Source of the DNA: Omphalotus guepiniiformis
Lineage: Eukaryota > Basidiomycota > Agaricomycetes > Agaricales > Omphalotaceae
Length of the DNA: 64,000 nt
Direction: 5' to 3'
Assembly: GCA_028554645.1 (NCBI GenBank)
Contig: JAQOOI010000040.1
Coordinates: 62,001-126,000, forward strand
Within the stretch, counting starts at the first letter, position 1, and each line of letters begins with the position of its first letter. Shown here in pieces: positions 1-64,000 of the stretch. The notes beneath the pieces are model-generated. The model worked only from the letters and a program-made list of their open reading frames with translations, made no database searches and had not been told where the DNA came from. Made by a program: the position numbers and the translations under genes.

Positions 1-2361
1 TTACATTCTGAAGAACGTTGACGAAGAAGAGGTATGTTTGTTCTTAACCTCATTTGAAAGAATCCAGCACTCACCTGTGCCAGATTAGCACTTGCGTAGG
101 GTTTGCTGCCTTGGCTCAACAAAATAACCGCTCGTCGAGAGGCCTGCGATACACCGGCGTTGGAGCTGTGACGTGTGCGCGAAGTGAGATGGTTCTTCCA
201 TTGGGAATGGGCAACTTAGAGAAGGGGGAGCGGTATGTGTACCTTGATTCTTGCGCAATCTCCTGTTTATTGACTTGTGAAGCTATGTTAATTCGGACTT
301 CATACTCGGGTCGGCGCTGAGCCTGGTGGCGCACCATCTCCTTCTGCTCTTTGTCAGCTATGATATATGTTGTCAATGGTCTGCCAACCTATTCAAACGA
401 ATGGAGGGGTGGGATGAAAACTTGAAGATACCACCCTCGGTTACTCTGGTCCCGATTATTCCGAAATTCCATCATGCGGCCCATAGGGAAGAAGGTCATC
501 ATAGGTTCGATTGCAAGTTAGTGCAAGGTCTTGGGGAATCCGACTGCGAAGGGTGTGAGCGGGTTTGGGCGGTCAATAACGCAGCGGCGGCGTCTACAAA
601 AACCATGGGGCCAGGGTCTAGGATTGACGTTTTAAACGATCATTTCGGGTGGCACAACTGGCAAAAATACATCGGTTTAGGTACGCAAATGATATAACGC
701 ATGCGTCGAAGCGGCTGACAATGACTTAGGTAAACTTTCCATGATGCGGTATGCCCAGGCGGTGAAGGAGCGAAATGTGCAGGTTGAGGCTCATCGTGGC
801 TTGACCGCCTCTCTGCCCGAGGGCTTGAAGGACAAATGGGAGGCGATTTGCGTTGCATGGGAGTATGGGCGGTCAAACCGAAAGGGGCTAGTGAATCCAT
901 TCCAAACCTCTCAGCATTGTGAGTAAATTGATTTATTGAGTATCGTGTAACGTCAATTGAAATGAACGGACAGTTATGTCTCTGGCTGCAGTGGAGAAGG
1001 AGCTAGCTGAGTACGAAGAGGATCGGGTGAAGAAAGGGGGGACTTCATATCACAAGACTGGCCCAGGGGCTTTTCTCGTTTTGGGGCTGGAGCTAGAGGA
1101 GGCTCAGTACGTCATAAAATTATTTTGAGAGGAAAATGGTGAATAACTTGTATGCAGGCGAAAGATTAGAACGCTCGTCAAGGCCAAGAATAATCCTACC
1201 GCATCTCAGTCTACAACAATTGCGGAGCAACGAACCGTTCTGCGTAGCAAGATTCGTGGCTGGATTCTCCTCCGTCACATCTATATGCCCGGGCTCCTGC
1301 AGACCCTGACTGAACTGGGTCTTGGTTTTGGCGAGGAGAGCAGCGACGATGTACAGCCCGAGGATATCACCCTTTGGCTACCATCCGCGATTCCGAGCGC
1401 TAGGCGTGTTACAACTTGCCTTCCAATACTGCCAGACATGGAAGCTCGTCTCCGCACTGCACAATGTCAAGACAGTCTGGATGGATTACGTCACACACTC
1501 CGCGTGAAGTTGCGGATGCTGATGTTCAAGTACGCAAACGTTACTGGGCAGCGAGACGGACTTCGCTCCCGAGCAAATATTGACGGTATTCAGGAACGAG
1601 CAAAGGCTTTAGCGGAGACGTATCGAAGAGCACGGGCCGCAAAGTTTGCTCTGTCTGGACCAGGAGATTGGGAGCAGACATTCAGAGTATTGAATGATGC
1701 AGACGTACGTGCGTACACTGACCCAGAGCGTACACGGAGTGGGCCAGGAAGGTTGGGAACAACGGAGGTGGAGGTTGGGGAGGGGCCAGAGCCTGTTCCA
1801 GGACGACTGTCTGCTAACGGCGACCAGATCGATCTTGTTTCAGAGGACATATCTGACCTGCAGCATCGTCATGAACATGGCACCGGGTTATCGAGAATGC
1901 AACTCTCCTGGATTTGGACAACTACACGTGTAAATAACGACGACGGCGTGGATCCAGGGGACGAAATCCTGCGAGAGGTATGGGCGAAAAGTCGTGCGCG
2001 TGCGGAGCGGGCGACGGAAGAGGTTTTGCGGCTGCGGGAGGAGATGCAAAGAACGTTGATGTTCTTAATTTGGAAGGCTCAGTGGTGGAGGGACAAGGCT
2101 GAGGTAAATATTACAGATGACCCTGTTCTTAAGGAGGGGATAAGGGCGTACGCGCTGAAGCAAGAACACATTCAGACAAACCTCGCATACCACTTCAAGG
2201 GTATGTGGTCTGTTCCGCTTGCCGACGCTTCGAAAGCCGTTTTTGGGCAGGACGACGGGGCGGAGAGAGCGCTAGATGAGGAGCTAGATGATGATGAGGG
2301 GGAGGAGGGGGAGGATCAGGATGCAGAGGGTCAAGAAGAAGAAGGTATGGGGGTAGAGTAG
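1..2361 (+). CDS. KDZ transposase, 3' exons (partial at window start)
   Basis: C-terminal two thirds of a DDE-type KDZ transposase, the nuclease that would excise and insert the element by recognising its terminal repeats. Exons inferred from the full copy: <1-31, 84-232, 283-680, 730-918, 974-1106, 1158-2361. Visible are the second catalytic region (SYDICCQW, with the aspartate after SY) and the region around CERVWAVNN that supplies the glutamate, followed by the family motif GPGSR. The first catalytic aspartate and the cysteine cluster lie before the window edge. No stop or frameshift was seen in these exons. The C-terminus is a low-complexity acidic Glu/Asp tail. Whether a complete gene exists depends on sequence to the left. 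Confidence 0.88.
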
Positions 2362-2461
2362 GAAATGTAACCAGGTATTTGCATGAAGGACCCTGTGAGT
2401 GTGCCAGATATGTGCTGTGTTACATACACATAATGCGTAACAATGCCCTGTATACAAAGTC

Positions 2462-2532
2462 AATTTAGTTCAGTGGTCTATTGTGCCTGTCTGTCGATTC
2501 ATAACGCGCCCGGGTTCGAGTCCCGGGCAGTT
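2462..2532 (+). other. tRNA-like pol III promoter remnant in KDZ copy 1
   Basis: A box A-like TTTAGTTCAGTGG and a box B-like GGGTTCGAGTCCC with a perfect 5-bp T stem (CCGGG/CCCGG) are spaced as in a tRNA. The 5' half resembles tRNA-Asp (a GTC lies near the anticodon position). The acceptor and D stems do not pair, so this is a degenerate tRNA or a tRNA-derived SINE head rather than a working tRNA. An identical segment sits in KDZ copy 2. Confidence 0.35.
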
Positions 2533-2648
2533 CTTTTATTTATGACTAATCTGCGCTAACTGAAAGATCACATGATGTGCGTGACCCACTGATCCTGGCA
2601 TAACCTGTGTGACCAATTCGCTGAACGCGTGACAGAAGAGCATGGCAG

Positions 2649-2774
2649 TGTTACTAGTAACAGCACTATATATGGTATGTAGGGTAATTTCCCTGAACCG
2701 TCAAATGCCCTATATTTAGGCCCAAGGGAAACTGCCCTCCATGAAGCATCGTGAACTGAGGGCAAATACCCTTA
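2649..2774 (+). repeat. KDZ right terminal inverted repeat, copy 1
   Basis: 126 bp ending in AAATACCCTTA. It is the inverse of the sequence at 14424-14549 apart from a few mismatches. The next bases are the reading frame of gypsy A, showing that this KDZ copy sits inside that retrotransposon. A subterminal palindromic motif lies just inside, at 2582-2613. Confidence 0.85.
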
Positions 2775-5700
2775 ATGAAGCTTCAAACCAGCAGCTACTG
2801 GTGGAAGCATCGGAAGCAACAGTTGCCCAAATTAGGTCATTGGATATTAGCGAAGCCGTATCAGCCGTAAAGACGCTCAAAAAGTCTTTACGCTTCGTGA
2901 AAGGTACTAAGGGACGAGATCTCAAATTGTCGGTCACAATCGAAGACATAGAAAGTGGCAAACAAATTGAGACGTCGGCATTACTTGATAGTGGAGCCAC
3001 AGGTTCTTGCGTAAACAAAGAATTCGTAGAGAAGCACGGCTTAACTGTCAAGAAACTACCAATCAGAATGCCAGTATATAATGCAGATGGTACCTTAAAC
3101 GAAGACGGTTCAATCGAAGGACTTGTGGAAGTCAGATTGGTAATAGGAGATCATGCGGAACGCATTGAACTTGCTGTTACCAATTTAGGAAAAACGGACA
3201 TTTTCTTAGGACTAGACTGGTTAAGACGTCATAATCCAAATATAGATTGGAATGACTCAATCTTAAACTTTGACCGATGTCCAAAGAAGTGTGGCTATAT
3301 CCTGTTTTACCTAAAACCCGAATCTGAGGCTGAGATCCAAGAACTCGAAGAAGGCGACAGGTTGTTTTACCTGAATTGGGACGGATATCTCCGGAGTATG
3401 ACTTTTGGAAAAGGAAAAAAGACGGAGTCAAAGGCAGACAAGTACGTCAATGAGTACAAAGATGTCTTTGACGAAGCTGATTTCCAAAATCTACCGGAAT
3501 GTAGACCCTGGGACCATGCAATCGAATTGAAGCCTGACTTCACACCGGTTGATTGCAAAGTATATCCATTAAACCCTGCGGAACAAGTAGTATTGGATGA
3601 GTTTATCAAGGAAAACCTGAAATCTGGACGAATCAGAACGTCGAAGTCACCTATGGCGTCACCATTCTTCTTCGTAAAAAAGAAGGACGGGAAGCTTCGA
3701 CCAGTCCAGGATTATCAGAAACTGAATGAAGCAACGATAAAGAACAAATACCCGTTGCCGCTCATTCAGGAACTCATCGATAAACTGAAAGATTCCAAGG
3801 TTTTTTCTAAAATGGATGTTTGATGGGGATATAACAATATCCGAATCAAGGACGGTGATGAGTGGAAGGCGGCCTTTAGAACTAATCGGGGACTCTTTGA
3901 GCCAACAGTGATGTTCTTTGGACTCACAAATTCTCCCGCGACCTTTCAAGCTTTCATGAACCACATATTGAGGGACTTGATTAACGAAGGTCACGTCATG
4001 GTATACTTGGACGACATTTTAATATTCACGGATACAATTGAAGAACATCAATCAATTGTAAAAAAGGGTATTAGACATATTACGAGAACATAAGTTATAT
4101 CTGAGACCCGAGAAATGTGAATTCGAAACAGACGTCGTCGAGTATCTGGGAGTTTTTGTGGGAAACGGACAAGTACACATGGACCTGAAGAAAGTTAAGG
4201 CGGCAAAAGATTGGAAAGTGCCGGGAAACAAAAAAGAAGTACAATCTTTCTTGGGTTTCTGCAACTTTTACCGACGATTCATTCGAGGGTTTAGTCAAAT
4301 AGCCAAACCATTGTCTTCACTTACCGGGAACACGAAATGGGAATGGACAGAGCTACAACTGCAGGCATTCGAAGAACTCAAGAGTAGAATTGCCGAGGAA
4401 GTAGTTTTGACCATACCCAGGGATCAGGGACAATTCCGTGTAGAAGCGGATTCATCGGACTATGCAAATGGAGCCGTACTATCACAAAAAATAGACGGTA
4501 AATAGTGGCCAATCGCCTTTAGGTCAAGATCTCTTAATGAAACAGAACATAATTATGAGATCTATGATAAGGAAATGATGGCTATCATGGATTCCCTTGC
4601 AGACTGGCGGCAATACCTAATGGGAGCAGCAGAATCCTTCGAGATTTACACAGATCATCAAAATCTGCAGTATTTCAAGAAGCCCCAGAAGTTGAACCGC
4701 TGACAAGCCCGATGGATAACGGAATTATCCGAGTACGATTTTACCCTGATCCATAAACCTGGAAAGTCAATGGGGAAGCCTGATGCATTGTCCAGGATGG
4801 CCAATCATGAGACGGGGGAAAATGACAACGCGAACTTAGTACTTCTGAAGCCGGAACTTTTTTCGATCAACAAACTGGAAATGCCTGAAGATGAGATCTT
4901 AGATCTTATCAAAAAGAAGTCAAAAGTACGGGATAATCTAGTCAATAAGGCTTTAGAAGGAAAAGATCAGGGTTGGGTCGAGTCATCAGAAGGAATAGTC
5001 ACATGGCAAGATCAAATCTACGTACCTATTGACAATAGGTTACGAGGAAAGATCATTGGCATTCATCATGACTCGGTTCTTGCGGGACATCCAGGACAAT
5101 TTAAAACCATGGAGTTGGTAACAAGGAACTATTGGTGGCCAGGAATCACTCAAGATGTACGGAAGTACGTCAAGGGTTGCGAAAAATGTCAGGCTACTAA
5201 AAGTCATCGAACCAAACCAACTGGAACTCTGGTACCGAATGAGATTCCGGACGGACCATGGCAGACAATCGGAACAGACTTGATTGGTGAACTACCGGAA
5301 GCTGGCGGATTTAATGCAATAAGCGTAACCGTGGATTATTTCACAAAGCGGACACGCTTAGTTCCCACGCATATGTCATTAACGTCGGAAGGAATGGCCC
5401 GGATCTATAGAGACAGGATCTTCCCAATACACGGATTACCACAAAAAATCATTCATGATAGAGGCCCACAATATCACTCTAAATTCATGAAGGAACTTTA
5501 CCGACTATTGGGAATTCAGGGTAGCTTCACAACAGCGTACCACCCACAGAGTAACGGTCAAACTGAACAAATAAACCAAGAGATAGAACACTATCTCAGG
5601 ATTTTCATTAATCAGCATCAGAATGACTGGCACGAGTGGCTGCCAACAGCGGAATTTGTATTGAATGATAGAGTACACTCAGCTACAAAAGTGTCTCCAT

Positions 5701-6478
5701 TCTTTGCAGATATGGGAAGACATCTGTATAAAGGGACAGCTCCGGTTAAGACGTCATCAAACCCAACGGCACAGGAATTTGCGGACTCAATGAAGAAGAT
5801 CAGAGAAGAAGTAGGATCGGCATTGACAAAGGCAAAAGCGGACATGGCACGACATTACGACAAGAAGCGGACAGCTTCAATAGAATACAAGCCGAAAGAC
5901 AAAGTTTGGCTTGAAGCAACAAATCTAACTTCTGATCGTCCAATGAAAAAACTGGATGATAAAAGATTTGGTCCATTCGAAGTCGTAGAAAAAGTAGGCG
6001 CCACATCCTATCGCCTTAAGATGCCAAAGACCTGGAAACAGATCCATCCTGTGTTTAATGAAGTACTGCTTACTCCATATCACGAACCACAATTTCCGGA
6101 ACAACCTAAGAACGATTGACCCCCGCCTGTGATAGAAGGAAAAGAACCGGAGTTTGAAGTAGAAGAGATAGTAGACTCAGGAAAATACAGGGGAGGAAAA
6201 TTTGGATACAAAGTGCACTGGAAAGGATATTCACGACACGAGCAGACATGGGAGCCGTTAGCGAATCTAACAAATGTGAAGGAGGCAATCGAGGATTTCC
6301 ACAAGAAATTCCCCGATAAACCCCGACTTCGTAAACTCGAAATACCCATTTCCTTATTTCCGACATCATTATTTCGATCAATGCCTAAACACGACACCTA
6401 TACCGAAGTAGTAGATCAAAAGAAAATGCCAACTGAGGCCTTAGCAGTGAAGTTAGGACGATGGGGATATCGTGCCTA
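2775..6478 (+). pseudogene. Gypsy A pol polyprotein (PR-RT-RH-IN-chromodomain), inactivated
   Basis: Would have encoded the enzymes for reverse transcription and integration. Seen in order: aspartic protease with LLDSGATGS, RT with palm motif VYLDDILIF (about 3995-4025), RNase H with VEADSSDYA and TDHQNLQ, integrase zinc motif (HH near 5066, C-x2-C near 5178), the integrase DDE core and a C-terminal chromodomain (about 6150-6330; YKVHWKGYS, TWEPL). Lesions: TGA at 3821 where the family has Arg (DVRWGYNN), a one-base frameshift in the A/G run near 4060-4070, TAG at 4503 (Gln expected), TGA at 4701 (Arg) and TGA at 6117 (Arg). Three of the four stops are CGA-to-TGA, the pattern expected from deamination of methylated CpG. 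The chromodomain suggests targeting to marked heterochromatin. Confidence 0.92.
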
Positions 6479-6490
6479 AGGAGGGGGTAA
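6479..6490 (+). other. Polypurine tract of gypsy A
   Basis: AAGGAGGGGGTAA lies directly before the LTR start; it is the usual primer site for plus-strand DNA synthesis. Confidence 0.75.
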
Positions 6491-6950
6491 TGTTACGAAC
6501 AATGTATTCTTTTTCTTTTCATCTTATCTTATCAACTGTTTGTACATGTAGACACTTTTATTATCAGTAGATAGTATCGTATTACTTAGATCTAGGGTTA
6601 TATTAATTACACATGTAGACAGCATGATGATCTTAGACACACACAGAACACAAGGCGATCGAGATCACAACACGTATATCCTGAGGCGATCATAACTCAT
6701 GGATAAATCATGGTAGACACACGTTAATTAGTCAAGGGTTACAACCCAGGGTTTAGGGTATTATTTACGTATATAAGAACACTTCTTTTGTAGGATACTT
6801 CTTTAGCTTTGATCTAGTTTAATCTCCTCGAGATAAGCTTGTACTTAGCCAGATCCTTTTCTCAATCTATTTCTCTTGACTTCTTATCTTCTTTGTAAGA
6901 AGTTAAGGTTTTGTGTAAAGTCACTTGAGTAAAATCTCGAGTCGCTAACA
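6491..6950 (+). repeat. 3' LTR of gypsy A (460 bp)
   Basis: Begins TGTTACGA and ends GCTAACA, giving TGTTA/TAACA terminal inverted repeats. A TATA box (TATATAAG at 6770-6777) marks the U3/R region. The next five bases, GATAT, are the candidate target duplication, but the matching left flank is outside the window. Confidence 0.85.
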
Positions 6951-8189
6951 GATATCTTTTGCATCACTGATAGTGCTCAATCTACTTGTGTTTGCAACCA
7001 GACAGTTCGCAAAGAGGAAGATAGTCAAAGTGCTGTGCCTCTTGCAGGCCCACAATGCTCACTTCATCTTTATTGTGTCTCTTTGGTAAGTTATCACTCA
7101 AACCTCTCAGATTAGCAGACTTTCTATTAAATCTTTGATTATAGACTACCGTACTCCATAAGGGTCTCTTCTTAGCCCTTTTGAAGTGGTTGAACATGTT
7201 AACTCAAGTATAATGAGATACTCAAGGTTGCTGGTGAACTTGGTGAGGAGCTGCAGGGGTTTTCAATGTTTTAATCAAGGCCCTTACAGAATGAGTGTAA
7301 GTCGAACTCACATGAAATATCCAACTTGAATAGTACTAACCAGACTTCTGTACCCAGCTCTTTCACTGGTCATTACACCACTGGTCAAGTCCCACTGGCA
7401 GCAGTATAAGTTTGAAACAGCAGTACTAATAGTACAAGAAGCTGTCAGTGCATAGACTTGTGATTGGTTTCCTTGCATGACACCCTTCCACATTGTATCA
7501 TTTTCTGTGTCTACAGAGCAATCATACATAGGGACCTCATTGGTACTAGTAGTCTCATATTTTACTAGTCTGTGATGAATACAATCACTCCAATGGCTTT
7601 GAACAAATGACTTACCAGCCATACGAGCCTTCTGGGCTTGAAAGAGCTTCACATTTTGTTTCCCATTAACTTGCATGAAAGGATAACTTGATTTGTGGAA
7701 GACAGCAGAGCATTTGCCTCTGAGCATGTTTGTGTGTCGCGTGCTGCGAGTGCACGTGATATCCTCAAGCATGTGACTCCCAGAATGTTTGAAGTTCAAC
7801 ACCTAGTACCTACCACTCTTCACTTCCTTCACAGTAAGATGTTCTTCATGGTAAGTTCTTTCTGCCTTGCTGTCAGTTGCTTACCTCATGAACACTGCTG
7901 GGGTTACTGATTCTACCACATACTGGATCTAACCAGCTGGTGTCTTAAGAAGAGTGGCTTGAGAGCAGAGGCAAGTTTTGTATGAAAATCAACAGCTTGC
8001 TAACCTTCTTATTCCTCAGGTCATAAAAAATGTCTTATCTTGTGCGCAGTGTAAGAACTCCCTTCCTTTAAGAAGAATCCCTACTGAAATGTGGTATAGC
8101 TCCGTTCTGGCGAGACATATAGCGTCTCTCCACTACAAGCCTCTGATGAGTTCACCTTTGTAAAAGCATGTCCTACCCAATCTTGGATT
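6951..8189. other. Unassigned degenerate sequence
   Basis: No recognisable gene. A 164-codon frame on the minus strand (7308-7802) has no motif I recognise and may be chance. The last few hundred bases may be a decayed N-terminal part of the TET/JBP relic that follows, but stops in every frame prevent a call. Confidence 0.4.
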
Positions 8190-9118
8190 GAATCAGCCGG
8201 GTTATTGCCTTGCTTTGTGGCTGCCTCAACCGGCAAAGATACATTGATGAGATGCATCAGGCTTTTAAAGAGGTTATGAAGGAGGGTAAGGCTGCTAAGC
8301 TAGGTGCTTCCATGGAGAAACCCCATTGCTGTGGTGGTTTTCCTGCCTACAATGTTGGTGTAGTGATGGGAATGGGTAGTGCTAAGCCAGTCACATTGAA
8401 TAGTAAGGACATGGCCCCTGCATTACAATGTCTCATTGGGTTGAAGGCAGTTTGTGACATGGCTGCCTTTCAAAACTGTAGGTTTAAACTTCCAAACAGT
8501 GATTTCTCTCACACACATATGCCCTCTACCAGCCTACTTAGCACTATGGGCTTCTTGCCTATACAATATCTACAAAATTACTATCGAGAAGATGTATGAG
8601 CAAGAAGTCCTACTCCCCTGGAACTTCCTCAGTGTCTTCACTTCTGCAGCCTTCAATTTTGGTGGTAATGTACCTACAAACACCATGATTTCTTCAACTG
8701 GCCCTTTGGCTAGTGTTTTATTATAGCCTTGGGTCAGTTTGACCATACAAAAGGTGGCCAGATAGCAATATGGGAGTTCAAGCTAGTCATTGATTTTCCA
8801 CACACTGCTACTGTGGGTATATCCTCTGCAGTTATCACCCACTCAAATATGCCTGTTGTTCCTGGTGAGCTTGATATACTGATGCTATTCCTACCAACGC
8901 TAACAAAACCTTCAGGCAATAAGTGAATCTCCTTTACCCAATACTCAGCTGGCCCTATCTTTCGCTGGATGGAAAACAGCCTCCGCACTGAAAAACAGTT
9001 CATGGCTGAAGATCCAGTGCAGTATACGGGAATGGCAAAGAAGAAGAGTGAGGCCTATCTTAAGCAGGTGAAGTTATACTCTACATTGGACAAACTTTTT
9101 GGGCATGTTGCTGAGTGA
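8190..9118 (+). pseudogene. TET/JBP-like 2OG-Fe(II) dioxygenase relic
   Basis: Relic of a DNA-base dioxygenase of the family that oxidises 5-methylcytosine or thymine methyl groups. Recognised by order and spacing: IALLCGC start of the domain, GFPAYNVG with MGMG, AAFNFGG, an HHD metal motif followed by NWPFG (about 8680-8712), GQFDHTKGGQ, SAVITHSN with the distal histidine, and SFTQYSAGPIFRW. Lesions: a frameshift just before the HHD motif, TAG at the Trp of the PFGW motif (about 8713), and TGA where the 2-oxoglutarate-binding Arg should precede ISFTQY, right after an intron (GTGAGC to TTCAG, about 8862-8915). It belongs to a subgroup distinct from the intact gene at 16.6-18.2 kb. No KDZ termini were found around it. 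Confidence 0.8.
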
Positions 9119-9277
9119 ATGTTTGTTACAAACCGACCAATCAAACATATGTTAGAATCTAAGACAATGCACTACCAGTGATACACTGATCAGACACAAT
9201 AAATAGAGTTCAATTACAGTTCACTGAGATCACTAAAGCAATGTAATAGTAGCTTAATACACAAGAATTGCTTTCCA

Positions 9278-10371
9278 AGTGTCTTAGATTTCTCCAGACA
9301 TATAAGGATTTACATATTGCTGGGTCCTGTTGTGTCAGGCTGCACATGAGGCGTGAAAATGAGGGTCCACATTTTCGCACCCGCTGATGCACCTATATTA
9401 AAAGCCTGGTGATTAATCATTTTAGGCATTTGCAGTAATGGATATAGAGGGTTGGAAGGTGCCCGCCTTGTCAATCAAAATGTGTCATGAATTGAGTAAT
9501 AAAGCATGTTCTGTTACCTACGGTACAGCATGTATATCAAGGTTCTAGGCTAGTCAGTATAGTTGTGATGTAGAAAATTGTTCAATGGCCATCCACTGTT
9601 GAATTAGACTCACCCAATCTCGTAACAAGAGCTCTGACATCACAATGTCAATTGCATCATATAATTATTAGAAGAATACTTTCCTCCAGTCAATAAAGAT
9701 TAAAAACCCAGCGGAAACTAAAAATGGATGGAACACAAAATAAAGTTGAAATAATAGATCTAGAATAGTTCTGGGGTATTTACTCCTTAATTAATCGCCA
9801 GGACAAAAGTTGATTGAGGAAAATTGCTTTGATTAATTGTCCGGTGAAAATTGCTTGCCAAGAAAGTGTAAAAACTCGATCAGTAAAATTTCTCGGAATA
9901 CTACTGAATTGAAGGAGTTCCTTTGACAAAACAATGTGATACTTTGAGAGGTATAATTTCTACCAGGTGATTAATCCTATAGAACCCGGATGTCCGAGAA
10001 AATGTCAAGGAAATCCGTAAAAATGAAATAAAGGGGCTGAATATTGCTCACAATAAAAATAATGGAATTAAAACACATTTTTGAGGTTTGCCTCATAAAA
10101 TAGATCTATTGTTGAATGAAGTGCTAGAACACTTGTAGATACTATACAAATACTGTACATATTATTAGAAAGTCCTTCAAGTACATATAATACTATACTA
10201 ATGACTTTAATACCTATTGTAGATAGTTATACCATGTATGTAGGGTCATTCTGGAGTGTTTAGAGCGTGCGCAAAAATGTGGACACTCATTCTCACGCCT
10301 CATGCGCGGCCTGACACAACAGGACCAAACAATATGTAAATCCTTACATGTCTGGAGAAATCTAAGACACT
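9278..10371. repeat. Inverted-repeat pair of about 105 bp flanking an LTR-Y fragment
   Basis: The arm at 9278-9384 (GTCTTAGATTTCTCCAGACA onward) is the inverse of 10265-10371. Between them lies an LTR-Y fragment and about 150 bp of AT-rich DNA. The right arm ends exactly at the start of the B LTR, the left arm exactly at the LTR-Y start, so this looks like a small terminal-inverted-repeat element used as a landing site by retrotransposons, or an inversion scar. Confidence 0.6.
9385..10109 (+). repeat. LTR-Y, 5' fragment
   Basis: About 725 bp homologous to the first half of the LTR at 24865-26245, starting at its TGATGC end. It lacks a short internal segment near the start and breaks off after TAGATCTAT. 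The TATA-containing half is missing, so it is a dead fragment. Confidence 0.8.
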
Positions 10372-10910
10372 GTTAAGTCCGTGCGGACTAGAGACGGTAA
10401 GAGAGCGAGGACCTCCGAGGAGGTCCGAGAGAAGGAGTTCGAAAGGAACAAGACAAGATAAAGCAGGAGCTCCGAATTGCTCCGGCAACAAGACTTCACC
10501 CGGTAGGCAGTATTATTTCGATACTGCCCCCCGTGCTGCACCCGGATTGGAAGTCCGAGGAGAGATGAGAGTTCAGATGAGAAATTCAAGATAGTAGTCC
10601 GGAGACTAAATTGATTTAAAACTAAAGTATATACAGTATAAGCGTGAAGTATTTATATGAGTATTCTACCGGAGATACTCGGAGTAATAAAACAATAGTG
10701 TGAGAAGAATGAAACTAAAGAACAATAAGAACATGGAACGTCGGCGACGTTCGGATGTCCAGAGTAGAAAAGAATAATAAAAGCGAATAGGAAAGCGTGA
10801 ATTTGTAAAGTGAACCATATGGCAAGATTGAATAGATGTCAGGAAGAAGAAATCAAAGAAGTTCTAGAAACCGGAGGTCTGACCCGGAGTTCCGGCGCAT
10901 AGCCGTAACA
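10371..10910 (-). repeat. 3' LTR of gypsy B (540 bp)
   Basis: TGTTA/TAACA termini; the minus-strand polypurine tract (AGGGAGATAC) abuts the right end. A minus-strand TATA-like box (ATATAAAT) lies at 10651-10658. The 3' (left) part holds short palindromes at 10376-10389, 10409-10426 (perfect 8-bp arms), 10466-10483, 10506-10528 (perfect 8-bp stem, 7-nt loop) and 10596-10607. The U3 (right) part holds repeated CGGAG boxes next to the TATA box and at its far end. About 19 CGG/CCG triplets occur in 540 bp. Confidence 0.85.
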
Positions 10911-10920
10911 GTATCTCCCT

Positions 10921-10950
10921 CTTAGGGTTCTTGCCCTCAAGAACCCTAAG
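10921..10950. repeat. Perfect 13-bp stem-loop beside the B polypurine tract
   Basis: CTTAGGGTTCTTG and its complement are separated by four bases. Three CCAAGT repeats follow at once. Its position between the polypurine tract and the accessory gene promoter suggests a regulatory or terminator role, but none is established. Confidence 0.6.
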
Positions 10951-11045
10951 TTCCAAGTCCCAAGTCCCAAGTCCGACCCTGCCCCTCGGAGTGAGATGTG
11001 TCCGAATTTTCAACATCGACCAAATCCTGCCAAACACTGGATTGA

Positions 11046-11053
11046 TATAAAAG
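11046..11053 (+). promoter_or_regulatory. TATA box of the gypsy B opposite-strand gene
   Basis: TATAAAAG lies 74 bp upstream of the ATG at 11120, on the strand opposite to pol, indicating an independent pol II promoter inside the retrotransposon. Confidence 0.6.
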
Positions 11054-11119
11054 CCTAGCCTGCAAACCTCTAAGTTCCCCCAACCCCGCGCTCTTCAACC
11101 CCGTAAACTCAACACAAAG

Positions 11120-12604
11120 ATGCCAGCGACTCGAGCCACCACCCCAACCTTTGAAAATGAATACCCCCTTCCGGCGCCATTCGGACGTCCGGAACCCGAG
11201 CCAAGGGTCAAACCAGCCTTGCCTCGAAGGAAGACACCGGAGAATGCGGAGGAGTTTGATAGAATAAAAGTGGCTATTGCCATGGGTGAGTTTATCCTGT
11301 CTGCGGATGTCCGATACTCAATGTTCTTTTAGTTGAACAAGAAGAAGATAGGGAGTGGGCTGAGTACGATAAGGCAAAGAATGAGTGGACAGAGGAAGTC
11401 CGGAGGATTCAGGAGTGGCGTCAGGAGGCGCAAGAAAAGTGGAGGGCGGAGGAGCGAGAGCGGAGGAGGAGAGAGGTTGAGGAGGCGCAAAGGATTCTGG
11501 ATGAGGAGAACCGGAGGGCCGAGGAGGAAAGTGAGGCGGAGGAGGAGAAGAAAGCCAGGAGGGCTATTGAGAAGGCCGAGGAAGCGAGGAGGAGGAAAGA
11601 GAAGAGGGATGGGAAACGAAAGGCACAAGAGGAACCGGAGGCCGGTGGGTCTCCTAAGAAAAAGAGAAAAAACGTGATTTCAGCGGTAAGTAAATGAATA
11701 CCAGTATTGGAATTGAGTTATAACAAAATATTAGTCTATTGTCATTTCAGATGAAGAAGACAAAGAAGAAGAAACCGGAGCTCCTAGCTCCCGACCCGCC
11801 TGCCTGCAGTGCCGGGCACGACGATACCACTGTTCCGGGCGCCCTCGGAACACCAAATCCACCTCCTGCGACGAATGCAGGAAACAAAAATCAAAATGCT
11901 CGTTTTCGGAGCGAGTCGGTGCTCCAAGTACCACCACCACTTCCTTTTCTCCGGCTTCCCTCGAGCTGCTCATGCAGCAAAATGAAGAAATACTATCCAG
12001 GTTAGCTAGGTTAGAGAAGAAGGTCGAGGGACGAGCAGGAGAGCCTCGGGACTCCGCGGAGCTCTCCGAGTTAGATTTGGTGAACCGGCGGATCGACGAC
12101 GTTGACGCCGCCGTATACTCAACTAGAGAAGAGGTCTCTAGTTGGGGTGTTTTCTTGGCGGAGCGGACCCGCGACTGGGCCCTTGCCTTGGGAATGGCAA
12201 TGGGTGCAACGACTCCTATCCAGGGGTCGTACATCATGAACCAGGCGATAATCAACGCCTCGATCCGGCTCGCCGAGATGGGCCGAGAGCTACACTTTGC
12301 TTGGGAGCGGGACCAAGCAGAGCGATCGGATGCCCGTCCGGAGGTCCGAGAACCGACCCTCCCAAGTGTAATGAACAGTAGGATGGTTCAGGGAGTACTG
12401 GGCGGAGAGGCCGCCCAGTTGACTGAATTTTTTGAACAAGTGGAAGAAATCTGCACGGGCGTCCGAGAAGTCCCGGCAGAGAGGATCAGACAAGAGGAAG
12501 AGACGAATTCTCGCTATACCGCGGAGGAGCGAGAGATGTTCGCAGAGAGGCGAAGAGAAATCGAGAGACGACGAGAAGAGCGCGGAGGTCCGAGTAGGAC
12601 GTAA
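11120..12604 (+). CDS. Gypsy B opposite-strand accessory protein (coiled coil, NLS, SIM-like, Zn2Cys6-like)
   Basis: Predicted 462-aa protein from exons 11120-11285, 11333-11685 and 11735-12604; phases join cleanly and both introns are GT-AG. Residues about 57-160 are a highly charged coiled coil. PKKKRK at 163-168 equals the classic SV40-type nuclear localisation signal. SIVISDEED at 174-182 fits a SUMO-interacting motif (hydrophobic core then acidic residues). Cysteines 196, 199, 206, 218, 221 and 228 are spaced C-x2-C-x6-C-x11-C-x2-C-x6-C, the Zn2Cys6 fungal DNA-binding pattern, followed by a short second coil (about 248-272). It ends 190 bp from the pol stop, tail-to-tail. An alternative acceptor at 11750 would lose the cysteine frame, so the upstream acceptor is preferred. 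I infer a nuclear, chromatin- or DNA-binding role; no such protein is part of the standard Ty3 set. Confidence 0.75.
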
Positions 12605-12794
12605 ATAGAGAATGAAATGTAGATAGAAAGAAATGGTGTTGTAATAACTTCTGTTTTTCCTTGATAGCTTTTTTGTTTTGTTTGTATATAAATGAATGTC
12701 TGTTTTTTACGATGAGATAAGCGTGATAATAAGAGAAAGATAGAAATAAGAAAAGAAAGAAACACCAAGACCGTCAACATCCGAGGACGTCCGA

Positions 12795-14423
12795 TCAGAC
12801 TATCAACTTCGACAGAGGTCCAGGTTTGTCCGGATATCGGACATGGAAGTCCTGGATGTAGTCTTCAGCCGTGAGTTCATCAGCTAAGACCCACGAGAAT
12901 TCTTCATCTGTTCCTTCATAACCAAGCCATTGGACATAGTACAATAGCGGACATTTCCGGCGTCTCCGATCCAACTTGGAGTCCAGTATTTGAGCGATCT
13001 CGTATTCAACTTCACCGTTGACCTCAACCGGAGGAGGCGGAGGTTGCGTGCGGTTAGGAATGGTGTTGGGAGGTGCTGGTTCGAGTTGGGAGACATGGAA
13101 TACTGGATGTACGGACCAGAGGTAGTCCGGAAGCTGTAGTGTATAGGAAAGGTTACTAGGTCGAGCTAGAATTTTAAATGGTCCTAGATATTTCTCGGAA
13201 AATTTAGCTGTAGGACGGGTAGAACGAATGTGCTTAGCGTTAAGATATACTTCTGAGCCAATGGGAAATTCCGGAGCCAAGGACCTCCGCTGGTCAGCTT
13301 GTTCCTTGTAACGAGTCTGAGCAAGAGTAATCTCATTGCGTAGAAAAGTGTGGAGCTCGTCAAGGTTGACCACAAACTGTTGAGCCCGGTCGGATGCGAG
13401 GTCGTATTCCGGATGTATTGAAAGGTTTGGGTGATAACCTTTGTTGGCAAAGAAGGGTGAAATGCCAGTGGAGCCGTTCGGAGCATTATTGTAAGCAAAC
13501 TCTGCAATGGCCAAGAGTTCATCCCAGTCATCCTGTTGGTAAGAACAATAAATTCGGATGTACTGTTCCAGAGTTTGGTTAGCTCGTTCAGTTTGTCCAT
13601 CAGCCTCTGGATGATAACCGGAGGTGTAATGAAGCTCCATCTGCAACGCTTTACCTAAAGCCCTAAAAAACTGCGAGACAAACTCGGAGCCCCGGTCGGA
13701 GGTGACATGCCGAGGAACACCGTGTTTGGAGAATACGTGAAGGACAAAAAGTTGGGCTAGCTGTTCGGAGGTTATGGTGTCAAAAGTAGGAATAAAAATG
13801 GCTTGCTTAGATGCCCTGTCTACCACGACTAGAATGGCTGTAAAGCCATGAGAATCCGGAAGTTGTTCAATGAAGTCCATGGATATGGAATCCCAAGGAC
13901 GTTCCGGTACTGGGAGAGGTTGAAGAAGACCATAAGGACGGTGTCTACGGCTCTTGTTGCGACCGCAAACAGTGCAGGATTGCACATAGGACCAGACGAA
14001 CTCTCGGATCCGAGGCCAGGTATACTGTCTTCGGATGACCTTGAGTGTCCGGTTCTGCCCAAAGTGTCCTGAAAGTGGATGGTCATGGAAATGTCAAAGT
14101 ACCTGAAGCCGCAGGTCACCTGAGTCTGGAACATAAATGCGACTGTTGAGCCGGAGTTGTCCGGAGTTGTCTAAAGTCCAACGTTTGTTAGCATCATCAT
14201 TGGCAAGTGACATACCTGCCTTGGACTCCGGGTCTGAAGCTAGAGATTCCCGGATCGACTGGTGTAGTTTGTCGAGATCCATAATGATACTAGCGCGAAG
14301 GACCGGACCTTCTAGGAAAGTTGCTCGAAGTGAAGTCGATAGTTGTTCTTGGGTGAAAATCGGTTTCAGATTCTGTGGATTGACCGTAGCGTAACAACCA
14401 TAGCTGCTAGAATGAAGATTCAA
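12795..14423 (-). pseudogene. Gypsy B integrase with chromodomain, truncated
   Basis: C-terminal part of a Ty3 polyprotein. From its N-terminal side: the HHCC zinc motif (HDHPLSGHFG, then CTVC), the catalytic core with SMDFIEQL, VTSDRGSEF and GQTERANQ, a GPF/Y-type region, and a chromodomain (YEIAQILD, YYVQWLGY). It would insert the cDNA and direct it to marked chromatin. One in-frame TGA at 14094-14096 interrupts the frame where Arg is expected, another CGA-to-TGA change; the remaining 430 codons are open. RT, RNase H and gag are absent because the KDZ terminus begins immediately upstream. Confidence 0.9.
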
Positions 14424-14549
14424 TAAGGGTATTTGCCCTCAGTTCATGATGCTTCATGGAGGGCAGTTTCCCTTGGGCCTAAATATAGGGCATTTGACGG
14501 TTTAGGGAAATTACCCTACATACCATATATAGTGCTGTTACTAGTAACA
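14424..14549 (+). repeat. KDZ left terminal inverted repeat, copy 2
   Basis: 126 bp matching the inverse of 22750-22875 except a few positions. The inner end is TGTTACTAGTAACA, itself palindromic. Confidence 0.88.
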
Positions 14550-14582
14550 TTGTCACAATCTATGTCACACATCCAACGGGAC

Positions 14583-14748
14583 TGTCACAGGTTACGCCTG
14601 AGGTCACACCTGGGTGAGTGAGTCACATGTATCACGTGACCTCAGATTTTGTGTCACCTCGGGCTCTCGGTCCGTCTATAGGGCACTTCCAAATCGGGAC
14701 TACTTCCGCATTCAACGGGTCTGTCACACGGGTTACGCCTGGGTCACA
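14583..14748. repeat. KDZ subterminal palindromic repeats
   Basis: TGTCACAGGTTACGCCTG followed by AGGTCACA (14583-14608) recurs as a near copy at 14722-14748. A diverged inverse version lies near the right end at 22683-22714 (and 2582-2613 in copy 1). The core CAGG-TTACG-CCTG is palindromic. Subterminal repeats of this kind often bind transposase; here that is inference. Confidence 0.6.
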
Positions 14749-15421
14749 TCAGGATCAGCTCCGACTCTGAAGATGAAGGGTCAACCTCCGGCACGCTTTC
14801 CCGCACATCCACGGAAGCAGACAGCGAAAGTGTTATCTCGGCTAGTGGGGCCTCAACTACCATAACCAATGGAGATGAAAACCCTCCCACTCCTTCACCT
14901 ACTTCTCCACAGACGCCCCCGCTTCCAACTTATGTCCAAACTGTAAATTCGGTAAGCCTCATTCACTAACTCACGTACATTTACTGATGTGTTGGGAAGC
15001 CAACTTTTATTCAAGACGCAGCTCTTTTTTATGAGGGCCGATTCGGCAACCGAATTGTTGCGCCTCATAAAATTGCGGATGCTCACACCCTCTCTGGCGG
15101 CACTGCCCCTCGGAAATGGTATGCCGTGACCAAAGGAGCATGCGTTGGAGTCTTTGCAGATTGGTGACTATTCGATCAGTTACTTGAGCATTCTCCTTCA
15201 TCGTTAATACATTTTGTAGGTTGGCCGTGTCTCCGATAACGCAAGGCTTTCGAGGTGCACAACAGAAGAGTTACCGAACTTACGATGAGGCCGTAGAGGC
15301 TTATACCGCCTGCTACAATGCACATTCCGTCGCAATCATCAATCAGGCCGGCGTACCTCAAACAACAGGAGTGTTGCAGGGATCTGAACTAGCTTGTCAA
15401 ATTTCCGCTCTTACTTTGTAG
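14745..15421 (+). CDS. RNase H1 N-terminal-like (HBD) domain protein, KDZ cargo
   Basis: Exons about 14745-14951, 15000-15163 and 15220-15421, phases consistent. The first exon encodes a Ser/Thr/Pro-rich acidic segment. The last two encode KWYAVTKGACVGVF, then W, VSPITQGFRGAQQKSY and TYDEAVEAY, the signature of the hybrid-binding domain of RNase H1 (caulimovirus VI-like), which binds RNA/DNA hybrid or dsRNA. No RNase H catalytic domain follows, so this is a stand-alone binding module, a type common in Agaricomycetes. I found no in-frame ATG, so the 5' end is uncertain. It lies inside the KDZ element and would travel with it. Confidence 0.65.
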
Positions 15422-15552
15422 CCACTTTCAACAAATTTTAAATATATTCACCACCAAGCTCTACAAAACTGTCTGGTTATGAGCATGAGATGATGAATTG
15501 GGTACCAAGAAAACAGCTTACCTGTAACCTCTGAGCTTTTGTAAGAGAATGC

Positions 15553-16101
15553 CTATTCTATATTAGCACCCGGCTCATGAGTTTTTGCATTTGCCAGGGC
15601 CACTTTGCGATGCCGTCGGTCTCGCTCTTTCTGTGCCAAGGCTACACGATTCTTGGCTCGGTAAGTTGCCCAAGCCTCACGCCGCAAAGATTGTACCCGC
15701 TCCAGGCACTGTTCTGAAACTATGCCTGGCTGCGCACGGCGTCTGCTTCAAACGAAATTAGAAGGACATGGCCACAAAAGAAACTGGTGCGTTCAATGCT
15801 ACGTACTTAACATATTGAGTCCTAGACGCCTGCAATCTTGCCTCCCTAGTTCTACATATTGTTAGTTCAATACAATCAAGGTTTTAATGCCACTTTACCT
15901 CAAATACAACTCGTGTGCTCTATGTTGTTTCTGGCTCCGCCGTCGACCTTTCTTCCTGACCTCCAGGAGCATTGCGAGATCTTCTTCGCAATAGTTTTCA
16001 CCTAGTGTGTCTTTAATGTATTGGATTTCCTCCTGCCCTGTGAGATCGAAGCGAGGGTGTCCTTCAAGTCTCCAAAGTCGTATATCTTCTTCAGTGGGCA
16101 T
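15553..16101 (-). CDS. Small basic helical protein, KDZ cargo
   Basis: Predicted 146-aa protein from minus-strand exons 16101-15899, 15851-15807 and 15745-15553, with clean phases (second donor GTACGT). The N-terminus MPTEEDIRLWRLEGHPRFDL is followed by an acidic helix and then strongly Arg/Lys-rich helices (KKGRRRSQKQHRAHE; RRHRKVALANAK). No known domain recognised. The charge and length suggest nucleic-acid binding. It lies in the KDZ element between the HBD gene and the TET/JBP gene and is transcribed in the same direction as the latter. Confidence 0.6.
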
Positions 16102-16614
16102 TTAAGTCGATGAAGGAAGGATGAAGTGAGAGCTGAGTGAGAGACAGAGGACGGAAGAATAATTCAATGCGTTAACACCGAGTTAGCGCCCATTGCCCAA
16201 AGGCAGAATAATCGCCACGAACGATATCTCACCACCTAGATGTCACTCTTTTGTAGACAAAATCGTCCCCATGCCATGACGAATATGATGATGGATACGA
16301 TAATGAACCTCCTACCGTATACTGGCCCATCTTAGTGTTGCAAGAGTTCTGCAAAAGCCAGATGAGATGTCAGATAGTAACCGCAAGGCAGTTGCAATCA
16401 ACCTCATGCACTCAACCTCATTGTGTACATCTGGATCCCACAAGCTCATCTTACGGATACTACCAGTACGCAGTACAACATTCACATTCATCACACAAAT
16501 CAACATTCTGAATCAAATCAAGGTCTGAACACTGAGTGGCGTGGTGGGCTCAATTCACGTGAACTTGTAGGTCAAAAATGTCTGACATTGAACACATGCA
16601 ATACAATACAAGTA
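16102..16614. other. Spacer between small KDZ gene and TET/JBP gene
   Basis: No supported gene. It must hold the promoter of the small basic gene and the 3' end of the dioxygenase gene; no clear TATA box or terminator was identified. Confidence 0.4.
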
Positions 16615-18182
16615 CTAGATACATATATTCAAATCAGAAAGGGTGGAGAACATTTCAAGCCCCATCTGCCAGCGCGCACTCCTCCTTTGCTCCTCCCGAC
16701 GAGCTTCTTCGGATGAACGAGTTGCTCGATAGCTCTCTTCCAATTGAAAGCCATGGTCGACCCAACGAAATAACGCTCCTGCACTGTACTGAGTGAACGA
16801 CAGGCGGGTCTCGTGTTCTCTGACTCTGGTGTTCGAGTGAACACAGACCCCAGAGGGTATCAATATCAGGTTGCCTGGAGGAAATTCCACTACGACCCGA
16901 AAGTCTGGAAGAACGAGATAGCCACCGGTCTTGTAGTTGTAGTTTCCCAAACTCCAGATGGCGCACCAGCCGAACGGGAGGTTCGCATAGTCGATGTGGT
17001 TGAAACAGACGGTTTTCGGACCAAAGTTGAACGCCGCGGCAGAGAAAACGCTATTCTTGAAAAGGCGTTTGAGGGAAGGGTCGGAATCGAGCAGCCTAAG
17101 AAGATGGTCGGAGTAGTATTGGAAAAGTCTAGGTGCCCAAGCCTTGAAAACACCTTGAAGGCAGGTTATTGAGGGTGTATACAAAGGGTGCAAAGCTTCG
17201 CCTCACCAGTCGCAAAACCAGACAGACGTTTTATGGCCCAATGAGACACCAGCTTCTTCAAAATCTTCGTGTTCTTCTTATTGTGGACCAAATTTCCTGG
17301 ATGCTGCAAGGGTTCATGTCAGGTCATATAAATGTCGTCAAGTACCCGGCTCACCATTTGACCCCCACCGTGTGAAATTCCAGTCGACAGAGCGGCAAAC
17401 TCACCCCGACAGTGGGAGGTTTGTTTTGAGGAGAAGCTACATGAGGCGCGGTTGGACTCCAGAACGTTTGTTGCACTTCTAACGACCTGTGCCCAGTTCG
17501 AGTCGTCCGGGTGTCCTGCGAAAAGTATGATGGCGCGGTTCTCCCTATCTACCAAAGGCATTGAATTCCTAGATTCGGGTGAGATTTATACCGGTCGTAG
17601 ACATCTGGTCGCTTACTGGGTATCCCACTCAATCAATTGATAATGGAGCTCTGACTCAGGGCCGACTAGCTCATCAAGCCAATACTGCCGATCCCCGCTT
17701 GCACTGCGCAAGCCTATGTATCCGGTGGAGGCAACTGCAGCCTGATGCTCAAGGGAATAGGTGCTTTGAATGGGCTGGGCTGGTACGATGTGCTTGCGTA
17801 GAGTGGCGGGATGGGTGATGATGTCCTCCGCCTCACGATTCTGAGCCTTGATGCCGCGGTGCTTTTTGCGATATCTTTTGCTTGCTTCTTTGGCATGTCG
17901 TTTACGCCCGGAAGAGGTGTTGGGGTGGGGAAGAGTGGTCGGAGTGACGGGGAACATAGGCAGGGGTGAGGATTCTATGGTGGGGGAGTCGGGTGGTGTC
18001 GTGAGTGGGGAAGAATCCGCAGAACCCAAAAGTGAGGCCTGCACGCCCGCAGGGGTCGTATGAGTTGGGGTGTTGTCCAAGTGATCAAGTTCGCCTTCGT
18101 GGGCAATCATATCCAAGAGGGCACGTTCGAAGTCGTGAGGATGTGTAGGTTTAATGATGTAGGGGCAGGGGGTAGTTCCCAA
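16615..18182 (-). CDS. TET/JBP-family 2-oxoglutarate/Fe(II) DNA dioxygenase, KDZ cargo
   Basis: Predicted 471 aa from minus-strand exons 18182-17617, 17568-17355, 17303-17207 and 17153-16615, all GT-AG with matching phases. Residues 1-100 are Pro/Thr/Ser-rich; a basic patch (KRHAKEASKRYRKKHRG) follows. The catalytic double-stranded beta-helix has H345-I-D347 as metal ligands, PFGWC, KTGGYLVLPDF, distal H398 (VCVHSNT) and R409 (ETRLSFTQYSAG) for 2-oxoglutarate. All key residues are present, so activity is plausible. Family members oxidise 5-methylcytosine or thymine methyl groups in DNA. Fungal TET/JBP genes are known to travel in KDZ elements, and it is divergent from the transposase. Expected role: modifying methylation of the element or host DNA. 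An extra 5' exon up to about 18310 cannot be excluded. Confidence 0.9.
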
Positions 18183-18705
18183 ACCATTCTTGCCCGTGGT
18201 TGTAAAGGTTGAAGGCCCTGCAGCCTTGGGGCGTCAGCTCTCCCAGTGTAGGTGGTCAAATGAGAGAAGATGGGGGGTAGACAAATACTCCGCCTCTCCA
18301 TCACCCTCATTCGTATTCCCGTGGCAACGAGTATTCGAGGAGAGTGAGTTTCGAGGCGTAGTATTGACTGGGGTGATGGTCAAAAGCAGGTCGAAGCCTC
18401 CCAACGTTCAACGCGCCTTCGCTGTATTCCCGTGGCGACGAGTATTCAGGAAGGCGGCATTTGAGCGAGGTTGTTTCCAAACCAGCTAAAGGGGGGAAAA
18501 AAGAAAGTATCAAGGGTGGGGACGTACCGGGCGGAAGTTTGGTGGGTATCTTCATGATGGGCAATGTGACATAGAGATGAAGTTGAATCAACGGTTTCGA
18601 CCGATAGTCACGTGCGACGCGTCAGACGTGTGACCCGTGAGCCTTGCTACTTGTGATGACTACTATTGAATATTATCTTCACAATATTCTCATTTCTATG
18701 GTGCC
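18183..18705. promoter_or_regulatory. Divergent intergenic region between TET/JBP and KDZ transposase genes
   Basis: Likely bidirectional promoter region. It holds an imperfect direct repeat: GTATTCCCGTGGCAACGAGT near 18312 and GTATTCCCGTGGCGACGAGT near 18424, about 112 bp apart. This could be a regulator or transposase site. A gap-free minus-strand frame crosses part of it, so an extra TET/JBP exon is possible. Confidence 0.45.
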
Positions 18706-21700
18706 ATGAAGCGTGCGGCAAAGCTTGAACTTCAAAGGGGCAATGCCCAACGACACCGAGTTGATAGCTCGAGCCGGAAAAGTGTTTTTTCTCGTGAGGA
18801 GACCGTTTCGTCGAAAGGGCGCGTGGTCAAATCACAGCCAGATCCTTTGAAAGGCAGCGCAAAATGGAGGCAATTTTCAACGTGGACACCACCGGACGAT
18901 AGTGAGATTGGGATGGATGATGATGGGAACTGGTATGACATCGAGGTATCTCGGGAGCCATTCGATCCTGGGGTTGTGCAGCTTCCAGCTCCCAAACCTA
19001 AACGGTCCCGACGTTCAGTGAGTGAATATTCCCTTCCTGGATGTTCTTACTGACTTGGAGGCACAGAGGAGGCCACATCTTATTTGGAAGGAATTGTATC
19101 GGCAACAATATCTTGAAGAACTTATCCGTATGGACGGGAGGGGTGATTTTAGGTCTCAGGAGTGTTGCATAGACTGTGTCGCGAGGAAGAAACCTTCGAA
19201 GGAGCTTGGTGCGGGTGAATTTCGTTGCAAGGACTGCTTTATGCGAGATATGCTCTGCGCAGACTGCTGCGTACGTCGGCATCGCCTTAATCCCTTTCAT
19301 GCAGTGGAGGTGCGTCCGAGATTTTATTTATGTCTTTTCACGCTTTTAATTTCATCATAGAGATGGGCCAATGGCTTCTTTCTCCCAGCTACTCTTTCTG
19401 AAATGGGCTTGATTATCCGTTTAAACCACACCACTGGGAAATGCGTGGCCCCACGACTTTCGCATGAAAAACTGCAAATCTTGCACACGAACGGCATCCA
19501 CTCAACGGTCATCGAGTTTTGCAACTGTGAACGTCGCATCCCCGATCATGTTCAGTTGCTTCGTCGTGGTATCTATCCGGCGAGCCAGGACGTCGTGAAG
19601 ACTGCTGCGACATTCCGTTTGTTAGAGCATCTTCATCTTCTTTCTCTGGTCGGCAAAGGCGGAACTTTCGACTATTACAGACTTCTGGAGCGTTCAAGTA
19701 ATAACACTGGTGTCGGGGTGCCACACTCCAGGTATCGAGCATTGCAGAGGATGCTCTTACAGTGGCGACATTTAAAAATGCTCAAGCGAGCTGGTCGAGG
19801 CAATGCAGTGAATGGTGTCCAAACAACATGTACCGGAGATTTGGCGATTCAGTGCCCCTCCTGCCCCCACCCCGGCATAAACCTTCCTGACGGTTGGGAG
19901 AAGGCGCCTCAAGAGGAAAGGTGAACGGGTTCTTGTTATTGACTGTATCAATATCTAACATGAGTCCAGATACTTGTATGCTATGATTGTCTGCATCGAT
20001 TTCAACTTTCGCCTTAAAAATCAGCTGGTGTCCGCATGGGTACGAGACCCGGGTTTGAGCGATGGTTTGGCCTATTTTGTTCCCCGAAAAGAGTACGAGA
20101 GTTACATTCTGAAGAACGTTGACGAAGAAGAGGTATGTTTGTTCTTAACCTCATTTGAAAGAATCCAGCACTCACCTGTGCCAGATTAGCACTTGCGTAG
20201 GGTTTGCTGCCTTGGCTCAACAAAATAACCGCTCGTCGAGAGGCCTGCGATACACCGGCGTTGGAGCTGTGACGTGTGCGCGAAGTGAGATGGTTCTTCC
20301 ATTGGGAATGGGCAACTTAGAGAAGGGGGAGCGGTATGTGTACCTTGATTCTTGCGCAATCTCCTGTTTATTGACTTGTGAAGCTATGTTAATTCGGACT
20401 TCATACTCGGGTCGGCGCTGAGCCTGGTGGCGCACCATCTCCTTCTGCTCTTTGTCAGCTATGATATATGTTGTCAATGGTCTGCCAACCTATTCAAACG
20501 AATGGAGGGGTGGGATGAAAACTTGAAGATACCACCCTCGGTTACTCTGGTCCCGATTATTCCGAAATTCCATCATGCGGCCCATAGGGAAGAAGGTCAT
20601 CATAGGTTCGATTGCAAGTTAGTGCAAGGTCTTGGGGAATCCGACTGCGAAGGGTGTGAGCGGGTTTGGGCGGTCAATAACGCAGCGGCGGCGTCTACAA
20701 AAACCATGGGGCCAGGGTCTAGGATTGACGTTTTAAACGATCATTTCGGGTGGCACAACTGGCAAAAATACATCGGTTTAGGTACGCAAATGATATAACG
20801 CATGCGTCGAAGCGGCTGACAATGACTTAGGTAAACTTTCCATGATGCGGTATGCCCAGGCGGTGAAGGAGCGAAATGTGCAGGTTGAGGCTCATCGTGG
20901 CTTGACCGCCTCTCTGCCCGAGGGCTTGAAGGACAAATGGGAGGCGATTTGCGTTGCATGGGAGTATGGGCGGTCAAACCGAAAGGGGCTAGTGAATCCA
21001 TTCCAAACCTCTCAGCATTGTGAGTAAATTGATTTATTGAGTATCGTGTAACGTCAATTGAAATGAACGGACAGTTATGTCTCTGGCTGCAGTGGAGAAG
21101 GAGCTAGCTGAGTACGAAGAGGATCGGGTGAAGAAAGGGGGGACTTCATATCACAAGACTGGCCCAGGGGCTTTTCTCGTTTTGGGGCTGGAGCTAGAGG
21201 AGGCTCAGTACGTCATAAAATTATTTTGAGAGGAAAATGGTGAATAACTTGTATGCAGGCGAAAGATTAGAACGCTCGTCAAGGCCAAGAATAATCCTAC
21301 CGCATCTCAGTCTACAACAATTGCGGAGCAACGAACCGTTCTGCGTAGCAAGATTCGTGGCTGGATTCTCCTCCGTCACATCTATATGCCCGGGCTCCTG
21401 CAGACCCTGACTGAACTGGGTCTTGGTTTTGGCGAGGAGAGCAGCGACGATGTACAGCCCGAGGATATCACCCTTTGGCTACCATCCGCGATTCCGAGCG
21501 CTAGGTGTGTTACAACTTGCCTTCCAATACTGCCAGACATGGAAGCTCGTCTCCGCACTGCACAATGTCAAGACAGTCTGGATGGATTACGTCACACACT
21601 CCGCGTGAAGTTGCGGATGCTGATGTTCAAGTACGCAAACGTTACTGGGCAGCGAGACGGACTTCGCTCCCGAGCAAATATTGACGGTATTCAGGAACGA

Positions 21701-22462
21701 GCAAAGGCTTTAGCGGAGACGTATCGAAGAGCACGGGCCGCAAAGTTTGCTCTGTCTGGACCAGGAGATTGGGAGCAGACATTCAGAGTATTGAATGATG
21801 CAGACGTACGTGCGTACACTGACCCAGAGCGTACACGGAGTGGGCCAGGAAGGTTGGGAACAACGGAGGTGGAGGTTGGGGAGGGGCCAGAGCCTGTTCC
21901 AGGACGACTGTCTGCTAACGGCGACCAGATCGATCTTGTTTCAGAGGACATATCTGACCTGCAGCATCGTCATGAACATGGCACCGGGTTATCGAGAATG
22001 CAACTCTCCTGGATTTGGACAACTACACGTGTAAATAACGACGACGGCGTGGATCCAGGGGACGAAATCCTGCGAGAGGTATGGGCGAAAAGTCGTGCGC
22101 GTGCGGAGCGGGCGACGGAAGAGGTTTTGCGGCTGCGGGAGGAGATGCAAAGAACGTTGATGTTCTTAATTTGGAAGGCTCAGTGGTGGAGGGACAAGGC
22201 TGAGGTAAATATTACAGATGACCCTGTTCTTAAGGAGGGGATAAGGGCGTACGCGCTGAAGCAAGAACACATTCAGACAAACCTCGCATACCACTTCAAG
22301 GGTATGTGGTCTGTTCCGCTTGCCGACGCTTCGAAAGCCGTTTTTGGGCAGGACGACGGGGCGGAGAGAGCGCTAGATGAGGAGCTAGATGATGATGAGG
22401 GGGAGGAGGGGGAGGATCAGGATGCAGAGGGTCAAGAAGAAGAAGGTATGGGGGTAGAGTAG
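18706..22462 (+). CDS. KDZ transposase, apparently intact
   Basis: Predicted 1116 aa from nine exons: 18706-19017, 19067-19309, 19361-19920, 19970-20132, 20185-20333, 20384-20781, 20831-21019, 21075-21207, 21259-22462; every junction is GT-AG and in phase. After a basic N-terminus comes a CxC2-type cysteine cluster (CCIDC, CKDCF, CADCC, then RRHRLNPFH). The RNase H-fold core has D382 (IDFNF, with DPGLSDGLAYFVP downstream), D503 (SYDICCQW) and E568 (CERVWA), consistent with the DDE triad, followed by MGPGSR and DHFG motifs. The C-terminus is helical and acidic. It would cut at the terminal repeats and reinsert the element; with no stops it could be active and mobilise copy 1 as well. Confidence 0.93.
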
Positions 22463-22562
22463 GAAATGTAACCAGGTATTTGCATGAAGGACCCTGTGAG
22501 TGTGCCAGATATGTGCTGTGTTACATACACATAATGCGTAACAATGCCCTGTATACAAAGTC

Positions 22563-22633
22563 AATTTAGTTCAGTGGTCTATTGTGCCTGTCTGTCGATT
22601 CATAACGCGCCCGGGTTCGAGTCCCGGGCAGTT
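22563..22633 (+). other. tRNA-like remnant in KDZ copy 2
   Basis: Identical to the segment at 2462-2532, between the transposase stop and the right terminal repeat. Box A and box B are recognisable but the acceptor stem does not pair. Confidence 0.35.
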
Positions 22634-22749
22634 CTTTTATTTATGACTAATCTGCGCTAACTGAAAGATCACATGATGTGCGTGACCCACTGATCCTGGC
22701 ATAACCTGTGTGACCAATTCGCTGAACGCGTGACAGAAGAGCATGGCAG

Positions 22750-22875
22750 TGTTACTAGTAACAGCACTATATATGGTATGTAGGGTAATTTCCCTGAACC
22801 GTCAAATGCCCTATATTTAGGCCCAAGGGAAACTGCCCTCCATGAAGCATCGTGAACTGAGGGCAAATACCCTTA
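22750..22875 (+). repeat. KDZ right terminal inverted repeat, copy 2
   Basis: Inverse match to 14424-14549. It is followed by 28 bp identical to gypsy A (ATGAAGCTTCAAACC onward) and then an abrupt switch to repeat X at 22904. Confidence 0.88.
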
Positions 22876-22903
22876 ATGAAGCTTCAAACCAGCAGCTACT
22901 GGT

Positions 22904-24262
22904 GTAAATGGGTCTTCTCAGTGTAGGTATTACCTAAGTATGCACTCAAGTAAAGCATCGCGGCACTTGTTCTAAGGTCCGACGTGTATAACTTGATGGC
23001 CCCAATACTGTATAAACCAACGCGTAGGTAACGAAGTACCGCGGCACTACTCAGAAGGCCAGACTTAGAAACCAGGTAGCAGTAGCTTCGTGCACTAGTC
23101 ATATCTAATGACCACTGTTGAGCCACAGAAGGGTCTAGACGTAGGATGTAACACGAAGTACTTCCGACAACGCAGAAGTAGAACACGTAAGGAGACACAG
23201 TGCTAGTGAACTACCGCGATACTTTCTAGAAAGCGGCAAGATTATAACCCGATATAAGATACCCTGTTCCCGCATACTATACTTCATCCCTACCTTACGC
23301 GGTGCACCATATGCACCATATCTCTCACAACTGTCAAGTATCGCGACATTTGTTTGTACTATGTAAATAGAAATACTGTATATAAGAAATAGAACCTGGG
23401 CAAGGAAGGACAGGTTCCCGAGCCCCCCATAGAGCTAATAGCATTTGTGTGTGGAAAAGCTTAAGTCCCTCTGAGTGATTAAAAAGTGTTAACTGTCGCT
23501 TTAGTTTATAAGTCAGTGTGCCTAAGTGTTTACAAGCGGAATCGTCTGGTACCGCAGAGCCTGTGTGTGTAGTGTGAATAAGAGTGGATCGTCTGGTCAC
23601 TTGTTAAACTCGTCGTCTGGCTGTTCTGAAATCCTCCTATAACCAACTCCACTAAGTGAGAAGTTGTCTGGCATCTCCCAACAATCGTCTGGTTGTTGTA
23701 TCGTTTGTAGTCACTGGTCGCGGTGATTTGTTAAAGTTACGCGTTAGTTCGTTTGAGTGGTGTGTAGCATAGAGTTATCTATGCCGCGTCGGTTTAGACT
23801 GTGTCTCCGAGCCCCTCTTACAACAACCTTATCCGCTTCACAGAGTTTGTTAGTCCCCCAAACCCCACGAACTTAAAAGTCTTTGTGTGTTGTGTGTGTG
23901 TTTTGAGTGCTTGATAGATTCATTCGAGTTAGTTAGCACTTCTTCTCATTCATACCCCATACCAAGCACACCAATGCGTTGGTTTATACAGTATTGGGGC
24001 CATCAAGTTATACACGTCAGACCTTAGAACAAGTGCCGCGACGCTTTACTTGAGTGCATACTTAGGTAATACCTACACTGAGAAGACCCATTTAGTGCCG
24101 TTCTCCAGTCTTGTACACTGTTGTACACATATACTGGTGGTTGAATGTGCATAATACACTGTGGAACTTAGGACTATACAGCATACTTAGTAGGTTTGTA
24201 CTGGAGTGATCAATCCCACGAGGCCAAAAATGGTAGTGGTATTCCTGTGGTCGTATCATTGC
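22904..24262 (+). repeat. Repeat X, copy 1, with promoter-like TATA box, hairpin array and inverted duplication
   Basis: The body (22904-about 23970) is shared with 40453-41530. TATATAAG at 23379-23386 is followed by five small hairpins around TCGTCTGG (23536-23698). The segment 23975-24262 is an inverted copy of X's own left part plus its outer flank as seen in copy 2, so the 120-bp inverted ends are not classical transposon termini. Minus-strand frames in this left part are conserved between copies, suggesting it was once coding. X is probably an LTR/leader region of an unrecognised retroelement; I could not fix its ends. Confidence 0.6.
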
Positions 24263-24864
24263 GTTTCTTCTTGTTACCTGAGCCGTCTTTCTTGGGAGCC
24301 ATTGGAGCAAACGAAGCAGGGAGAGAATACAACCAACAAAGAAGGATAGAACAATTGAAAGCAGTAGAATGAAGGTCAGAAGGGAGAGAACCAAGTTCCT
24401 GCTTGTTCTGTAAATTCTGAGAGTTGGAGGGATAGGAATTATACAAAGAAAGAAAAAGTGAAGTTGAACCCATATATAATGAAGTGACGAGCGTGAAAAG
24501 AAAAAAGATGTGAATAAAAGACATGATAACGTATAAGGTAATAATGACTCACCTATGATGGGAAACAGCTTGTGTTGAGGGCCGATATTCCAGAAAAACT
24601 TTAAAATGAACGAGTTAGGGAAACACACTTCTGAGTTTGTAAGGCCAAAGCTGTTTGTATTCAGTTCCGGCAGTTTGGCAAAAAGTCACGTGATCATGCC
24701 ATAGCGGCTTTCTATCTGGTGTTCGAATAATGGAATATTGACCGGGTGGATAATGTTGAAGGAAAATTTTATTGAACTCTTAACAACTGCTGTACTATAA
24801 AATAAAGTCAGTAGATTGGCTGAAGAATTGACCAGGAACAGTCAAGATTTTAGTTTGGGGGAGA
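24263..24864. other. Unassigned spacer ending in a polypurine tract
   Basis: No gene supported. A minus-strand frame starting MAPKKDGSGNKKKRN (24210-24302) continues into the X inverted segment and may be a truncated leader peptide. The last 17 bases, TTTTAGTTTGGGGGAGA, match the gypsy C polypurine tract on the other strand at 27971-27987. Confidence 0.5.
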
Positions 24865-26245
24865 TGATGCGCTGATTTTCGGCACCTGCATTAAAAGCCA
24901 GGTGATTAATCACTTTAGGCATTTGCAGTGAGTGATATAGAGGGCTGAAAGGTGCCTGCCTTGTCAATCAAAATGTGTTGTGAATTGAGTAATAAAGCAT
25001 GTTCTATTACCTACGGTACAACATGTGTATCAAGGTTCTAGGCTAGTCAGTATAGTTGTGATGTAGAGAATTGTTCAATGGCCATCCACTATTGAATCAG
25101 ACTCACCCAATCTCGTAACAAGAACTCTGACATCACAACGTCAATTGCATCATATAATTATTAGGGGAACATCTTCCTCCGGTCAATAAAGATTAAAAAA
25201 ACCCGGCGGAAACTAAAAATGGATGGAACACAAAATAGAGTCGAAATAATGGATCTAGAATAGTTCTGGGGTATTTACTCCTTAATTAATTGCCAGGAAC
25301 AAAAGTTGATTGAGGAAATTTGCTTTGATTAATTGTCCGGTGAAAATTGCTTGACAAGAAACCGGTTAGGAGGTGTAAAAACTCGATCAGTAAAATTTCT
25401 CGGAATACTACTGAATTGAAGGAGTTCCTTTGACAAAACAATGTGATACTTTGAGGGGTATAATTTCTATCAGGTGATTAATCCTATGGAACCCGGATGT
25501 CCGAGAAAATGTCAAGGAAATCTGTAAAAATGAAATAAAGGGGCTGAATATTGCTCACAATAAAAATAATGGGATTAAAACACATTTTTGAGGTTTGCCT
25601 CATAAAATAGATCTATAACAAGTAATAATGGACATACTTGATACAGATACTTACAACCTACGTACACAGATATAGGTATATATATAACACAGGACAGTTT
25701 AGCTATAATTTCCGTTTTTATTTATTTTGGACTGGTAGTATGTATAAAAGGGCAGTAACTTGGAGAGAGAAATCCAGGGGAGTACCATAGAGTCACAGGG
25801 TCACTGGGAATCGTCTTTATAACGTGAATCGTGCCTGTGAAGGGAAATTCTACCAAAAACATAAAGTTGCCCTGGTCTGTTAATAGTTCGGTGTTTCTTG
25901 TGATATTGTATAAAGATCATTGTTGGTTGAATTGAACTGGTTGTGTTATTGGAATTGGTTGTTTGATCTTGTGGTCAATTGATTGTGATTGTGCAGTGAA
26001 CACCTGTCTTGTTCAAAAACCATCTTGTGCTACTTTTTGCCTTAGTGCATTTTAAAAGCTCAACTATAAAGTTCTTGTGATAAAGATATAAAGTTCTAAT
26101 AAAGAAGCCATAAGTTTGGTCATGCGGAACCTTCGACAACGCCCCCTCAGACTCGCACCTTTTGAGTGACTTGGTTGTTTTGGTTGTTTTTGAGTTTTTG
26201 TTCATTAGCTCTTTAGCAGTTCATTTTCCCGTTTCATTCTCATCA
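24865..26245 (+). repeat. LTR-Y, full copy (+), 1381 bp
   Basis: TGATG/CATCA termini, a plus-strand TATA box (TATAAAAG at 25743-25750) and a polypurine tract immediately to the left identify it as the 3' LTR of a plus-strand element. That element's body is missing. The right end abuts the coding frame of the cysteine-cluster gene at 26246. No 5-bp target duplication is visible (left GGAGA, right GCGTT). Confidence 0.8.
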
Positions 26246-27478
26246 GCGTTTCCTGAGCTTCTGTCCAAAGCTTCTCCTAAGAAACTCAAGGAGTTGCCTC
26301 TTGTTGAAGAATCTTCCTCTGACGACGACGACTTTGACAATGAAGAAGAAGAAGAGGATGAGCTGGAGTCTCTGCCAAAGAAAAAGGTGAAGTGTGTCCC
26401 CTCTCCGGCACTTCGATCGCAGATCCAAACTCAGTTGACTACTTCAATCCCTACATCTACTCATTCCGGTGTTTCACACGGTTGAGGTTGTTCAAAAAAG
26501 CTCAAACCCAAGGTAGGTATCTTTATTCAATTATTTTATTAACATTATTTTCACTAACTAACACATTTCTAGGAAACGGTTGAGGTTAGCGCTGGCGAAG
26601 ACGACGAAGTAGTCAAAACTGTCACTGTCAACCCCTACAAAATTACATACACTACCAACGCAGTAAGTTCCACTTTATATCTTTATTCTTGTTTCTCTTT
26701 AGCCTACCGGCAGCAAGAAGTCCTTTATCAGAGATTCACACCTCGCCACCTCCGCAGCTATGATTCCCTTCAATTTTGTTGATCCTACCGGCTTACAACA
26801 CAAGTTCAAGGACCTCGTCACCATCAATCAGTCTCTCCAGGGTTACAGCTTGAATCCCATCTGCGCTGGATGCCTAGCCGGCAATCTCAGTCAGCCATGC
26901 GTATGGCGCGGAGAGGACAACAAAGGTAGTGTCTGTGAGAAATGGAAACGGCCTTGCTCCTTTCAATATTTGCTTGACGGTATCACAAAGGTGCGCGACC
27001 TTGCTTTCCAGGAAGGACGTCAACACCCTGCTGGTACATAGTCTTATTTTAATCTTTTTCTGTCATTCTAATTTTTGTTTTATTAGCAATCAACACACAC
27101 GTTTCGAATTTACTACAACTTCACGCTGATTTCGACAACCTTGTTCAGCAATCAAATCAAACTCGCGAGTCTGCCAAATGTTTGAGTTCATTGATCCAAA
27201 CTGAACAACAGCATCTTCGCGAATCATGTGTAGATGCTCGCAGCATTCTTCGTTCTCTTGAGCCAGATGCGGAATTCTTAGCAAATAAAGGCCAGATGGA
27301 ATTGCTAGCAGCAGCTCTCGGGTGGCAAGTCGACGACTTTCGGCTTCATAGCGCAATCAGCACCAACGACCAAGGCGAACCGATAGCCGTAGATCCCGTG
27401 TTTTTAGACAAAGCTAGAGAAACTGCAAATCAAAGTGCAGGAGTTGGGGAATCGCAGGAGGTAAGTCCAGAAGCTTAG
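26246..27478 (+). pseudogene. Cysteine-cluster coiled-coil gene, 5'-truncated by LTR-Y
   Basis: Exons <26246-26512, 26573-26662, 26703-27033 and 27087-27478; phases agree and introns are 40-60 nt. The first exon has no ATG because the LTR boundary replaces the 5' end, and it holds TGA at 26483 where CGA would read through. An acidic run (SSSDDDDFDNEEEEEDE) is followed by a cysteine cluster C-x2-C-x8-C-x11-C-x6-C ending CSF (26862-26958), resembling the gypsy B accessory protein cluster (which also ends CSF), then helices and LANKGQMELLAAALGW. I infer it is a relic of the same accessory family from another retrotransposon, but a host gene is possible. Confidence 0.6.
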
Positions 27479-27970
27479 GCGCTGGACTTACACTTTCTAT
27501 TCATTCTATTCACCCCAGCTTCTTCTTCTTTTAAACGTGTTTATCTCTGCTTTTCTTGACGGTCTCATTCTGTTGTAGGTCACTGCGCATCACAACAAAC
27601 ATTTTACACAAACATTATCTTTACCATACCGCTGTTTGTACCTAAGTTTAAGTTCTACCACTTGCTTGTAGACACTTAGTGTACTGAAATATCATTGTCA
27701 TTGTGCTTTCTTTTATTGATTATGTGTGAATTTAACCTTAAGACTCTAAGAAATCAAAGTCGCAGCTGACTTTCTGAAGTCGGGCTGAAATTCAAAATCA
27801 AAGATTGACACTCAGTGCTTAAATTTCATATTAAGAAATGACCACAACATTCAATATTACATTCTTTTTACTTTGTTTTTCCCTCTATTTTTTATATTTC
27901 TTTTAATTTGAAAGACAAATATACACCAGATAATAAATATATTAATAAATTTTCCGGAACTTGTCACCCT
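27479..27970. other. AT-rich spacer left of gypsy C
   Basis: No gene or repeat recognised. The expected gypsy C 3' LTR is absent: sequence homology to the LTR-Y family stops exactly at the polypurine tract. Confidence 0.4.
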
Positions 27971-27988
27971 CTCCCCCAAACTAAAAAC
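27971..27988 (-). other. Polypurine tract of gypsy C
   Basis: On the minus strand TTTTAGTTTGGGGGAGA is identical over 17 nt to the sequence directly before the LTR-Y at 24865, tying gypsy C to the LTR-Y family and marking its 3' internal end. Confidence 0.65.
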
Positions 27989-28083
27989 TTCAGCGCCCCC
28001 GCTGAACATTATACCCTTAAGATAATTTGAAGACGATTTTTCGACCTTAAAAAATTTTAGCCAGGTACAATACATTTTTCAGC

Positions 28084-28091
28084 TATAAAAG
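28084..28091 (+). promoter_or_regulatory. TATA box of the gypsy C opposite-strand gene
   Basis: TATAAAAG lies 89 bp before the ATG at 28173, on the strand opposite to gag-pol. Confidence 0.55.
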
Positions 28092-28172
28092 AACAAACAT
28101 ATGGATCATAAAATGCATTGAACCATCATTCACTCGTTCTATAACTCGTTATCACAAGCTCTTACTTTCTCA

Positions 28173-29493
28173 ATGGCACCTACTCCTACTTTCATCAAAG
28201 AAGACTAGCTTGCTCTGCTGGAACTTCGTCGCGGCACCTTTGACCGTGCTCGTGCTCGTAATGTTCCTGATGGAGAGATGTTCCAATTTGCTAAGACACT
28301 TTGGGACTTCTTGGTACGTTATTTTATTTTTAATAATCGTCCGGCATTTAATAATAAATTGAGTTTAAGGTTAAACCCCTCGATATGGCTACTACGGCTG
28401 CCGATGACGAACTCTTCAAGAAGTTTGAAGATAATGTCACTGCCCTTCAGGCGGTTATGGCGGCTCGTCCTCAAATGTCACCTCTTCTCTTCGTTCTGTA
28501 GCCGGACTTCAGAAACACCTCGACTGTATGGTTCAAGAACGTCTCAAGAATGCCACTGCTGCTGCTGAAGCAGTCGCTAAGGCTAAGGAAGAAGGTAACA
28601 ATCGTAAACGCAAGGTACAAATATCTACTGGACTTATATTCATTATCTAACTTTATCCCAGGGCAAGGAAACTCCCAAGTCTAAGGCTGTTTGTGACAAC
28701 GGCGACAACGTTGAAGTCATTGTTACCCCTCCTCTTGACAAAACTGTCGGTGAAGCACTTGTAAGTAATTTCCACCCAGTAATTAATAACCTTGTACTAA
28801 CACTTTGTACACATTGTTCTTACAGATAACTGATGGTACTAAGGACTCCAGCAGTGCTAAAGAAGCTAGTGCCATCAAGAATCTTACTGTAAGTCACTCA
28901 TTATTTTCAACCGGACATATATTAATTCGTTACTAGTTCCGTAAGGCAGAACTTATTGCAAACCAACACACCGTTGTAAGCATGCCATACTCAGCAGTTC
29001 CTGGATTGGATCAATCCTCTGGCGTGTACAGGAAGGCTAACCACTACATTTCAAAGGGTTTTGCGATATCTGGCCAAAAACGACTTAAGCTGGAAACAGC
29101 TGTTTCAAACCTTAGTGAAGAAACTGACTGTAAGTACACACTTAATAGTATTCATTATACATTCTGACATTAGTCTTTATAGTTGAGAAGACCCTATGTG
29201 ATATGGCTCACACCAGTGTTCTTAAGACACTTGTGTTCGTTTTATACTACGATTATGACCAACTCACGCTTGAATCTCTTAAGGCTATTCACAATTGCCT
29301 TCAAACTGAGTGTTCTACTCTCACACACATTGTTCAAACCAACAGTGCTCGTTATTGTGACATGCAGAAACTAGCAGACAATCTTTCCTTAGTTATTAAG
29401 AAGTCCATCAAAGGTAGTTCTGATGTTGACGGAGATGACTCCATGGACTCTGTAGATTCTACCTCTACCACCAACATGACTACTGATGAGTAG
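28173..29493 (+). pseudogene. Gypsy C opposite-strand accessory gene, damaged
   Basis: Six exons: 28173-28313, 28370-28614, 28662-28760, 28826-28888, 28937-29129, 29183-29493. Introns are GT-AG and short. It starts MAPTPTFIKED, then TAG at 28206 where CAG would fit (DQLALLELRRG), and a frameshift near 28480 inside exon 2. The product would be helical, with an Ala/Lys-rich basic segment (KAKEEGNNRKRK), VEVIVTPP, and a Ser/Asp-rich acidic C-terminus. No known domain. It ends 156 bp from the pol stop, tail-to-tail, matching the geometry in gypsy B and D. Function unknown; both lesions are simple, so intact relatives should exist elsewhere in the genome. Confidence 0.6.
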
Positions 29494-29648
29494 TTCCCTT
29501 GGTACCACTTATTTACAATGTTCTTTTAAATGTCCGGCATATATTATATATACCTAAACACTGTCTTTACTATACATTATGTTCATACTCAGAGCCGTGT
29601 AGTGACTAGATAACTTTGTAATGAAGGATACTAGTTGCAACTTCGAGT

Positions 29649-30885
29649 TCAAGTCTTTCTTTTTGACCTGGTTTTAACTCCTTCATCCCAATCTGGTTCT
29701 TCATTGTCTTCTAAGTCGTCTCCAAGATCTGAACCACTGTCTTCTTCATCAGACTCATCCCTTTCAAGCCTAAGATTGGGTATGGCATAAAAAATATAAT
29801 CTGTATTTTTGACCAAGTCTTTATCTTTACCTTCAATCATAGCTTCCAATTGTTTACAATCCAAGTCTATTAGCTCATGAATATTGTCTGGCAATTGTAT
29901 AGGTCCGTATCTGGCTGCATGTGGTAGGACTCTAAATGCTGCAACTTTTTCTTTGAGCACTGATCCATCCATTTCTGCAATAACATATGATCCACCTTTT
30001 GTCCTTCTGATGACAATCATGGGACCCTTATATCTTGGATACATCTTTCTATCTAAACTCTTTTCAATCTGAGTATTCCTGACTTGAACCAGAGTTCCTG
30101 GTTTAAAGTCATAATCCTTTATAGTATTTCCATATTCTTGTTCAAAACTTTATCAATGCTTTCCTTTTGTTTTCATCTACTCTTTCCCTCATTTCATTCA
30201 CATGAGTTCTATGCTTAGCTAGAGCTTGTGCTCTGAATCCAAGTAATTCTTCATGAGTCAGAACTCTGTCTGGAGGTTTAACCAACCAAATTGATTCCAC
30301 AATATCCAAAGGTAATATTGGCTCTGCACCAGTAACTATGAAGTATGGAGAACATCCAAGACCTCTTCTAACAGTCACTCTATCTGCCCAAAAGACATGT
30401 TTCAGAAACCAGTACCATCTCTTCAAATCTCCACCAGTTGCTTTTGCTAAAGCAGTTCTGATATCAAAATGAGCTCTTTCTATCTTTCCATTTGCTTGAG
30501 AATTGTATGGAGATATAGTGATACCTTTTATACCACACTTCTCTTCCAACCATCTCAACATTGCTCTCATAGCTGGGGCATTATCAGTGATAACCTCATC
30601 AGGGCAACCCCATCTACAGATAATGTCTTCAAAGAACCATTCACCCATTAACCTTGCTGTCTCTGATTTCAATGCTCTACCTTCTGACCAAGAAGACAAT
30701 GCACATCTACCATGAACAACATTTGAACAGCCATTACTAGGTGGTGACACTTTAAACACATCTACATAAACTTTCTGAAACAAAGAAGGTGTATAAGTAA
30801 GAGTGGGTGGTATTTTCAGAAGTTCCAACTTTCTATTTTGACACGCCTGACATGATTGGACAAACCAATTAATATCTTTCTCCAT
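29649..30885 (-). pseudogene. Gypsy C integrase
   Basis: Two frames cover the integrase: 30885-30142 has the zinc-motif cysteines (CQACQ), a DVF catalytic aspartate region, EVITDNAPAMRAM and NSQANGKIERAHFD, matching a DDE core. The 30044-29649 frame has a GPF/Y-like segment (YKGPMIVIRRTKGGSYVI) and ends in an acidic tail followed by KTRSKRKT. A frameshift separates them near 30100. TGA at 30893-30895, where the WWP motif of the zinc finger region is expected, separates the integrase from RT. Confidence 0.8.
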
Positions 30886-30894
30886 ATCTGGCCA

Positions 30895-32917
30895 TCAAAA
30901 TCTTTTGTCTATGACAGCTTTAGTTGAAAACATCCCTTTATGACCCAAATTGTCATGTGCAGCATGCATCATGTACATTCTCTTTTCTTTAGATACAACC
31001 AACTCATGTTGACCATCTAGTTCTTCATTCCTTCTATACATTTTACCATCTTTATCAACAAAGAACTTAACAGCTTGCCTTAGAAAAGATCTCTTTTCTG
31101 TTTTATTCAAACTTTTAATAACAGCTGAGTTCTTGTCTTGATGCCAATCCTTTATTAAAGGTAGAAGATCATCCATCTTCTTTCCTTCATCTCTTCTATG
31201 TACTTTACTATAAGGATGAGAATTACTCCACTCTGGATCTCCTGGTGGAATTACTAAAGTTTGAGCAAAAGCACTCTTCACCATTCCATGAGCTTCTAAA
31301 ACTCTAATCCTATAACATTCTGCAATTCTTTCTTCTTCTATGCATTCTTGCAAATTATCTTCAAAATCATTTTCAGAGTTTGCCATTTCAAAAAGATAAC
31401 CACCTCTATTGTCTATTTTATCTTTAAAAGATCCAAAGTCTAGTGGTATATCATCTTCTTCATTTTGCATTCTAAACTGTAATGGTTCTCCATTATCTTC
31501 ATCTACATAGTCTTCATCATTTACAGGTGGTCTTTCAGTTGTTATACCTCTAGGACCCCTTCTAGATAGACCATCTAGTCCATGTAAAGTTCCCTTAACA
31601 TATACCAATGTAAACTGATATGGACCTGAACTGGGATGATCCAACATGCCCTTTATATAACTAGCATCTGTTTCCACAGTCAAATTCCTACATTCATAAA
31701 TCAAGTAATAAGAAGCTTCTAAAGCTAACTTCAGGCCATACAGCTCTCTTTTTGGTTGAGAAAACCTTGCTTCCCTTTCATTCAATGTAATTGAACCAAA
31801 GTAGTTAAAGTACTTCTTCTTAGGATCTTCCAGGTCAGTTTGGTATATATAATATCCAACTGCCATCCAAGAGGTATTTACAGCAAGTGTAATCCCATTT
31901 TCTGACATATAGTCTATAGGTCTCAAACAAGGTGCAACTCTGATAGCTTCCTTAAGAGCTACTACAGAATCCCATTGTTCAGCCTTCATCTCAAATGGAA
32001 CATTTCTGGTCAAATATTGCAGAGGTGCAGCAATTTTAGCATAGTCCTTTATAAATTGTCTGAGTTGGCCAATAGTACCCAAGAAAGCTCTGACATCTGT
32101 CTTAGAGTCAAATCTTTGCCATGTGGTGACCACTTCTGCCATCTTATTAGAAGGTGCTTGACCTTCATATAAACAACAGTGACCAACAACCATGCCTTCT
32201 TTTACACAAATGAATGCCTTTGTACCAGAAAATGTACCACCAACATATTTCATTCTTTGTATCACTCTATTCATATTTTGCATATGTTCCCATACAAATC
32301 TCCTTATGCCATTGTTTTGAGGAATAGTTTCATATCTGCCATCTGGTAACTCATATCTCGTTGCTGGTCCCCTTACAGGTACATCATCAACATAAGGTAT
32401 AGTCACATGTGGAATTTCATCTCTTAGAATGAAAGTAACATCATCATGAAAGATAGGTACTGAGTTAGTCCAACCCATAGGCAGTTTTACTAGTCTATGT
32501 GGTCCAAATGGTGTTTGGAAGGTGGTTAAGTCTCTAGAATCATCATCTATCAACCTTTCATCATAGCCAACAAAGATGTCCAGTGTTCCTAGACATGCTC
32601 TTCCTGCAAAGTTTCTAGCAACATCTGCAGTAGCTGGTGGAATTCCGGAATGTTGTATAGTAACTTTATTCAATGGTTCCAGACTATGCACCAATCTCAA
32701 ACTTTTTCCATCTTTCTTTAATACACACATCATCAAATATACCAGGTGGTATTGGAATGTTTCTTTCAACCCAAGGTACATGTGGTAAGACTGGAAATTT
32801 CACAGGTGGAAAGAAATCTGTTCTAAAGTTTCCTCCTTCTGCAGGTTCCCAAGCAAAAGCTTTTTCCTGTTGTTTCATCAAATGATGACACTGCAAACAA
32901 TTCAACATAAACTCCAT
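30895..32917 (-). pseudogene. Gypsy C reverse transcriptase / RNase H
   Basis: RT with LDIFVGYDERLID, TPFGPHRLVKLPMGWTNS and the active-site YVDD (TIPYVDDVPV); connection region with FLGTIGQLRQFIKDYAKIAAPL; RNase H-like region with LAVNTSWMAVGYYIYQ and VETDASYI; then the HH part of the integrase zinc motif (HAAHDNLGHKGM). A frameshift near 32720 splits the RT N-terminus (32917-32684) from the rest. YVDD rather than YLDD and the divergent RT motifs put it in a different lineage from the chromodomain elements A, B and D. Confidence 0.82.
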
Positions 32918-32921
32918 GGGA

Positions 32922-33000
32922 AAATATTAAAAATATGGTGAAATTACATCAAAAGTTGGTATTTTCATGTTATTTCACCATATTTGTAATATTTTTCTGT
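32922..33000. mobile_element. 79-bp fold-back MITE inside gypsy C
   Basis: Two 29-bp arms (AAAATATT...ATGGTGAAAT and inverse) nearly pair around a 20-bp loop. TGGG occurs at both borders (32918-32921 and 33001-33004), a likely 4-bp target duplication. The 83-bp gain shifts the pol frame between LVHTANKSI and the next block. Confidence 0.6.
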
Positions 33001-33005
33001 GGGAT

Positions 33006-34992
33006 TTATATTGATTTGTTGGCAGTGTGAACTAACTTCATATCTTCTGGCCATAAAAAGCCTTCATCATGATTTTTGTCTATGATATTCTTTCTTTCTT
33101 CATTGTATCTTTCTCCTGGTGTAAACTCAGGTGGATTTGGAGATAATTCCGGCATTTCTGCTAATGGATCACCAAAAATATTCCTTTCTACACAAAACTC
33201 AGCCGGTAAAGTAGCTTTAACCGGTCTAACTTTATTCTTTACAGATTTGTACTTTCCATACACATCTACAAACTCTTTATCATTTTTCTCTTTCTCTATG
33301 TTACAAGAATTTTCCTCTTGAAACATAGTATCCTTCTTTTCTTTCAACTCTTCTCTCCAACTACAGAACACTTGCTTGTCTTTTCCTCTACTCTTTATAG
33401 TAGTAGAGTTCATATAGGCATCTAGCACTTCTGCAGCTTCTTTATCTTTTTCCACATACTCTTTAGCAGCAAATACAAAAGTTTTTGCCAATTCTTCTTT
33501 CTTAAAAGTTCCATCTTCATCAGGTAGTTTATACCCATCCACAAACAATTCACCATTTTCTTTCAGGCCAACTCTTAGAGCTACCTCTTCCTGAGGGCCA
33601 ATCAGATCATAGAGGTCTGAAATTTTACAACACCTTCTTGTACATCTTTAGGTACCACAGGTGGAGGTCTACAAAGCTCTTTAAGGGTAGATTCTTCTTT
33701 CTTCTGTTCAATTCTAACACCTCTTCCTCTCAGATAGGTTCCAATAGTACACTTGTAGCCAGAATTTAGATCAGTTATGGTTATCTCTTGACCTCCATCC
33801 TCAAAGTTCTTTATTATACTTTGGATGTTTACATCAAAAGGTCTACCAAGTAAAACTTGATATGGAGCCTCTTCCACAATATGAACTTGCAAGTAGACTG
33901 TCAAGTCCCCAAATACAAAAGGTACATTTCTAGCCATACCCTTAGTAGGCTTTAAACTTCCATTTGCACTTTGCATGTGAATCACTACATCAGGATCCCA
34001 TGACATTCCAAGTCCCATTGCTACCATTTGATCCATTGATATGATCTGAGAACCACTATCTAGAACAGCTTCCACAGTTTCATCAGAGTTATTGATTTTT
34101 GGGAATACCACTCCAAGTCCTTCTGATTCTCTAGCCACCAGTATAACTTTGTCTTTCTTGTTAGGACCTAGATCTCTAAGGAATTGCTCAACTACATCTT
34201 GGTGAACAATAGTACCAGCTTTCAATTCACCAGTATCTTTTGTCAATGTAATGAAAGCTTTAAAGACCAAATATCCTCAACATTTACTTTCTTTATTGGT
34301 TCCACCTCAGAGTCTATTTGAATAGGCTTCAAATCATTCTGATTAGGTTCTATCTGCAAGAAAGCCTTCTCTGCTCTCTTCACAACCCTTCTATTTCTAG
34401 CTTTTCTCAAGATAACAGCTCTAATGCCTGGAGATATGGCCATAAGGTCTCCAACTGGAACAGTAATATCCATATTGAAAATCTTTCCTGCCATTTCCTC
34501 TTCTAAACCTGGTTTAGATAAAGTAGAAGCATGTCTAAAGTCTCCAATCTTTCTAGCTGTTTCTTTATAAACTATAGCATTCTCTTTATTACTTTCTCTC
34601 TGAATATTTTCAACCTTTTCAACCACTTCATTTCTAACTTTGTTCAAAGCTTGGTTACTAGGAATAGGATCTCTTTGTAATGGTTCCACTCTATCAAATG
34701 GTCTTTCTTTAGCAGGTTTAACATTAATCTCTTTTTGACCTGGTTGAAAAACCATATCCTTTATAGAAGGATCCATTATATCCTCTTGATCTCTTAGCAA
34801 AGCCTCTTCATTATCCTTTATTTCTTTCGCTAACTCCTCCATTCTCAATGGTGGAGGTACATACAACCTTTTATCAAATCCTTTAGGCCTTATAATTTCT
34901 ACTTCCATTCTCTTTTTAATACCAACTCTTTGTTTATCCTCAGGGACCTTCTTTGCAGTACTGTACACGTTTCTAGTACTAGATCCCATCAT
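33006..34992 (-). pseudogene. Gypsy C protease and linker region
   Basis: Frames 34992-34243, 34270-33602 and 33548-33006 were one polyprotein, now split by frameshifts near 34255 and 33620. The middle frame holds the retropepsin-like active site (VEAVLDSGSQI) and the ILG-like motif (YQVLLGRPFD). The flanks are Lys/Glu-rich linkers without recognised domains. Confidence 0.75.
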
Positions 34993-35000
34993 TGGAATAC

Positions 35001-36473
35001 TTAGTTTCCCGACTGGTTCAAGTAAGAAGCCTGACCATTTGAAGTCTGGCTTTTGTCCTGATTTTCAATTCTATCCAATCTTTCTAAAATCTTCAACAAG
35101 GTGTTGGTAAAGACTGACATATCAAAACTATTATGTTGAGATTCAGGAGGTCTACTAGGCATATTATATCCCATGTCACTTTCTTCTGCAAAGATGAAGG
35201 CATTTTTGCCAACTTCCTTATCCCAACCTTTTTGTTTAGCAATAGCTTCAATTTTGTCCTTTCTAGAAGAATTCATATTACCAGATGGAGCAACTTGTCC
35301 ATCTTTCATGACTATCATTCCTCTTATATTCCTAACTAAATATCCTTTCTCAAACTGTGATTTTTGATGAGGACAATTTGTAGCAATATGCCCTTTCTCA
35401 CCACAGAAATAACAAGAATACTCTGTAGGTCCTTGTGGGTTTGCATATCTATTACCACGGTTCTGACCTATAGCAATAGATTGCATGTGTGGTATATTCA
35501 TACCGTTGTTACCACCTAATGTTTCTGCAAGAACTTTTTGAACTTGAGAGATCAAAGTAGCTTGATTCTCTTTAAATCTAGATTGCACTTGTTTCAAAGC
35601 AACTTCATGTCTATCTATTGTATTAGCAATCTTTCTTTCAAATTCATTCTTCTCAACATTCTCCCTTGTAATATTAAAAGGTGTGTAACTTCTTTCTCTT
35701 TCTGTTTCAGAAGCTAAAGATATTCCAACTATTGCAAAACCATCATCCATGTTATTCTCACAGATGTGGGCAGCAGCAGCTATCACATCCTCAATAGGAT
35801 ACTTGTCTTTCCTTCTTCTAGGATTATCTAGATGAGCTATATAAGTCTTTTCCAGTCTATCGATTACTTTATCCCAGAAAGCAGGTTCTAAGGATCTACC
35901 AAACAGAGTTACTGCCTCTAAATTAGAGATAACAGCAGGTGGCTTTGCAGCCTTCTTATACTCATATTCAAACAGCCTTTTAAACTTAAAGAACTTATCA
36001 AAGTTCTTCAATGGAATATATGCATACTCTGAATTTAACTTTTTCAACTTTGTCAGAGAACCTCCTTCTTCTAAAGAGGACTCTGGAAAGTTTTGTTTCA
36101 AAGCATCTTTGAATGTTCCCCACTTTCTACTTTTTGTTTCAGGGTAGGCTTCCACCCTTTTCTTTGTATCATGGGTCATCCAGTCTGTAGCTAAGTAAAT
36201 CTTTGCTGCATCATCTTTAATTCCCATTTTCAGGAATATTTCTTCCACTTGTTCCAACCAGCTTATCAAACTGCCAGGATCTACATGGTCAAAGATAGGT
36301 GCCATTTTTGATTTCTTAGGAAGCTTATCATTCTGGATTTCCTTCAATGCTTCTGGGGAAAGTTCATGAACTCCCACAAAAGTTGTCCTTGCATTATCAT
36401 TGTTTCTGGGTATATCATCATCTCCTCTACTTTGTCCACTTGGACCAGCACCAGCAGTACTAGTAGCAGACAT
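35001..36473 (-). CDS. Gypsy C gag
   Basis: 490-codon frame for the capsid/nucleocapsid precursor. It has a gag capsid-like region (WLEQVEEIFLKMGI, AKIYLATDWM) and one zinc knuckle C-x2-C-x4-H-x4-C (CYFCGEKGHIATNC) near 35380-35440. The frame stays open for about 110 further codons upstream (to about 36830) without an ATG, so the true N-terminus was probably longer and its start codon lost. It ends with a stop, with protease in another frame. Confidence 0.85.
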   Translation of the reverse strand: MSATSTAGAGPSGQSRGDDDIPRNNDNARTTFVGVHELSPEALKEIQNDKLPKKSKMAPIFDHVDPGSLISWLEQVEEIFLKMGIKDDAAKIYLATDWMTHDTKKRVEAYPETKSRKWGTFKDALKQNFPESSLEEGGSLTKLKKLNSEYAYIPLKNFDKFFKFKRLFEYEYKKAAKPPAVISNLEAVTLFGRSLEPAFWDKVIDRLEKTYIAHLDNPRRRKDKYPIEDVIAAAAHICENNMDDGFAIVGISLASETERERSYTPFNITRENVEKNEFERKIANTIDRHEVALKQVQSRFKENQATLISQVQKVLAETLGGNNGMNIPHMQSIAIGQNRGNRYANPQGPTEYSCYFCGEKGHIATNCPHQKSQFEKGYLVRNIRGMIVMKDGQVAPSGNMNSSRKDKIEAIAKQKGWDKEVGKNAFIFAEESDMGYNMPSRPPESQHNSFDMSVFTNTLLKILERLDRIENQDKSQTSNGQASYLNQSGN

Positions 36474-36982
36474 AGTAGTAACTTCTCTGAAACTCTTTTT
36501 AGATTTTTGTGCTGAAGCAGGTAGTCTATAAGACTTTCCAAATCCAACAGTAGATTTAGGTGGACGTAAACAACCAAATTCACCGGGTATGAACTCCCGG
36601 TTATTGTCAGATGACAGAACAAAAGAACCAGGTAATACTGGATCAACACTTTCAGGCTCTGATACTGATTTCCCTTTGCCCTTGGATGCAGAACTAGTAA
36701 CACTTCTTTCTCTTGTAGAAGATCTGGATTGATAGTTTAAAACTTCTTTACCAGCTCTTCGGGAATTCTTTGTCTGATGTTTTGGTTTAGGTTTGTTAGG
36801 TCCACTAATTTTGACAAGTGAACTTCACAATCCAAAAATAAAGCAAAAGCTCTATGTAGCACTGTATAGAACAAAACAATACTTTTTTATTGCACAACAC
36901 AAATTTCCTTGTAATTCAGTTGGTAAAATTCTGTTAGAAAGCCACAAATTCATCCCTCACAAAGTCAATTTGTACTTTTGAC

Positions 36983-36999
36983 CCTTGCGGTGGGCTCCA
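36983..36999 (-). other. Primer binding site of gypsy C
   Basis: On the minus strand TGGAGCCCACCGCAAGG begins two bases after the LTR-Y end. TGG start and 2-nt spacing are typical of a tRNA primer site; I do not assign the tRNA. Confidence 0.6.
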
Positions 37000-37001
37000 G
37001 A

Positions 37002-38381
37002 TGATGTGAATAAAACGGGGAAATGAACTGCTAAAGGGCTAATGAACAAAAACCCAAAAACAACCAAAACAACCAAGTCACTCGAAAGGTGTGAGTCTGA
37101 GGGGGCGTTGTCAAAGGTTCCACACAACCAAACTTATGACTTCTTTATTAGAACTTTATATCTTTATCACAAGAACTTTATAGTTGAGCTTTTAAAATGC
37201 ACTAAGGCAAAAAGGAGCACAAGCAGGTTTTGAATAAGGCAGGTGTTCACTGCACAATCACAACCAATTGACCACAAGATCAAACAACCAATTCCAATAA
37301 CACAACCAGTTCAATTCAACCAACAATGATCTTTATACAATATCACAATAAACACCAGACTATTAACAGACCAGGGCAACTTTATGTTTTTGGTAGGATT
37401 TCCCTTCACAGGCACAATTCATGTTATAAAGACGATCCCCAGTGACCCTGTGACTCTATGGTACTCTCCTGGTTTTCTCTCTCCAAGTTACTGCCCTTTT
37501 ATACATACTGCCAGTCCAAAATTAATAAAAACGGAAATTATAGCTAAACTGTCCTGTTTTATATATATACCTATATCCGTGCACGTAGGATGTAAGTACC
37601 CGTATCAAGTATGTCCATTATTACTTGTTATAGATCTATTTTATGAGGCAAACCTCAAAAATGTGTTTTAATTCCATTATTTTTATTGTGGGCAATATTC
37701 AGCCCCTTTATTTCATTTTTACGGATTTCCTTGACATTTTCTCGGACATCCGGGTTCCATAGGATTAATCACCTGATAGAAATTATACCCCTCCAAGTAT
37801 CACATTGTTTTGTCAAAGGAACTCCTTCAATTCAGTAGTATTCCGAGAAATTTTACTGATTGAGTTTTTACACCTCCTAACTGGTTTCTTGTCAAGCAAT
37901 TTTCACCGGACAATTAATCAAAGCAAATTTCCTCGATCAACTTTTGTTCCTGGCAATTAATTAAGGAGTAAATACCCCAGAACTATTCTAAATCCATTAT
38001 TTTGACTCTATTTTGTGTTCCATCCATTTTTAGTTTCCGCCGGGTTTTTTTAATCTTTATTGACCGGAGGAAGATGTTCCCCTAATAATTATATGATGCA
38101 ATTGACGTTGTGATGTCAGAGTTCTTGTTACGAGATTGGGTGAGTCTGATTCAACAGTGGATGGCCATTGAACAATTCTCTACATCACAACTATACTGAC
38201 TAGCCTAGAATCTTGATACACATGTTGTACCGTAGGTAATAGAACATGCTTTATTACTCAAATCACAACACATTTTGATTGACAAGGTGGGCACCTTTCA
38301 ACCCTCTATATCCCTTACTGCAAATGCCTAAAGTGATTAATCACCTGGCTTTTAATGCAGGTGTCGAAAATCGGTGCATCA
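37002..38381 (-). repeat. LTR-Y (-), 5' LTR of gypsy C, 1380 bp
   Basis: Inverse copy of 24865-26245 with the same TGATG/CATCA ends. The primer binding site adjacent to its 3' end (in minus orientation) marks it as a 5' LTR. Its other end is joined directly to a Copia fragment at 38382. Confidence 0.85.
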
Positions 38382-39140
38382 ATGCCTCTTCCTTATGGGA
38401 TATATCTCTCTTCCTCACAGTCCCCGCAGAACGAGGAGGATCTGGTCTTTATGAAGGACAAGCCGTATGCAGAATTGTTGGGGGCAATCCAATTTGGTCA
38501 GACTGCATGCCGCCCCGACCTCACGTATGCTTCAAATCTCCTTAGTCATTTCACTCACAATCCAGGGCGACTGTCCTGGAACACTCTCCTTCATCTTGTG
38601 CGCTACATTAGTGGTACAAAGGACTATGCCATCATGTATCGACGAGATGAGGAACGAGGACTCGGACCTATCACTTATGTGGATGCGGACTATGCGGCAT
38701 GTGTGGACACGCGTAGATCAACAACGGGAATTGTCATGTTCATGGCAGGTGGCCCTACGTTCTGGATGTCGAAGTGTCAAGGGGTAGTAACTCTCTTGAC
38801 AATGGAGGCGGAATACATAGCACTGGCAAAGGGTGCGCAACAGGTGAGATGGGTACATCAATTTCTAGGGGAGATAGGACATGGAGTCCCTTTGCCTTCG
38901 ATTATTCGAGCTGACAATCAAGGTGCTATTACCCTCAGCAAGAACCTGAAATTTCATGCTCGCGTCAAACATATCAATATTTGTTTCCATTACCTCCGTG
39001 ATGCCATCGAGAGATCTGATCTCCGTGTTGAGTATATCCCTACTGAGCACAACCCAGCAGACATACTCACGAAGCCGCTGGGACCGACTGTTCATCAACA
39101 ACAGATTGAGCTGTTGGGGTCAGTAGCTGCTCGAGCCTAG
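38382..39140 (+). pseudogene. Ty1/Copia RNase H, 3' fragment of pol
   Basis: End of a Copia polyprotein: PYAELLGAIQFGQTACRPDL, YVDADYAACVDTRRSTTG (RNase H aspartate), MEAEYIALAKGAQQ (glutamate), IRADNQGAI (aspartate), KHINI and EYIPTEHNPADILTKPL. The fragment has no stop until its natural end. The rest of pol is missing at the LTR-Y junction. Confidence 0.9.
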
Positions 39141-39145
39141 GGGAG

Positions 39146-39636
39146 TGTTGCAGGTCAATGATGGCTACGTGAGCCTCAACCGACTCCTATCCACATTTCT
39201 CGTCTATACTCTCTATTTCACCTTACTTACAGCTTTGTTTTAGCACCATACTTTCTACCCCCATATACACGGCATATTTCATATCTTGATTTTGTCTTCA
39301 TTTCACTGATTCCTCCTGTCTGTTACTTATAGATTCCTTGCATCCGTTACTTATTGATTCAACATACCAATATCCGCTACCTATAGAATTGCCAATTTGA
39401 TACTCACAACTTTATTTATATGAACAGATATCTCCCAGTGAACTCTTAGTCTTTCATGACCTTTCGGTGTGAACCCTAAGGGTGAGCTTTCATACAGTCT
39501 TTATGATACATACACGAACTTACATATTCGTCTTATAGTCGGACATTTACGTTTGTTTCAGAGGTAGTTATTTCAATAGAGTCTTTCATGACCTTTCGGT
39601 GTGAATCCTAAGGTCGGACATTTACGTTTGTTTCAC
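39146..39636 (+). repeat. Copia 3' LTR (putative)
   Basis: Starts TGTTGCAGG directly after a polypurine tract (CTAGGGGAG) at the end of the Copia fragment. It contains a partial tandem duplication: TTTCATGACCTTTCGGTGTG near 39452 and 39583, and GTCGGACATTTACGTTTGTT near 39539 and 39614. The right boundary is set where LTR-Y homology resumes. Confidence 0.6.
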
Positions 39637-40222
39637 ACAACCTACATACACAGATATAGGTATATATATAACACAGGACAGTTTAGCTATGATTTCCGTT
39701 TTTATTTATTTTGGACTGGCAGTATGTATAAAAGGGCAGTAACTTGGAGAGAGAAAATCCAGGAGAGTACCATAGAGTCACAGGGTCACTGGAGATTGTC
39801 TTTATAACATGAATTGTGCCTGTGAAGGAAAATCCTACCAAAAACATAAAGTTGCCCTGGCCTGTTTATAGTCTGGTGTTTATTGCAATATTGTATAAAG
39901 ATCATTGTTGGTTGAATTGAACTGGTTGTGTTATTGGAATTGGTTGTTTGATCTTGTGGTCAATTGGTTGTGATTGTGCAGTGAACACCTGTCTTGTTCA
40001 AAACCCCCTTGTGCTACTTTTGCCTTAGTGCATTTTAAAAGCTCAACTATAAAGTTCTTGTGATAAAGATATAAAGTTCTAATAAAGAAGCCATAAGTTT
40101 GGTTGTGTGGAACCTTTGACAACGCCGCCTCAGACTCACACCTTTCGAGTGATTTGGTTGTTTTGATTGTTTTTGGGTTTTTTAGCCCATTAGCAGTACA
40201 TTTCCCTGTTTCATTCACATCA
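39637..40222 (+). repeat. LTR-Y, 3' fragment (+)
   Basis: Matches the second half of the 24865-26245 LTR including the TATA box and the CATCA end. The first half is missing at the Copia border. Confidence 0.82.
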
Positions 40223-40287
40223 ACGAGTATACATCAAGACCTTATGGCTGATATGCCTCTAGACCTTCGACAGAGTAACTACCTGCT

Positions 40288-41530
40288 GCGATGATACGAC
40301 CGCAGGAATACCACTACCATTTTCGGCCTCGCGGGATTGATCACTCCAGTACCAACCTACTAAGTACACTGTATAGTCCTAAGTTCCGCGGTGTATTACG
40401 CACATTCAACCACTAGTATATGTGTACAAAGGTGTACAAGACTGTAGAACGGCACTAAATGGGTCTTCTCAGTGTAGGTATTACCTAAGTATGCACTCAA
40501 GTAAAGCGTCGCGGCACTTGTTCTAAGGTCCGACGTGTATAACTTGATGGCCCCAATACTGTATAAACCAACGCGTAGGTAACGAAGTACCGCGGCACTG
40601 CTCAGAAGGCCAGACTTAGAAACCAGGTAGCAGTAACTCCGTGCACTAGTCATATCTAATGACCACTGTTGAGCCACAGAAGGGTCTAGACGAACGATGT
40701 AACACGAAGTACTTCCGACGACGCGGAAGTAGAACACGTAAGGAGACACAGTGTTAGTGAACTACCACGATACTTTCTAAAAGCGGCAAGATTATAACCC
40801 GATATAGGATACCCTGATACCGCGTACTATACTTCATCCCTACCTTATGCGGTGCACCATATGCACCATATATCTCATAACTGTCAAGTATTGCGACATT
40901 TGTTTGTACTATGTAAATAGAAATACTGTATATAAGAAATAGAACCTGGGCAAGGAAGGGGAGGTTCCCGAGCCCCCCCATAGAGCTAATAGCATTTGTG
41001 TGTGGAAAAGCTTAAGTCCCTCTGAGTGATTAGAAGTTTTAAAGTGTTAACTGTCGCGTTAGTTCATAAGTCAGTGTGCCTAAGTATTTACAAGCGGGAT
41101 CGTTTGGTACCGCGGAGCCTGTGTGTGTAGTGTGAATAAGAGTGGATCGTCTGGTCACTCGTTGAACTCGTCGTCTGGCAGTTCTGAAATCCTCCTATAC
41201 CCAACTCCACTAAGTGAGAAGTCGTCTGGCATCTCCCAACAATCGTCTGGTTGTTGTATTGTTTGTAGTCACTGGTCGCGGTGATTTGTTAAAGTTACGC
41301 GTTAGTTCGTTTGAGTGGTGTGTAGCATAGAGTTATCTGTGCCGCGTCGGTTTCAACTGTGTCTCCGAGCTCCTCTTACAATAACCTTATTCGCTTCACA
41401 GAGTTTGTTAGTCCCCCAAACCCCACAAATTTAAAAGTCTTTGTGTGTTGTGTGTGTGTTTTGAGTGCTTGATAGATTCATTTGAGTTAGTTAGCACTTC
41501 TTCTCATTCATACCCCATACCAAGCACATC
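40288..41530 (+). repeat. Repeat X, copy 2
   Basis: Shares the X body with 22904-23970 and the outer flank with the inverted segment 24094-24262 of copy 1. TATA box at 40929-40936 and five TCGTCTGG-type hairpins (about 41090-41255), better paired here than in copy 1 (GAGTG/CACTC, GAACT/AGTTC). A minus-strand frame of 117 codons (40396-40749) starts at an ATG left of the TATA box; its product has no recognised domain. Many differences between the copies are CpG versus TpG/CpA. Confidence 0.6.
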
Positions 41531-41958
41531 AGCGGGACTGTATAGTGTGGTCAGATCCATCCTGCCTGGCAAAGAGCCCTTCGTTTGGAAGTCGCTATTC
41601 AAGTATCTGTGTAATCCACAGGAGTTAGGAAGGAAGAAACTACACACACACTGGCTTAATAGCCTCATGAGCCTGAATGACGTTGAAAGGACAAAGCTAG
41701 AAGTATTGACAAGCCATCAAAATGGGTTTTTTGAACTTAGCCAACCTCCTAGGACCTGCAGATTGATGATATGCTGGAGATAACACTTTATGATCAGAGA
41801 TATATGATCACCTATTCTATTTCAAGATAACAGATGGTCAAAGCTATGGAAACGATCAGTCTATATGGCTGTATAATGACTTGCTAGTAAAGCAATGACA
41901 AAATTGGACTTTGAGCACTGGATATTTGCATATCTACAAGGTGCTATGGGGTCTAAGA
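41531..41958. other. Unassigned sequence right of X copy 2
   Basis: A plus-strand frame runs through the border to 41783 (KEPFVWKSLFKYLCNPQEL, DVERTKLEVLTSHQNG) and may be a fragment of an unidentified protein. Nothing else recognised. Confidence 0.3.
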
Positions 41959-42447
41959 TGTCAAAATAGGAGAATATACGGAAGCCTGACAGGATAAATG
42001 ACTAGAAAACATCCTCGGCACCTATCACAATTCTTTACTCACCTGCTATTTGTTGCAAAGATTGGGGAAAGAGTTGAGCTTAGTGTGAGAGAAGAGGATT
42101 GCTTGTCAAAGACAATAAGATTTAACTTGAGTCTGAGCTTTAAAAGCTTAGACCTGTCTACTTATATACTTGGGCATCAGGACCCCAGATACCTTCTAAG
42201 ACCCATGATACCTAGCTGACTGATCAATGATGTCAATGATGTCATGTGTGATATCATATGCTGACTGATGTGCTGACTGATGCCAAGACATAGCCCTGCC
42301 AAGGCTGATGCCAAGGTAGTCTAGACCATAGCCTATCTCCATATACCTAAGTCCTATCTAATCTAATCTAATCTATATCTAAGCCTTATGGGCATATGAT
42401 AGAAGTCACTACATGTCAGATAAACAGAATAAGGAAAAACTGTGACA
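41959..42447 (-). repeat. Putative LTR relic (-), 489 bp
   Basis: TGTCA/TGACA termini, a minus-strand TATA box (TATATAAG near 42158-42165) and a purine-rich minus-strand stretch (TAGGGGTGC) next to the right end fit a 3' LTR of a minus-strand Ty3 element. No internal region remains. Confidence 0.42.
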
Positions 42448-42824
42448 GCACCCCTATAAGTACACTGTAAAACAGTTAGGAAGATAAATAATAACAAAGT
42501 GCATAGGAGTAGTTCGTTTAGAACAGCTCGAGCCTACAATAAGAAGGGTCTAGATGTATCAAAAACATCACTAAATCAAATACTTATATACCCAAGAACT
42601 GCACATAATTACCCTCTAGACATGCCTATCTACCCAACTCAGTCATATTGTTTCTGTTTATACCCATTTTATACTCAATTTTATCCCTCTGTTCCTTTTA
42701 TTTACTCCACTCAGTTTTATGTCTATTTATGAAATACTTACAAGCAGTAGAGTACATATACTGTCATGTATAGGGTCGAGCATCCCAGAATAGAGAGCTA
42801 AATATCTGAACATCTGTTGTATTT
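42448..42824. other. Unassigned AT-rich spacer
   Basis: No gene or repeat recognised beyond the putative polypurine complement at its left end. Confidence 0.35.
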
Positions 42825-42935
42825 GAACTGTCTGTCTGTCTGTCTGTCTATCTGTCTGTGTCTATCTGTCTGTGTCTGTCTGTATGTGTCTGTTTGTATG
42901 TGTCTGTCTGTCTGTTTCTGTCTGTTTGCTATTTT
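42825..42935 (+). repeat. CTGT microsatellite
   Basis: Imperfect tandem CTGT units with occasional TATCTGT and GTGTCTGT variants over about 110 bp. A 60-codon Leu/Cys/Val frame through it is an artefact of the repeat. Confidence 0.9.
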
Positions 42936-43179
42936 CTGGTACTTGTCGACGAGTCTAGACGGTGATCTTACAGTTCAGTTAGTCTTTCCTACAGTCTAGC
43001 TTGACTTAGCCAGTTTTCTTTCTGTGTGCAGAATCTTTGCCAATGCCAGACTACACTCACATTTACAAGGCAACCTTTTGAGTCTAGATGAGTTCTTACA
43101 TCTTAAAGTGCTCATTTCACTGCTGATTAGCGGGCTATCAAGTCGACCCAGCAAAATTGTGACCATGCACCTGTTGCTA

Positions 43180-43692
43180 TCAAGAATGGGGGTGGGTGTT
43201 CTGCACAGAGAGAGGAAGAGAGGGGAGTGTTAGTACCAGGAGAGGGTGCCTGTTGAACCAACTTACTTGCCATCCTAGGTAATATGCTGCAGACAGAATT
43301 GCCCTATGAGGATTGTACTTGTGCCAGGTCTTCTTATGGGGAACAGGTACATAGTCAGGTGAGTCTTTTGCCTTCTTTCTATGCAGAGCCCTGTGACGGT
43401 TGGAGTAACTCTGGCAAGGCTTTTCTTCTGGGCGCTTGGTGGTGACTATGGTGGAGGGCTGGGGAGGATCGACCAATTCAGAATCAGAGAGATAGAGGCT
43501 GGGTTTCTTATCGAGTTGGAGAGAGGTGGTGGAATTGACAGAGGGTTTCAGCCCGAGGTCTGCCATCACGCTGGCAGATGAGCTGATGACGTGCAGAGCA
43601 TGCTTGACAAGCTTGCCAAAATCAAAGGAAAAGGAAGGGGGAATGGGGCACAACATCGAGCCATGCATCTGCTTAGCCTGAGGTAGAAGCAT
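43180..43692 (-). CDS. Hypothetical protein, possibly the last exons of a larger gene
   Basis: 170-codon frame. It holds a Ser/Pro/Thr-rich middle and a basic segment (RHRALHRKKAKDSPDYVP, then HKKTWHKYNPHRAILS). No domain recognised. A second minus-strand frame (43898-43737, MSKKDYTLCQRRNPGIG) lies just upstream and could be an earlier exon, but I found no intron that keeps phase. The 3' end may also be spliced near 43260 (GCAAGT). Not obviously transposon-derived. Confidence 0.4.
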   Translation of the reverse strand: MLLPQAKQMHGSMLCPIPPSFSFDFGKLVKHALHVISSSASVMADLGLKPSVNSTTSLQLDKKPSLYLSDSELVDPPQPSTIVTTKRPEEKPCQSYSNRHRALHRKKAKDSPDYVPVPHKKTWHKYNPHRAILSAAYYLGWQVSWFNRHPLLVLTLPSLPLSVQNTHPHS

Positions 43693-44132
43693 GATTAATT
43701 AATGGAGCTTTTGCAATGAGAAACAGTGGAAGTACCTGTTGAAGCTGAGATGATGGCACCAACATCCCCGTTCAGCTGTGTGCCTGGTTTGTGTTTCTGT
43801 GGTGGCCGTAAGGCAATGGTGTAGTGCGCAGAGTGAGTGAGTCCAGGGCCAATTCCTGGGTTCCTCCGTTGACATAGGGTGTAGTCCTTCTTGCTCACCT
43901 GTCAGGCCAAGGAGACAACGACTGTATGCCAAGTAGTAATAGAGTACAGAGAAGACCGCATGGGTAACAAAGGAGATAACCACAAGAGTTTAAGCTTTAT
44001 AATCAGCTGCACATCCACTCAACAAAACTGTGCACATGACATTCACAGTCACATGATATTCACAAAACTGTAGCTGCAAAGAAGTATTCTACGTGTTTGG
44101 TATACAGAGCTTACAGGTGCTATAGGGTACGA

Positions 44133-44668
44133 CTAGGGGATCAACATTCCAAGACCGAGAGCAAGTGGAGGGTAGACAGCATTGGCTGGGCTGGCAATTC
44201 GAGTCTCGCCAGTGCCATGTTTTGCCCAGTACGTGTTGCAGACGTCTGTCTCTTGGCGGAAGTACTGGTACTTGTTGTTGGAGATGCCATTGATGAGTTC
44301 CTGAACCCGAGACCTACAGAACTACAGAATGAAAAGGGTGTGTGTGAGGCAAAAGACGACATACTCACAGGCCTTTCACCCAGCCAATCCTAAGCCCTTC
44401 ATAAACAGCATACCAGCACTCATCAGGTTCCGAGAGAGTAATTGCTGCCTGACAGTTCGGGCAAATGAGGGTATTGACAGCTGGTTCAGGGGCAGGCTGC
44501 ACAGCTATTGACAGCTGGTTCAGGGGCAGGCTGCACAGCTATTGAAGCACAGTTATCACCAGGTGCCAGAAGGGTTTGAAGTCAATTACCTGTTGGTGGA
44601 AGCAACAAAGATAAATGAGCACAGATAGCCAGGATGACTTCTGGTATAAGAGTGTTGGGCAAAGCCAT
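44133..44668 (-). CDS. RNase H1 N-terminal-like (HBD) domain protein
   Basis: Predicted 131 aa from minus-strand exons 44668-44590, 44504-44369 and 44313-44133. A short hydrophobic start (MALPNTLIPEVILAICAHLS) is followed by CPNC, then the HBD signature: ECWYAVYEGLRIGWV, with VQELINGISNNKYQYFR after the second intron. It would bind RNA/DNA hybrids or dsRNA; no catalytic RNase H domain is present. A 34-bp tandem duplication spans the first 3' splice site; using the second acceptor keeps the frame open. Related in fold to the KDZ cargo HBD gene but clearly divergent. Confidence 0.65.
44473..44540. repeat. 34-bp tandem duplication over a splice acceptor
   Basis: Two exact copies of a 34-bp unit (44473-44506, 44507-44540) each supply the same CAATAG acceptor on the minus strand. 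34 is not a multiple of three, so reading through the first acceptor gives a stop while the second restores the frame. Confidence 0.8.
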
Positions 44669-44927
44669 GATAGAACGAAGGGATAGACATGGATTGGGTG
44701 GTGTATGGGAAGCAGATTATATATGTTTCTCCAGCTTCTTCCTGTTAGGAAACAGAAGGTAAGGGTTAGTTACTCTGATCCACAGTATGGGGGTTGGGGG
44801 CTAAGTTGTATTAATTGAGAATCTACTCAAAGAACACAATGTAGAGATGAGCTGAAGTGATAATCTATATCACAGAGAAAGGAAATGTAAGGAGTGATGT
44901 CTCAGATATCACTAGAAAGGTAGGTTC

Positions 44928-45300
44928 CACTTGGAAATGCTTCAAGTGAGAACAGGAGATTTGATTACTGGAAATGCTTCAGTAACCAAGGGAATCTAGA
45001 TACTTGGAAATGCTTCAAGTAGTCTAAGGATGGAATGAACAACTGGAAATGCTTCAGTTATTCAAAGAGAAAGCCTGGAAATGCTTCAGACAATCAAGGG
45101 AAATACTGCTGGAAATGCTTCAGCAATACTTAAGAAAAGACACTGGAAATGCTTCAATGCCTTGGAGAATATCTGGAAATGCTTCAGATAATCAGAGGAA
45201 ATACTGCTGGAAATGCTTCAGCAATACTTAGGGAAAGACACTGGAAATGCTTCAATGCCTTAGAGGTTCAGTCACTGGGAATGGTTCAGTAGACTAGAGA
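44928..45300 (-). repeat. Array of about 11 covarying hairpins in the D LTR leader
   Basis: The core TGGAAATGCTTCA repeats about every 30-36 bp. Flanks differ between units yet pair: CACTTG/CAAGTG, TTACTG/CAGTAA, TACTTG/CAAGTA, AACTG/CAGTT, TGCTG/CAGCA (twice), TATCTG/CAGATA; two units have one mismatch and one is weak. The core itself can add AA/TT pairs around a 4-nt loop. Located downstream of the minus-strand TATA box, so it should be in the 5' leader of the genomic RNA. Confidence 0.8.
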
Positions 45301-45393
45301 GAGTAAGAAGTACTTGTATTGACAAGACAGGTTACAAAGTAGAGGTTCACAAGAAAACAATAACTAGACTAAGGTACACTAAGTTGGGTGGGG

Positions 45394-45401
45394 TTTATAT
45401 A
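45394..45401 (-). promoter_or_regulatory. TATA box of gypsy D LTR
   Basis: TATATAAA on the minus strand separates the U3 sites (right) from the hairpin leader (left). Confidence 0.65.
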
Positions 45402-45451
45402 CACAATTCTGAGTAAAGATATAAAAGGAAAGTATCTACAATGAGGCTGCA

Positions 45452-45718
45452 TGAGTCAGTTTGACTAGAGATGACTGTGAGCATGCGTCATTCTGACTAG
45501 ACATGGCTCTTGAACATGAGTCACTTTGACTAGGCATGATTCAAGTCACTATGAGTCTATAATGTGACTATATATGACTCAAGCTTCCATAAGAACTTCA
45601 GGATGACTTGTTATGACTCATGTGTAATGGATGCTGCAGCATGACTGGTTATGACTCAAACTGCAAGCTGAAGAGGATATAGAAATCATGGGACTGAAGG
45701 GAGGCTGTACATGACTCA
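45452..45718. promoter_or_regulatory. Cluster of six AP-1/Gcn4-type sites in D U3
   Basis: Perfect TGAGTCA at 45452 and 45517 and perfect TGACTCA at 45575, 45614, 45652 and 45712, with several one-off variants between. In fungi this heptamer is the consensus of Gcn4/Cpc1-type bZIP factors. They lie about 50-320 bp upstream of the TATA box. Confidence 0.7.
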
Positions 45719-45878
45719 GATCAATTATGTAGTGCATCATGTATGACCACAGAGTGATTGGTTAACAAGTAGGCATTTGGTTGATACCAGAAAATTTAAA
45801 AATTTCTGTCTTTCTTGTGTATGCCATTATTTGCTGATTGATCTGTGGCTCTGTACCTGTATGTACTGACTCCTAACA

Positions 45879-48235
45879 GTACACCCCCCTTCACCAGCCA
45901 GAGCCCTCGACGGCCTTGCCTATTCATGCTGAAATTTAGCACAAAGTTGAATCGAGTCCACAGTCCTGTCGTAATCTGCCTGTACCATCCTAATAGTATT
46001 GTACTTTATCGTTGAAAGGATTTGCGTGAGCCCGTTAGCCAGGTCTTATTTAATTCACGGATATTCCCAAACATTGGACGGACAGACGCGCGCACGGCAT
46101 GATTTGCTAATATTGGTCACGTGCTTTGTTGGTGGACGCGCGTCCATCTGTTTTCTGTCTGTCATTACCGCCCGGCTCCTCTCTTCACTGCTATTTCTCT
46201 TTTCTTGTTCCGTAGATTTCTTTGAATCTGGGCACTTCGTCACAGGTATGCAATTAGGACTGTGGGATTAAATGTTTTATTGATAAGTCTTTCCGGATAT
46301 CAATGTACACTCTCAAGCCTTCAAGATGTTTCTCATTGAAGCTACTTAGAACTGGCTTCCACGTTGTGGGTAGATGCAGGAAGTTGTCAGAAGCGGGGCA
46401 GCGTAAGACAGGGTCTGACGGTATTAAGGTGCGCGTTTGTTCAAAGATAACTCGTTTGTTCTGATTCTCCAGCTTCCTCTTTTGTAGATGTCGTATACGT
46501 GAAATCGGCGGAAACAGAGCAGTGTAGGACCAGGTATGTTGTTCGATGATTCTGAATGCCTCAGGTCTCTGACGTCCAACTATAGGAAGGTTGTATACTT
46601 CGATAACGAACATTCTGTACTGACCATCGTGTGAAGGACGAAGTTCGAAGGGCAATTACACCAAGCGATACTGCTGAGTGGCGACGACCATATGCGGGTG
46701 GAGTAGAGTGAGAATGCGTAGGTGCACGAGGTGGAGATGGAAGTTTTTTCCAGGACGTGACACCTTTGACGTTCAGATGCGTGTTTCATTTCGTACGTTT
46801 CTGATTTTATTAGGGTTCTGCCTCTGTACTTATGGGATGGTTTCCAACTTCAACAATGAATATTCTGGGACGATTCCTACGGACAATGCTGGCGAAGGAC
46901 GACAAACCATAGGGGAGTGGAGTGGCGAAAAGCTTCGCAGATGCATGAGACGGAGTGAAAGTCCTTCACGGGATGTAGTACAGCTTCGACGTTCCGGTGC
47001 GTGTTTCGTTTTGATATGCTCCGGTCGTCTTCTAATTTTCCTTGCCCAATCCCCCTCAAATTCCTAGTCCTTCGTCCGCATATTATCCAGCTGACTCATT
47101 CTTAATTTCTCTTCGAATTTTCCAAGTCTCGCACTTCGCAATGTGATGAATTAGGTGTACGTGGATGGTAGTGGGGATAATAGGAGCATGTTTTTAATTT
47201 AAACCTGCTTCGTTGTTCTGTGAAGACGACACCTGACCATTTAGACCAGGTTTTCACACAGGCGCAGCATAGACCGTTGAGAGGGCTGGAAAGCATACTT
47301 TCTCTGCCTTTCATTTGTTTGTCCAGTACTTGTCCGTTGGTGAGGTATGACTCCTTTCACTCTTTTCTCTTCGAATTCTCTGATCTGATGGGATAACCAG
47401 GCTACTTTCAGTGGGAGAACATTTCGTGAATGATGACATTTCGACTCCAATGAACGATACGGCAAGATGAAGGCGAGTGGCATGTTCGACAACAAATATT
47501 CTGACAAGGACGGCTATGCGGATAACGAGGTTCACGAGATGGCTTCAGCATGCGAGGGTTATGTGTGGGCATCGAGAAGTTGGGTGGAGTGGGGATTAGA
47601 GGTGCGTGTTTCATTTCAGCTTGCCTTCGTCGTTTTCTGATCTCCCATGTTCTTCTCAATATTCGGATGTTTCTACGGTGTATGCTGGGGACTATTGAGA
47701 AGTGGAAGGAAATTTCGTGAACAATGACGTTTTCGATTCTTGATGGACTGTACGGCAGGACGAACGCCAGCGGTGTTCGATTCATCGACGAACCTTCTGA
47801 TGGGGACCACTACGAGAGTTCACGAGATGTTTTTGGCAAGCAGAGGGTGACGAGGGCTTAGATGGGTATGTAATAGGATGGGAACTAGGTGCGTGCTTCA
47901 CACTGTTCTCTGATTCCTTTCTGACCTCTTCAAGTTGCACCTCTTTAGCTCGAAATGACTGTTGTCTTCTCGTGATGAAAGGACCTCGGGCAAGGGAACG
48001 AAAGAAGGAGTTGGAGGTTTTTTCACAGAACATAATGGCTCAACGGGAGAGGAGTAGATTCGATATTCAGGCGCGTGCTCCACATTTCATTGTTTCCCTG
48101 ATCTTAGAATGTTCTCGGGTTGTTATACGCCACCTATCAGAAAGAATGCGGAACCGTTTTTCGACCTGTGACTCGTCTCGAATAACTAGCTTGATGGTCT
48201 CGAAGAAGGGTACTGGGTTGGAATTTGGGCTTCAA
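45879..48235. other. Long 3' region of gypsy D with degenerate repeats
   Basis: Starts (minus strand) at the polypurine tract GAAGGGGGGTGTAC. No convincing gene. Diverged units recur on the plus strand with a GTGCGTGTTTCATTTC-like core at 46778, 46998, 47602, 47889 and 48073, and with AATTTCGTGAA-like segments about 289 bp apart (47424, 47713). Short frames on both strands are probably incidental; the G-TGCGTG boxes could also be splice donors of a decayed multi-exon gene upstream of the accessory gene. Confidence 0.5.
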
Positions 48236-48241
48236 TATAAG
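48236..48241 (+). promoter_or_regulatory. TATA-like box of the gypsy D opposite-strand gene
   Basis: TATAAG in AATATAAGACC, 76 bp before the ATG at 48312. Confidence 0.5.
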
Positions 48242-48311
48242 ACCTAGTCTTTACTTGTGTATTTCTGTCCTTATTACCCTTGTAATTCCACTTTCTGCAT
48301 CCCTGCATATT

Positions 48312-49461
48312 ATGAACTTCGAGACTTTCAACAATGCGGATTCGAGCGCTCTGTTTCTTCCTCACATCACCGCGGAGCCTCTGAGCTGGATGAACGTGCC
48401 AGTCATGCCGGCTCTGACTTTGCGTGAACTTGTAGATGCGTGTGTAATCTTGATCTTACATTTGTTATACAAGTCTGACACCTTGTCAGCCGTATTTTGG
48501 AGCTGGAGCAAGAATGTTCGTCAAGTGAAGAATTGGCAGAGGCTTCAGACGTAGAAGCGGAAACTAGACAGTAAGTAGTAGTTTCTCCTGTCAAAATTCT
48601 TTGTTGGTAATGACAATCATGTTGTAGGTTGATCGCTGGTCTCCGCGTGCAGATTAAGCTGTTGCAGGATGAGAAGGAAGCTTTGGAACTTGCTCGTAAG
48701 ACCCTTGAGAGGTACGAACATGTGTCTCCTTTCATTCTTTCTTATGTATTGACCTACATCCCTTCCATAGTGACCTTTCTCGGGTTCAGGATGAGTTGAA
48801 GGATGCTCGTGGGGTTAATACCCGCATATGTCGTTTGGCCTCCGATCTTCAAGAACAGGTCCGCCGCTTTACACGCATGAAGAATTCTTACCACTGTGTG
48901 GTTTCAGCTCAGACAAAGCGCAATTGTGAACTTCGTGAACGCGATGCTCTTATTGCCCGTCTTCGTCATGAGTTTGAGGCAAGCACCTTCTTTCAACGTA
49001 TATTGGCGGACATGGTGTACCGTGAGCTTCGTGCTGATCCGACCCCTTTCTTTGATGCGCTCCACAAGGACTTGCAGACCTTTGTCCAGGGCGTGTTCCA
49101 GGCTCAACGACTGCTGTCAGAGGGTATGTTAAGGGTGACTACCTTGGAGAACTGGATCGTTGAATGTTTTGATAAGATGGCTGACACCATTGCGCAAGCT
49201 CATCTCACTCGTGATGAGTTAGTCACTCAGAACTTTCAACGTCTTGGTATCCAAGACCCCTTGGCTTATCTTTCTAGCATCTCTCGTGTAACTTATCCAA
49301 GTGCATGGGCAGTAGCAGAACCTCGTATTGAGCCTGTTAACATTAACCTGCAGGAAACTTCTGATCTTTCTCCAACTGTCATTGATCTTACTGGAGAGGA
49401 TGATGAGGATGAAGATGGTGAGGAAGAGTTTGTGTACCCAGGAGAAGTTGAAGAGGATTAG
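48312..49461 (+). CDS. Gypsy D opposite-strand accessory protein (coiled coil, SIM-like acidic tail)
   Basis: Predicted 327 aa from exons 48312-48439, 48490-48570, 48628-48711 and 48771-49461; lengths sum to 984 nt and all phases agree (donors GTGTGT, GTAAGT, GTACGA). A short N-terminus leads into a coiled coil (about residues 45-130; LELEQE, LRVQIKLLQDEKEALE, SDLSRVQDELKDA). A helical middle follows, then VIDLTGEDDEDEDGEEE from residue 301, matching the canonical SUMO-interacting motif (hydrophobic core plus acidic stretch), to the end. It lies inside the retrotransposon, opposite to pol, stop to stop 110 bp apart. No known domain or homologue recognised. I infer a nuclear adaptor; the identical second copy is intact too. 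Confidence 0.75.
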
Positions 49462-49570
49462 GAGGGAATGGAATCAGGAATAGTGTACAATAGAAATAAC
49501 CACAGTTTTCTTTTATGACAATACAAAGTTGATTTTATATGTCATGTTAAACAAGTGATGGTTGTTCTTT

Positions 49571-52500
49571 CTATTGAGTGTGACTCCTTTCCTTCTCCAC
49601 TGCCTTCTCCAATTCCTGATCATGGAGTTTCTCTTTTTCTGGATGCTCTTGATGAAATTGTTCAATGTACTCTTGTGAACCTACTACATTTCTGATTGGT
49701 TCCCAAGAGTCATGTTCTGGATCATAGCCTTTCCAGCGAACATACTCCATTCTACCCCATCTTCTACAATTATCCAAGATCTGTTCAACCTCATAGTGCT
49801 CTTCATCATCAACTTCAATTGGAGGGGGAGGTGGTTGTCGGCGTTGTGGGAAGTGTTCTGGTGGATCTGCAGTCAACAGGTCCACATGGAAAACATTGTG
49901 GAGGGTTTCCATGCTATGTGGTAATGCCAGACGATAAGCATGGTCAGAGATCTTCTTAGTGATTTTGAAAGGTCCAAACTGTTTATAATCCAACTTCTTT
50001 GCTGGACGTTTGGTTTTGATGTTTTTGGCATTTAGCCATACATACATTCCTTCCTTCCAATCACTAGGTGTACTTCTTCGTTTAGAATTGGTGAACTTCT
50101 TGGCTGATTCATTGCTTCTTTTAATCTCTCCCTTCAAATACTCATGTACATCTTTAAGTTCTTGTGCCTTTAAATGTGCATGATGATTTGGAAGTCCCTT
50201 TAGAGAAATTGTTAACCTGGGGTGAAAGCCTTTGTTTGTAAAGAATGGTGTTACTCCAGTGGAATCACTTGGAGAATTATTGTATGTGAATTCTGCAAGT
50301 GGTAACCATTCTTCCCAATCATCCTGGTCATAGTTTACAAGCAGTCTAAGGTACTGTTCCAGAGTTTGATTTGTTCTCTCTGTTTGTCCATCAGTTTGAG
50401 GATGGTAGGCAGTAGAGTAGTTGGTATTAACATCTAGTGCATCACACAGAGAACTCCAGAAGGATGATACAAAGGTAGACCCTCTGTCAGAGACTATATC
50501 CACTGGGAGACCATGTTTGGAGAATACATGTTTAATGAAGAGTTTGGCCAGTTGTGAGGCATTGTCAGTGGTATGACATGCAATGAATATTGCTTGTTTA
50601 GTCAACCGGCAAACTACAACCATGATTGCATTGAACCCATCTGACTCTGGTAATTCTCCAATGTGGTCAACTGATATAGAGCTCCATGGTCTTTCACCAA
50701 TTGGCAATGGTTTGAGTAGTCCAAAAGGTTTTCGTCTACTACTCTTGGCCCGTAGACATTCATGGCAACTTCTCACATACTTCTTGACATCTTTCTGCAT
50801 CCCTGGCCAGAAGTAGGTGCGCTGAATCATTTGTGCTGTTTTTCTCATCCCTGGATGTCCCATTAGTTTATGATCATGATGGACTTGGAGAATTCGAAGT
50901 CGTAAAGGAGTATTGTTTGGTACATATACCAGTCCTTCACGTAGTAGAAGTCCATTCTCCATTGTAAATGGTCCAGGTTCTTCTGATTCTGCAATAACCT
51001 TGTGCTCTTTCCAGTATCTATCCTTCTCTACATCACGGATGCGTGCCAGGTCTGCTTCATCATTCATAATAAGAGAAGTGGAAAGACGTTCCGGGCTTAA
51101 CAGCACTTTGTGATTCTCTTCATTGACTGCTGCCTGTGCTGCCTTCTTGGGATAGACATCAGCCCTTCTTGTGAGTGCATCTGGTTTGCCACCTAATTTT
51201 CCTGGCCTGTAGTTGATGATAAAGTCAAATCCTGATAAGAATTCTGACCATCTTGCCTGTCTTCTACTTAGAGTCTTGGTGGTGGTAAACCACTGTAGAT
51301 TATTGTGATCAGTAAAGACCTCAATCCTGTATTTGGAACCTTCTAAGTATGCACGCCACTGCTTGAATGACTCTACAATAGCTAATAGCTCTTTATCATA
51401 GATATCATAATTCAATTCAGCACCAGTCATACTTCTTGCATAGAATGCTATGGGATGTATCTCTCCAGATTCCTTGTTTTGTTGGGATATAATGGATGCT
51501 ATGGCATAGTCAGATGCATCAGCTTCCACAATGATAGGTAATTCTGGATTAAAATGCTGAAGTATAGGGGCTTCTTGAAATGCTTGTTTTAGAAGTTCAA
51601 AGACTGTGGTGCATTCTTCTGTCCAAATCCAAGGTTTGTCTTTACTGGTAAGCCTTGTGAGAGGTTTGACTATTCCAGAATAGTTATCAATGAATCTTCT
51701 ATAGAAGTTTGCAAATCCCAAGAATGATTGCAACTCTTTTACAGAAGTGGGCCTTTCCCATTTCTGAATAACTTCTATCTTTTTAGGATCCATGGTAACA
51801 CCCTTTGGAGAGACAATGACACCAAGATACTCAACAGAGTCAGTATGGAATTCACATTTCTCTGGTTTGATGTGCAGATCATGTTCTTCCAATCTTTGAA
51901 GTACTCTGGATACATGTTCTTGATGTTGTTGCTCATTGTCTGAGAATATGAGAATATCATCCAGGTATACTATGACAAATACATCCACCATGTCACGGAA
52001 TATGTCATTTATGAAGTGTTGGAAGACAGAAGGGGCATTGGTGAGTCCAAATGGCATGACCAGATACTCATAGGCACCATATCTGGTCCTGAATGCAGTT
52101 TTCCATTCATGTCCATCAGCAACTCTTATGTTGTTGTAGCCTGCACGAAGATCCAGTTTGCTGTAGATCTTAGCTCTTCTTAACTGATCAATGAGATTCC
52201 CTATAAGTGGTAGGGGATAGCGATTTTTTCTAGTAAGCCTGTTTAGGGCACGATAATCCACACACAATCTTAAGCTTCCATCTTTCTTTTTTGCAAACAA
52301 GACTGGAGCTCCAATTGGTGAACTAGATGGCCTAATAAATCCCTTTTCCAACATCTCATCAATGTAGTCCTTCAAAACCTTCAATTCTTTTTCTGACAGA
52401 TTGTATAATTTTCCATAAGGTGGAAGTTTGTCCTCTTCAGTATCAATTCTGATACCATAGGGTCTATGCTGTGGTAACCCTTTAGCTTCTGTAGCTGAGA

Positions 52501-53053
52501 AGGCTTTGGCATATTGGTGATACTGTTTGGGTACAAATTTGTCCAGTAGTTCCTGCTCAGAGAGTTTGTTGGGCTTTGGTTTATCTGGAGTTTCTGAATT
52601 CTCATTATTGGAAGAGGCCATTCTTGCTTCTACTTCTGCTTCTTCAGTGCTGGGCATTATGTATAGGATTGATGCTTCACATCCTTCCAACACCAATTGA
52701 GCAAAGGAGGCTGCACCTAACAAGGATATATGTGGGATGGTATCTTCCATTTGAGAATCAGGGATAGGAGGTTTGACTTTAGGGATGGAATGATGGTGTT
52801 GTTCAGGAGATTTGAATTTAGAAGTGGACTGAGGCTGTTCATGGGAGTACCTATCCATCTCTTCTATGTGGATCAAGATTGGATCTTCCAGCCCTAGTCC
52901 TGATTTTTCAAATTCATCTTCCTCCTCTTCATCTTCTATGGTTACTCCATGCTTCTTGTTAATGGAAGGTCTAACAATGTAGTGTGTGATCTGTGTGAGA
53001 TCATATACTTCTGCAGCCATAAGCTGTACACTATTATTGAAAGAGAACTTCAA
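49571..53053 (-). CDS. Gypsy D pol: RT, RNase H, integrase, chromodomain
   Basis: 1160-codon open frame without stops. Approximate residues: RT about 165-400 with YLDD at 362-365; RNase H with VEADASDYA near 512 and TDHNNLQWF; integrase zinc motif HHDHKLMGHPG near 723 and CHECL; catalytic core DHIGELP near 793, VSDRGSTF near 851, TDGQTERTNQ near 889; GPF-type region (KQFGPFKI); chromodomain about 1085-1135 (YEVEQILD, YVRWKGYDPEHDSWEP). It makes and inserts the cDNA. The start is set by the frameshift that separates it from the protease; the first ATG has no special meaning. Intact enzymes and the near-identical tandem copy suggest recent activity. Confidence 0.93.
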   Translation of the reverse strand: MKFSFNNSVQLMAAEVYDLTQITHYIVRPSINKKHGVTIEDEEEEDEFEKSGLGLEDPILIHIEEMDRYSHEQPQSTSKFKSPEQHHHSIPKVKPPIPDSQMEDTIPHISLLGAASFAQLVLEGCEASILYIMPSTEEAEVEARMASSNNENSETPDKPKPNKLSEQELLDKFVPKQYHQYAKAFSATEAKGLPQHRPYGIRIDTEEDKLPPYGKLYNLSEKELKVLKDYIDEMLEKGFIRPSSSPIGAPVLFAKKKDGSLRLCVDYRALNRLTRKNRYPLPLIGNLIDQLRRAKIYSKLDLRAGYNNIRVADGHEWKTAFRTRYGAYEYLVMPFGLTNAPSVFQHFINDIFRDMVDVFVIVYLDDILIFSDNEQQHQEHVSRVLQRLEEHDLHIKPEKCEFHTDSVEYLGVIVSPKGVTMDPKKIEVIQKWERPTSVKELQSFLGFANFYRRFIDNYSGIVKPLTRLTSKDKPWIWTEECTTVFELLKQAFQEAPILQHFNPELPIIVEADASDYAIASIISQQNKESGEIHPIAFYARSMTGAELNYDIYDKELLAIVESFKQWRAYLEGSKYRIEVFTDHNNLQWFTTTKTLSRRQARWSEFLSGFDFIINYRPGKLGGKPDALTRRADVYPKKAAQAAVNEENHKVLLSPERLSTSLIMNDEADLARIRDVEKDRYWKEHKVIAESEEPGPFTMENGLLLREGLVYVPNNTPLRLRILQVHHDHKLMGHPGMRKTAQMIQRTYFWPGMQKDVKKYVRSCHECLRAKSSRRKPFGLLKPLPIGERPWSSISVDHIGELPESDGFNAIMVVVCRLTKQAIFIACHTTDNASQLAKLFIKHVFSKHGLPVDIVSDRGSTFVSSFWSSLCDALDVNTNYSTAYHPQTDGQTERTNQTLEQYLRLLVNYDQDDWEEWLPLAEFTYNNSPSDSTGVTPFFTNKGFHPRLTISLKGLPNHHAHLKAQELKDVHEYLKGEIKRSNESAKKFTNSKRRSTPSDWKEGMYVWLNAKNIKTKRPAKKLDYKQFGPFKITKKISDHAYRLALPHSMETLHNVFHVDLLTADPPEHFPQRRQPPPPPIEVDDEEHYEVEQILDNCRRWGRMEYVRWKGYDPEHDSWEPIRNVVGSQEYIEQFHQEHPEKEKLHDQELEKAVEKERSHTQ

Positions 53054-53054
53054 C

Positions 53055-56000
53055 TCAGTCCAGTTTACTTGAGGATTGTATTTCCTGAACCAAGGTAATC
53101 CTAGTACTATTAGGGGTTTCAGGATGAAGTTGAGTAACCAAGAAGTCTATGTGATGGGTTGTTCCATCAGTGAATGTGATTGGTGCAAGGAATTTGTGAG
53201 TGATTTTCCCTGCAGATGTGTATTGTCCATCAAAAAGTCTTAATGGAATGGGAAGGGGTAAAGGTTTGAGTTTTTCAGGATAGAGATTTGCTAATTTAGG
53301 ATCAATGAATTCTCTAGTGGCACCTGTATCCAGCAGGCAATGATAGTTAACAGAGTTGGAATTAAAGATTGTTGCAGAAATAATGAAGGATTGTTCTGAT
53401 CTAGAAGTTATGGTGACTGGTTCAACCACTGCACCATTTAAATATATGGAATCAGTTTCTTCTGGACTCAAATGTGACTCCTGCCATCCTGAGTCTCCTG
53501 CAAGTTTCCCGAGTTGTCTACATCTTCATATTCCTCTTCCTTTGCGCCCTCCTGGAAGATGCTGTCTTCTATCTGAATAATACCATCTTCTCCCTCAATT
53601 TCCAAATATACCCCATCCCTTTCTTCTTCCTCATTGTCTACAAACACTGCTCTGCCATTAGCAGCATTGTTAGAACCCTGCATTGTATCCGTTGCGATTT
53701 GTGTTCTGATTGGAGTTTGGCATTGGATAAGTCCTACACTCTCTACCAAAGTGACCTGGTTTGCCACAGCGCATACACAACCTTTCCCTCATCCGCCGTT
53801 CATATTCTTCTTGTGAAATACGAGGTGGAAAATTGGATTGGAGTTATGTTTCTCCTGTTTCTGCAGCATTTCCACTGACCACATTGGGAGTGTTAGCATT
53901 ACGAAGCCGGTAAGTGTTGTTCGACACAAAACGTGTTTGAACTACACACTGATTGGTGTCTGTTTGTTGATTATTCCAGTTGCGACCATAAGTGTTGTCT
54001 CCAAGTCCCATGTCATTGAGTGCTTCACGAGCAGTATCAATTTCCAGAAGTCTTTCAACAACTTCATCATAAGACTCAGGAATTTTCCCATTGTTGGTGA
54101 GTCAATTTCTGAGGTCAGAGCGGATTTGGCGGAGTAATCGGAACCGTAAAGCTGGGTCATTGTAGTTGGTCTTATTGGCTACATCCTCAAAGCGTACAAG
54201 GAAATCAGCAAATGCTTCTTTGAACTTCTGATATACAGTGTCCAGTTTGGATTGAGAGTATAAAGTCTCATCATGTAGCCCAAACATCTTGCTGAACATC
54301 TTCAAGAATTCATTCCATGTGTTCAAAGCTGCAATGATGTTGCCATTTCGTCGTTTGCGCATGAGGTTGTTGTAATAACGCAAAGCTGGACCCGTGAAAT
54401 ATGATGCGGCAAATGTGATTTGAGAAGATTCAGAGGCATAGATGGTGGGTTTGGCAGCAAACATGTTCTCACAGCTGTCAACAAAGGTAGACCATTCAGC
54501 ACGACTCTCTCCAGAGAATTCTTTGGGTTTGTTAATATCCAACTTAGCTTCTCTATTGAGAGCACGAGTGAGTTCTTCCCTTTGTCGACGATCTTCTGCA
54601 TCTTCTTGATTGCGGCCATCTCTTCCATCTCTTCCATCTCTTCCATCTCTACCATCCCTACCATCTCTTCCATTTCTACCATTTCTTCTATGGTTATAGC
54701 CATCATCACTTTCATCTCCAGATGGGGGATCATTTGGTCCTTGGGGCCCACCTGGTCCACCTGGTCCTCCTGGTCCTCCTGGTGTTGTCCAATGACTAGG
54801 TCCTTCCCCTCTGGATGATTGATTGTGTTCATCATCAGAATCAGAATCATCATCATCATAGTGAGAGTGTCCAGGGTCATTGGGGTCATCTGGGGGTCCT
54901 CCAGCATTTCTTACAGGAGTCTTGCCTTTGTTGGGAGTATAAGGATATTGTTGGGTTCTCCTTAACTCTGAAATCCTAGATGATCCTGGTAAGTGACTTA
55001 CCTCCTGGTTTCTAGAAGGTCCTGCTGCATTCTGTCTGTATTGCCTGGAAGTGTTCTGATCTTCTCTTCTACCATCCAAATGTGGTGGGGCATCTCTCTC
55101 CATACCAGAGGGTATCCTGTTCCTAGCTGTAGGCACCTGCATTGAATGGGGCTGATTGGAGGTACCTAACTGTACTGGGGCCTGGGCTCTGGATGGTTCA
55201 TCCTGGTGATGTGGGGGAGAATTATTGGGTTGAGGCTCAATTCTGGTTTGACCTCTTTGGATCCTGGATTCTAATTCTTCTCTCCAAGTCTGTGTCCTAT
55301 TTCTCCTCTGTTCTCCACTAGATTCCTGCACTGAACTCTCTGTAGGTACCTCATCATTTCTATAACCAGGTACTCTGTTGGGCCTTGAGATAGTTTCAGG
55401 CTCATTTGCTTCCACATCTTCCTGTTGTGATCTATGAACAAAAACTTCTGTATCATCTATGTAGTTGACACTCTGGATATTTCCCTGTGGGAGTTCTTGG
55501 ACTACAACATTAGATGATTGAGTTTCAACATGATTGGATGCTCTGTTTGAGGAAGGATTGGATATTCTGGAAGCTGGAATCTGTTCATAGGTGGGTGCTG
55601 GTGGCTCTCCAGGATATGGTGGTACAGGATCTGGGATATTGTACTCTGTATTCCTGTAGAGGGGAACATTGGGTATTCCTACTACAGTAGTGGAGTCTGA
55701 CCCTGAGGATACCATGATTGGTTGAGTACTAGGATGCCATGGAGTTGCAATACGTCCTTGCACTGCTTGGGGTACTGTACTTCTCACAGTTGAAGGAGTA
55801 GTATTGATGATTTGTTGTACTCTGCCAATAGTGCTAGGCCAATTTACTGCATGTTGGGGTGACTGTACTGGAGTATGTGTTGGTACTCTAGTATATCCTT
55901 GTAGGTTGGCTTGAGAACTCCTTACTGATCTATCATCCACCACCTGCCAGTTACCATTCATGTTAGCAGAGTTTAGGGTCCACTGAAAAATGTCCATTTC

Positions 56001-57270
56001 TGGATATTGTTGATAGGATCTAGGAGATGTTGAATGTGGTTGGTCATTTGCCTCTGAAAGCAAGGTTGTTCTGGATGAGTGAGGAGTATTACTCCTTGGA
56101 GATGAGGCTCTACTGGATGGATCTTGCATATTCAAGAGATGGAGTATCATGGGTCTTTCTGAGAAGTGATATAGAGTTGTGAGTTCTCTTGCATTATAGG
56201 GAATTTGCACAGCCTCTGCTATATGCTCTGCCAAGTCAGATAGGTTGGTTTGAGCTAGCCTGCGCATCATACGGATCCACCCATAATCACCTCTCAAAGG
56301 ATCATCCTCTACCCCAATGCTGATTAGAAAGGCTCTGCTTGCAATTGCCAATCCTGCTAATTGGGTAGCTGATACACTACGCTCCTGCTCATGGTCATTG
56401 GTAGTGTGAGATCCTGTTGAAGCTCTCTGGGAAGTTATACTTTCTCTAACACTATGTCTTTGACTTCTGTTAGAGTGGACAGTATTATTTGCTGATGGAG
56501 GAGAACCATGTGAGCTGGGATGTGGTTGCACACTTCTGGCATTTGTTGTTGATGCATGGGAATTGGAATACATGCTTCCCAACACATTTCTTAAGCCTTC
56601 CCTATAGCTTTGAAAACCTGTGTCCATACTGGCTTCCTGCCAATGCTGAGTTCTAGGTGTAGAGTGTGCAATAAGATGTTGCATGGTTGGTGGTTCAAGC
56701 TCCTCATCCTCCTCCTCATTCTCAGATTCAGAGTCACTAACAGCCTGTAATGCAGGCATGTCTGCATGCTCATCTTCATCATCTGCTATGTTTCCTGTAT
56801 CACCAGCAGCTCCATGACTAGAAGAGCTTGAAACATTGATAGCTGCTTGACTGGGGAAATTGAGACTGATCTTGATAGGGTTCTTGCAGCAAATTATCAA
56901 TGGTATTGGGACCAGATGCTAGTTCAGTCATGCCTTGTTCTCCATACAATTCAGCTCTCAGAATCTCAGTCTGAAGAGTGGATCTAGGTCTGACTGGGGA
57001 AATGGGAGTGAGTTCTTGGAAAGTGAGACCTGTAGTTCTGTCTCTTCTTCTCCTTGGTCTTCTAACTGCTACTCCTGGTGGAATTTGTTGTGGTGTACTC
57101 CCTAAGGTTTGTCCTGGAGTTTCAAATGGAGTAAAACTCTGGGATTGCCTATTGACTGGTCCTTCAGAGACAGATTTTCTGAGATTGGTGCTGTCTGGGG
57201 TGAGGACATAGTGTCTAGGAGAAGTGGCCTGTTGTTGGTTGGTCTGAGTGTGGGTTGTTTGAGTAGACAT
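53055..57270 (-). pseudogene. Gypsy D gag and protease, several lesions
   Basis: gag begins MSTQTTHTQTNQQQ at 57270, 33 bp from the LTR. A frameshift near 56850 moves to the 56900-54102 frame: Ser/Gln/Pro-rich, a GRD tripeptide repeat near 54600-54680, a GGP repeat, then a capsid-like region (PKEFSGESRAEWSTFVDSCE). TGA near 54103 and TAA near 53855 (both explainable as C-to-T) precede a zinc knuckle (CMRCGKPGHFGREC, about 53740-53790). After another shift come an acidic linker and the protease (LLDTGATREFID, 53471-53055); the protease frame is lost again near 53100, just before the VLGLPWF motif continues in the pol frame. Clean RT-IN but damaged gag suggests dependence on proteins from other copies. 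Confidence 0.82.
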
Positions 57271-57303
57271 CTCAACTGTAACTTAGTGGGAGTCTAGTTA
57301 TTA

Positions 57304-58439
57304 TGTTAGGGAACAGAAGGTAAGGGTTAGTTACTCTGATCCACAGTATGGGGGTTGGGGGCTAAGTTGTATTAATTGAGAATCTACTCAAAGAACACAA
57401 TGTAGAGATGAGCTGAAGTGATAATCTATATCACAGAGAAAGGAAATGTAAGGAGTGATGTCTCAGATATCACTAGAAAGGTAGGTTCCACTTGGAAATG
57501 CTTCAAGTGAGAACAGGAGATTTGATTACTGGAAATGCTTCAGTAACCAAGGGAATCTAGATACTTGGAAATGCTTCAAGTAGTCTAAGGATGGAATGAA
57601 CAACTGGAAATGCTTCAGTTATTCAAAGAGAAAGCCTGGAAATGCTTCAGACAATCAAGGGAAATACTGCTGGAAATGCTTCAGCAATACTTAAGAAAAG
57701 ACACTGGAAATGCTTCAATGCCTTGGAGAATATCTGGAAATGCTTCAGATAATCAGAGGAAATACTGCTGGAAATGCTTCAGCAATACTTAGGGAAAGAC
57801 ACTGGAAATGCTTCAATGCCTTAGAGGTTCAGTCACTGGGAATGGTTCAGTAGACTAGAGAGAGTAAGAAGTACTTGTATTGACAAGACAGGTTACAAAG
57901 TAGAGGTTCACAAGAAAACAATAACTAGACTAAGGTACACTAAGTTGGGTGGGGTTTATATACACAATTCTGAGTAAAGATATAAAAGGAAAGTATCTAC
58001 AATGAGGCTGCATGAGTCAGTTTGACTAGAGATGACTGTGAGCATGCGTCATTCTGACTAGACATGGCTCTTGAACATGAGTCACTTTGACTAGGCATGA
58101 TTCAAGTCACTATGAGTCTATAATGTGACTATATATGACTCAAGCTTCCATAAGAACTTCAGGATGACTTGTTATGACTCATGTGTAATGGATGCTGCAG
58201 CATGACTGGTTATGACTCAAACTGCAAGCTGAAGAGGATATAGAAATCATGGGACTGAAGGGAGGCTGTACATGACTCAGATCAATTATGTAGTGCATCA
58301 TGTATGACCACAGAGTGATTGGTTAACAAGTAGGCATTTGGTTGATACCAGAAAATTTAAAAATTTCTGTCTTTCTTGTGTATGCCATTATTTGCTGATT
58401 GATCTGTGGCTCTGTACCTGTATGTACTGACTCCTAACA
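57304..58439 (-). repeat. Shared middle LTR of the gypsy D tandem
   Basis: Same length and ends as 44743-45878. It is the 5' LTR of the first unit and the 3' LTR of the second. Hairpin array at 57489-57861, TATA at 57955-57962, Gcn4-type sites at 58013-58279. Confidence 0.92.
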
Positions 58440-60872
58440 GTACACCCCCCTTCACCAGCCAGAGCCCTCGACGGCCTTGCCTATTCATGCTGAAATTTAG
58501 CACAAAGTTGAATCGAGTCCACAGTCCTGTCGTAATCTGCCTGTACCATCCTAATAGTATTGTACTTTATCGTTGAAAGGATTTGCGTGAGCCCGTTAGC
58601 CAGGTCTTATTTAATTCACGGATATTCCCAAACATTGGACGGACAGACGCGCGCACGGCATGATTTGCTAATATTGGTCACGTGCTTTGTTGGTGGACGC
58701 GCGTCCATCTGTTTTCTGTCTGTCATTACCGCCCGGCTCCTCTCTTCACTGCTATTTCTCTTTTCTTGTTCCGTAGATTTCTTTGAATCTGGGCACTTCG
58801 TCACAGGTATGCAATTAGGACTGTGGGATTAAATGTTTTATTGATAAGTCTTTCCGGATATCAATGTACACTCTCAAGCCTTCAAGATGTTTCTCATTGA
58901 AGCTACTTAGAACTGGCTTCCACGTTGTGGGTAGATGCAGGAAGTTGTCAGAAGCGGGGCAGCGTAAGACAGGGTCTGACGGTATTAAGGTGCGCGTTTG
59001 TTCAAAGATAACTCGTTTGTTCTGATTCTCCAGCTTCCTCTTTTGTAGATGTCGTATACGTGAAATCGGCGGAAACAGAGCAGTGTAGGACCAGGTATGT
59101 TGTTCGATGATTCTGAATGCCTCAGGTCTCTGACGTCCAACTATAGGAAGGTTGTATACTTCGATAACGAACATTCTGTACTGACCATCGTGTGAAGGAC
59201 GAAGTTCGAAGGGCAATTACACCAAGCGATACTGCTGAGTGGCGACGACCATATGCGGGTGGAGTAGAGTGAGAATGCGTAGGTGCACGAGGTGGAGATG
59301 GAAGTTTTTTCCAGGACGTGACACCTTTGACGTTCAGATGCGTGTTTCATTTCGTACGTTTCTGATTTTATTAGGGTTCTGCCTCTGTACTTATGGGATG
59401 GTTTCCAACTTCAACAATGAATATTCTGGGACGATTCCTACGGACAATGCTGGCGAAGGACGACAAACCATAGGGGAGTGGAGTGGCGAAAAGCTTCGCA
59501 GATGCATGAGACGGAGTGAAAGTCCTTCACGGGATGTAGTACAGCTTCGACGTTCCGGTGCGTGTTTCGTTTTGATATGCTCCGGTCGTCTTCTAATTTT
59601 CCTTGCCCAATCCCCCTCAAATTCCTAGTCCTTCGTCCGCATATTATCCAGCTGACTCATTCTTAATTTCTCTTCGAATTTTCCAAGTCTCGCACTTCGC
59701 AATGTGATGAATTAGGTGTACGTGGATGGTAGTGGGGATAATAGGAGCATGTTTTTAATTTAAACCTGCTTCGTTGTTCTGTGAAGACGACACCTGACCA
59801 TTTAGACCAGGTTTTCACACAGGCGCAGCATAGACCGTTGAGAGGGCTGGAAAGCATACTTTCTCTGCCTTTCATTTGTTTGTCCAGTACTTGTCTGTTG
59901 GTGAGGTATGACTCCTTTCACTCTTTTCTCTTCGAATTCTCTGATCTGATGGGATAACCAGGCTACTTTCAGTGGGAGAACATTTCGTGAATGATGACAT
60001 TTCGACTCCAATGAACGATACGGCAAGATGAAGGCGAGTGGCATGTTCGACAACAAATATTCTGACAAGGACGGCTATGCGGATAACGAGGTTCACGAGA
60101 TGGCTTCAGCATGCGAGGGTTATGTGTGGGCATCGAGAAGTTGGGTGGAGTGGGGATTAGAGGTGCGTGTTTCATTTCAGCTTGCCTTCGTCGTTTTCTG
60201 ATCTCCCATGTTCTTCTCAATATTCGGATGTTTCTACGGTGTATGCTGGGGACTATTGAGAAGTGGAAGGAAATTTCGTGAACAATGACGTTTTCGATTC
60301 TTGATGGACTGTACGGCAGGACGAACGCCAGCGGTGTTCGATTCATCGACGAACCTTCTGATGGGGACCACTACGAGAGTTCACGAGATGTTTTTGGCAA
60401 GCAGAGGGTGACGAGGGCTTAGATGGGTATGTAATAGGATGGGAACTAGGTGCGTGCTTCACACTGTTCTCTGATTCCTTTCTGACCTCTTCAAGTTGCA
60501 CCTCTTTAGCTCGAAATGACTGTTGTCTTCTCGTGATGAAAGGACCTCGGGCAAGGGAACGAAAGAAGGAGTTGGAGGTTTTTTCACAGAACATAATGGC
60601 TCAACGGGAGAGGAGTAGATTCGATATTCAGGCGCGTGCTCCACATTTCATTGTTTCCCTGATCTTAGAATGTTCTCGGGTTGTTATACGCCACCTATCA
60701 GAAAGAATGCGGAACCGTTTTTCGACCTGTGACTCGTCTCGAATAACTAGCTTGATGGTCTCGAAGAAGGGTACTGGGTTGGAATTTGGGCTTCAATATA
60801 AGACCTAGTCTTTACTTGTGTATTTCTGTCCTTATTACCCTTGTAATTCCACTTTCTGCATCCCTGCATATT

Positions 60873-62022
60873 ATGAACTTCGAGACTTTCAACAATGCGG
60901 ATTCGAGCGCTCTGTTTCTTCCTCACATCACCGCGGAGCCTCTGAGCTGGATGAACGTGCCAGTCATGCCGGCTCTGACTTTGCGTGAACTTGTAGATGC
61001 GTGTGTAATCTTGATCTTACATTTGTTATACAAGTCTGACACCTTGTCAGCCGTATTTTGGAGCTGGAGCAAGAATGTTCGTCAAGTGAAGAATTGGCAG
61101 AGGCTTCAGACGTAGAAGCGGAAACTAGACAGTAAGTAGTAGTTTCTCCTGTCAAAATTCTTTGTTGGTAATGACAATCATGTTGTAGGTTGATCGCTGG
61201 TCTCCGCGTGCAGATTAAGCTGTTGCAGGATGAGAAGGAAGCTTTGGAACTTGCTCGTAAGACCCTTGAGAGGTACGAACATGTGTCTCCTTTCATTCTT
61301 TCTTATGTATTGACCTACATCCCTTCCATAGTGACCTTTCTCGGGTTCAGGATGAGTTGAAGGATGCTCGTGGGGTTAATACCCGCATATGTCGTTTGGC
61401 CTCCGATCTTCAAGAACAGGTCCGCCGCTTTACACGCATGAAGAATTCTTACCACTGTGTGGTTTCAGCTCAGACAAAGCGCAATTGTGAACTTCGTGAA
61501 CGCGATGCTCTTATTGCCCGTCTTCGTCATGAGTTTGAGGCAAGCACCTTCTTTCAACGTATATTGGCGGACATGGTGTACCGTGAGCTTCGTGCTGATC
61601 CGACCCCTTTCTTTGATGCGCTCCACAAGGACTTGCAGACCTTTGTCCAGGGCGTGTTCCAGGCTCAACGACTGCTGTCAGAGGGTATGTTAAGGGTGAC
61701 TACCTTGGAGAACTGGATCGTTGAATGTTTTGATAAGATGGCTGACACCATTGCGCAAGCTCATCTCACTCGTGATGAGTTAGTCACTCAGAACTTTCAA
61801 CGTCTTGGTATCCAAGACCCCTTGGCTTATCTTTCTAGCATCTCTCGTGTAACTTATCCAAGTGCATGGGCAGTAGCAGAACCTCGTATTGAGCCTGTTA
61901 ACATTAACCTGCAGGAAACTTCTGATCTTTCTCCAACTGTCATTGATCTTACTGGAGAGGATGATGAGGATGAAGATGGTGAGGAAGAGTTTGTGTACCC
62001 AGGAGAAGTTGAAGAGGATTAG
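60873..62022 (+). CDS. Gypsy D opposite-strand accessory protein, second copy
   Basis: Exons 60873-61000, 61051-61131, 61189-61272 and 61332-62022. The translation appears identical to the first copy, including splice sites and the VIDLT acidic tail. TATA-like box at 60797-60802. Confidence 0.75.
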
Positions 62023-62131
62023 GAGGGAATGGAATCAGGAATAGTGTACAATAGAAATAACCACAGTTTTCTTTTATGACAATACAAAGTTGATTTTATA
62101 TGTCATGTTAAACAAGTGATGGTTGTTCTTT

Positions 62132-64000
62132 CTATTGAGTGTGACTCCTTTCCTTCTCCACTGCCTTCTCCAATTCCTGATCATGGAGTTTCTCTTTTTC
62201 TGGATGCTCTTGATGAAATTGTTCAATGTACTCTTGTGAACCTACTACATTTCTGATTGGTTCCCAAGAGTCATGTTCTGGATCATAGCCTTTCCAGCGA
62301 ACATACTCCATTCTACCCCATCTTCTACAATTATCCAAGATCTGTTCAACCTCATAGTGCTCTTCATCATCAACTTCAATTGGAGGGGGAGGTGGTTGTC
62401 GGCGTTGTGGGAAGTGTTCTGGTGGATCTGCAGTCAACAGGTCCACATGGAAAACATTGTGGAGGGTTTCCATGCTATGTGGTAATGCCAGACGATAAGC
62501 ATGGTCAGAGATCTTCTTAGTGATTTTGAAAGGTCCAAACTGTTTATAATCCAACTTCTTTGCTGGACGTTTGGTTTTGATGTTTTTGGCATTTAGCCAT
62601 ACATACATTCCTTCCTTCCAATCACTAGGTGTACTTCTTCGTTTAGAATTGGTGAACTTCTTGGCTGATTCATTGCTTCTTTTAATCTCTCCCTTCAAAT
62701 ACTCATGTACATCTTTAAGTTCTTGTGCCTTTAAATGTGCATGATGATTTGGAAGTCCCTTTAGAGAAATTGTTAACCTGGGGTGAAAGCCTTTGTTTGT
62801 AAAGAATGGTGTTACTCCAGTGGAATCACTTGGAGAATTATTGTATGTGAATTCTGCAAGTGGTAACCATTCTTCCCAATCATCCTGGTCATAGTTTACA
62901 AGCAGTCTAAGGTACTGTTCCAGAGTTTGATTTGTTCTCTCTGTTTGTCCATCAGTTTGAGGATGGTAGGCAGTAGAGTAGTTGGTATTAACATCTAGTG
63001 CATCACACAGAGAACTCCAGAAGGATGATACAAAGGTAGACCCTCTGTCAGAGACTATATCCACTGGGAGACCATGTTTGGAGAATACATGTTTAATGAA
63101 GAGTTTGGCCAGTTGTGAGGCATTGTCAGTGGTATGACATGCAATGAATATTGCTTGTTTAGTCAACCGGCAAACTACAACCATGATTGCATTGAACCCA
63201 TCTGACTCTGGTAATTCTCCAATGTGGTCAACTGATATAGAGCTCCATGGTCTTTCACCAATTGGCAATGGTTTGAGTAGTCCAAAAGGTTTTCGTCTAC
63301 TACTCTTGGCCCGTAGACATTCATGGCAACTTCTCACATACTTCTTGACATCTTTCTGCATCCCTGGCCAGAAGTAGGTGCGCTGAATCATTTGTGCTGT
63401 TTTTCTCATCCCTGGATGTCCCATTAGTTTATGATCATGATGGACTTGGAGAATTCGAAGTCGTAAAGGAGTATTGTTTGGTACATATACCAGTCCTTCA
63501 CGTAGTAGAAGTCCATTCTCCATTGTAAATGGTCCAGGTTCTTCTGATTCTGCAATAACCTTGTGCTCTTTCCAGTATCTATCCTTCTCTACATCACGGA
63601 TGCGTGCCAGGTCTGCTTCATCATTCATAATAAGAGAAGTGGAAAGACGTTCCGGGCTTAACAGCACTTTGTGATTCTCTTCATTGACTGCTGCCTGTGC
63701 TGCCTTCTTGGGATAGACATCAGCCCTTCTTGTGAGTGCATCTGGTTTGCCACCTAATTTTCCTGGCCTGTAGTTGATGATAAAGTCAAATCCTGATAAG
63801 AATTCTGACCATCTTGCCTGTCTTCTACTTAGAGTCTTGGTGGTGGTAAACCACTGTAGATTATTGTGATCAGTAAAGACCTCAATCCTGTATTTGGAAC
63901 CTTCTAAGTATGCACGCCACTGCTTGAATGACTCTACAATAGCTAATAGCTCTTTATCATAGATATCATAATTCAATTCAGCACCAGTCATACTTCTTGC
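62132..64000 (-). CDS. Gypsy D pol, second copy (C-terminal part)
   Basis: Open to the window edge; covers the end of RNase H, the integrase and the chromodomain, with the same residues as copy 1. The remaining RT, protease and gag lie beyond the window. Confidence 0.9.
   Translation of the reverse strand, partial: ARSMTGAELNYDIYDKELLAIVESFKQWRAYLEGSKYRIEVFTDHNNLQWFTTTKTLSRRQARWSEFLSGFDFIINYRPGKLGGKPDALTRRADVYPKKAAQAAVNEENHKVLLSPERLSTSLIMNDEADLARIRDVEKDRYWKEHKVIAESEEPGPFTMENGLLLREGLVYVPNNTPLRLRILQVHHDHKLMGHPGMRKTAQMIQRTYFWPGMQKDVKKYVRSCHECLRAKSSRRKPFGLLKPLPIGERPWSSISVDHIGELPESDGFNAIMVVVCRLTKQAIFIACHTTDNASQLAKLFIKHVFSKHGLPVDIVSDRGSTFVSSFWSSLCDALDVNTNYSTAYHPQTDGQTERTNQTLEQYLRLLVNYDQDDWEEWLPLAEFTYNNSPSDSTGVTPFFTNKGFHPRLTISLKGLPNHHAHLKAQELKDVHEYLKGEIKRSNESAKKFTNSKRRSTPSDWKEGMYVWLNAKNIKTKRPAKKLDYKQFGPFKITKKISDHAYRLALPHSMETLHNVFHVDLLTADPPEHFPQRRQPPPPPIEVDDEEHYEVEQILDNCRRWGRMEYVRWKGYDPEHDSWEPIRNVVGSQEYIEQFHQEHPEKEKLHDQELEKAVEKERSHTQ

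Follow-up and report, generated by a model that had tools for sequence, protein, structure and literature searches.

The window, a 64,000-nucleotide stretch of Omphalotus guepiniiformis DNA, contains the gypsy elements A, B, C and D. Our analysis shows that, in the Ty3/gypsy families of B, C and D, the interval from pol to the 3' LTR holds genuine accessory genes on the opposite strand, one or two per family (Table 1). Exon models that withstood tests on dispersed copies bore out the original prediction of a multi-intron gene lying antisense and tail-to-tail to pol in all three elements, and TATA-like boxes were found where it had placed them, 74 (B), 89 (C) and 76 bp (D) before the ATG. It had given stop-to-stop distances of 190, 156 and 110 bp, of which the first was recovered exactly, whereas C and D measured 155 and 109 bp. 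The tail-to-tail position stood as well, but the polypurine tract near C, at 27967, is internal, and the LTR lies farther out. Gypsy A had been said to lack such a gene, and this proved correct: its pol frame reaches 6479, past an in-frame stop at 6117-6119, and is followed directly by a purine tract (6480-6487) and a likely LTR start (TGTTACG, 6491; by eye, without LTR-pair support), so that no room is left for an antisense gene. Similarly, no antisense accessory gene was seen in family L083 (pol frame of 1432 aa), where a purine tract lies ~30 bp after the pol frame, with a putative LTR. Beyond the L083 tract we noted a P450-like sequence, which scored 16.8 bits with PF00067 and stayed below its cut-off of 22.8.

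Table 1. Features of elements B, C and D in the window
Feature	Position	Strand	Basis or remarks
B 3' LTR, part (ends ...GTAACA)	10370..10911	-	query returns LTR pairs around gene-B copies
B, pyrimidine-rich complement of polypurine tract	10912-10923		by eye
Gene B TATA-like TATAAAAG	11046..11053	+	first six bases identical in 21/22 loci, window copy included
Gene B exon 1	11120..11285	+	exon model in frame
Gene B exon 2, basic stretch SPKKKRK near its end	11333..11685	+	exon model in frame
Gene B exon 3: SIVISDEED, Zn2Cys6 cluster C-x2-C-x6-C-x11-C-x2-C-x6-C, helical C-terminal part	11735..12604	+	PF00172; aligned copies
B pol C-terminal part: integrase, SH3_Tf2-1, chromodomain	12795..14093	-	Pfam
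Gene C1 incomplete 5' part, acidic and basic stretches	26249..26512	+	frame, splice sites by eye; in-frame TGA in window copy
Gene C1 exon	26573..26662	+	splice sites, frame
Gene C1 exon, Zn-cluster-like C-x2-C-x8-C-x8-C-x2-C-x6-C, one Cys replaced by Gly in window copy	26703..27033	+	aligned copies
Gene C1 last exon	27087..27478	+	parsed copies
Internal polypurine tract between C1 and C2	27967..27981	-	allele divergence stops near tract
Gene C2 TATA-like TATAAAAG	28084..28091	+	first six bases identical in 26/27 loci, window copy included
Gene C2, six exons 28173-28313, 28370-28614, 28662-28760, 28826-28888, 28937-29129, 29183-29493	28173..29493	+	aligned copies
C gag-pol, decayed: zinc knuckle, protease, RNase H, integrase zinc-binding domain	29649..36824	-	Pfam
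C 5' LTR side, repeat R	37002..38381	-	same-orientation R pairs in other C copies
D 3' LTR (TGTTAGGA...TCCTAACA), hairpin array 44933-45290	44745..45879	-	ends by eye
Gene D TATA-like TATAAGAC	48236..48243	+	
Gene D, four exons 48312-48439, 48490-48570, 48628-48711, 48771-49461; coiled coil, VIDLTGEDDED	48312..49461	+	intact in 5/5 loci
D pol: RT, RNase H, integrase, SH3_Tf2-1, chromodomain	49571..53146	-	Pfam
Second gene D copy, tandem D element	60873..62022	+	four exons identical to 48312-49461

Gene B encodes a 462-aa product from three exons joined in frame. Its introns measure 46-50 nt, with one of 68, and the coding lengths of the intact copies (16 of 22) differ by multiples of three only. 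Searching with the B LTR (40 of 64 candidates scored) showed 14 gene-B copies to be bracketed by same-strand pairs with a spacing of 7.9-9.5 kb, so that the gene lies inside two LTRs in 14 of the 31 close copies; a 3' LTR is present at 20 of the 31. An opposite-strand pol match adjoins 28 of these 31 copies and 12 of the 15 gene D matches, in a context count that took in 52 of 150 SH3 matches, most of them picked because their contigs bear B or D matches. One B-like pol match, C11:176256, had no gene-B match among the matches listed. The expectation that homologues would sit beside antisense pol thus held for most close B and D copies, but 15 of the 46 compared B protein matches (taken from 53, seven short pieces being left out), all 35-51% identical, lay away from listed chromovirus pol matches, and B-like genes may occur in another context as well. 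That none of these 15 relatives has a listed chromovirus pol match within 1.5 kb is in line with captured host genes travelling as passengers; purifying selection in dispersed copies is not expected for passengers, however, and C2-like genes recur beside the pols of distant families, which makes this origin very improbable.

The window copy of C2 is broken by a stop at codon 12 and a frameshift; the gene is intact in 19 of 27 aligned copies (30 loci were fetched), with products of 342-351 aa. Upstream of C2, the C elements contain one more antisense gene with introns, C1, which, like the diverged accessory alleles on near-identical pol described below, is new beyond the original prediction. 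Motif matching parsed C1 in 13 of 24 flanks and failed in 11. Its two last exons are open in 12 of the 13 parsed copies, the six cysteines of its cluster are invariant across 7 aligned copies, and the cluster exon and last exon show a dN/dS of 0.04-0.09. In the window, the 5' part of C1 abuts, at 26248, an LTR copy in the wrong orientation, the R copy at 24865-26248 being inverted relative to the one at 37002..38381, while four other C copies have same-orientation pairs of the R segment 13.3-13.4 kb apart. On C72, the orientation of two R segments could not be reconciled with a simple LTR picture.

Of 70 pol loci scored (the best 70 of 440 candidates), 66 have a C2-like gene tail-to-tail with pol, among them 43 of the 45 with only 64-68% pol identity. 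Order and spacing were kept in 48 remote C1-C2 pairs. Among 96 remote C2-like matches, a C1-like or pol match was listed for 76, both for only 15 and neither for 20; the C1 context count covered 90 of 91 rows, one 28-aa fragment being left out. Gene D, with a 327-aa product, is intact at all five loci, two of which are the identical tandem in the window. Among its relatives (L073-L080), L073, at ~60% identity, shares the three introns with gene D and also has a TATA-like box and VIDLT, and the IDLT core of VIDLT/IIDLT is invariant in eight aligned D-type proteins. Counted from pol on the C side and from the gene in B and D, coding regions of the aORF-3R type, which lie between pol and the 3' LTR and run antisense to gag-pol, are present in most copies of the family and are not one-off captures.

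These genes are maintained by purifying selection in dispersed copies. For shared variants, N/S relative to neutral was 0.16 in B (22 copies), 0.38 in C2 (25) and 0.29 in D, the last from five rows including two of the identical tandem and from 11 variants only; duplicate or partial rows (L001; L009, L034, L035; L040) were dropped and L039, the tandem identical to the window D, was kept. Singletons came closer to neutrality in B (0.77) and C2 (0.63), the pattern anticipated once copies have inserted, and not in D (0.08). Shared variants are thus purifying and not neutral in B, C and D, and most copies examined lie tail-to-tail with pol, in agreement with the earlier proposal of conserved accessory genes. 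Splice dinucleotides varied in 0 of 40 columns compared to 114 of 431 other intron columns when B, C and D were pooled (Fisher p by family: B 0.05, C 0.0013, D 0.36).

The opposite orientation would also allow the antisense RNA to matter in place of a protein, by forming dsRNA with the genomic RNA that feeds silencing or copy-number control, an idea discussed for plant antisense aORFs (PMC7264820). Yet amino acids and splice sites are under selection, indels in intact copies are in-frame and, in the tail-to-tail arrangement, the coding parts stay separate, leaving an RNA role only a slim chance. A 218-aa minus-strand ORF opposite B exon 3 could likewise mean that an env-like ORF on the sense strand was taken for an antisense gene, and its frame has an N/S of 0.31, because its third positions coincide with plus-frame third positions. 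This ORF is broken in 20 of 22 B copies, which identifies the plus strand as the coding strand, and the plus frame is tighter (N/S 0.15). The sense-strand reading is refuted for B, and we give the env-like explanation practically no weight.

Elements with near-identical pol can bear deeply diverged accessory alleles. Accessory dS was 1.65 compared to 0.09 for pol in the D relatives and 1.9 compared to 0.08 for C1, where Nei-Gojobori values above ~1.5 are near saturation, and 0.17-0.31 compared to 0.02-0.07 in B; C2 showed no dS excess over pol of the size seen in C1. At the internal polypurine tract of C, identity climbs from 64-90% to 88-100% (three pairs). Exchange of alleles between elements is equally compatible with functions other than regulation. 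Near-identical backbones with deeply diverged alleles would suit a self-repressor that limits copy number and confers allele-specific immunity, as in lambdoid phage immunity regions; however, the LTR segments next to either C1 class share 96-97% identity with the window R over ~200 bp, and no target varying with the allele was found, so that we regard self-repression as unlikely.

A nuclear role fits the motifs of the predicted products, namely the basic stretch and Zn2Cys6 cluster in B and VIDLT in D. Gene B matched PF00172 marginally, at 21.7 bits against a cut-off of 21 and over model positions 1-15 of 39; two gene B exon-3 sequences scored 22.9 and 21.3 bits, and the six cysteines are invariant across 10 aligned copies. 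A PDB search with B exon 3 returned only LEU3 (E 0.13-0.16). Two C1 alleles gave no Pfam match, PF00172 included, the spacing in the first half of their cluster being x8 and not x6. Profile comparison of B and C1 aligned 40 columns over the cluster only, with a probability of 5.6%, and is not evidence of homology. The words CGGAG/CCGGA are enriched in B, most in the LTR (7-8x); since CGG-type words are enriched 4-6x in B pol too, the LTR is not singled out as target of the zinc cluster, and this, with the marginal Zn_clus score, weakens the reading of B as a regulator.

We take SIVISDEED in B and VIDLTGEDDED in D to be putative SUMO-interaction-like motifs, and the basic stretches of B and C2 to be putative NLS; the SIM pattern was absent from C2 and from one of three B proteins. 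AlphaFold models of D exon 4 and B exon 3 were helical and of low confidence (mean pLDDT 52 and 47), too weak to use, and a protein search with B, C2 and D gave no match at E <= 0.001 in a 5.8-billion set whose fungal content is uncertain, a null that says little. The invariant IDLT core, the basic stretches and the failure of Pfam to detect a chromodomain in C pol, compared to its presence in B and D pols, would all be consistent with nuclear import or integration-targeting factors that travel with the pre-integration complex and anchor it to selected (e.g. SUMO-marked) chromatin. However, B and D pol already have a chromodomain, and a Zn2Cys6 cluster suggests sequence-specific DNA binding; we consider targeting a credible, if rather doubtful, alternative.

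Our data suggest that the elements produce proteins with a helper or control role in the nucleus, and that different versions of these pass from copy to copy. The best overall explanation, to which we assign roughly even chances, is that nuclear products bind the DNA or chromatin of their own element and adjust its expression. It draws on selection, the near-fixed position, conservation in L073, the Zn2Cys6 cluster and CGGAG/CCGGA enrichment of B, the excess of accessory over pol dS in B, C1 and the D relatives, and the precedent of VANC. As judged from sequence, the antisense genes are probably transcribed, spliced and functional; the conserved TATA box would point to a putative internal promoter of their own, and the introns, being antisense to the genomic RNA, would survive reverse transcription. 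The products would enter the nucleus and bind through Zn2Cys6 (B), the similar cluster (C1) and the SUMO-binding-like motif (D, B), and expression would be adjusted, most likely by countering host silencing or by element-specific transcription drive. Exchange of cassettes could then change specificity and permit escape from host or sibling control. More tentatively, the genes may form a swappable specificity cassette, in which spliced antisense genes, encoding nuclear regulators that bind DNA or SUMO, exist as deeply diverged alleles and recombine onto otherwise near-identical elements, in C near the internal polypurine tract.

A single genome thus offers many intact copies, clear selection, a two-gene version in distant families and nuclear-type motifs, and allele differences on near-constant backbones make function testable by setting side by side matched elements whose chief difference is the cassette. 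The antisense genes also show a way for a retroelement to keep introns. HBZ of HTLV-1 is likewise an antisense, spliced retroelement gene for a nuclear regulator, transcribed from the 3' LTR, and its protein is unrelated. Antisense extra genes of LTR retrotransposons have been described, and their function is not agreed (PMC7264820). Among the plant aORFs, those of maize Grande (gene23, with its own promoter and a nuclear product), rice RIRE2, Silene Retand and PvRetro13 are alike in position and orientation, whereas the available text of that article does not contain the word intron and mentions no Zn2Cys6, SUMO motif or allele exchange (PMC7264820). A figure of Tcn1-like chromoviruses, chromodomain gypsy elements of fungi and plants, includes an additional ORF of unknown function (PMC2864245).

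The original prediction had known of no defined fungal family with introns and its own promoter. That fungi offer no case is not supported, since the Boty-like elements of Botrytis cinerea are reported to carry brtn, an extra gene that lies between pol and the 3' LTR and runs antisense to gag-pol (Zhao 2011, via PMC8365987, PMC7264820, PMC4227169). From what these sources say of brtn, the present genes would be set apart by several unlike proteins, the tandem gene pair in C and many introns. Our literature search, with subscription literature mostly outside its scope, recognised no description of spliced antisense gene modules in fungal gypsy elements. The VANC proteins of Arabidopsis VANDAL transposons are TE-encoded, sequence-specific anti-silencing factors, related members of which act on different element spectra; they come from plant transposons with no shared sequence shown, and provide an analogy for mechanism only (PMC5735166). 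If confirmed, a swappable cassette would correspond, among retroelements, to the immunity regions of phages or to VANC-target pairs.

The antisense genes of the gypsy elements B, C and D, originally predicted to be spliced, proved real when copies were aligned across the searched genome (a 42.5 Mb assembly of 80 contigs that includes the window). Intron sizes near 50 nt, together with the kinds of element present, fit a fungus, probably a basidiomycete. Among 22 dispersed loci of gene B, the window copy included, both GT-AG introns were kept in every locus and 16 copies were intact, with introns of 46-50 nt (a single one of 68 nt) and intact coding lengths varying solely by multiples of three. 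Gene C2, the C-element gene tail-to-tail to pol, showed GT-AG in 134 of 135 introns over 27 aligned loci, 19 of them intact (the window copy is not among these), and gene D was intact with 15/15 introns at 5/5 loci, two of which are the identical window tandem. When B, C2 and D were pooled, none of 40 splice-dinucleotide columns varied, versus 114 of 431 other intron columns; for gene D alone this contrast was not significant.

Coordinates of the features (in the window unless a locus or contig is named)
Feature	Position	Strand	Remark
Gene B	11120-12604	plus	
Gene C1	26249-27478	plus	spliced, upstream of C2; incomplete in window copy
Gene C2	28173-29493	plus	
Gene D	48312-49461	plus	
B region scored for CGGAG/CCGGA	10370-14390		
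C internal polypurine tract	27967-27981		between C1 and C2, not adjoining an LTR
Sub-threshold DUF4100 (PF13352) in C gag-pol	34243-35064	minus	E 3e-5, 24.7 bits vs cut-off 27.9
Tandem D elements	44743-64000		two, with common LTR; 6.7 kb of second copy 99.97% identical to first
D LTR unit array	44933-45290		core GGAAATGCTTC
Direct repeat	1-2806, 20102-22907		2.8 kb, 99.9% identical; 404-aa open frame, no Pfam match
P450-like coding sequence	L083:578-1499	minus	PF00067 16.8 bits, below cut-off; by 3' end of a further chromovirus family
Clustered B-like zinc-cluster proteins	contigs C15:178458-193824, C4:30037-38881, C1:2138-5612, C13:4424-7897, C78:96-695		35-51% identity; those of C1, C13 and C78 lie <8 kb from contig start

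The shared variants showed purifying selection. Nonsynonymous to synonymous ratios (N/S) were scored against a neutral expectation respecting base changes and CpG, and variants present in two or more copies gave 0.16 for gene B (215 S, 82 N), 0.38 for C2 (76 S, 49 N) and 0.29 for D (6 S, 5 N, p 0.04; small numbers). Singletons gave 0.77 for B, 0.63 for C2 and 0.08 for D, so that in D, with few variants, singletons were constrained too, unlike in B and C2. Because shared variants are constrained and singletons nearer neutral, B and C2 appear to be selected while the element replicates and released once it is inserted.

Data further showed the predicted tie to the retroelements, with a pol match at 8/8 B loci, 27/30 C loci and 13/15 D-type places. 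Fourteen of 31 close gene-B copies sit inside same-strand LTR pairs 7.9-9.5 kb apart, and four C elements have same-orientation LTR segments spaced 13.3-13.4 kb, with C2 about 4.35 kb inward of the 3' LTR; the window's own C element has its left LTR copy in inverted orientation. The expectation that gypsy A has no antisense accessory gene was borne out, its purine tract lying directly where the pol frame ends, and none was seen in the L083 chromovirus family, whose tract lies about 30 bp past the pol frame. The P450-like sequence at L083 is perhaps a host gene adjoining the insertion. Collectively, these arrangements indicate that the antisense genes are part of the elements. Proteins resembling D (56-62% identity) are encoded at eight further places, plus two fragments; all eight adjoin pol of 81-90% identity, the match at L079 being limited to 115 residues. 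At L073 the three introns are positioned, by eye, as in gene D.

C elements carry a second gene, C1. Of its 13 parsed copies (24 flanks examined), 12 have the final two exons open; six cysteines are invariant, and four pairs gave dN/dS of 0.04-0.09. Genome protein searches with single exons as queries revealed numerous remote relatives of C1 (26-35% identity) and C2 (28-34%). A same-strand C2-like match lay downstream of 26/37 close C1 matches at 1.63-1.72 kb and of 48/53 remote ones at 2.04-2.15 kb. The C2-like gene was tail-to-tail to pol at 66 of 70 scored pol matches and, in families of 64-68% pol identity, present at 43/45, at a near-constant 1.52-1.62 kb. From this recurrence of remote pairs by distant pols we infer that the C1-C2 module is old and changes faster than pol. 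Among the matches listed, C1 and pol both lay around just 15 of 96 remote C2 matches, and neither at 20; C1 may fall outside the matches listed, be too diverged there or be absent.

Diverged accessory alleles were found on near-constant backbones. Between the D relatives L073 and L074, pol dS was 0.091 (458 codons) and accessory exon 4 had dS 1.65 and dN 0.25; L073 and L078, which have one allele in common, gave 0.077 for pol and 0.10 for the accessory gene. D against its relatives showed less contrast (pol dS about 1.24-1.39, gene dS 2.0-2.9 or saturated). Between the C loci L010 and L024, dS was 0.079 for pol and 0.109 for C2, against 1.89 for C1; pairs of one C1 class differed by 0.01-0.14 in C1. 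In 9 of 10 B pairs gene dS was 0.17-0.31 versus 0.02-0.07 for pol (ratio 4.5 to 8.7), the very close tenth pair (L001, L002) showing no excess. Because selection remains purifying, this divergence is not decay. Across the internal C tract, identity in three pairs rose from 64-90% toward the LTR to 88-100% toward pol, and C1 divergence ends nearby. Upstream of gene D some copies are unalignable, though the genes are mostly 92-99% identical; others align. Gene conversion of pol is another account of low pol dS beside diverged alleles; recombinational exchange of long-separated alleles, for instance by template switching, would be the simplest.

The D LTR contains an array of 13 listed units, 10 exact and three with two mismatches, two of the latter overlapping neighbours and probably not units. 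Some units recur in a 98-bp tandem. Flanking arms vary by unit with complementarity kept: 54 of 78 positions pair (G-U allowed) against a shuffled mean of 36.5, a value reached by 0 of 10000 shuffles. This looks like a hairpin array maintained by compensatory change.

The gene B protein has long charged stretches, a basic stretch SPKKKRK resembling the SV40 signal, and SIVISDEED, followed by a Zn2Cys6 cluster that scores 21.7 bits for PF00172 (cut-off 21) and by a part predicted, with low confidence, to be helical. C1 encodes acidic and basic stretches, a zinc-cluster-like exon that matched no Pfam family, and a last exon; C2, without match in a Pfam search, a basic stretch and then acidic DDDDNVEVIITPP; D, without Pfam match above cut-off, a coiled-coil-like protein with a VIDLT-acidic tail, VIDLT/IIDLT being retained in aligned relatives. 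We take VIDLT and SIVISDEED to resemble SUMO-interaction motifs. A chromodomain is present in B pol and D pol; none was found in the Pfam scan of C pol. None of the clustered B-like proteins lies beside chromovirus pol among the matches listed, and they may form a gene family related to B that belongs to the host or to another mobile element.

We favour element-specific nuclear regulators: a putative antisense transcript would yield a nuclear protein that counters silencing or trans-activates its own element, both ranked over integration targeting and self-repression. Zn2Cys6 proteins prefer CGG triplets. In B, CGGAG/CCGGA was 7-8 fold over-represented in the LTR and 4-6 fold in pol versus a dinucleotide shuffle, and both motifs are absent from the D LTR. 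That no LTR-specific target was found for gene B is among the strongest points against the nuclear-regulator reading. What is new, as far as our literature searches show, is the structure with many introns, the recurrence of a tandem two-gene module across families, motifs of the zinc-cluster and SUMO type, and the exchange of alleles.
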